A stretch of 64,000 bases of DNA from Bugula neritina (taxonomy: Eukaryota; Bryozoa; Gymnolaemata; Cheilostomatida; Bugulidae), in assembly GCA_964035545.1 (NCBI GenBank), contig OZ037771.1:3461128-3525127 (forward strand), given 5' to 3'. Shown here piece by piece: positions 1 through 64,000 of the stretch; within the stretch, counting starts at the first letter, position 1; each line of letters begins with the position of its first letter. The translations under genes were made by a program, and so were the position numbers. The notes under the pieces were generated by a model. It saw nothing but the letters and a program-made list of their open reading frames with translations, ran no database searches and was not told where the DNA came from.

Positions 1-115
1 CACTCAGGGTTGAAACAACTTAAATAAACCTCTGTCCTCACTGGGAATCATACTGCAGTTCTCCAACTTGCGAGTCAGGGTGCTAACCATTACACTACAT
101 GGGCTACTGGGGTAT
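1..115 (-). mobile_element. tRNA-derived SINE fragment (Gln-like head)
   Basis: On the reverse strand the sequence reads like a tRNA: CATGTAGTGTAATGGTTAGC (A-box region) followed by GTATGATTCCC (degenerate B box). The stems are imperfect and it is cut by the window edge. It looks like a SINE head, not a working tRNA gene, and belongs to a different family from the Thr-type copies below. Confidence 0.5.
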
Positions 116-291
116 CGCAGCATCACATCTTCCAAAATGAAGAAAAAAATTTTTGTTTTCAAATTTTTTCAGTTGTTAAAATTTTGATATAGTTAAGTTA
201 TATATGATATATAATTTAGTATTATAATAGAAATATCATTATCTATATAATATCTATATTCTAACTTTAAGATAGTTTGTATGCCTTCCAG

Positions 292-438
292 CTGTTCCAT
301 CTGAATGTGACACCTGGAGTCAGTGGTCAGCATGTTCTTTGACCTGTGGTCAAGGGGTCAAGACTAGAACCAGGAACTGTCCAGTTTGCCCTAATTTTAC
401 CTCTCAAACTAAAAACTGTCAAAGCTCATCTTGTACCG
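292..438 (+). other. Gene A exon: thrombospondin type 1 repeat, copy 1
   Basis: One exon with phase-1 introns on both sides encodes a complete TSP1 repeat. It shows WSQWSACSLTCGQG, an R-x-R pair (TRTR) and six cysteines ending in SSSCT. The W-x-x-W pattern is the family's C-mannosylation site, and CSLTCG fits the O-fucosylation motif. TSP1 repeats are extracellular adhesion and matrix-binding modules. The module directly precedes the first RGM-like domain, as copy 2 precedes the second. Confidence 0.93.
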
Positions 439-3400
439 GTAACTTATTCCATCTCTATAACATACAAGAATTTAAAGTTTTTAAATCATTTTTAGTAATA
501 TATTTGGTCATAAAATGATTTATGGAATTTGATTGATATTTAATGGAGTAAGTTAGCTTGATTAGCAAGGCTTTTACCAAACACACATGAGTTTCAAATG
601 TAATAGAGAAAATTTTTAGCCAGGCAAATAAAGTACGCATTTGATTTTAATGTTAGAAAGTACGTAGTTGGAGTTGTCTTGTTTCTTCCAAAGCATTAAT
701 TCTATTTATTTGACGATATCAAGTTTGGATATTACAATATCTAAATCTGTACATACTTCTATGTTTAACAGCTCATAGTCTTGTAGTTTAAAAAGGAAGA
801 GTTTATCAAATTGGTTAGTACTTTGTTGAACTCAACTCAAACAATTTATGCTAGGAGTTATTGTGTTTTTCTACTGCTAGTGTTTGTATTTGGTAATTTC
901 CCATGTACTTTGACTGATTAGACTACAAAAAATTTAATTTTACAGATAAAATACCCTAGAAATAGTGGAAATTATTGATGATCATTTAATTGTAATTTGT
1001 TTTTCCTCTTTAGGGGAAATTGTCTCTCAACCTTTTGCCCGACAACTGGACAAGGCGAGTAAAGTGTGCAACTATCAGAGATTTGTGGGAAGAGTTGAGA
1101 AAGTCATTTCCTCTTCTTTGAAGTCGAATTTAAACAAACCGATGGACGTAATGAAAATAGCAGACATTCTACAAAACCTGGCAAAGTAGGAACATGGGCT
1201 ATGAGTTCTCTCAGCTTTTTTATTATTTTTGTTCTTTCATTAAAAAATTTAATCAATTAGAAATAGGAAAAATATGCGGTGGTGGCAATCTTTAATTATA
1301 TGTTTCTGTGGAAGTGTAAATGTATATTAAAAAATGTTTTAAGCTAAACATATGTTTAACCAAGTTTATACAAATAGAGTCAGATTTATACTTATATAAT
1401 ACACTGCCAGTTGTTTTGAACCAATTGCCACTTGTTTCAAGTGAATAGTCACTTATATTTAATACTTGATAAATATTTATATTTTAGTACTACTACTGGC
1501 CCACTGCGCTGCTTTGCCAAAAATCTTCACTCTTTCTGTGCGGAGAAAAACGTTGACCTTGGTGTAGCCTTGGGCCAGACATTGCCTGTCATCACTGTGA
1601 CCACTCTGGGCACATTCAACATTTCTACAGCTGCAACTGACTACAGGCAAAGAAAAGTAAGGCTATTACCATAGTCAAGCTATTATGTAAAAACTGAGAA
1701 TTTTCTTGGTTCTTTACAACAAAAGTCAATTTTGTATACTTATACGAGCACATGGCAAGCAGACAATTTTAATAACTTATTTTTTAGCTGAAATTTTCAC
1801 AACAATGTTTTCATAACTAAGAAAGTTTCCAAATGTTTGCCTTCCTTTAGTATATCAGTTTTGTTATAGTTGTTCTGTCTATTTCCAGTCATTCAAAACT
1901 AGTGACAGAGTAACGGTTGCAGTAGTTGGTGATCCACACGTCAAGTCCTTGAAGAGTCAGAATGAGTTTGAAACGTGCAGTGAGTTGGAATACTTTGCCT
2001 CTCCTCCAGACTCCGAGGAGTTTGATATCTCAGATAATGCAGCTGTCGGGGAGCTGGTTGAAGACGCGGGGGCGCTGGTAGCGGGTGAGAAGTCTGTCCT
2101 CCTTTCTAACGAGTATTTAACAGTCGAAGGAACTCTGGCTAGATGGTCACCATACTCAAATGGAACACATTATAAAGAGGTTAATATTTGAAAATTTATT
2201 TCTAGATTGTATAATTTAATTTAAAGTTTGATATTTTTTCAATCTAGTGTAATCAGCTTTGCTCATTATCTCTATGAAGCTTGTATCATTGCTTTAAGAA
2301 CTCTGTGTTTGAGGATTTATACATGGCATTTGTTTGGTTTTAGATAAACCTGATGTTGCTAGACAAAGTTGGAATTGAAGATAGGCCAGATGAGTATGTG
2401 ACCTACAAATTCAACTCAACAAGTGATTTGATATCTCCTCAGTTTACTAGGGAGAAGTATAGTGTGGATGACTACAGACTGTTGGAGACATCTCTGATCG
2501 GCCCATATGTCGAGGTTTGTACTGCATTGGAATTAATTATCTAACATAAGTTTTTCATATTTTATGGTAGTATTAGGTTGACTAACTAAATAACTAATCA
2601 TCTACCTGACTAACTGATCAATAAGCTAGTTAACTCACTCTCACTCACTCTCACTCACTCTCACTCACTCGCTCGCTCTTTTACTCACTCGCTCACTCGC
2701 TCACTCACTCACTTTCACTAACTCACTCTCTTACTCACTTTCACTAACTTGCTCACTCACTCTTGATCTTTAATCTGTAAATTGTGATATGAAAATTTAA
2801 TTTTAAAAATTTGAAAAAATTATTTTATATAACTGAACTAATAAAAAATTAAAATGTCAACTACTCTGAGTTTTTTTTTGTATAAAATTGTTATTAGTGT
2901 GTCTCTCTGAAATGATAAAAAGATCAGCCTTATATTGACACTCAACAGTCTCTTGTGAAAACAGACACTACCTACTGTTGTAGTCTGACAGAAGGTTTAA
3001 CCTTAGCATTGAGACCAAGGAGATTGACTCTACCAAGCATGTGTTGGTGAAAGAGACTAATACTGGCACTGTTGTAGATCTCAGTAACCCCTCATTGTAA
3101 GCTTCTTACATCTTCGCTTTCAACAAATTATTTGCTTATGTGTTAGACTGAAGCTAAGTTAAGTTCGCACATGCTCCAAGTGTGCAGATTACTTAACTTT
3201 CATCTTTTAACTGTCAAATAGCAAGAAGCAGATATTGAACTATATAGTATTTAGTATATATTTTGTGTGTGTGTGTGTGTGTGTGTGTGCGTGCGTGCGT
3301 GCGTGTGTGTGTGTGTTCTTTGGAAATGTAACGTATAACTCAACAGCGTTTCGGCATGTGACAGTGTCAAGCAGGCAATGCAAGGTGTCTGAAGTGTGTA

Positions 3401-6400
3401 TTAGATAACATTATAACATATCAAGTTTTTTTATAGCACATCAACTTGATGTTGAGTAGGTCACATGACTTGCTTAAATTTAATTCTGTTTTAAAGTAAA
3501 TAAATTTGTTAAAATTTTATTTCATGAATAATGTGACTTTCATAGCCTCTGTTCGTTCCACAGGGAGGTTGTCAATGCGCACGTTCGAACAGCTCTCTCT
3601 ACCCTTGAACTATCTACCGGGCTGCTTGTTGAAGGCTGCATCGACCCAGTAAACATAACGGAGAAACTTCTAGAAGCTAACATAACAAATTCTCCCCTGT
3701 GTAGCAGCTGCACTGGCTTAAAGTACACTGAGAATTGCTTCTATGACTGTTTAGTAGCGCGAAACTCTAGCATTCTTCCGTCAGTAAGTTTTCAGACTTG
3801 TATTTTGTTTTACTGACAAAATTGAAGTTTGGTTGGTTATGTGGTTGTAGTAAAAAGTTCCAACTTTCACTTCCATTTATTTGCAGGCTTGCTTGCTACT
3901 AGTTATTTGTTTTTCTTGCAGGTTATGAACTGCTTTTATACAAATTGAGGAGTAGTAGTGGGGAAATTGAGATAGTCTAAATTCTTTAAATTTCTTTATA
4001 AATTTTGGTTTGGGCGCAGGTTGAAATTCTCGCGAGAACATAACTTCTTTTGCTACATTTTTAATGTAGAACACAGGCTTTTTTTAATTTCTTCCTTACT
4101 GCACCTACCTCCTTTTATGTTACTAGTCTTTTCTGTTTAATTGTTTATTTATCTGTGGGTTGTTTTCAGACAGCCACCTCTACCTGGACAGGACTTCCTT
4201 CTGTGGACATAGTTGAGGGTTCCGCCTTAGAAAATGAGATGTTTTCTAATGCTGCCGAAGAGCTGGAAGTTCTGGCGCAGGTTACACGCCCTCCTCCAAC
4301 ACCTGAAGATATGGCAGCTTCTGGTGGGAAAAACCCAGGTATTGTGTGGTGGTTCAGTTTCAACGCCTCTGGCAGGGCTGCTCAGTGATAGAGTGTGAAA
4401 AGATCATTAGTTAACTGATTCACATGAGAATTATGTGTATTTCAAAATATTGTTCAACTTTTTTAAAAGACTGTAAAAGCAGCCAATTTTAGAAGTCAAT
4501 TTTTTTAATGTTGATTAGTATTGTTATGAATCCATTGGTTAGTATCTTTGAAAAAGCTAGAGATTTCTTGCACTCAAGCATTTTTCTAATTTGACTTCTT
4601 GTTTTCTAGTTATTTTGTGCTGTAGTGTCAGATAGTAGTAAAACTCACCCATGTTTTGAAAGTCGCAATTTTAAAGAGAACTCTAGGAAGTCAGAGTCTT
4701 TGAGGAAAGAGGCTAGCTATGCTGTCAACATTAGTCTCAAGTTTTCAAAATAGCCCAGCAGTTTCTCTACATATGTCTTTTCTGGCATCATCAGTAATCC
4801 TTTAAGGGCTTAATCTTTTAGCATACTTGAACTACCTGCACACACTTGCACACACCTGCACAGGAGTGTGCAGGTGTGTGTTAGCAGTATTACCTGCTGG
4901 CCAACTGCTGTTCCTCATCTGCCAAATGCAAATGTAATCGATTAATTTAATATTGATCATGTCATATGCGGGCAGTTTTACTCATCATAATTATATACTT
5001 TTCATGTTTAACAAAGTATACTCTTTTTACAAAATCTGTATCACATCTTAAAAGATTTACTATTGAAGTTCTTTCATTGTTTTATTTTTTGTTTTCAACA
5101 TTTGCAAAGCAAAGCTAAAAGATAGATTATCTACGTTTTAGTTGAAGATCTGGAGGCAGAGATTGGGTCAATCATTGAAGACAATTTCAATGACCTAGAA
5201 TTAGAAGGTATGATTGAGACGCACTCTCTGTTTATCTACTAAGCAATATTATTAATGCAATCAAAGCTCAGTAAGAGCAACTGCAGGAAATCTAACATTA
5301 TTCATGCTATACAAAACTATCCTTGCTCTTTCTATCTTAGCAGAAGAGTTTATATGTTAGATAAACTTGTTCACACTTTTGTGTCTATTATTAATACAAT
5401 AATGTGGAATAAGAGTTTTATTAAGGGACTGCAATGTCATGTACATCATTTGTAAGACAGTCTTGAGAGTCTGCTGTAGAAACTTGGCCAAAGTAATTGC
5501 GATGAGTAATTGACGCTTACCGAGACATAGATTTATGGCTCCAAATCTGCATTCCAAAATGTTTAAAAGTAAAGTTACCGTGAAATAATATAGTCACTAT
5601 ATACATTTATAGTTTATGAATAAATCTCTAACATTCATTAATCAATTTTTGACAATATTGTAAAATACTTTTTGTAAATCTAGAATAATTTTGTGGTGCT
5701 GATACTTGTTGGAAAAGTTATTTGTATTTTCCTTAACAAAATTTTGTGGATTTTCTTTATTGTCAGGTAGTGTATTGAAAATAACTTGGGCTCTCATTTA
5801 TGCTATAGCCTGTAATGAATTGTGAATAGTTTGTCAGAACCTGCACCAACTTGCAATAATTTGTCAATAACATGTAGTAACCTTAAATCTGTAGCCTTCA
5901 ATTAGGTAAATATTTGTTGAATGAAATCTAATTTTTAAGAAAATGCAGTACATGCACTCACCACTTCAACGAGATACTGAGCTCATTAGGTTTTTCATTT
6001 TCTAAACTTTTTAGACTTGTGCACTTTAATTTTTATTTGTCACAGATTTTTGGAAATATATTGTAGGAATTGGTGGAGATGCAGATGAAATCACCATGAC
6101 AACAGAACCTTCTGAAGAGGAAGGTTCTGCTGCGGGATCTAATGTAGAAACAACTGAAGGAACTACTGCAGTGTCTAATGTAGAAACAACTGAAGGAACC
6201 ACTGCAGAGCCTAATGTAGAAACAACTGAAGGAACTACTGCAGTGTCTAATGTAGAAACAACTGAAGGAACCACTGCAGAGCCTAATGTAGAAACAACTG
6301 AAGGAACCACTGCAGAGCCTAATGTGGAAACAACTGAAGGAACCACTGCAGTTTCTAATGTAGAAACAACTGAAGGAACTACTGCAGAGCCTAATGTGGA

Positions 6401-9400
6401 AACAACTGAAGGAACCACTGCAGAGCCTAATGTAGAAACAACTGAAGGAACTACTGCAGTGTCTAATGTAGAAACAACTGAAGGAACCACTGCAGAGCCT
6501 AATGTAGAAACAACTGAAGGAACTACTGCAGTGTCTAATGTAGAAACAACTGAAGGAACCACTGCAGAGCCTAATGTAGAAACAACTGAAGGAACCACTG
6601 CAGAGCCTAATGTGGAAACAACTGAAGGAACCACTGCAGTTTCTAATGTAGAAACAACTGAAGGAACTACTGCAGAGCCTAATGTGGAAACAACTGAAGG
6701 AACCACTGCAGAGCCTAATGTAGAAACAACTGAAGGAACCACTGCAGAGCCTAATGTGGAAACAACTGAAGGAACCACTGCAGTTTCTAATGTAGAAACA
6801 ACTGAAGGAACCACTGCAGAGCCTAATGTGGAAACAACTGAAGGAACTACTGCAGTGTCTAGTGTAGAAACAACTGAAGGTTCTGCTGCAGGATCTAATG
6901 TAAAAACAACTGAAAGAACCACTGCAGAGTCTAATGTAGAAACAACTGAAGGAACCACTGCAGTTTCTAGTGTGGAAACAACTGAAAGAACCACTGCAGA
7001 GCCTAATGTGGAAACAACTGAAGGAACCACTGCAGTTTCTAGTGTAGAAACAACTGAAGGAACCACTGCAGAGCCTAATGTGGAAACAACTGAAGGAACC
7101 ACTGCAGAGCCTAGTGTACAAACAACTGAAGGAACCACTGCAGTGTCTAATGTAGAAACAACTGAAAGAACCACTGCAGAGTCTAATGTAGAAACAACTG
7201 AAGGAACCACTGCAGTTTCTAGTGTGGAAACAACTAAAAGAACCACTGCAGAGCCTAATGTGGAAACAACTGAAGGAACCACTGCAGAGCCTAGTGTACA
7301 AACAACTGAAGGAACCACTGCAGTGTCTAGTGTAGAAACAACTGAAGGAACCACTGCAGAGCCTAATATAAGATTAAGTGAAGGGATTTTTGCAAAAACT
7401 GTTGGCGTAGGCCGAGTCATCAGGCTGTCTACTGTAGAACCGCCTACAGGAGCCAGTGTAGAAGCTATTGAGAGATTCGGGAACAGTAATTCTGCTGGTT
7501 CCAATGGAGAAACGAATAACTCAGAATCAAGTAACAGACGTACTAAAAAAGGTCGCAGTACATTGCTGCATTTTGACAGCATCTAATATTGTTTGAAGTT
7601 TTTTTGGTATCACCATACAAATTTGTTGTTTTTATACAGTGTATTCTAACTTCTACAACATTTTAAAAATGTTTAGATGTATTTTTACACAAATCTACTA
7701 CTATTGTTTACTGTTGCTGTTCACCTTGTAGTGTTGAACAGTCGTCCCCCTCTGCCATCGTACAATGAACAAGCGTGTAGCTTTAGGGAGATGTTTGATA
7801 CTATCAGGCCATGTCTAACTGAGGCAGTGAAAGTAGTTTATGATGATTTCAATACTGACTGTGAGTAGTCTGTTGGTTTTATTGTAGATTATATTTTAGC
7901 AAATTCAAATTGTATTTTAATAATTGTATTCACAGTTTTATTAAGCTGAAGAAAATGCAGGGGTGTGCCTGTTTCAAATTGACACAAACTACTTTTAATG
8001 CTTAAAGTTTTGTGTCAGATAAAATGTTTGACTCAAACTAATTGTGTGCCAGTCATTTCATTCTATTTAATTTCTATGTTGGGAACTTATGTAAAAATAT
8101 CTTATTCTCGGCCAACCTTGTTTTCACTCTAGAACTATTTTGATTTTCTATAATTTAGTTACTTGTCAATTGCAATTAACCAATAATACTTTTAACACAG
8201 GAATATCAATTGTTATAGATATACAATTAAATCAATTGTTCTTTTCTTTACATAAAAGCAATAACTAACAGCAAGGATTTTTTTCTGTCACTTTGCCTCT
8301 CATTACTGATATGATTTCGTCTTTCCGGCCTTGATAAATTTAGAGATCACAGGGTTTTCTTATCATATGTTTTTTTAATTTTGACAAACTGGTTCTATTT
8401 TTTGCTTTAGTTTTGCAGAGATCAACAATTTTTATTTATAAGTTGCAACAAGTGGGCAGCTTTCTGGAGTGCATTTCAAATGATTTGTAGTTCCGAGTGG
8501 ATGTCTTAAACCATTTCCATCAGATCTGGTGACAGCTGTTCTTGGTGGGCAGCCCCTCCCTTCGTCTGCAGAGAACGAGAAGATTCAGCAACTTCTGGAC
8601 AACCTGACTTTTATAGAGAGTCGCCATCTTGATTCCAGTTTGTAATAAATCTGCTCTATTGTTTGGACAGTCAACTTTTTTATTCCAGTTTATAAAAAAT
8701 TGATTTACATTATTGATTTATTTAGTTATTTATTACATATCACAGACATAAAAACACATTGCAAAATTCAGTGTAAAAATACTGACCAAAATAAGTAGAT
8801 ATGAACAAAAGTGGGGAAAAAAATTTTGCTGGATTATATAACCTAAAAAATCATTTGAAGTATTTACAAAGTCTCGTAAAAGCTATCTCTGCCCCATGCT
8901 CTTCTATATTTAATGGTTTGATATCTTCCAGAGGGGCATTGACTCAGAAACTTACTGATAAAATGATCATTATATTGCACATCTTTTTATATCAAGTAAC
9001 TGGAAACTATAACATAAACATATGTTTGTACCCCGCATAATTGTTATATAGGATACAGTATTTCTGAATATAATACCTGTTGGTTGACAGGTTATTCTAC
9101 AAGATTCCCAAAGTATACGGGTGATTTGGCAGCAGCCGATTTGAACGTAGCATTAGGCAGCTGGTATTTTGCACCAGATTTCAACAAGTTTTCTACCAAC
9201 AGTGTGCCTCGGAGCACTAGCACTGGCTCTATTACAGTACCATCTTGGCTTAGTTCCTTCCCTGGAGTCGATAATCATCGTAAGACAGCAAATCTTGTAA
9301 CAGTTTACTCAATACTGTTAACATCTGTTGTATTACACGTAGTCCCTAAAGTCAATTTGTTTTCTGTATACAAATTTTTAAGCTTGTTTTTTGTTGAAAT

Positions 9401-12400
9401 ATTTTGCATCATCATTTCGTGGTTTCTTTTTGCCAAATATTGTAGTTGACAGTTTGACAGTTTGACAACTCATGTTACCAAACATTTCAAAGTATTTACT
9501 TTCTAGTCAGAAATCTTTGCTTTACAAAGCGTATGCTTCATCATTTAGCAATGCTTTGGTCAAGCACATTCTTGCAACTTAATCAAGTTTTAATATTTGC
9601 ATAAAATAGTTGGTAAAGATTCACTAAAGTTGTTTTATCTTTAGTTGTATCAACCTATTTACCAACTGGGCTGACTTATGCAAATACATTATTCAAGGAG
9701 TACACCCCGAGTGAGCATGAAATTACCAGAAGGGCAAAGGTTTGTACTGATTTTTGTGCCATTGACACATCGTTAGATCATGTTCTAGCTTTTAAATTAG
9801 ATCAAATTGAATTGTAGCTGCATTTTGAGAAAAGACAACTACTAGTCGTTCTCATGTAGTTGTAAACCAGAATATTCTTGTAACGCTAATGCCTATCGCA
9901 TTTTTCTTTTTCATGCAACATATTTATTTGTTTTCTAAAATGTATAATAATAAAATGGTATTCAGGGTGTCATATATTATAGCTATAATAGTGTCTTTAT
10001 AAATAATGTTGCAAAACTGCAATTGAAACACACCATTTTATTTCAAACAGATTTCTTGAGAATGTTTAGGGTGATAGCGAATAAAGCCAAAATTCTATTG
10101 TAAGTAGTTTAATATCTTTGAAAAAATCACTGCTGAGATTTTTTAATAAGGAAAATATTTCACTGGTTTTTTGTTTAAAAAATTTAACATCGTTCAATCA
10201 AAATCGTATTGTCTATAAAAATTGTGTAGTCTTAGAATCTTCATGCCAATGTTTTTAATTATGATAATGAAATTCATAGATTGATTTTCACAAAAGTGAA
10301 TACTGGTTGTTTTTTTGTTCTAAGACTGTTGTATAGCCAACCACTTGTATTCTCAGGTCCTTGCTGGTACTGCTAGTACTAACAGTACAATGGACTATGG
10401 CAACTTCAATCGTAGCAACCTTCAAACTTATCTGTACGGGCTTAACAGACTCAGCACTGAAGCCAGAACTAATTTTGAACAAAAAGAACAAGAGTTTCTC
10501 GAAACACCTCTAGCTGAAAGTGATGAGCAAGCATTATATGACACTATATTTTCACTCGCTTGCCCCCTCAAGAATAACAGCAACTTTTTGGACTATGCCT
10601 TTGTAAGTGGTTTTGAGCTGCTAGTTATAAACATAATCATCAAAAACACTTACATATGTCCTAAAAAGGAAGATTTGTTGTAAGCTCTTCTATCATTCAG
10701 CTGTAACTATCACAACATTTCCATGGCATACGCTTAAAATTATCGTTTACATCTTTTTACTATGTTTTTATGTAACTAGCCGCCACAATTGCCCATCTCT
10801 GCTTTCATCACAAAAGAGTTCATTCGATTAATTCTTTATTTCGGATGACTCGTTTCCAAGCTACGCATTATGCAAATGGAATTTTCCTGTGAATGAAGGA
10901 ATAAATTTCTGGTTGTGACTTTCATTTGATGCAACTGTTTCTAAGCATTGAATGAATAATCCATACACATAATGTGAAGCATGGAAATATCTGTATATGT
11001 GCACAACACCTGATATAGTGTACTGTAAGTCATAAGAAATTAATTTCAACTGTTAGCAATTCAAGGTGATGAAAATAGCCTTAGTTCAACTGCGGTAGTG
11101 GGTGAATGTCTATTAAACTACTGACTGTTTTGTCTTGTCTAGAACGAACAAAATGTTGACACTGACTCTCGCTATGACCGGTTCTCTTCAGAGAATGGAA
11201 GATTCAGAAGGTTTAAACAACTCGGTAAAGTTTATTCATATTTTAAAAAAAGATTACTGGTCTTTATTTTAATGGCTAGAGCTGAAATTAGTTTTTTAAT
11301 TTTGCATTTGATTCAGACAATTTAAAGAGCATGTAAAATCTGAAATGATTGTGATTTCAATATATTTTTAATTATTTTAACTGAATCACATTAACCATGT
11401 TCTAAAATCTAGCATTATAATAAAATAGTTGTTGCAGCATTGTCGCTCATTGACACATTTAATAGTTTATAGAAACTATTTCAATAAAAAGATAGCATCT
11501 TGTAGTAAGAAATGGTGAACTTAGTTTGACCTCTGAAGAGACCTCATACAAAGAGATCCAAAGTGCAATAGCATTCAACCAGTATCTGTATGACCAGAAC
11601 ATCTATAAACAGGTGAACTCTAAGCTTCTGTTAATTCTAGTTACTTTTAAATACTAGTTAATAGCCAGTCGTAGTCGTTATATTCTATACTACTATATGC
11701 TATATACTAGCAGGTATATAACATATACTATATGCTATATGCTAGCAGGTGTATAACATATACTATATACTATATACTAGCAGGTATATAACATATACTA
11801 TATACTATATACTAGCAGGTATATAACATATACTATATACTATATACTAGCAGGTATATAACATATATACTATACTATACTTCAGCTCGTCACCAGACTC
11901 CAGGGCTCTTCATTAGATGAATACTTGGAATCCCAGCTGCTGAAAGTATTTTATAGTAAGTAACATCTCCATTCTACTTTCAGCTGAGTTGATTACGAAA
12001 ATGCAGCAAGTTTCACATTACATACTCTTCTGTCCGCTCAACTATCATACTTGTGTCATGTTTGTAGTTTTTTTCTTCAACATAATTGGTGCATATAAAT
12101 GTGACACAAAACACTTTGACTTTCAATTCTTTCATTTATTTAGATTTTGTTGAATGTTGGTAATGTTTGTATAGCGGCCAGTTCTGCAAGTCCAGCTAAT
12201 GCTTCGTAGTATAATTTTTCAGTTAGAAATATTCTGGATACCCAAAGTATGCAAACACTATTTGGAGAAGAGCTGCACTACTTCTACTCGTATATAATAA
12301 ATGGACCAGCTGCAAAGGTGAGCAAAATAATGCAAAAATGCATAAATGTAAGGGGAGACAACTGTTACTCTTGTAGTATATTTATGGCTACTTTAGGTGT

Positions 12401-12501
12401 ACACAACCCGTTGTCATCGTAAAAATAGTTGGTCAACATAACCTTTTAATTGTGCAACTCCGTAAATTTTTGTTTAGTGCACAAAGTTAATTTATGTGCG
12501 C

Positions 12502-12544
<43 letters not shown>

Positions 12545-15500
12545 AGTGTGTGCATGTGTGTTTTTGCTCTCTCTCTGTGTTGAAGGTAGCTTATTATAAG
12601 AATTATTTTACCTTTGTAATCTTTTGATAGAAAATGGCTGAGTGGAATGTTCGAAAAATGTCTGATTTACATTATGAAGCAACTATTCCAGGGGTCAGTG
12701 TGCGACATTTCACCATGCATGAGCTAATTCAACAGTATTTTAGTAAGTAGCCATCTTGAGTATACACACACACACACACTCACGCACACACACACAGCAG
12801 TGTATGTCGCTATATTATGTAAATTGATTATTCATTTTAGTCTGCTGCAATGTGTTGTATTATGTTGCATTATATTGTCTTCTATTATATTTCATTTTAG
12901 ACCATCAGCCTAACATTAGATGCCCAAATGTCATACACATGTACCAGTCAATTCGCAAAGGGAGAAGGCGACTGAGCAGGTTAAGGAAAGACGATAACCG
13001 CATGTTTAAGCTCAACATAGAAAAGCTTGTGAAAGCTATGGCATCACTCATGAAATTTACAAAGGATAATATCGTGAATGACGGTTTGATTTTAAACTTG
13101 GCACTTTTTTGCTACTCACTCTCTGCTCATCTGTTTGTTGTATGTGTGTCTTTTGCTATGAAGAGTCTTCTGTGTAGCAATATTCACGTGTCCTCTTTGG
13201 TTCTTCTAGAATTACTCTGTAATTATATTCTCCAATCTCCAATACTTTACAGCAGGTATTGATCGCACTTTATTATAATCACTGCAGCAACCTGTTTATT
13301 AACCATTATAACCGCCAGTAAGTTATAATACAATATAATATTCTATTATATTATATTATATTACATAAAATAGTGTGTTGTAGCAAGCAGATGTAGAACG
13401 CACATATCAAAGCTTGACAGCCTTCACCTTCTTGACCAGGTAGCATCTGTTTTCTTGGAGTATTTTGAACTTTGAATACATGTAGTCTGACCCATTATTG
13501 TGTACTCATTTGACCTAAAAACATGTTGATATGCTGACCTAGTAATTTTTACACCCTGATCTAGTTGTATAGACTGTAAGGGTATGTTACTGTGTATTTC
13601 CTGACCTATAAATGTGTATAGTTTGCTTGAATTTGATAATATTTAAAGTCTGAAAAGCATCAACTGTTCGTAAATTGGCTTTTAATTCTTTTGCAATACA
13701 TAATATGTTCACATGCAACCAATGCTAGCAAGTTTTTGGTGCTTTTATTTTCATTTTTCTGTTGTAAGTTATAGTTTTTACTGTGCTGTATATTTTACAG
13801 TGAGGTTTTGTTTTGAAAAAGTAGGCTGTAATCTATATCCTAATTCACACCCTCTAGTTCATTATTTGGCACAACCTTCCAATAGACTTTCATAGAAACA
13901 CTTATATTGCAGCTGATGTCATTTCTCCCTGGATTGGTGTACATGAAGAACTCATTTGGTAAAAAATATTTTATTCCGGGAGCTCCTCTTCACGATAAAC
14001 TCACAGAGGAAATTAGTCTAGCATTTCATGACCTTGGCATTGAATATCATGATTTGTTGAGTGAGACAGACATTTTTGAATTTGACACGTTTTACCGATA
14101 CGTTCAAAACTTCTGCAGGTAAAAATAATTTTACTTCTTCAAAGCATCAATAGTGGCATTTCTAACTGAAAATTTTGCATTATTTTTATATTTAAATATT
14201 ATTACAGAATTTTATATGTTCAGTCTGGAGACCTGAACTAAATCGAACTCAACAAAACTGCCTTGTTGTGACGGCTAGCTGGTCAGTTCAACAACTTTTT
14301 CACTTTGCTGTAGATAAATGTACTGACTTAGAATGGAAATAAAATTCAGTATTTAAACCAAATCTTGTGTTAGAAACTTTATTGAAATGATTTTTGACAT
14401 GTTGCTTTTGATAAAGGTTTATTGCTTGAAAGGTGAAAATTAAAAAAAATATTTTATATGGTTTTTTTTTTACTTTGCTTCTAGTTCGGACTTTTGTATA
14501 GTTCAAATTTTGTCCTAGACAAATATTTTTAATTGAGATCACAGTTTTAAAATGTGATTTTATAATTTATTCGTTTTTATTCTCTTGCTAGTTGTGATTT
14601 TTATTTTTGGATTTGTATATATTTTTTCTAAATTGATTGCACAATGTACTTCCGAGAATAATGAAATGCATCTCTACTGTTGCACTTCATACTTTATACG
14701 ATGTTTCTTGTTTTATTCAGCAATTCACAGATTATTTAAAACATGGGAGAGAGCTCATAGAAAAAATGTTCTATGATGCTTGCTGTTTTAGACTATTCGA
14801 GGGTTTGAGTCAGTGTATGGAAAGAACGCTGACAAGTTTTGGAAATACTGCGTGTGGAAAAAGATGGCCGAATATGAGAACTTGGATTGAGACGTTGCCT
14901 TTGAGAGTATGCACCAAGGATGCTAGTGGTCTGATTATCAGCCCAGCAACAGTGGATGGTGAGACTTCTTCTACGTTATATATTACTCTTCTACGTTATA
15001 TATTACTCTTCTACGTTATATATTACTCTTCTTTGTTATATATTACTCTTCTATGTTATATATTACTCTTCTTTGTTCTTTAACAATAGGTAGATTTAAG
15101 TTTTTGATAGATACAAAAAATGCTACTGGTAAAGTAAGTTATAAGTATTAGGTCATCAGTGACATAGAAACGTTGTAAACAGTTGCACATCGGATAAACA
15201 TTTTAGACTAGAATCCGCTACACTGTAAACTGTTCAAAGGTATTGTTGGTGTTGCAATTTTGTTGTTTGTTGCAAAATAAACTTTAATATCTGTTTTTTA
15301 AATTAGACATGGTTTCTTGCAGGTAATAAATTTTGTAAACAACATAGATCTGTTTGAAATTAGTGGGTGGTACTTGAATCATTACTCAGCTCTGGGCTGT
15401 GAATATATACTTGAGTTCTGCACCTTGTACACTTGCACCCTCATCATGTCTAAGTTATATATCCAGTATTGAGATACGGTATCTGTTAATGTAGATGAAG

Positions 15501-18500
15501 ACAAAACACATGCACTTGTGTTTTCCATCTTTCTGTTGCAGTGTTGAGGTCAAATTTTGATCATATGTTTGGCTATGTTTCTTGCATTATTGACGAAGAA
15601 AGTATCTCTACGCCAGCAGCAGATACTGGTGGTAAGCTGAGTTTCTTTATATACGACAAACTTCTTGTTTTTGTCTAGCTTCTTCCTTTTTTACAGTGTA
15701 CGTCCTAATACCAATCTGTGTCCGTGTTGCAGGCACTAGCGGATGGCTGTTCCCCTGGGGACAGTGGACGTCGTGCTCTGCGACATGTGGTGAAGGAACT
15801 CAAACTAGGACCAGACATTGTATTGCTTCACCATGTCAGACTGAGAGTAGAGCCTGTTTCCAGGTACATTGCCCAGGTAAGAATAACATCGTCTCCATGC
15901 AGTTTTGGGAAATACGTGCTTACTGTGTGTAGAACATACAGAAGTTATGTGCGTACATTTTAATTTTTTGTTCCACGCAAAAGTAAACGACTAAGTTAAA
16001 AGCACTTTGTAATGATCTGCATTGCTAGCTCTATATCCATCTCAAGATTTCATGTGACACTCGCGCAAGTTTATAGTCGCCATTACTGTAAGAAACCACT
16101 GATGGAAAGGGTTTTTGTAAAAATGGGTTAAGGACTTATTTAAATGAGGCACAGGAGCAATTATGGCTGGATGCTTTTTCTAACATCATCAATAGCCTTT
16201 GCCTGGGCTTGAACCCATGACTTTGTGTTTACTAGGCAAACGCTCTAACCCCTAGACCATGGCTGCTCTAGGGGTTAGACACTGAAGAGTAAATATTTTT
16301 TAACAATGTATGCAATAAGCGTTGTGGAATTTGTTGTATCATTGATATATGTTATTTATCTTCAGTCGATCTTTTCTACGTGAAAACTAATGATTGGTTG
16401 ACTGAGTTTCAATGAGATTTTCCTACACCATCACATGTGTCAATAGCAACTCCAATCTATTATTGACAAGGCTAGCACAGCATTTTGAAAATTTCAAATA
16501 GTCTGTGTTTTAGAGAAAATCATAGCTAGAGATTTTTGTACTTGAGACTGTGGTACTTGAGACTGTGATACTTGATCCTGTCGTACTTGAGACTATAGTG
16601 GTGCGGTTTAAATACGTAAGAGAATTTTCTCTCTGGTTCAGACGCTTTTTGTGTTTATAGGACAAACTTTCAATGATTATTATGCCGATGCTACTAAAAT
16701 ATGTGATGTAAAAGGCTTTGTAAAGAAGATTGAGAAGACAATTTCTTCAGTACAGAAATGGAATGATAATCAACCATTGGACATAATGAAGATTGTAGAT
16801 GTAACTCAGACTATTGCCAAGTGAGTCACCATGTGCAGACAACTCTTATTAAAGTTGTAGATGCTCTTTAGTAAGCTAGTTATTTTGCATGTTATGTCAA
16901 CTGCTATATGGTATCATATATTAATATGTTTTTAATTGATGATTTATAATGCTTTTATTTCATCTCCTTAGTAATTTGCTTCAAATATCAAGTTTATCAT
17001 AAGGCTATTGCTCTAAAAAAATTTCTAATTTCTTTTACTTTTATAAAACTAAAATAAAGATAAATATGAGCTATAATATGTTTGAAAGGAATGCCTTTTT
17101 TATATGTTACTTATTTGATTTGTATTGATTTATCTTAATCTGCATTAATATGTAATGCTTTGTGTGAATTAATGAAACTTCTAGTTGTATAGATTTAAAG
17201 TAACTTTCTTCTAGCGCTACAACAGCTCCACTGAGATGTCTTGGCAAGAATCTCCACACGCACTGTGCAGCTCACAATATTGACCTTGGCCTTGGGTTAA
17301 GGCAGACATTGTCAGTCATCACCATGACGACACTAGGCATATTCAATGCACCAACCGCATCAGCTGATTACCGCAATACAAAGGTATGCGTGTGTGTTCA
17401 TTGAGAAATTTTATTTCAGCTCTCGGGTGAAAGTTTTATGCCTGACAGTCTTCATTTAATATTTTGTTTTTATTTTTTAAAATTTCAAATAAGTTTCGCG
17501 TTCCTTAACATTTGAGTGTAAAATAGTATTTAGTCGATATTGAGATTTTTCTGGGAGAAATTCAGTTTTCACATGCCAACTAAATTAATTTAATTCAGTA
17601 GGAAAAAAAATTCCAGACATTTTTTTTATTTCCAGTCATTCAACGCTAGTGACAGAGTAACGGTTGCGGTAGTTGGTGATCCACACGTCAAGTCCTTGAA
17701 GAATCAGAATGAGTTTGAAACGTGCAGTGAGTTGGAATACTTTGCCTCCCCTCCAGATTCTGAGGAGTTTGATATCTTAGATAGTTCAGCTGCCGGGGAG
17801 CTGGCCGAGAACGTCGAGGCGCTGGTAGCGGGTGAGAAGTCTGTCCTCCTTTCTAACGAGTATTATATACTCAAAGGAACTCTGGCTATATGGTCACGGC
17901 TCTCAGTTGGAAGTTTCTTTAACCAGGTTTGCTTTGTTACTTCTTTTAAATTAAAGAGAAGTGTTTTTAGAAATGATTAGTGAAAACTTTGCCAAATAAA
18001 GTTTTTGTCAATTGTCTCATAGCTTTTATTTTCTGACGCTTCAAGTCAGTTTTTTCAACTCAAACAAAATGCCACTTAAATATGTGACAGCTACTTTTAT
18101 GCTTACTATGTAGTGTAGACTATTAAAAACATTTGATTATAGATGAACAAATGGCATGTCGCTAATTTGCAGCTTATAAGTTTAATTTAGTTCAATTTGC
18201 GAAATATTAGTCAATTTTAAAATCTGTAGACACTCACAAAATAAGGTGATGGGGCTATGTCATTGCTGTATTCAGCTTTGGCGGTTTTGTTAATATTTAA
18301 AACATTAAAGCAAGCACGATTGTTGAAATATTTTATTTTGATTTGGGAAAAGTTGGCTTTAAACTATGCATTTATTTCAAGCTATACATTACTTTAAATA
18401 ACTTACTATCAAATAAGTTTGATCTGCATGTTTTTTATTTGTAGATAACTTTAATTGTGCCAGAAAAGTTTGGTGATGGAGACTCTGTGCCAGATGAATA

Positions 18501-21500
18501 CATCATGTATAGACATAATGCCACGAGTGACATAACAGCCCCTCAGTTTACACGAGTTCAGTACAGTACTGATGACGACAGTTTAATTAATGAGGCATTA
18601 GCTGGCACAAATATTGAGGTTTGATTGGTCGAATAAGCAGACAAGGTTGTCATGTTTTGTCTCATTGGAGGAAACTCAGAGTGAATAAGAAATATTATTT
18701 TGTTTTTTAAGGAAACCCATCGCAGAGAAACTATGGTTGTCAATCGTTATCTATCTCATCGGTGTTTTACGTCTTGAGGCGCCTGGGTTTATTCTTTTTA
18801 GTCTTTTAGAGATAACCAACTGTGACTTTCATCTTACGACACATTTACCTCTAATTAAACTTAAGCGACGTTAAAATATTGTGTTTGGCCTTGGCTCCGT
18901 GAGTTTGATTTTTTAATTGTTTAGGCAGCAAATAAGAAGTTTCACTTGAAGATTCGAGCAAAAGTTGTGAACTCAACTAACTTTGTTATTGTGGAAGAGA
19001 TGAACTCTGGAAGTATTTTTGGTTTTAGTAATCCTTCAAGGTTAGTGTTAAATCAGTTCTTTCTATGAAAGCAATTTTTTTATTCAAGTTAGAGTTGTCA
19101 ATAAAATAAATTTAAATTCTAAAAAGCATCATTCTTGTGTGTATAATTTCATTTATGTTAAACATAGCATATGAAATTAAATCAATATATATATGCTTAT
19201 GGAAGATTGTTTGGTGTGCATAGGTGATGTTGTAAATTTCTGTTAAGATAAGCATTGCTCTAGTGATTATTTCACTCTTCTCATCATTTTCAGGATTTGC
19301 TGAAAAACTTTGATTTATTAAAATTCATTGCTACTGTGTTTTCAACTACCAGGAATGTTACCAATGTCTATGTTCGGGCGGCCAGAGCTTTGCTTGAGCT
19401 CTCTACCGGACTTCTCATTGACGGGTGTCCAGACCCGGTGAACAAGACGGAGAGTATTGGCACATTGGGTGGACGGCGGCGACGTAAACGAGATACAAGC
19501 TGTAGTTCCTGTGACGGAGTGTCCCTGTGGCAACATTGCAACTATGACTGCGCAGTGGCAACGTCTGCAGGGTTTGCTTCTACAGTAAGCTTTCCTCACA
19601 CTCACCACCTTCTCTGGGGGAAACGCTCGTTCATTAAGAAATTTTATGTTTTAAATCTACTGCAATCATGTGACTTGAATGTTTTGACAGGCGCCACTTA
19701 TAAAGCTTTTCTGTGTTCATTGGCTTCAAACAACTGAAATCGAATTTACTTCCGGTGTGCTCAAATATATCGCTGTTTTGATTATTGTATAAAACCCCAA
19801 ACCCGATGTTGATTACGCACGCCCAAACTGATGGTTTAAAATTAATTTTTACTTCCAAAGTCACTCCATCAATCGTTTAATATACTAGAGTCTAAACATT
19901 TCCTTTTCTCATTGAAAAATACAGAAACTGGCCTTTCTTTGTATAGCAGTAGTTTTGTAGCAGTGGATTTACAATAAGTGTGAAGTTATAGAAATATTAC
20001 TTGTGTTATCTTTACAACAAGTGATCAAAGAGAATATGCATGAAATGTCTCACTAGACAGTATTTAAATTTAATTATATTTAGTTAAAGTTATCGTAACC
20101 TTACTGTTGGGATGTTTTTAGTTTAAGGTGTTCTTTTATATTTACCATATTTTCATCATCGTTTTAAGTCTTGAGAGCTTCACATATTTTTAGTTCATAT
20201 CCTCATGGGGTTTTCATCACACTTACCGACAAAATTGCCAGAAGTTTTTAGTGCCTAGACAATTTGGTATACTTGAAATATGCAGCCTGGCTTTTCTAAC
20301 AGCAATGGAGAGTTTATATTATAGTTTGAGTTTTATATATGTGCAAATAGAAGACGCAGGGTCTTACTATTCTACTTCACTGAAAATAAACATCTCTTGC
20401 AATTATTAGGAAAGAATTTTGTAAAATTTTGTGCATGCATGTTTTAATTCACTGTCACATTTATGACGGCTTGTTGTTCGCACTTATATTCAGGAAGCGG
20501 TATTGACTTATACTGCTGGAAATGTGTCGTCTGTTGTTCAATCGGCAACTGTAGATTCTACTCTGATTACGTCTGCTGTTGAAGAGTCAGCAGTTACATC
20601 AGTCCCACAAGATGATCAACTAGGTAAGATTAGCTTGTACTTTAGATTGTTATGTATTTCCTAGAGTTTTGTGTTGTTATCTGTTGTCTTTTAGAGTGTA
20701 ATTTTTGTGATCTCAAGTTTTTCTTAGAATCATTAATAAATTTTGACCTTAGTTTACCTTGACCTCAGTTTACTTTGACCTCAGTTCACCTTGACCTCAG
20801 TTTACTTTGACCTTAGTTCACCTTGACCTCGCTTTACCTTGACTTCAGTTCTTCTTTATACGTTATTGACTAACATTGCAACATTAGAATTACATGGTCT
20901 TTAACTTGATTTTGATAAGCAACATTGAAACTCACCATAGCTGGAGAAGAATCATGTTTTTTTAACAAACTTACTTTTTGTTACTATCTTATCATTTAAA
21001 ATTTAGAAGCACAGATCTTATTAAAATTATTTTGACAACATTCAGGAGCACTCACTTAGTGCTCATCCTGCACTCATTCAGTCCTTACTCAGTGCTCATT
21101 CAATACTCACTTAGTATTCATTCAGTACTCACTCAGTACTCACTCAGTACTCATTCAGTACCCATTCAGTACTCATTCAGTACTCACTTAGTACCTACTC
21201 ACTTAGTACTCACTAAGCACTCACTCTGTATTCAGTTGGTACTCATTCATTACTCTACTCATTCAGTACTCTACTTAACAAGTACTTTATTTTAGTCAGT
21301 ACATAGTAGGAATTATTGTCCGCAATATCTGATCTCATTTATCAGAGAAATATATGACTCAAAAAATTTAAATGTATGAAATTTGAAAACCCACACCACA
21401 TGACCTAAACACAAGATTTTGAAGCGTAGAAAATTTTAATCTGATTATGATCACAGAAAGTTTGTTCAGCTGATGAAACATGAGGCAACATGAAACATTT

Positions 21501-23994
21501 CTCACTTTAATGTCAGTATGTGGTCTGCATTGCAGCTGGAGAGATTGATCAGGACTTGACCAGCACTGGTGAAGAAAATGTTAACAATGCCAATGTAGCA
21601 GGTATGGATGTTATTTCACCATTTCCTTGTCCCACCTCCCTACTTGTAAATGACTTTCCTGACCAAGTGATGATTTAAATGCACCACTAATGGTAGAGTT
21701 TAGCCTGTGTAACTATGTACATGCCAACTTAAAGGCTATTACTTTGTAATATATCTATTCAAAATAATGGTTGGAATTCATTAATAAATATTGCAGATGG
21801 AGTTAATGATGAATTGACTACGTCGCCAACTACCACTACGCCAACTACCACTACGCCAACTACCACTACGCCAACTACCACTACGCCAACTACCACTACA
21901 CCAACCACCACCACGCCCACCACCACCACGCCCACCACCACCACGCCCACCACCACCACGCCAACCACCACCACACCAACCACCACCACGCCCACCACCA
22001 CCACGCCAACCACCACCACGCCCACCACCACCACGCCCACCACGCCCACTACCACTACGCCAACCACCACTACGCCCACCACCACCACGCCCACCACCAC
22101 CACGCCCACCACCACCACGCCCACCACCACCACGCCCACCACCACCACGCCCACCACCACCACGCCAACCACCACCACGCCAACCACCACCACGCCCACC
22201 ACCACCACGCCAACCACCACCACGCCAACCACCACCACGTCCACCACGCCAACCACTACTAATAATCAAGTCGATGGTAATTAAAATTCTGTTTATCTGT
22301 GTACCTAGTACTGTACATACTATTTTAATTAGTTATTGGGGGTAATTTTTCAAAATACATGATTGAGTTTGTTTTAATTAAGAGAAGAATATTTCTTTTG
22401 TTTGTTTTTAAAGGAGCTTCATAAAATTACTTTGATGCAGCAACTGTGTATGCCAACATATCTGAATGTTCGTATATGTTTGAATCTAACACAGTTTTAT
22501 TTTTCTCCAAAACTAGTTGTTTTTTATTGAAAGTTTAAGATTTACTCATATCAACATTAAACAAAATCAGAAAATTTTCATTATGATTTAAAAAGTAGCT
22601 GGGCATCCATTACCTTAGAGATGAAAATTCTCACTTGAGAGTATTACTGTTTTATATTTAACCACCTTTAGTTTTGTTGCTTTTAATAAGAAAAGATATA
22701 CAATATATATATGTGCGCGCGTGTGTGTATATACTGTATATACAGTATATACTGTATATACAGTATATATGTATATACAGTTACACAGTATATACTGTAT
22801 ATTGTGTACCATATATGCCTGTGTGGCAGTTGTTACTCGCCTGGTCCCTTTGATTATTTAATTAGTAATTTCTGTGTTTTTTGTTTGCAGTCACTACTAC
22901 TACTGCGGGTAGTTGTGGAGGCACCCTCACTGCTTCTTCTGGTACTCTAACATCTCCCAACTACCCCGAAGATTTTCCTGAAAACTCCTACTGCGTGTGG
23001 AATATCACGGTACCCAGTGGAGTTGTCTCCCTTACATTTTATGATGTAGACTTTGAGGGCGATGCTGCAGGATGTACTGACAATCTTTATGTGAGTTGGT
23101 AGCTGTCGTCTGTGTTTTATATATGTTTGGTTGAAAATTTGCTCAAATGACACTAGCTTTAAAAAGATTTTTGAAAAAATGGCTACATTTCCTTACTTAA
23201 AAATGTGCTCTTGTTCCTTTTTTATTAGTGAGGTAACACATTTTTCAACGTGAAAAAGTCATTTTTTTAAAAATAAATTGTAAGCTAAATTCAAAGCACT
23301 ATGAGGCTTACTCTTGATACCCAATGTCTAGCTCTCATTGTATAAATAACATGAGTTTACTATATTTTTAGTGTGTAACATTACTTATATCAATAAGGGT
23401 GTCAATAAATATAGCACTTTTCACTCAAGAACTATTTTTGCCAAATTAGATTCTGTCCAAAAGTTGTTTATAGTTATTACTTTGTGTGTTTTTGTAAGTG
23501 TTAAAACTTATAACAGTCTTTACAAATATTCTTTCATTTGTTATAGTTTTTTAGTATTGTATAATATTTATCATGCGGTCTTTAAATTCTATTTAGATTT
23601 GAAATGTTGGACGTGGATGTTATTTTAGTTATCAAAGCCAAAGAAACGGTTGATGAAGCTGCATATTAGTATAATTTAAAATTATAATACTGAGATTTCT
23701 TATTTTCAGGTTTATAATGTGCCCAGCAATGACTATTTCTTTTCTCTGTGTGACTCGGCTGTTCCTGTAACTGTGACTGGAAACTCCAGCTCTATCAGTG
23801 TTGTCTTCATCAGTAATAGCTCTAGTCAAGGTCATACAGGGTTCTCTGCTAGTTGGTATGCTACTGTAACTACATCGACTGTTTCCCCAACTCTTTCCAC
23901 TAACACAGACGTTGTGGAGTGCTCTTTTAAAGCTGCTCTTCGTGCAAACTTGTTGTTATTAGTTTTTATATCATTTTTGTATTTTGCTTACTAA
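292..23994 (+). CDS. Gene A: giant TSP1 / RGM-like / mucin / CUB mosaic surface protein, 5'-partial
   Basis: Multi-exon gene that enters the window in an intron, so its start and signal peptide lie upstream. I place 37 exons: 292-438, 1014-1185, 1488-1656, 1889-2179, 2344-2514, 2984-3096, 3564-3783, 4170-4338, 5142-5207, 6067-~7530, 7732-7860, 8524-8637, 9091-9279, 9645-9739, 10357-10602, 11143-11224, 11506-11612, 11886-11955, 12223-12317, 12631-12742, 12901-13083, 13384-13439, 13913-14118, (14208-14217 tentative), 14721-14958, 15542-15631, 15733-15876, 16661-16820, 17215-17383, 17636-17926, 18445-18618, 18925-19040, 19353-19584, 20494-20623, 21536-21601, 21797-22276, 22891-23090, 23710-23994. 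Domain-level exons are mostly flanked by phase-1 introns, the hallmark of module shuffling. The C-terminus ends in a hydrophobic tail with no cytoplasmic residues, typical of a GPI signal. I infer an extracellular, GPI-anchored protein of at least ~2,480 residues. Least certain are the donor near 7530 and the junction after 14118. Confidence 0.8.
2632..2765. repeat. CACT/CACTCT simple repeat
   Basis: Degenerate (CTCACT)n in a gene A intron, with CGCT and TTCACTAA variants. Confidence 0.9.
3263..3315. repeat. (GT)n microsatellite with GTGC core
   Basis: Short (GT)n / (GTGC)n tract in a gene A intron. A similar tract lies at about 12498-12560. Confidence 0.9.
5142..7530 (+). other. Gene A: acidic linker exon and Thr/Glu-rich mucin-like stalk
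   Basis: A 66-nt phase 1-1 exon (5142-5207) encodes a short acidic linker. It is followed by one very large exon (6067 to about 7530) made almost wholly of a 12-residue repeat of the form VETTEGTTAEPN or VETTEGTTAVSN. The Thr density suggests heavy O-glycosylation and an extended stalk. The 3' end is uncertain: phase-1 donors exist at 7485, 7530 and 7551, and I prefer 7530 (AA then GTAACA). In the second unit the matching positions hold a 66-nt linker exon and a PTTTT-repeat exon, so this is the duplicated counterpart. Confidence 0.75.
6144..7367 (+). repeat. Coding minisatellite, 34 units of 36 bp
   Basis: Exactly 1,224 bp divides into 34 units of 36 bp, each encoding 12 residues. Units alternate between EPN, VSN, ESN and VSS endings in higher-order blocks. 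The first half is nearly homogeneous; the second half carries more substitutions (ERTTAES, KRTTAEP, VQTTEG). Because the period is a multiple of three, the array is also open on the reverse strand. Those antisense ORFs are by-products. Confidence 0.95.
11690..11872 (+). repeat. 35-bp AT-rich minisatellite in gene A intron
   Basis: About five units containing AGCAGGTATATAACATATAC and ending just before the exon at 11886. The units contain CAGGTATAT, a splice-site-like string, close to a true acceptor. Confidence 0.9.
14967..15075 (+). repeat. 20-bp minisatellite beside a gene A donor
   Basis: Five to six units of TTCTACGTTATATATTACTC starting about 9 bp after the donor at 14959. Confidence 0.9.
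15733..15876 (+). other. Gene A exon: thrombospondin type 1 repeat, copy 2
   Basis: Single phase 1-1 exon of 144 nt, against 147 nt in copy 1. It encodes FPWGQWTSCSATCGEG followed by TRTRHC and four further cysteines to HCPG. The W-x-x-W and CSATCG motifs match C-mannosylation and O-fucosylation signals. It opens the second TSP1-RGM unit. Confidence 0.93.
16058..16275 (-). mobile_element. tRNA-Thr-derived SINE, copy 1
   Basis: On the reverse strand it starts GAGCAGCCATGGTCTAGGGG (A box). A TAGTAAA anticodon-loop-like stretch and GGTTCAAGCC (B box) follow. A shared tail includes GGATGC and ATAATTGCTCCTGTGCC-like sequence. It aligns along ~215 bp with 40971-41184. It lies in the gene A intron after TSP1 copy 2. 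Confidence 0.75.
16661..20623 (+). other. Gene A: RGM-like (vWD-type) domain, copy 2, with polybasic site
   Basis: Seven exons mirror copy 1 in phase and nearly in length (160/169/291/174/116/232/130 nt, against 172/169/291/171/113/220/169). Landmarks are LRCLGKNLHTHCAAHN, VVGDPHVKSL (GDPH codons 17675-17686), NEFETCS, LLSNEYYILKGT, STGLLIDGCPDP and CSSC...CNYDC. Between the GC motif and the CSSC cluster lies GGRRRRKRDTS (basic codons 19474-19491), a strong furin-type cleavage site absent from copy 1. Vertebrate hemojuvelin is cut by furin in the same interval, between its GCP motif and the last Cys cluster, giving a soluble form. I infer two possible processing events for this copy: Asp-Pro autocleavage and convertase cleavage. 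Confidence 0.74.
20755..20850 (+). repeat. 16-bp TTGACCTCAGTTTACT minisatellite
   Basis: About six units of CTTGACCTCAGTTCAC or TTTGACCTCAGTTTAC in a gene A intron. A second array of CAGTACTCATT-type units lies at about 21040-21290 in the same intron. Confidence 0.85.
21536..22276 (+). other. Gene A: linker exon and Pro/Thr-rich stalk
   Basis: A 66-nt acidic, Asn-rich linker exon (21536-21601) precedes a 480-nt exon (21797-22276) encoding PTTTT repeats. Both are phase 1-1. The sequence would be an O-glycosylated rod that lifts the upstream domains away from the CUB domain and membrane. It corresponds by position to the ETTEGTTA stalk of the first unit, although the repeat unit is unrelated. 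Confidence 0.85.
21826..22260 (+). repeat. Coding minisatellite, 15-bp PTTTT unit, about 29 copies
   Basis: Tandem 15-bp units (CCAACYACYACYACG and variants) in frame with the exon. One shortened unit near 22037-22045 gives PTTPTTTT, and STTPTTTNN closes the array. Long antisense ORFs rich in Val/Gly or Trp across it are artefacts of the period. Confidence 0.95.
22726..22812. repeat. AT-rich palindromic repeat
   Basis: Alternating TATATACTGTATATACAG units read the same on both strands, so this stretch can form a long hairpin or cruciform. It ends about 80 bp before the CUB exon of gene A. Confidence 0.85.
22891..23994 (+). other. Gene A: CUB domain and C-terminal GPI signal
   Basis: Two exons (22891-23090 and 23710-23994) encode one CUB domain of about 110 residues. 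The four family cysteines are visible (SCGGTL, YCVW, GCTD, LCDS), with the typical TSPNYPEDFP and GFSASW motifs. A Ser/Thr linker and a final hydrophobic stretch LLLLVFISFLYFAY then run straight to the stop. A hydrophobic end with no following charged tail is typical of a GPI attachment signal. A short single-pass anchor is the alternative. Confidence 0.9.
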
Positions 23995-24144
23995 CCCTAC
24001 CTGATCTGAGATTATATGGTGTACTGTTGATATTGCCCAGAGGTCTATAATTTGATATTATCTTATTTTATTACTATTAGTATCATGTTTTGATATACAA
24101 TGTTGCTGCTGATTTATTATAATGGAAGTTTGTGCATCTATTTC

Positions 24145-24150
24145 AATAAA
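24145..24150 (+). terminator. Probable poly(A) signal of gene A
   Basis: AATAAA lies 151 bp after the stop codon. A second AATAAA lies at 24330-24335. Gene B has lost both at the equivalent positions of the duplication; the first reads AATCAA there. Confidence 0.6.
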
Positions 24151-24489
24151 TTTTCTAATGAAATTTACCAATAATAGTCATAGTTTGTAATGCAGAGCTT
24201 CACAGTTTTTTTTTATCAACTTAATTCTGCCTCTATGAGTTAGGTGTTAAATGTTAGTATGTACTGCATTGTAATAACTTTACTTAGTTTAAAGTTTTAG
24301 TTTTTGTAAGAAGCCAACAGATTTTCAGTAATAAAGTTGGTTAGTTGGTATGGCTGAACATAAGAACTAAGCCTGTATACCAATATTTTAAAGTGGAAAA
24401 TTTAGGTTTCTATTGCACCACTATTATTTCTGCTGCTTTTGTTATGGTGGGTTTTACTGATTTTGAGTATTGTAAACTCACCTAATAAT

Positions 24490-24690
24490 ATATATATAAT
24501 GTGGCCTTGGGGTGAGCTCGGGGTCGGTGTGCAGTTGCGGGTTAATAGCTTGGCTGCAAGGTAACTCCAGCTCCTGTCCGTCCGGTAGGGGTGAAGTTGA
24601 GACTCCGGGTTAGAGTAGTTGGCTGGTGGTGCTCCTCAGTCTATGGTCCTGGGTCAGCAGTCTAACACATTCTAATTGGGTCGCATACAT
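24490..24690. other. GC-rich block upstream of gene B
   Basis: About 200 bp of markedly higher GC (GGGGTGAGCTCGGGGTCGG, GTCCGTCCGGTAGGGG) in AT-rich surroundings, ending about 280 bp before the gene B start codon. It could be a promoter-proximal island or a diverged mobile element. A TATA-like TTATATAG lies at about 24759-24766. I see no coding potential. Confidence 0.3.
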
Positions 24691-24969
24691 TCTATACAAA
24701 TATCCGCAATTGTTCCTCAATCAGTCTCAAGTCTCTCCATTCTCCCATTTGCACTAGGTTATATAGCTATAACACTCGCACGAGCCACACCCACGCTATA
24801 AGTAATATTAGAGTTGTGCACCCCACACACATGCAACAATAAGAGATGACAACTACACATATTTATAATACTTATAAATCCAGATATAACAATAGCAACA
24901 GCAATGAAGTGTTTCACATCTGGCCAGTTTCCGGTTAAACTATGCCTAATCTCAAAGCAGAATCTCGTA

Positions 24970-27900
24970 ATGAATTTTGTCCAACTATTCCTGAAGGTTA
25001 TTAGCCTTATCTTATGGCTACAAGGTAAAAATATCAATGTAGTTTGTATATCATTTCAAATAATAAAAGCTCTATTATTTTGTAAATTATAAAACTAAAT
25101 TGCATGGGTTTGTCTTTTAAAATAAATAAGGTTCTGTAACTGTAAGAAGAGCAGGAAGCTACTAGGACTTGTAGTGATATACTAATACTTACTTTGGTGC
25201 TCGGTGTTGTTAAATATAAGGTTCAGCACTAGCCCTAGGAGTAGAAGTACGTCTTAAGATATTGACTTTGAATATCACTCATTACTGATAGTAATTACTC
25301 ATTAGTCATTGAAATATAAAATATATTTATAGCTTTTAAATTTAATACAAGTTTTAAATATTTAATTCAGTGGTATCACTACCAGCACCAGCTTAGTAAC
25401 AGTGTTACTATCAGTTATCAGTATGACTATCACTATGACTATATGAGTATCAGTAACTGTAAGAGTATGCAAAAGTAACTACCCAAACCTGTGTTTTTGG
25501 CTAATAGTAATAGTAATACTAATAGCAATAATTAAACTTTTATCAAAAAATGTATAAAATGATAAGTTTTAAAATGTAGCAAAATTTGCCCAATTTAAAT
25601 TTTTAGTTGTTTGTTGACAGCTCATAGTCATTAGTTTTACCCCTTAAGTATAGGCAAGACAGATATATTTCCTACTAAAGTTTTATAAAAATATGAGTTA
25701 TACTGAAAGTGAATACCTACATTTTCTTACCAGCAATTTTCATTTGATAAAATTGTAATCAGCCAATGCGGACTACTAGTACTGCTACTAGTAGCAGTAC
25801 ACAAACTTAAGGTAAAGTGACCCAGTTCTGTTAGTAAAATAACGGTAAAAATTTATACCAGTTTGGTGTAAATTTTTTCAAATTGCAAATAATTAGGCTT
25901 TATTTCTAATTGATGATTTACATTCTGGTGTAGAAATGTAAAACTCAAAGATGCTAATGCTGTTGTTTTATTTTATAAATCATTTCATGATTGAAACATT
26001 GTATAGGCTTGTTTTGCTCTCTCACATCATAGATTTTACTTTAGTTATGCGTCCACGGCTTTTAGAGCCTTGAGTTATGCCTGAAGTTGAAAATCTGTAT
26101 TAATTACTAAAGATTGAATTACTCTTAATTTTAGAATAATTAATATCAATAAACAAGAATTAGACAATCTAGAAAAGTGCAAATAGTCCCAATTCACATG
26201 CAGTTGCAACATTTTGCTGTAGCTGGTGAATAGCTTTTTTTTCAGAAGTGCATTTTTGTCTATATATTTACAGTGAGTTATAGTGGATCCTCTACTACTA
26301 CCTCTACTACTACTGGTGCGAGTGGTTGTGGAAGCACCCTCACTAGCTTTGCTGGTACTCTAACATCTCCCAACTATCCTGGCAACTATCCACCTGATTT
26401 AAACTGTATCTGGACTATCACTGTACCCGCCGGCATTATTTCTCTGACCTTCATTAAAATAGACCTTGACCCACAAACTGGAATCTGTAGTGATAGTGGC
26501 GATAGTGTGCATGTGAGTTGTGTGTTTTACTGGCAACTAGTAGTTTCTAGGAGAGAAAAAGCATCTTGTTTATAAACCCTCCTTTTATACTGTCAAGGAG
26601 GTGGCTTGCTTTAAAATCTAAACCTTTAGCAATATTGATAGTTAATTTTTTATCATTCACATTAAAATCCAAGGGATAGATGTTTAAAAGCTCTCCGTAA
26701 GCACCAATCTCTTTTCTGATAGACAAATGAAAAATTTATTCATAAGCTAGGTTGGTTCGAATTGCCAATATGGATTTTAGATGTCAAAAATTAATACTTA
26801 AATTGTTGAATGTTCAAACATTTTATACTACTTTTATTCAAATGACAATAAACTTACAGCTTGATGTTACGTTTTACTTTCATTGATTTTGTCAATGCGA
26901 TTGAAATGAAGTGTGCCTTTTATAAAATTATATAGCAATTCTCTACATTTGAATCTTCATTCAGGTTTATGATGGATTAAGTGGTGACATAGTTATTTCC
27001 CTGTGTGGAACACAGGCACCTGTTACGGTTAATGGAATATCTAGATCACTTAGAGTTGTCTTCACTACTGACAGTACTGGAGAGCGAGTAGGATTTGCAG
27101 CCACTTGGACAAGTGAGTCATGTATTCAATATTTGAAGAATGTTTAGCTTCTGTGACCTTCAATGACCTTTCTGTTTAGTCGATATATGTGATGCCATGT
27201 CTTACTATGCTACACTATATACCTTTATATACTATTTTATACTCTCCTATGCTATATCCTGCACTATACTACACTTCACCATACCGTGCTATACTATTTT
27301 ATACTATGCTTCACTACGTTATAATGCTACACTATACTATACTCTATATGTCATACTATACTTTACTATTTTATGCTCTATTTAACAAATATCGTACACC
27401 TAGCACTAATTAGGATAGTTGCTATTATATGCCATAGCATTATAACATTGACCGTTATATTATAACACAGTTATACTGCAATGTTTAGCTGTTGGTTTAA
27501 GTTATTTTTTGCCTATTTGGTTCTAGGCGCTCTTCCCAGTACACAGTCAACATCCACCCCTTCTGGTAAGTTTATATACTTCCATTTTGATCAAATCAAC
27601 TTCTTCAAACAAATACACCAGTATTGTGTACTTGTATAGCCACGGTTGGTGTTTAAACACTGGAATTTTGCGTTTAGTAAACCTTAGTTGTAGTAGTAAA
27701 GGAAATAGGAGAGTAGCAACTGGTTAGTTTCAGGACATTTATTTCTATTGGATTAAAATTTCTGCACATTGGTGTTAGTTTTAGTTCAGAGTTGTTCATG
27801 TCTTTTTGAAACAAAAAAAACATGGATACTGTTAGACTTGACTATCATTTATGGCCACAGTTCTGTTGGAATAACTTTTCATTGATAATTTCTGCATTTT

Positions 27901-28955
27901 GTATTTATGTACAGTCACCACTACTACTGCGGGTGGTTGTGGAGGCACCCTCACTGCTTTTTCTGGTACTCTAACATCTCCCAACTATCCTGGAGATTTT
28001 CCCGAAAACTCCTACTGCGTGTGGAATATCACGGTACCCAGTGGAGTTGTCTCCCTTACATTTTATGAAGTAGACTTTGAGAGCAATGCTGCAGGATGTA
28101 CTGACAATCTTTATGTGAGTTGGTAGCTGTCGTCTGTGTTTTATACATGTTTGGTTGAAAATTGGCCCAATATGACATCAGCTTTTATAAGATCTATGAA
28201 AGAATGGCTAAATTTGCTTAGTAACAATATGCTCTTGTTCTCCTATTATCAAAAGGTTAACAGTTTTGTCAACTTGAAAAAGTCATTTTCTAAAAAAATA
28301 TTTTAAGCTATTTTATGCAAAGCGCTATCCCATGCTTTTTCGCCATTCTATAACTAACATGAGTTAACTATATTCGTACTTTGTAACATGACATATATTG
28401 AAAAAGGTGCCAATATACATGGCCTTTTCCAATTCTACTTTAGCCAAGTTAGATGCTGTTGAAAAAGTTCTATTTTGTTGTTGAGTTTTTAAGCATTGCA
28501 ACAATTTTGACAAAGATTCATTTCAATTCGGGCTATGTTTTAATATAGTATAATATATGCAATGCGGTACTTTTAATGCTATTAAAATTAGAAAACTTGA
28601 AGAGTTATGTTTTGGCTTGATTTTCATTCTAGTTAAAATCGTGTTTTAAGCTGAGGTTTCATATTTTCAGGTTTATGATACGTTCAGCAACGTCCAGTTG
28701 TTTTCTCTGTGTGACTCGGTTGTTCCTGTAACTGTGACTGGAAACTCCAGCTCTGTCAAAGTTGTCTTCATCAGTAATAGCTCTAGTCAAGGTCATACAG
28801 GGTTCTCTGCTAGTTGGTATGCTATTGTAACTACACCTACTGTTTCCTCAACTCTTTCCACTGATGCAGAAGTTGTTGAGTGCTGTCATAAGGAGGCTCT
28901 TTGTGCAAACTTGCTGTTATTAGTTTTTATATCATTTTTATATTTTGCTTACTAA
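24970..28955 (+). CDS. Gene B: secreted two-CUB GPI-anchored protein
   Basis: Six exons: 24970-25024, 26274-26512, 26965-27112, 27527-27565, 27915-28114, 28671-28955, summing to 966 nt (321 residues). The first encodes a clean signal peptide, MNFVQLFLKVISLILWLQ, and ends in a phase-1 GT donor that joins in frame with the first CUB exon. Then come a Ser/Thr linker, CUB1 (GCGSTL, NCIW, ICSD, LCGT), a short Pro/Ser/Thr linker, CUB2 (GCGGTL, YCVW, GCTD, LCDS) and the hydrophobic tail LLLLVFISFLYFAY, identical to that of gene A. It probably acts at the cell surface as a small CUB protein. Exons 5-6 are a tandem copy of the end of gene A. The signal-peptide exon is the least certain, as it is supported only by composition, phase and position. 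Confidence 0.8.
25380..25530. repeat. Cryptic ACT/AGT repeat island 1
   Basis: Lies in intron 1 of gene B. It is degenerate sequence built from short words such as TATCAGTATGACTATCAC and TAATAGTAATAGTAATAC. Related islands occur at 30040-30160, 39550-39990 and 48280-48870. There is no fixed unit and no coding potential. Confidence 0.55.
27190..27385. repeat. Degenerate ACTATACTAC repeat
   Basis: Loose 5-10-bp repeats (ACTATACTACAC, TATACTATTTTATACTAT) in the gene B intron between the CUB1 end and the linker exon. Confidence 0.7.
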
Positions 28956-35800
<6,845 letters not shown>

Positions 35801-37428
35801 CTACTTTACAAGACAACACGGGCGGGATGAAGACCTCCTGGGTCAACCAGAAACTGCTCCACTAAACTTTGGCTAAGCATGCTAGTCATTTTATAGGCGT
35901 CACCCATTGAGGAAATGACCAAAGTCCTTACCTTTGAAAATAGATTTATTTTGCAGGTGGTAGTAATTTTCATGATGTAAAGTGCGCATGGACATACAAT
36001 TATAATAACTAATCTAGATATGCTAATGCTCTGGTATGCTAGACAGTTGCTTGGTGACATCATGAGACAAGTTGTTAAGTACAATAAGGTTTACTCGTTG
36101 CAGGTCACCTATCATAATGTTGCTGTTCCACTGTTATTAGTATCTTGTTAAATAATAATTATAAATTTTAGTGATTATGCTGTAAATTTATTTTTCTGGC
36201 AATATTGATTTAATATATGGTCTGTGACAAATCTGTAGAAATATTTTGACATTTTTCAACGCGTTGCAGTTGCTAAGAAGATGTTGGAACTATTTTAGCT
36301 CTAATCGCACAGTATGTTATCCCATTCCTGTAAAGTTATTGAATATCTGGCTAAAAATATGCTGTTGTACAGAATCCAATAATTAATCAATTTATATTCA
36401 ATAGCAAAGTTTGCCCAACACTTAATAAATTTCACATCCCTTTTCAATGGCGGCTTTTAATTAAAACTTTACTTTAAGCGAAGCCTTATGACAGAAACGC
36501 TTATAATTAATAATATTGACTTAGTTTAATAGCACAAGGTTCTTATTTCAAAGTGAAAGAGTGTATTTAATGTTTAAACCTTCTTGTGAGGCCATTGCCT
36601 GCTATTGCAATTTAAAGAAACCTTGCAGGTGACATGCCTACTTAAAACTAAGTATAACCTAAAGTGACGCACATTCAATATGACCTCCGAGATACATTAT
36701 TATATACTCTTAGGAAAGACAAGCCTGCTGTGTAATTGCACGTTTCTCTCAGAATGAGTGCCATAGTTTCCGTGGCAACCCCCAGGGGAGTATTTTAGGA
36801 ACTATTAATATGAAGGTGGCAGTAAGGCTCTTCCTTCACCACTGGCATATCTTAAAGCACTTTACGGTTATGAGCTAATTTCAGCTATATATATATATTA
36901 TTGTGATATTATAAAGCATTTATCAGTATTTAACATTGTCTTAAAAAGTGGTGTAAACTGTGTTGGGTCAAACCCTGCATGTTAAAATATTCAAATTACC
37001 AAGTTTCAAACCCATAATACTTTCAGGGGAATAATACTACACTGTTTGCAAACAATCTACATTAATCTTTGACTTGCATGCATAAAACATCTCTTAATAA
37101 GTCAACAGCAACTATAATAATTAGATGTATATTATGCAGATTGCTTTTTTTCCAGTTGGACCCAAATGCTTATTTCCAAAAATTAAGTTGTATGAAGTTT
37201 CCATGGCAAATTTGACGACGTACTGAATTTAATATATAATATATTTTTTGTTCATAAACCCACAATGCACAAGTACAGAACAATTGATTGGAAATGAAAG
37301 TTGATGATATTTTGTCGTGGATAACCTCTCCTGCATTCGGTACAGTTGTGCAGATTATCAGTTGTTAGAGCAGCTCAAAAAGTCATGTGACCGTTTAGAG
37401 TTATCAGTGCCTCTACACTTTGTGGTCA
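35801..37428. other. Intergenic, ZNF330 3' UTR side
   Basis: AT-rich sequence after ZNF330. AATAAA at 36424-36429 is a candidate distal poly(A) signal. I see no gene. Confidence 0.5.
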
Positions 37429-40400
37429 TTAACATATGTGACCTGGCACCACAAAACAAGGGATGTATATAAAATGTTGAAAACTTAGTTATTATTATGA
37501 ATTGATAGAGCTGACTTTTTCAAACATTTTGCACTTTATTTGAAGTCTCTAGCATAAATAGAACTCGAGATATCAGCATTTAAAAACTTTAACGTTTTTA
37601 GAATTTCTAACTTACTGTTTCGAGAAAATCGCATTTAAAGTTGGCAACTCTAGAATAAGTTGAGAATTGTTTGTTTACAATTTACAAGCCTTAGCAACGG
37701 GTCTTTGTATAATAGGAATAGTGACAAATTTGGTATCAAAATAATTGTGAAAGTTTGGGCTTTCTGTTGAACTAAATTTCATGCTGTCTCAACATAAAAT
37801 TAGGTCAAATATGGCCGCCAAACTTTTTGTCTAATTTATTTGTCAATTCGCTTTTTACTTTGTTCAATGGTTGAAAGGTTTAACAATTCCAGCAAAGAAG
37901 AGAATGTTTTAGCAAGTTTGTGTGTTGAGATATTTAAATTAGGCATCCAAGTCAGCAGGAAGTCTTATAAAACAAAATGGCAGCTGCTTCCTCTTATACA
38001 TTGAATATCTCCCTTTCCTCTAATATATTATGTAATATATCAAACTGCAGCTATTGAGCTGTGCTGTTTCATAATTTTTGCTTAATGAGTAGAACACTTA
38101 TGAGAAAATTATTTTACTATTATGAGATCATGCGAGATTTATTCATAAATATCTTTATAATCTCTAACGGCAACTAAATTTAGCAATTGATTTGGCTGAG
38201 ATGTTGAAAATATAAACATAAAATCAGCTAACAGAACTTTTGAGTTTTATTAGGCATTAATATTCACATTTAAAACATCAAATACATTATTTTAAAAAAC
38301 CAATTAAATGCAGTAAAAAATCCAGCCTCGATACAACTATTATGCTTGAATTAACTCTTATCAAGAAAAGAAAATAAGGTCGCTTCTATGGTTTTTGCAA
38401 AAAAGGCACTTTTCATCTTTCTACTTCCTTGGTCTTCATAATATGAGTTTACGGAGTATGGACACATAACATCATGTATGTGGCAAAAGCTTCATCACTA
38501 TCATCAGCTGATTTTCTAGCAATTATAGATGCTGCTACTTGACATCCATCCTGCCAATCTACCCACTTATTGTCTATTCCAAAGCTGGAAGTACAATGTT
38601 GACTTTTTTTAGATAAAAAAAGGAAACCGTAGCTTGATTAGAAATTATACCCAGTTATATTATAAAAATTTAGTTGGCTAAACACTCTTGTGGTACTATT
38701 ATGGCAGCAGTTAATTGTGATCCTGCATTTCATCAACGTTTAAATTTATTGAATTAAACAGAACAATTTAAATTAAAAAAATTCTTGATAATTTTCAAGC
38801 ACATCATTAAAAGGCTGCAAACCTTTTTATGAATGAAATAAGCAGAAGCCATAACCTTGCAAGCCAAAATTCAGTGTGTCTACATTAGAAGTATTAGATT
38901 GATAGGTAGTAGAGTTGTGTAGATATAAGTCTTCACTCTAATGCCCTCGCAAGTCCACTTTCTAAAACGTACAGAATATCCGATTATTCTATATTAACAT
39001 AGTATTATCAGTAAAATTACACATTATACACTTGAATATCTAGCATATCTGCAATTGGCAATTTTGAAGCAATGTCTTTCGATAACTATTAACCACTCAG
39101 GCATTTAATTGAGTAAAAAAGCTAGCTAAGTGCAATTGAATCTATTAAAGACATTTACTATAAAATCAATTTGAATTCAATAAATTACTTTAAAATATGA
39201 ATAAATTTTTGCTCATCTTATAATAAAATTAAAAAGTTTAGACTATTTATGCATTCAGTTAGTGTTACTACTTACTAAATAATACTAAAAGTAACTTACT
39301 GAAAAACTAAGTCAGTCAACTATAGAATCATCATGAACTCGCATTAATATTCCATCATTATACTCATTTACATTTAGTCACATTTATCATTTCCATTTGG
39401 TTATAGGTGATGCTTTTATCAATATAAATATAATTATCAATTGAGTTTTGACAGTAACTGTAAGCCTGCATAATGTGATAAAGATTTTATCATTATATTT
39501 TAAATCAAACTTTGAGCTAATTTAAAAATCACAAAAGAAACCGGTAGTTTGACTAGTATGCCTAATGTTAATAGTAATAGTAATCAGTAACCGTATTGAC
39601 AAAATCTAAGACAGAGGCTAAAAGTTACTAAGAGCAAGTCCAATGTAAATTGAAAAATCAACTATAGAATAAATCAATAAATATAATACTATAGCTATCA
39701 GTATGAGTATCAAGTTTTAAGAGCAAAGGCGAAACTCAGAGTCAGACTCAAATAGTGAATTTATATATATTAATTACTTATACTATTAATATTAATGAGC
39801 TACATTTGGTTTTACTACCAAATACCAGTATCAGTAAATCATGAATGATATTCATTATGATTATCATTATGAGTAACCGTACCTCAAACTTGAGTCATAG
39901 TGAGAGTCATTTAAATAGTTACTAGTATAGAAATAGAATAGAATAGACTAACTCTAAGACATACTCCTAGTCCTAGTGATGGTATAAATATTAATAAATT
40001 GATAACTACAAATAATCTTGGCAACAATTCTAAGTTAGCAGCGTAAATGATTGTTTTGAGTATAATTACCAGTATTGTTGTGATTTTCAAGCTTGAACGC
40101 TAAAGATAAAGATTAAGTTCAGCATTTATCACCAAAAGGGCAAAACAGCTCAGTAACTTAAAAGCTAACTTCGGATGGAACCCGATGAAAAACTAAAACT
40201 AGCCTTTGATCTTAAATACGATGCTTCTGACAATACGAAGAAAGAGGTGTAAGCTAAATTTATTTGATAAAAAGACAATTTGCAAGATCTCACGCTATAA
40301 AAATAACTAAAATTGTCTTCTTTCTTTAATTGATAACTTCGCAATTTTTTCATCATTTAAAAAATTGAAAGCCTTAGTTACCAACTTTAAATGCAATTTT

Positions 40401-40594
40401 AGAGCTGAAGGAATCATCAAATGCCTACGAAAGTATGATTTTTGAAATCCTTGGATTTTTTTGTATTAGAAAAGTTCAAAATCTAAAAATTGGAAATTAA
40501 TTTCAAATTTAAGTATTTCCAAATTAAACCTTCATTTACTACACTTTATAAACGCCGCCACATCCCCGGTTTTGTCGCGACTGGTCACATATTA
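37429..40594. mobile_element. Non-autonomous DNA transposon with long inverted repeats and TTAA ends
   Basis: The left end begins TTAACATATGTGACC (37429) and continues with CACCACAAAACAAGGGATGT. The right end reads inverted as TTAATATGTGACC with CGACAAAACCGGGGATGT (40594 inward). The inverted similarity continues over 200 bp inward, including GCATTTAAAGTTGGCAACT at 37631-37649 against its inverted match at 40376-40394. TTAA at both outer edges fits the target-site preference of piggyBac and Kolobok-type elements. There is no transposase ORF and the interior is AT-rich, so the element is non-autonomous or decayed. Confidence 0.6.
39550..39990. repeat. Cryptic ACT/AGT repeat island 3
   Basis: Degenerate words (TAATAGTAATAGTAATCAG, AGCTATCAGTATGAGTATC, ATCATTATGAGTAACC) inside the inverted-repeat element, like the islands at 25380, 30040 and 48280. 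Confidence 0.5.
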
Positions 40595-41590
40595 AGCATG
40601 TAATACATTTCATGTACATATTGCAATGTATTACATACATACCTATTATGTGTGTATATATGTATAGCGTTGCGTGATGGTTGCTATATTAAGAGTTCTT
40701 TTATTGGTTGGCTTACTCAACATGACGTGATAGAAAATTGCAAACAATATCTTGGCAATAATCCATTCATATTGATTTTTGCTAAAATTTCCCAAGCATA
40801 AGCTGAGTGTTAGCATATTAGTGTTATTGTTTTGGCCTTCGTATTTAGCGTAGCCAGATATTTTACTACTTACACAGCTATAACTATGTCACCTTCTCTC
40901 TGATATCCAGGTAAGACTCGAGGAATTTTTTAAAATCATTTTAATACTTTTGCTCGCATACAAATTTAAAGACTCACGCAAATTTATAGTCTCTATTCTT
41001 GCGAGAAAACCTAACTGAAAAAGTTACTTTTGTAAAATGAGTTAATGGACTTATTCATGTGCGGCACAGGAGCAATTATGACTGGATGCTCTTCCTAACA
41101 TCACCAACAGACTTTACTGGAAATTAAACCCATGACCTCAAATTTACTAAGACAGTGTTCTGACCCCTAGACCACAGCTGCTCCTAACATTTTTGCTACC
41201 TTATAGTTATAAAAACTAAAGATAAATTGTAATCTAGTGAGAATCTATGGTTTTCACCTTACTGTCTACACAATGAATGTCATCATTCAATTTTAATCAG
41301 ATTTGAAATAAAAGAATTCATCTGACATCACTAATATTTCTATGAATGATGTCAGAATCCCTCTTGGCTACTCTGTAATTCACTCACTGTAGCTGATTGA
41401 GGAAATGAAATGGTCATCATTATTAAGTATCTCCCAGCAGGCTAGTTTAACCTGTCTGCAATTCTGTCAAGATATAATAGCTCCATGCTTAAGATTCCTT
41501 CCAAGAAAGAGAGTATACACTGAGTAATAACTCTTCAATAACTGGTTCTATACGCCTTGCAGGCTTAGCTTCTGCCCACATCACTTTATA
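40595..41590. other. Intergenic upstream of the ankyrin gene
   Basis: Contains the SINE at 40971-41184 and otherwise AT-rich sequence with no coding potential. The promoter of the ankyrin gene should lie in the last few hundred bases; I see no clear TATA element. Confidence 0.4.
40971..41184 (-). mobile_element. tRNA-Thr-derived SINE, copy 2
   Basis: Same family and orientation as 16058-16275. The reverse strand shows AGGAGCAGCTGTGGTCTAGG, TAGTAAA, a decayed B box (GGGTTTAATTTCC) and the tail with CATCCAGTCATAATTGCTCC. It lies just upstream of the ankyrin gene. Confidence 0.75.
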
Positions 41591-47237
<5,647 letters not shown>

Positions 47238-50200
47238 TGTGTCTCTGCTGTCAATAGATTTATAAAATATATCTGTGTTGAGATATTCCTGTCATGGTTA
47301 TATAATATATGAATTAAGAGCTATACATCTCATATTATACAATGAGATACTATAATAATATATTATATATATGAGATACTAATAATATATTATATATATG
47401 ACCGTGTGTGGTTATTACAAAATTATTCTGAAGCAATTATTATGTAATGCAACATGATATTATATATTGTAAGTTAATACAATATAATATAATATAATAT
47501 ATAATTGCTATACAAGTACATGCTACTGTATAGTTTGCAAAACATATTTTAATTGTTTACGCAGCTACATGACTATTAAATTAGTAGCAGAAGGCAATGG
47601 TGAGAAATGTGAGAAAATAATTTCATGCCGAGGAAGAGTTTTTCTGTTCAATAGCATTAGAAAAGCACCTTATGCTTGGCTTGATAAACTTATCTATTTT
47701 ATTTCGATAATTTAACCAGTCATTACTTTTTGTCAACGTAACAGACAACTTGTAAAGCACTATTAATAACAAATATATTATTTAGAGGAAGCAACTCCGA
47801 ATATAAATTCTTCACCCTGTGCCAAGTAATATTATACTTGGTAGGCTGGTAATTATTGCCATGAGCAGGTTTTACAACACAATATCATTGTTTTTGTTGC
47901 CATTAAGTTTAGAATTGAGAAATTATTCAATTAGTTTTCACAACATAACTAAACATTTTAGCAGTTTTTGGATCAACGATAATATCATAATTACTATAAT
48001 TGAAAGGGCTTATTGTTCTGAATAAACAATACGGTCAGATTAGTACTGCATGTGAACATTCAATTTCCGGAAAAAGTTATCAAGAAAATCCAATCAATGA
48101 AAAATATAACGTTATAACGTTATAAAAATACTATTACTTCTAGTAATTCTCTAATGATCATATAAGTACAACAACAGTTTGTTAATTTTAGTATTTGTGA
48201 TAACACAATCACTGAATAATTACCTAATCTAAGCAAATTCGCTGCATGAACGGGAGTCTTGAAGTATTTAGTAGTAAATTGTAATACTAATACACTATCA
48301 CTGTCACTATGACTATAAGTATAACTATAAGTATAAGTATACAGATACTCATACTGATACTCATACAGTCACAGTGATAGTGATAGTCATAGTGATACTA
48401 ATTGAGTAGCACTATTAGTAATAGTAAATGTAATAAGATTAAAATAGCTATAAGTATAAGTATAACAATTAACATTAAATGATTATTATAACTATAAGTA
48501 GTATAAGTATAACTATAAGCAATAATATTAATTATAATATTAATTCAATAGTAAGACTATTGCTTAGCCTTATGTCTAATAGTACTACTAATAGTAATAG
48601 TAATACTCTAATAGTAATACTAATAGTAATGAATAATAACTGTAAGATATTGATATTATTATTAAATACATTGGTTAATAAATCACTGATACTTTCAGTT
48701 ATATTGATGAGTTAGTGTTACCGTCACTCTATAAGTATAATGCATATCACCATGACTATCACTATCAGTATACATATGTTTTTCAGAGTTCAAACATGCT
48801 GAGTTTAAGTTTTTACTAGTACTATTATTATTACTATTAGTTATAAGTATTAGTATTACTATTAATGATGTTTAACTCTGTTTGTGTGTAGATAAGCATA
48901 TCTTTTCACAAAGCCACTCATAATGACAGTAATACTAATAGTGACGGGAACACTTGCCAAGAACAAGCATGGCTGTCACTTTGAGTTTGAGTTTTAGTTG
49001 ATATTGAGAATTCACCTTTTTTCATTTAAATAAGAATGGTTATTTTTATTGCCATTCAAAGAAGTTGGAGTGATAAATGATTATCTGTTAATGGTTTTTC
49101 TATTATAATAATTATTATAATAATGATACACTAAAATAATAAATTGATCAACATGTAATGTTGACATTAGTTTTTTTAATATATATTTATTTAATCTAAT
49201 TGTTTTCACAAATATTTGAAACTAACAAGTTATGATCAATAATTTTTCAATATATTTGTAATGGGGGTGTAATATTCTATTTTTATTCAATCAAGATGTT
49301 TAAATTCTTTATTATAAAAAAATTGCTAGGGTAATGCAGTTACTAAGTAAAAGTGCTAGTTTTACTATTGATATTCATTGCAGGATCATAATAATTACCA
49401 ATACTACTATTCAAAACAGCAAGGGTAGCACAATAGGCAAGTTGGGGATTTTTGACAGTTTTCAAAAGTTCAATTCTCAACATATTTACAATGGATAGCT
49501 CAACTGGCTTAGTATTGCCTGTATCACATGAATTTTTATTAATGAGTTATTACACTAATAGTTTAAAATCAATTTTAAATTAAAAGGATTTCATCATTTT
49601 TATGAAGCCAAGCTCAGCGAAATGAAATTATATATAAAAGCCTCCTTATCCAATGCTCAATATTGCTAAGATAGTCACAGTTACCAAAGAATTTTGTAAA
49701 ATCTGCATAACCAATTCTCACTTTTAGTTTTAGTCTTCATACATTCCAATCACAATCATATCAACGGTTATGACATTTATGTGCTGAATTATCTGTGAAA
49801 TATTCATATTTAAATTTTACTTACACTTTTGTTTGCTGGGTCTGTTGCAAAACTATTTTATTTTAGTATGTCGTATTTGAAATTTACATTATATACCATT
49901 CAAACTCACTCCATGTTAATCTGCAATTTTTTGCCAGGCTTTCATTTTTTTTATATATATGAAAATATTTTTGTATATTCAATTCTCTTCTCAGTTAGAG
50001 TTTCTAACCCTCAATACTTGGGGGCGCCCAATACTTGAGCTGAAACCTCAAACATTTGTCTGTTTTAGACTCAAGAAAGAGTTTTGAATGCAGAGCGGCC
50101 CTGCAATACACAGTATGAGTGGGTAAGGCTTACATGTATGTTACTGCTACTCACAAGGATAGTACTGTATATAGTTTGTAAATTTAGCTGTGTAGTGGTA

Positions 50201-51309
50201 TTTTAATTCTCTTTAACTGAGGGTAGCTCTAAAGCATTTAAATGCAATGGAATTTACTGGAGATTGTGAAGTTTATGTTTTAATTAATCTTAAAGCTTAT
50301 GGCAGACTAAAATGTTTTAGTTGGTGGGGAGGGGGGGAGGGGTGGGGGTTAATATATACTAACTACAATGTCGCTGGTTTTTATTATAGTCTTCATTTAT
50401 TTATTATTCCTAAAATTGCTCATCTCTTTTCTCGTCTCAGGAAATTGTATTCAGTTTTTGTAATCAGATAGTATATAAATTATGTTACAAGATGCCAACA
50501 CATAATAAATTTGCACTCTATTATTACAAAGAAAATGTGGAAAAGTAAACTAAATGCTTGGAGTTATCTTCTCAGCATATTACATAAATACAGTGTGTAG
50601 AGTCAGCAGTACAAAAACCTATTGATACAGAGTATTATTATTCCTTGATGCATATTCTTATGTATAAATGCATATTTTTATCACTGCATAATAACAAAAC
50701 GTTTTGTAGTAACCAGATACTAAAACTAGTTGTAATTGTACCTTTCACTTGTTCATAACAAGAAAGAATATAAGTTTTTGATAAGTAATATAATAAGCAT
50801 TAGTTGTACTTACACACACAAGTTTATATTCCCATATTTTAAAAAAAGAGATGTATAGTTAAAGGCTGGAATTATTAGCTTTCACTTACTGTTAGAGAGC
50901 TCATTGCAACTGTTTTTGAGTGAAACTGTTTTAGGGGGTATTTACTAAGTTACAGTTCAACTTGCTATAAGCTTACTGTATATACACATGCACATATTTC
51001 TCAACAATAGGAATAATAGGTTTGAACTGAGGGGGTATTGTGTTACAGATTGATATATTGATAAGTGAGTAATTCAATAAGATTGGCTGAATATCAAATT
51101 ATTAGGAGCACAAAGTCAACTACGAGTGCTCCATTTACCGGACATAATTGCTAGAGTAAGATCTATGATAAGCCACAATACTTCAGCCTATAAGCAGCTG
51201 GCGGAATGCTAAGTCTACTGATAGGCTAAACTTATCTATAAATATACAGAGTAGCTGCTGAGTGCATCGTATGCAGTATACTAGCTACCAGTATCAGTTC
51301 AAGCAAAGT
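47238..51309. other. Intergenic between ankyrin gene and LIMS1
   Basis: AT-rich, with TA-rich tracts at 47300-47500 and a cryptic ACT/AGT island at about 48280-48870. I read both strands and find no supportable exon. A short candidate around 50075-50110 ending before GTAAGG was considered and dropped. Confidence 0.5.
48280..48870. repeat. Cryptic ACT/AGT repeat island 4
   Basis: The largest island: runs such as ACTATAAGTATAACTATAAG, GATACTCATACTGATACTC, AGTGATAGTGATAGTCATAG and AATAGTAATACTAATAGTAA over about 600 bp. There is a strong 3/6-base periodicity but no single unit. Confidence 0.6.
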
Positions 51310-51705
51310 TGTAGCTGTGAAAGAAAGCTAGAGCTGTGAAAGTAAAGCTAGAGCTGTGAAAGTAAAGCTAGAGCTGTGAAAGTAAACTAGAGCTGTGAAA
51401 GTAAAGCTAGAGCTGTGAAAGTAAACTAGAGCTGTGAAAGTAAACTAGAGCTGTGAAAGAAAGCTAGAGCTGTGAAAGTAAAGCTAGAGCTGTGAAAGTA
51501 AAGCTAGAGCTGTGAAAGTAAAGCTAGAGCTGTGAAAGTAAACTAGAGCTGTGAAAGTAAACTAGAGCTGTGAAAGTAAACTAGAGCTGTGAAAGTAAAC
51601 TAGAGCTGTGAAAGTACAGCTAGAGCTGTGAAAGTAAAGCTAGAGCTGTGAAAGTACAGCTAGAGCTGTGAAAGTAAAGCTAGAGCTGTGAAAGTAAAGT
51701 AATAC
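51310..51705 (+). repeat. 19-20-bp minisatellite just upstream of LIMS1
   Basis: About 20 tandem units of AGCTGTGAAAGTAAAGCTAG. Variants lose one base (AAACTAG) or have AAGAAAG or ACAGCTAG. The array ends about 75 bp before the LIMS1 start codon, so it lies in the 5' UTR or core promoter. Confidence 0.95.
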
Positions 51706-51780
51706 TGCGAATTAGCGGAAGAAGACTTTGGATATTAAATTCAACTGAACTGGATTGGCTATTCAACTTCCTACCACAAC

Positions 51781-54700
51781 ATGGCCACACTTCATGCGCC
51801 TCAGTTTCTCCAACCTCTGAATGAGCAGAATGCTAGTCCACTGTTTAGGAGGAGAGCAAATACTAGAGAGCGAGATCATGCCCAGGTTGGGGGTGGTGGA
51901 GCTGATGGCCCTAACTTTGGGAGTAGTCGGTTTAGTGATACTCAAGCAAATCAGTAAGTGTCAGTTCAATGGTTGGGAAGGGAAAAAGAAGACTCACACT
52001 ATAAAGCAATTTTTTCTTAATCCATTTTCATCCTTTGACTTTTTAATAGAAAGGTTTAGTTGTGATAAATGCTAATTAACGCTCGTACTTATGTCTTAGT
52101 TTTACACACAACTACCTAGACATACCCTTGTTTAACTCTACAAATTGAGCTAGTTATTGATATGTTATTTTATAATACTCCATAAACTCAACTCAACTAA
52201 TATCATTGAAAAATTCTCTCAAAATAAGTGATGTGGTATGATTTTTGATTTGCAATATTGTGAAATTCGAAAAAATAAGAAAAAAAATTCCCTTTGAAAA
52301 TGTATTGAATGCAGAGATGCAAATTTTGCTCAAGTTTTTAATTTTTATTTTGATGTTAGGGTTTACTTTATCTCATGATTAGACAACTGCTTATGTTGCA
52401 AAGTTCTGCTAGAACTAATGCTAGGAACTTACACCTACAACTGCCACCTAGTTCTGGAAATGACTAGCATTGAAAACTCTCTATGAAGTTATTTCCTGTT
52501 TAAGTTCAGTAACCGAATATTTGGATAGCTTAAGTTTTTAGATTTTATTCTTGAATTTTGGTTTAAATCGCGAGTTGAGTTTCTCCAAAAGACTCCCTAC
52601 GTTATATTTTCATCTAGAACCTAGGCTTTACATAGTTGCTACACCAACATCTACTTGCCTAACAGAGTATGGTCACAGGGCCAGTTGTCTTTACAGTTTA
52701 CAGCTAATAACGAGTACACAACTCATTGCTTTGAACTGGAAGATATTTTCTCTCCTTGGTGAAATCTACTGCTTTTTATAAATATGTATTTCATGGCCCA
52801 CTTACTGATCAGATAGACTGGGGACTTGGTAATAATGCCCTCAGCTGCTGCACTTTGAACTGCTATAGTTTAATGAATGTAGACATTCACAGCTTACACA
52901 CTATCTTATGGCTGCAGTTATATCACCCTGAATACTATATCAAGTTACACTGCATGCCACTTGTACTACGCTAACCTTTATAACTACACAACTGGAACTA
53001 GTTTTTGTTCAGCTTTATTTTGACACAAGACTACTTAATTTCAAGAGAAAACAACTTCTGTCGCTCAGTTTGACTAGAATTTAGGTTACATAGTTGTCAG
53101 CTGTTGAATAAATAACATCGTACAATGAGGTGGTGCTACGTGTGTTATCACTACTTGCACCCAGCATTTGGTGGAGTTATAAGTCATCTGATAATCATGC
53201 ATGGGAAATTAGCCATTGGGTCTAGTGCTACGTACACGTAACTTGTTCTATTCTTTGCCAATAGCGCTGCCTTTGCACCCTTGTGCTGTTATTAGTCATG
53301 GGGGGACGTCTACCACTGGGCTTTCTACCCCCCCCCCCACTTTCGGGGTCAAACTCAATGCACAATTTCCTATCAGCTGATATGATAATCTTGACTAGTT
53401 TCTAGACTACTTACTAATATCCAATATCCATTTAACTTCTACACAACTATGTACCAGTAAATAAGTGCACCTGTTTCATGGTTTTTGTTAGCAATAGAAA
53501 AATATATAATATGTCTGCAAAATATTACATCAATAAAACCAGGTTACTATATCCAGGCAGCAGCAGCTAGTTGTATGCTGACTATATATTTACTCTCTTA
53601 CTATGTTATACAGTGACATGCAGTTGGGACCTGACGGTTCTCTTGCCATATGTACGAGATGTCACGAAGGTTTTGACGTCACCGAGAAGATCGTGAACTC
53701 TGGCGGAGATATGTGGCACCCAAGATGCTTTGTGTGAGTTTAACTTCAACTCCCCCCTCACCCCCCTTTCCCGGTCTGTCTATCCACTTGTAGGCAGAGT
53801 CAACACTGTATAAACCCAGTAGCTGATGATGTAATGTCATTGTGCAGTGGTACATGGGACATTAGCCTGCTGCTGTAAACTCTTTCTGTCTACTCAACTG
53901 TAGCTGTAGTTCTATGCACTGGCGTCATGAGTCAACCCCCCTCTAACCCTCCCCTACAAAAGATATATAAATTAATTTCGCTTTGGCTAGCCAGAATCAA
54001 CTGTAGACAGAAGTATACCATGTCATTTATACTGAAGGTTAACTCCAATTTTATGATATTGAACTATATTGTCATTTAGTTATATATCCGTAGTAAAATT
54101 GAAGTTGTTTCCCTTGACTTGTTCTAGATAATAATTTATAGTATGTCTTACTATTAAGCTGTAGTAGAAGTTGATTGTCTGATTGACCTAATTACCATTC
54201 ATTCGCTATCTCATAATCTAGGTCACCTAATCAATGTACTCATTGTAACGTAGTCATTGATCAAATGAAAGAACAAATGGTCAACTATAAGGGGCGCGTG
54301 TGGCACCCCCAGTGTTTTGTGTAAGTAAACTGCTCAGCGGTGACCCGCCATGTCCTCCTTAACCTCTACATATCCTCTCTAGACATCTACTAACACCCGG
54401 CCATCAGTCTCATTGGTTCCAATTCTTTCATTTCTCATACTCTATCCTAAGACCTAAGTTAACCTCATTTCATTTGACTCTAAGTTTTAGCACAAAATGT
54501 TCATATTTTGTCAAAATATCATTTGTCCCAGCAAGATATCTGTGAATATTGAGCATATTTTGAATCACTCCTTTATTTAAATAGTTACACTGAAGTAAGA
54601 GAGTAAATTTTCACTTATATATCAATAAATTTGATTGAAAAGTAAATAATTCTAGTCACTCATTAAGTCAGCTCTCGCTGCTTTCAATGTCAGGTGGTAG

Positions 54701-57700
54701 AGTGGGTGGTCTTATTCTCGGCTGTCTCTTTGTCTAACGTGATTGGCTCATTGCTCAGCTCATTGCCCGAGTTCTACTCATTCACTTTATGTCATCACGG
54801 AGAGGTTGTCTTGCTGTCCCATCTTTTTGTGCTCTCCGAGAGTAAAGAGTTGTGGTAAGGTTGACTGTTGAAGTGTAAGTGTGAGGTGTAATGTGTAAAT
54901 GTGTAAATGTGATGTGTAAGTGTCATGTGTAAGTGTCATGTGTGAGTGTGGTGTAAATGTGATGTGTAAGTGTCATGTGTAAGTGTCATGTGTGAGTGTG
55001 TGAAGTGTAAGTATGAACTATGAGGTGTAAGTGTGTAGTGTAAGTGTGATGTGTAAGTGCATAGTGTAAGTGCATAGTGTGAGTGTGATGTGTAAGTGCA
55101 TAGTGTAAGTGCATAGTGTAAGTGTGATGTGTAAGTGTATAGTGTAAGTATGATGTGTAAGTGCATAGTGTAAGTATGATTTGTAAGTGTGATGGAGAAG
55201 CTGAGATAGCTGTCGGATGTCATGGCAAATGTCACAAGAGACTCAAGTTGACAGGGAGACTGAGAGGTGGACTGGTGGTAACAATCTCATCCAGAGTTTT
55301 GAAACTTATTGTGTTTTAATCAAGTAGACGGTAGAGGATTGAAATTCCTGTCGATAATCTAGTTTCCAAGAAACTTTACAGTTGAATGCACTCTAGTAAA
55401 ATGTTTAAGTTGCAGGTATAATTACTTCAAGCACCTTAGATTTACTACTAAATGTATAATCATGTCCTTATGGCTTTTTCAACGGTCAAAAGTCTCCAAT
55501 ATATCAGGCCGAGCTTGCACGTGAGATACTGATGGTAGATGAGGTAGTAGTACCACTAAGTGACCGCCATGTTGTGTAGGTCACATGATCAGTCCTGACA
55601 CCTGTAGCTCAGGTCTATTACTCACCCTGTCTACACTTGGTGTTCAGTTGATGCATCATGTACCCTTTTGGTTCTAACTTTATATATTTACTGGCTGTAA
55701 AGGCTGAGACGTCTTTGTGGCTGTGTGCGAAGTGTGTCTGTAGCAACTGTATAGCCCGTGTTCTAACATGTTCACAATTGTCTTGTAGGTGTGCTCAGTG
55801 CTTCCAACCCTTTCCAGATGGTGTCTTTTATGAGGTAATGTGGTTAAAGTGCCTGCGGCACCCAAGTTTTTATCTAGTAATTTTTTTGTACTTAGTTTTT
55901 TCTTCTCATAATTTAAGTTTGAAAATAAATTTTGATAATGCCCAGGTTTTTTGTGGTAATGTAAACTTTATTAATCGAATAATGACTTCTTGGAGTTGTC
56001 TATCCAACCCTATATTTGTAATATTACGCAGCATGGCTGCATGTTTCATGCTGTAATTATGCTCTCAATTTTTAGTTTGAAGGAAGGAAGTATTGTGAGC
56101 ATGATTTCCAAGTGCTCTACGCTCCTTGCTGCAACAAGTGTGGCGAGTTTGTGATTGGTCGAGTTATTAAAGCAATGAACACGTCGTGGCACCCTTCATG
56201 TTTCCATTGTCAACTCTGTGACGCTCCTTTGGCTGATATCGGATTCGTTAAAAATATGGGCAGGTATGACGTCTCTTTCTGATTCCCATGTGAATACTTA
56301 AATGACTATTTGACGGAGTTTATGTGTCCAGATTTAGACAGCGTGGTTTGTCTAATACTTTGGTCAGAGTAGATAGATGTGAACATATTTCTCTTACATT
56401 ATGTAACGTAATCTTAGTAGAATTTTGGTTATTTCTATGTTTGTGGCGTCTTTAGTATACACATCTCTAAATTGTATCAACAACTGCCATTATCAGTGTA
56501 TTTCTTCATATGTAGAAAGTGTGTAAAGTGACTCGCTGTTACCTGGAACTATACTGTTTCCTGTACATCACATTACCCTGTCCTAAACAAAGCTACGCTA
56601 TCTGCATGCATATATCATGAATAAGTACTGGTGGTATTTATATGAGCTGCTTCATTATTTTTTCTTATCCATTATCATATGATGGTGAAGGAGGATATTT
56701 ATAATGTAAAACAATAAGAGATAACTTTGTGTGACAAATAGCTGGGTTAATTTATATTTATTGACTAGTGAGCCTGTTCCATGCGCCAACATGTGGCCGC
56801 TGGTTGCCATAGTAACAGTGAGTATAGCCTAAGGTCCAACTTCCTATTGTAGAGCTCTGTGTAGAGAATGCAATGCTAGAGAGAAAGCATCTGGTAGTGG
56901 GAAATATGTCTGCCATAAATGTCAGTAAGTATTCCACCTGTTTGCCAGCCTTTATATCTGGTGAGGGGTTGACAACTCCAGGTGTTGTCATTCCCAATTT
57001 TTGTGTGAGTAACTTACGGTGAGTGTAATTAGATTGTAAATGAATAATATATAGCATAGCATAATATATATATTATAGGATGGTACAGCATAGCATAGTG
57101 TATATATTATAGAATGGTACAGTATAGCATAGTATAGGCTATAGTGTATAGGCCCTTTAGGTTTACAGTTTTTATTTGAGGTTTTTTATTGTTATTTTCT
57201 GCCAGTTTTTATTTCTATTGAAAAATTATTCATTTCCAATTTGCTAATGCTAAACTAGTACTAAACTTATTTCTAATTGTAGTATGCTGATATATTTTTG
57301 AATTATTTGAATTACAGCAAAAATTGTTTAAGCTTTTCAAGTTTGTGCATTTTGTTGCCTAGTTTTTCTCAAGATGGCAGGACAACTCTTCAAATAAATT
57401 TAGTATATTATAATTATATCATGATGTGACCTCCAATTATAGCATAATAATTACAGCATATTAACATGAATGCTAACCATTGTATTATAATATATCGTAA
57501 CGACGTGGTGATGAGATAGCTTCACGAGATGATATATCGTAGTGTATTTTTACACAAAGCTAGTACTATTGATATTCTTGTAAGAACATTCTAGAATAAG
57601 GATGGTTCATTCTTTCCAATGTTGTAGCGCTATCATAGACGAGGGGCACATCAAGTTGAAAGGGGACGTGTACCACCCGTACCACTTCAGCTGTGCCTCG

Positions 57701-59809
57701 TGTGGCACTGAGCTAACCCCAGACGCCAGAGAGAAGAACGGAGAACTGCTCTGTCTCAGGTGTCACGACAAGGCAGGTGTCCCCATATGTGGAGCCTGCA
57801 GGCGTCCCATTGAGGGTAGAGTCATCAACGCATTAGGTCAGTGTCTGCTACTTCCCCTCTCGGTCTCTCTTATCACCGCAACTTCTACAGCAGTGTTTTC
57901 ATGCAACGCCATGTTTGATTTTTATATACAGTAGCTTTGCTATTGCGATTCAAATTGAATATTTTTGGTGTATAAGGATATGCATTGTATTGTGGGTAGT
58001 GTTTGCCTTATATACAAGAGAGTAGGAGTGGTTATAGCACTGGCATAGTAAATACTAGGTTGTGGGTTCGAATCCCAGCTGGGCCTTTGGTAATGTCAAG
58101 AAATGCATGATTGCTCCTATGACATAGTACACACTGTCCTTAAAATATGTCTCAACTATCAGTGGTTCTCACAGAGATGGGGACTTGAAACGACCAACTC
58201 TTCATGTTGTATAATGTTTACTCTAGTTTCGACTAAAGCAGCTATTTAGTGCTAACTGTCTGCAATACAAGATTATCTGATAATATGCAGGGAAGACATG
58301 GCACCCAGAACACTTTGTGTGTGCAAAGTGTGAGAAACCGTTTCATGGATCAAGACATTACGAGAGAAGAGGTCTGGCGTACTGTGAGAATCATTACCAT
58401 CAGTTGTTTGGAGATCTTTGCTTCGTCTGCAACAACGTGATTCCAGGAGATGGTGAGGCAACTCCCTATAACTATAACTGCTAGGATATTATATTACTCT
58501 ATTACTAAATATATTACTCTATTACTCAATATATTACTCTATTATCAAATATATTATTCTATTACTCAATATATTGCTCTATTACTCAATATATTACTCT
58601 ACTACTCAATATATTACTCTACTACTCAATATATTACTCTATTACTCAATATATTACTCTATTACTCAATATATTACTCTATTATTCATATATTACTCCA
58701 TTACTCACATATACTCTATTACTCAATATATTACTCATTTATTACTCTATTACTCAATATATTACTCTTCTGTTGACAGTGTGCCGTGCCCTCAACAAGT
58801 GTTGGTGTTTCAACCACTTCTCTTGCTCAGCCTGTGATCGTCAGCTCTCAGAAAAGTAAGTGCGGGCAGTAGTCTGTAATCTCAGTTCGTTTCCTGTTTC
58901 CATGTTTTTAGTGTATAGGGTGCCTGGTTTGCAGCATCATTTGCAATCTTGTTCAATTAATTTTGGCGATAATGAATATTTATTAATTAGATTTACAGTT
59001 TCTGTTACATTTTTAGTCGCTATCAGATAAATATTGGTAACGGAACAGGTTGGTTGAACCACTTTTGGCATAATGCTACACCAAAATCAATTGCCCTGCA
59101 ATCTGTCTCCTAAACAGGGTTATCTCTTAGAGTAATAAATTATTTAGAAGACTTGAAGTCAGTCTACACTCGAGGGAAATTTGTGTCTGTGCTGTTTGCC
59201 CAGTTTTACGTACATAACCAATTAGATAGGGTATTATAAAGCTAGTTGAAATTTTGCTCATTGTGAGTTCATCTTTGTTCTCTGTTACTGTATTCAAGTA
59301 CATTCATAATTAAATAGAATCACTTGACTAATAAATTATATAACATTTGTCCGGTTATATTTCACGGCAAAGTTTAATAAGAATATCGTAACCTACTTTT
59401 TCCAAATAGTGTTTCATCATTCCTGGGTCAACGAACTTCATCAGATTTTCCAGCTAAAAACTTTTCAAATAATTTTCAATAATTTTTTTTGTAGTTAGGA
59501 ATAATGTAACGTGGGACTGAAGTCAACTTTCGGACTTTTGACTTAACAGACTATAAAAAGTTGTATATTGGTTGTTTTTTGTATACCATTTAATCTCCAA
59601 ACTGTAGTTGTGTAACATTCCATCTCCATACTGTAGCTGTGTAACATGAAACCAGCATCTACAGTTTTGTCAACTCGTTGTGGATTTATATTTTTAGAAC
59701 AAAGTTCTTTGTGATGGACGTGAAGCCGGTATGCAAGCACTGCTTTGAGAAGTTTCCCAGTGAGCTACAGAAACGGCTGAAGAAAGCTTCTGATGCCGGA
59801 TTGGGCTGA
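51781..59809 (+). CDS. LIMS1: PINCH: five-LIM-domain integrin/ILK adaptor
   Basis: Exons: 51781-51953, then either 53614-53733 or 54222-54320, then 55789-55834, 56076-56263, 56853-56924, 57628-57836, 58291-58452, 58780-58855, 59698-59809. With the first alternative the product is 385 residues; with the second, 378. Five LIM domains match vertebrate PINCH closely: [20 protein letters not shown] (LIM1 end), [19 protein letters not shown] (LIM2), [19 protein letters not shown] (LIM3), [19 protein letters not shown] (LIM4) and [19 protein letters not shown] (LIM5). The family tail [20 protein letters not shown] is present. PINCH links ILK (via LIM1), parvin and Rsu1 (via LIM5) at integrin adhesions. 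A ~58-residue N-terminal extension beginning [16 protein letters not shown], Gly-rich and probably disordered, is longer than in the shortest vertebrate isoform. Kozak context is good (ACAATGG-type). Confidence 0.95.
53614..53733 (+). other. LIMS1: LIMS1 alternative exon A: canonical LIM1 first zinc finger
   Basis: 120-nt exon with phase 2 at both ends. It encodes [18 protein letters not shown] and MWHPRCFV, giving C-x2-C-x18-H-x2-C. EKIVNS is the conserved vertebrate PINCH LIM1 signature, so this is the standard form. Confidence 0.88.
54222..54320 (+). other. LIMS1: LIMS1 alternative exon B: second LIM1 first zinc finger
   Basis: 99-nt exon with phase 2 at both ends, a good acceptor (AATCTAG) and a perfect GTAAGT donor. 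It encodes [18 protein letters not shown] and [13 protein letters not shown], giving C-x2-C-x19-H-x2-C. It occupies the same place in LIM1 as exon A and ends in the same HP-x-CFV junction to the CAQCF exon. Joining it directly to exon 1 keeps frame. Including both exons would leave a zinc half-site without its partner, so mutually exclusive use is the simplest reading. It lacks the EKIVNS signature. Confidence 0.8.
54866..55195 (+). repeat. GTGTAAGTG minisatellite in the LIMS1 intron after exon B
   Basis: About 330 bp of degenerate 12-18-bp units (GTGATGTGTAAGTGCATA). I count 18 copies of the hexamer GTAAGT, the core 5' splice-site consensus, on the transcribed strand. It lies between alternative exon B and the common exon at 55789. 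Confidence 0.9.
58019..58200 (+). mobile_element. tRNA-Thr-derived SINE, copy 3
   Basis: Plus-strand copy in a LIMS1 intron. It has AGGAGTGGTTATAGCACTGG (A box), a TAGTAAA loop and GGGTTCGAATCCCAGC (perfect B box and T stem), with a tail containing GATTGCTCCTATGAC. The well-kept promoter boxes suggest the youngest of the three Thr-type copies. The anticodon arm does not pair properly, so I do not call it a functional tRNA. Confidence 0.7.
58490..58772 (+). repeat. 20-bp minisatellite in LIMS1 intron
   Basis: About 14 units of TATTACTCTATTACTCAATA and variants fill most of the intron between the exons at 58291 and 58780, ending beside the acceptor. Its core TATATTACTCT recurs in the array at 14967-15075. 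Confidence 0.93.
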
Positions 59810-63139
<3,330 letters not shown>

Positions 63140-63457
63140 GTGGGTCATTTTACTTAATTTAGTTCGCACACACTATATTTGGTGTGTACTAATTAATTTT
63201 TTTTACATAATTATATAGTAAATTTGGGTGGGCGGGCATGATGCTTTTTCATCACGCCCAGATTATTAAAAAATAGGATAAAACACAGGACATCAAGCAA
63301 AATTAGAGAACAACCTTGCTTAATTATTCATTTGTATCTGTTAATATTTTATCAGTTTAATGCAAGAAACTATAATATAAATTAGTGGCTAAACTGTGAA
63401 AAATAGCTAAAAACTAGATGTGTATAGTGTGTACTAAATTAAGCAAAATAACCCAGG
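63140..63457. mobile_element. MITE-like element, ~320 bp, terminal inverted repeats
   Basis: The left end TGGGTCATTTTACTTAATTT with AGT and CACACTATA is mirrored at the right by TATAGTGTGTACTAAATTAAG and CAAAATAACCCA. About 35 bp of imperfect inverted repeat encloses a short AT-rich, non-coding core. No clear target duplication can be read. From 63458 to the end of the window I see nothing definable. Confidence 0.65.
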
Positions 63458-64000
63458 TGCTACGCCATTGCGCATGGGCTACAGTATGAAGTGTGAGAAA
63501 ACTTTAAAAGGAATCTTAAGGGACAGTTTATACTTGCTTGGACAGAACTTCTAAGAAATTACTGATAGAAAATGACAGAACTGTCTTTATCCAATCAGCT
63601 ATAAGCTGCTCAAGATGAGAAGCTGTAAGATCAACCAAAGCTGTCGTTTAATTTCCATATTAGTAAAACATCAATGAGCATGGCATGACTGTTGTATCTA
63701 AAATATGAATTGCTGGGCATATATGAATTAATAGGAAAAATTTTTTAGTAAATGTTTAGCTACAGCAAAACATAATTTCTTATTTGTTTCAAAAATGGAA
63801 TGGGGAGCAGGCATACTGTCCTGCCTAAAAGTGCTTACTAACAAATTAAAAATGAAGGCTATCAAATTTTGATGTTAGCAGTTGAATAAACCCAAAACTA
63901 ATTGCGTATTTTATAGGTTTGATTCCTATCTCACTTTTCCTACATTTTTCACAATAATAGCACATTATAAAGCTTTTAGTTATGGTGCATCTTTGTTATA

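Follow-up and report, generated by a model that had tools for sequence, protein, structure and literature searches.

A two-unit gene with RGM C-domain-like blocks in Bugula neritina and its probable origin by fusion of tandem single-unit genes

Hand splicing of the 64-kb stretch of Bugula neritina DNA analysed here (the window) and its upstream flank yielded an open frame of 53 exons and 3306 amino acids, which starts 9.95 kb upstream of the window, with its first exon at window position -9951 (C7:3451176), and ends with a stop at 23994. The first exon was called by an ATG followed by a hydrophobic leader, and the first AATAAA after the stop, at 24145, is followed by another at 24330. All 52 borders of the model lie at GT-AG sites. 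These sites were chosen by hand, some of them by reference to the other unit, so that the agreement with splice sites and some of the phase agreement described below follow from the method; the frame of 3306 codons without a stop across 53 exons does not. The exons that the first-pass annotation had claimed exist in this model (Table 1), and its placing of two units within one gene agrees with the single open, phase-consistent frame, from whose anatomy a single transcript is predicted.

Between the two halves of the gene, 25 exons pair up in matching order, with equal phases in all 25 pairs, as had been claimed, and equal lengths in 11, an arrangement that goes beyond chance. The length pairs reported earlier (169/169, 291/291 and 66/66 nt) were right and correspond to exons N2, GDPH and T2. 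Each half comprises 15 exons encoding a helical-looking region (h01 to h15; ∼660 amino acids), a TSP1 exon, an RGM-like block, a stalk and a mucin exon, and a CUB domain and a GPI-like tail close the chain. The TSP1 exons proposed as the unit starts were found (Pfam TSP_1, 27.9 bits in unit 1 and 33.8 bits in unit 2; cut-off, 21.6), but each is preceded by 15 more paired exons, the unit 1 set lying upstream of the window. The expectation of more units upstream was not borne out, as no third unit was found in that part of the gene. The CUB end of the chain was recovered as described, with a Pfam CUB score of 65.5 bits across both CUB exons (cut-off, 21.4), and the last exon closes with a hydrophobic stretch (mean hydropathy of 2.83 over 12 residues). 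For its part, the helical-looking region of unit 1 gave no Pfam match at E ≤ 10, and a three-row profile of this region gave nothing better than E 0.59 against the PDB.

Table 1. Features of the two-unit gene within the window (window coordinates)
Feature	Position	Strand	Evidence
Unit 1 TSP1 exon, phase 1-1	292..438	+	Pfam TSP_1, splice sites
Unit 1 exon N1 (pre-GDPH)	1014..1185	+	Gene model
Unit 1 exon N2 (pre-GDPH), 169 nt, length equal to unit 2 N2	1488..1656	+	Gene model
Unit 1 GDPH exon, 291 nt, start of RGM C-domain-like block	1889..2179	+	Gene model, unit 2 identity
Unit 1 exon C1	2344..2514	+	Gene model
Unit 1 exon C2	2984..3096	+	Gene model
Unit 1 exon C3 (GLLVEGC, CFYDC end)	3564..3783	+	Gene model, motifs
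Unit 1 exon T1 (stalk)	4170..4338	+	Gene model
Unit 1 exon T2 (stalk), 66 nt; weakly like last exon of C6 gene 1, E 0.14	5142..5207	+	
Unit 1 mucin exon, putatively the exon of fusion; phase 1 donor at 7551 or at 7530	6046..7551	+	
Joining intron, unit 1/unit 2, 180 bp; contains ATG at 7677	7552..7731	+	
Unit 2 exon h01	7732..7860	+	Gene model, acceptor 10.0 bits
Unit 2 exon h02	8491..8637	+	Gene model
Unit 2 exon h03	9091..9279	+	Gene model
Unit 2 exon h04	9645..9739	+	Gene model
Unit 2 exon h05	10357..10602	+	Gene model
Unit 2 exon h06	11143..11224	+	Gene model
Unit 2 exon h07	11506..11612	+	Gene model
Unit 2 exon h08	11886..11955	+	Gene model
Unit 2 exon h09	12223..12317	+	Gene model
Unit 2 exon h10	12631..12742	+	Gene model
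Unit 2 exon h11	12901..13083	+	Gene model
Unit 2 exon h12	13384..13439	+	Gene model
Unit 2 exon h13	13913..14118	+	Gene model
Unit 2 exon h14	14792..14958	+	Gene model
Unit 2 exon h15	15542..15628	+	Gene model
Unit 2 TSP1 exon	15733..15876	+	Pfam TSP_1, 33.8 bits
Unit 2 exon N1	16661..16820	+	Gene model
Unit 2 exon N2, 169 nt	17215..17383	+	Gene model
Unit 2 GDPH exon, 291 nt	17636..17926	+	Gene model, DNA identity with unit 1
Unit 2 exon C1	18445..18618	+	Gene model
Unit 2 exon C2	18925..19040	+	Gene model
Unit 2 exon C3; furin-type RRKR between GC and last Cys cluster	19353..19584	+	
Unit 2 exon T1	20494..20623	+	Gene model
Unit 2 exon T2, 66 nt	21536..21601	+	Gene model
Unit 2 mucin exon (TTTTP repeats)	21797..22276	+	Gene model
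CUB exon 1	22891..23090	+	Pfam CUB
CUB exon 2 with stop and GPI-like hydrophobic tail	23710..23994	+	Pfam CUB, gene model, hydropathy
First AATAAA past stop	24145..24150	+	

The GDPH exons of the two units share 73 of 97 amino acids and 91% DNA identity over 273 bp. A locus that is tandem and rich in repeats could suggest an assembly artefact, with one unit duplicated or two loci misjoined. This we consider extremely improbable, since 22 of the 25 exon pairs are only 23 to 62% identical in protein, DNA similarity between the units is confined to three exon tracts plus one inverted repeat, and the assembly was built from HiFi reads with a QV of 53.7, according to a passage of PMC11480708. The lengths of the mucin repeats in the assembly could still be wrong.

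At the joint between the two units, splice sites were scored with a matrix built from the sites of this same gene. The acceptor at 7732 scored 10.0 bits (median for the gene's acceptors, 8.5), and the donor at 7551 scored 2.6 bits, the weakest of the 52 used, with an alternative at 7530 reaching 5.4 bits. The unit 1 mucin exon ends in ..RRTKKG followed by gt and resembles in this the first exon of the gene (..KAKKG, then gt); the first exon of one relative on C7 ends in ..SKKG before gt, and that of the other in ..RKS. Were the donor at 7530 used, the KKG resemblance would lie outside the exon.

If left unspliced, the unit 1 mucin exon meets an in-frame stop at 7584-7586, and a hydrophobic leader reading into unit 2 begins at an in-frame ATG at 7677. 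These features would suit two proteins from one transcription unit, by an operon or an alternative start: unit 1 would end at that stop and be secreted without a GPI tail, and unit 2 would begin at its own ATG 90 nt further on, after a trans-splice or from an internal promoter. The short distance from stop to ATG and an AG acceptor of 3.7 bits before the ATG are in agreement with this arrangement, which we nevertheless regard as unlikely, because the 7732 acceptor scores far higher, the joining intron contains neither AATAAA nor ATTAAA, and the h01 exon of unit 1 carries a similar leader despite a likely first exon before it. The leader at 7677 is not strong evidence, because 3 of the 52 acceptors show one, although that of unit 2 is the most hydrophobic of the three. 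The candidate of separate genes, based on this 'signal peptide', was demoted by the acceptor score and by the chance count of leaders.

Paralogs were located in the same genome at C7:3,439.9k-3,408.8k (minus strand, two genes), at C6:3,264.6k-3,242k (minus strand, two genes) and at C7:∼210-213.6k. The minus-strand relatives on C7 form two independent genes of one unit apiece; both have a leader exon, and in both the mucin exon closes with a hydrophobic tail and a stop. Their helical exons are homologous to those of the window gene. Gene 1 of the chromosome 6 (C6) pair likewise has its own leader and hydrophobic tail. The RGM-like block is common to these paralogs, and all three other copies with resolved ends have one unit per gene; reading the relatives on C7 and C6 as two-unit genes was rejected, as the ends found show separate genes. 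The hydrophobic tail in all three also speaks against the two-protein arrangement, in which unit 1, extended as far as the stop, would lack one. No TSP1 was found in the relatives in a tblastn scan at E ≤ 0.1. In a tree of nine domains the window units were sisters (support, 99/100). The chromosome 6 pair lies closer to canonical RGM than the window-type units do. Because every resolved relative has one unit with a leader and a tail of its own, the window gene resembles a pair of tandem genes that became fused.

The landmark series GDPH, FETC, NEY and GLL-x-x-GC, on which the RGM identity had been based, is present in both units. Neither unit matched Pfam RGM_N, RGM_C or VWD at E ≤ 10, whereas both chromosome 6 paralogs matched RGM_C (41.6 and 44.5 bits; cut-off, 27), so that the profile check proposed in the first-pass annotation was negative for the units themselves and positive for these intermediates. 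Two window-type paralogs (minus-strand gene 1 of C7 and the C7:210k copy; minus-strand gene 2 was left out of this test) did not match RGM_C either. A profile of five window-type units aligned with the chromosome 6 pair across the whole block (197 columns) with a score of 145.3 (E ∼1e-20), reached by none of 200 column shuffles. Compared with the canonical RGM pair, the same profile scored 39.9 (shuffled maximum, 23.3) over only ∼61-65 columns around GDPH and NEY; it scored 42.0 with human RGMB alone and a nonsignificant 21.9 with the animal's own canonical RGM alone. The alignment with full RGMs took in only a portion of the C-domain, and no N-domain similarity appeared in the profile comparison. 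Against the PDB, RGM chains were absent from the results of the window-type profile (best E, 0.13, an antibody), and the chromosome 6 profile reached RGMB at E 0.033 only. The unit 2 block gave nothing at E ≤ 1 in a collection of 5.8 billion proteins. Judged from these profiles, the homology of the post-GDPH block to the RGM C-terminal domain through the chromosome 6 intermediate is real, distant and confined to that domain. The earlier RGM assignment thus holds for the C-domain but not for a complete RGM, whose N-domain was not recognised.

GDPH is a motif shared with von Willebrand type-D (vWD) domains, and vWD-containing mucins and tectorin-type proteins combine a GDPH-type motif with mucin stalks, as the window protein does; the window units differ from them in leaving the VWD profile unmatched. 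An ordinary vWD relative unrelated to RGM would account for the absence of a direct Pfam RGM match in the window units, and RGM C-domains are themselves termed partial vWD in a passage of PMC4395201. Several results nonetheless make this origin improbable. A genome-wide VWD profile search gave at least 26 matches at E ≤ 0.001, and among the matches listed none fell at the window or paralog loci. The chromosome 6 paralogs, which match RGM_C, showed no VWD at E ≤ 10. In a small control against one VWD domain of the genome, the profile score was 12.9 (probability 0.1), below both the 39.9 obtained with RGM and the 145.3 obtained with the chromosome 6 pair.

Taken together, we consider it probable that the two-unit gene arose when two single-unit members of a bryozoan gene family derived from RGM, lying in tandem, were fused, and that it encodes one secreted bivalent chain. 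The fusion, presumably by deletion, would have cost the upstream copy the hydrophobic tail and stop of its mucin exon and the downstream copy its leader exon, the 180-bp intron now connecting the two in phase 1. The product would be a single secreted chain of ∼3300 residues in which mucin stalks bear two heads, both composed of a helical-looking region, TSP1 and an RGM C-domain-like block, and its attachment to the membrane would occur through the GPI-like tail of the last exon, as predicted from its hydrophobicity. Like RGMs, the block may cleave its own chain at GDPH. Unit 2 may in addition be released by furin at its RRKR site, and in hemojuvelin the furin site lies in a comparable place. 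The basic site of unit 2, between the GC and the last cysteines, is similar to the furin RNRR site of hemojuvelin that a passage of PMC4395201 describes.

In human, RGMs are guidance and iron-control proteins, and they are small GPI-anchored chains. With the RGM family (RGMA, RGMB, hemojuvelin and C. elegans DRAG-1) the window protein has in common GDPH followed by ..TC, N-E/N-Y and a GC pair, together with the final Cys-x-(F/Y)-D motif and a hydrophobic C terminus of putative GPI type. In contrast, the window protein has two C-domain-like blocks per chain and no recognisable BMP-binding N-domain, adds the helical-looking region, TSP1, mucin and CUB, and reaches 3306 amino acids in two units, compared with ∼430-480 for a single-unit RGM. 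Full-length human RGMs have ∼426-478 amino acids, with shorter RGMC isoforms also existing, according to an excerpt of PMC6370684. Of the multivalent ligand or co-receptor proposed earlier, the co-receptor (BMP) role is the weaker candidate, as no BMP-binding domain could be recognised. A secure identification of neogenin was not obtained, the one match lying below the cut-off. No paper on bryozoan repulsive guidance genes was found among the open-access papers searched, and a wider search of them showed, judged by title or start of abstract among the matches listed, no such two-unit gene.

The most likely function would be that of a bivalent surface ligand, its two heads drawing two receptor molecules together and so cross-linking them. 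A passage of PMC8063088 names a 2:2 neogenin:RGM assembly as the form that signals. A stronger version, a covalent and obligately bivalent RGM-type dimer born of tandem gene fusion, in a family of mucin-stalked, GPI-type surface proteins with gene conversion still ongoing between its copies, seems to us rather unlikely. Under that version, the family might act in this colonial animal in the recognition of cells or colonies, and not in axon guidance or iron control. The locus places a relative of the RGM C-domain in a new architecture in which no BMP-binding partner could be recognised. If the fusion reading is right, this naturally occurring chain, with its two heads joined, would offer a direct way to ask whether bivalence matters.

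The window gene is real and unusual, and is best read as a fusion of two units within a family of bryozoan surface proteins derived from RGM. Its 5' part was recovered by reading the DNA upstream of the window, and splicing by hand yielded 53 exons encoding 3306 residues, with a single stop at the end. All 52 introns are GT-AG, since the exon borders were set by hand at such sites; unlike these borders, the uninterrupted reading frame is an independent part of the model. Exon 1, which encodes a hydrophobic leader along with low-complexity sequence, is followed by two units of 25 exons each in the order h01 to h15, TSP1, N1, N2, GDPH, C1, C2, C3, T1, T2 and mucin. The h01 to h15 region (∼660 aa per unit) has a helical look by eye and matched no known family (unit 1 in Pfam at E ≤ 10; a three-row profile against the PDB). 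Two CUB exons follow unit 2, the second closed by a hydrophobic tail. The two units in one gene described in the first-pass annotation are supported by the single open frame of this hand-spliced model. Matching exon phases (25 of 25 pairs, in part a product of the hand placement) and lengths (equal in 11 of 25) were likewise seen; of the CUB plus GPI ending, the CUB exons and a hydrophobic tail were seen, the latter being only GPI-like.

The minus-strand relatives on C7 are two separate genes with one unit each. Both have a leader exon of their own, and the mucin exon of each terminates in a hydrophobic tail followed by a stop; no TSP1 was seen between h15 and N1 in either. Gene 1 on C6 contains both leader and hydrophobic tail; the ends of C6 gene 2 were partly resolved, with a weaker tail by eye (hydropathy, 1.76), and those of the C7:210k copy were not resolved in this comparison. 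The unit-1 mucin exon of the window gene is without the hydrophobic tail found in single-unit relatives, and its 3' end, RRTKKG/gt, resembles first-exon ends of the family (KAKKG/gt in the window gene and SKKG/gt in one C7 relative, the other ending differently, in RKS). The simplest account of these sequences is a deletion, by which the final exon of an upstream gene would have become fused with the initial exon of the next, giving the two-unit gene.

Judging from the splice signals, it is quite likely that both units are made as one chain. The acceptor of the unit-joining intron is strong (10.0 bits, where the median for this gene's acceptors is 8.5 on a matrix built from these sites), neither AATAAA nor ATTAAA occurs within its 180 bp, and AATAAA is present downstream of the final stop. 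On the other hand, its donor is the weakest among those used (2.6 bits), and an ATG opens a leader running into unit 2, from which a separate unit-2 product could start. However, comparable leaders were found at 3 of the 52 acceptors, including that of h01 of unit 1, despite the likely first exon upstream, and the strong acceptor and signal-free intron also count against a separate product. An alternative donor in the same phase scored 5.4 bits, and its use would remove the KKG end.

Protein identity between the units was 23 to 62% in 22 of the 25 exon pairs, the outliers being h01 (40/43), h13 (53/69) and GDPH (73/97). These three lie in tracts of 87 to 91% DNA identity. Two of the tracts reach into introns (152 bp beyond h01 and 87 bp ahead of h13). 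This pattern suggests gene conversion between the units, not selection alone. A fourth similar tract, intronic and inverted (182 bp), is probably a dispersed repeat. In a tree of nine domains the window units were sisters (support, 99/100), consistent with tandem duplication or conversion; this tree, in which long branches join at the root, does not fix where they fall with respect to the two C7 relatives.

By profile comparison, the RGM-like block (GDPH exon through C3) is distantly homologous to the C-terminal domain of RGMs but is not orthologous to RGM, of which the genome has a canonical copy on C1. Pfam searches down to E=10 returned no RGM domain for either unit, TSP1-type models being the sole matches, and no RGM chain was found in the PDB with the window-type profile (two window units plus three from C7 relatives). 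The homology is drawn from the C6 paralogs. Window exons used as genome queries recovered C7 copies and, with weak matches, C6 copies (GDPH exon, E 0.03 to 0.04); the reverse search from C6 led back to both window units (E 0.008 and 0.04). Both C6 copies match Pfam RGM_C over nearly the full model length (41.6 and 44.5 bits; cut-off, 27), and 197 columns of the window-type profile could be aligned to the C6 pair (E 1.4e-20 at an hhalign probability of 99.3, such E-values holding for single comparisons). A repeat run scored 145.3, whereas the best of 200 column shuffles reached 24.0. The canonical RGM and human RGMB taken together gave 39.9 (at most 23.3 after shuffling), over 61 to 65 columns around GDPH and NEY; human RGMB alone gave 42.0, the canonical B. 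neritina RGM alone a nonsignificant 21.9, and one VWD domain from the same genome 12.9. A VWD profile search of the genome gave at least 26 matches, with none of those listed at the window or paralog loci. The BMP-binding N-domain was not recognised in the window units by Pfam or by profile comparison with full RGMs. The RGM likeness claimed in the first-pass annotation therefore holds for the C-terminal domain, and the RGM/vWD profile search proposed there gave its link through the C6 pair and no direct Pfam match in either unit.

We infer the function of the fusion gene by analogy. Neogenin is described as bound by RGM C-domains and BMPs by N-domains (PMC7354924), signalling is attributed to a 2:2 neogenin:RGM form (PMC8063088), and hemojuvelin is described as self-cleaving at GDPH and as shed by furin at RNRR (PMC4395201). 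The window protein could likewise nick at both GDPH sites, its parts could then be held together by disulfides, and it could be carried on mucin stalks and link two receptors; BMP co-reception would be less likely. The search for neogenin in the genome gave no secure gene (one match, E 0.054, below the cut-off). Processing may differ between the two heads, since a furin-type site between GC and the last cysteines is found in unit 2 and not in unit 1; such a site occurs in 4 of the 7 family members examined and in neither of the 2 canonical RGMs tabulated with them.

Positions of the window gene, its joining signals, related loci and other features (plain numbers, window coordinates; negative, upstream; the window is C7:3461128-3525127 on the plus strand)
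Feature	Position	Strand	Remarks
Window gene	-9951 (C7:3451176) to 23994		
Alternative donor	7530		
Donor used	7551		
ATG of possible unit-2 leader	7677		
Acceptor	7732		
Single-unit genes (L022, L006, L005, L023)	C7:3,439.9k to 3,408.8k	-	Head-to-head with window gene; T1 exons nearly identical
Serine carboxypeptidase S28 gene (L004)	about -16800 to -11450	+	Lies between the head-to-head loci; 81.4 bits for the single piece tested; extent by eye
Second CUB-CUB exon set	26277-29111	+	GPI-like tail; may represent a small tandem gene or else alternative last exons
Part of second CUB-CUB set	27877-29111	+	DNA 82-85% identical to last exons of window gene
Possible further diverged RGM-like copy (L039)	C6:8798076-8801222		E 0.0026; GRNS in place of GDPH, which would remove the self-cleavage motif
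NOA36-matching exon	32780-33037	+	71.5 bits
LIM-domain exon	57584-57934	+	43.8 bits; PINCH-like by eye
(TG)n/(CA)n run	60.6-62.4 kb		∼1.8 kb, very long
COX1-like matches on sequences other than the 15,248-base contig C295	C6:11174288-11174701; C196:13876-14238; C65:41100-41507		May be mitochondrial DNA copied into the nucleus, or derive from other organisms
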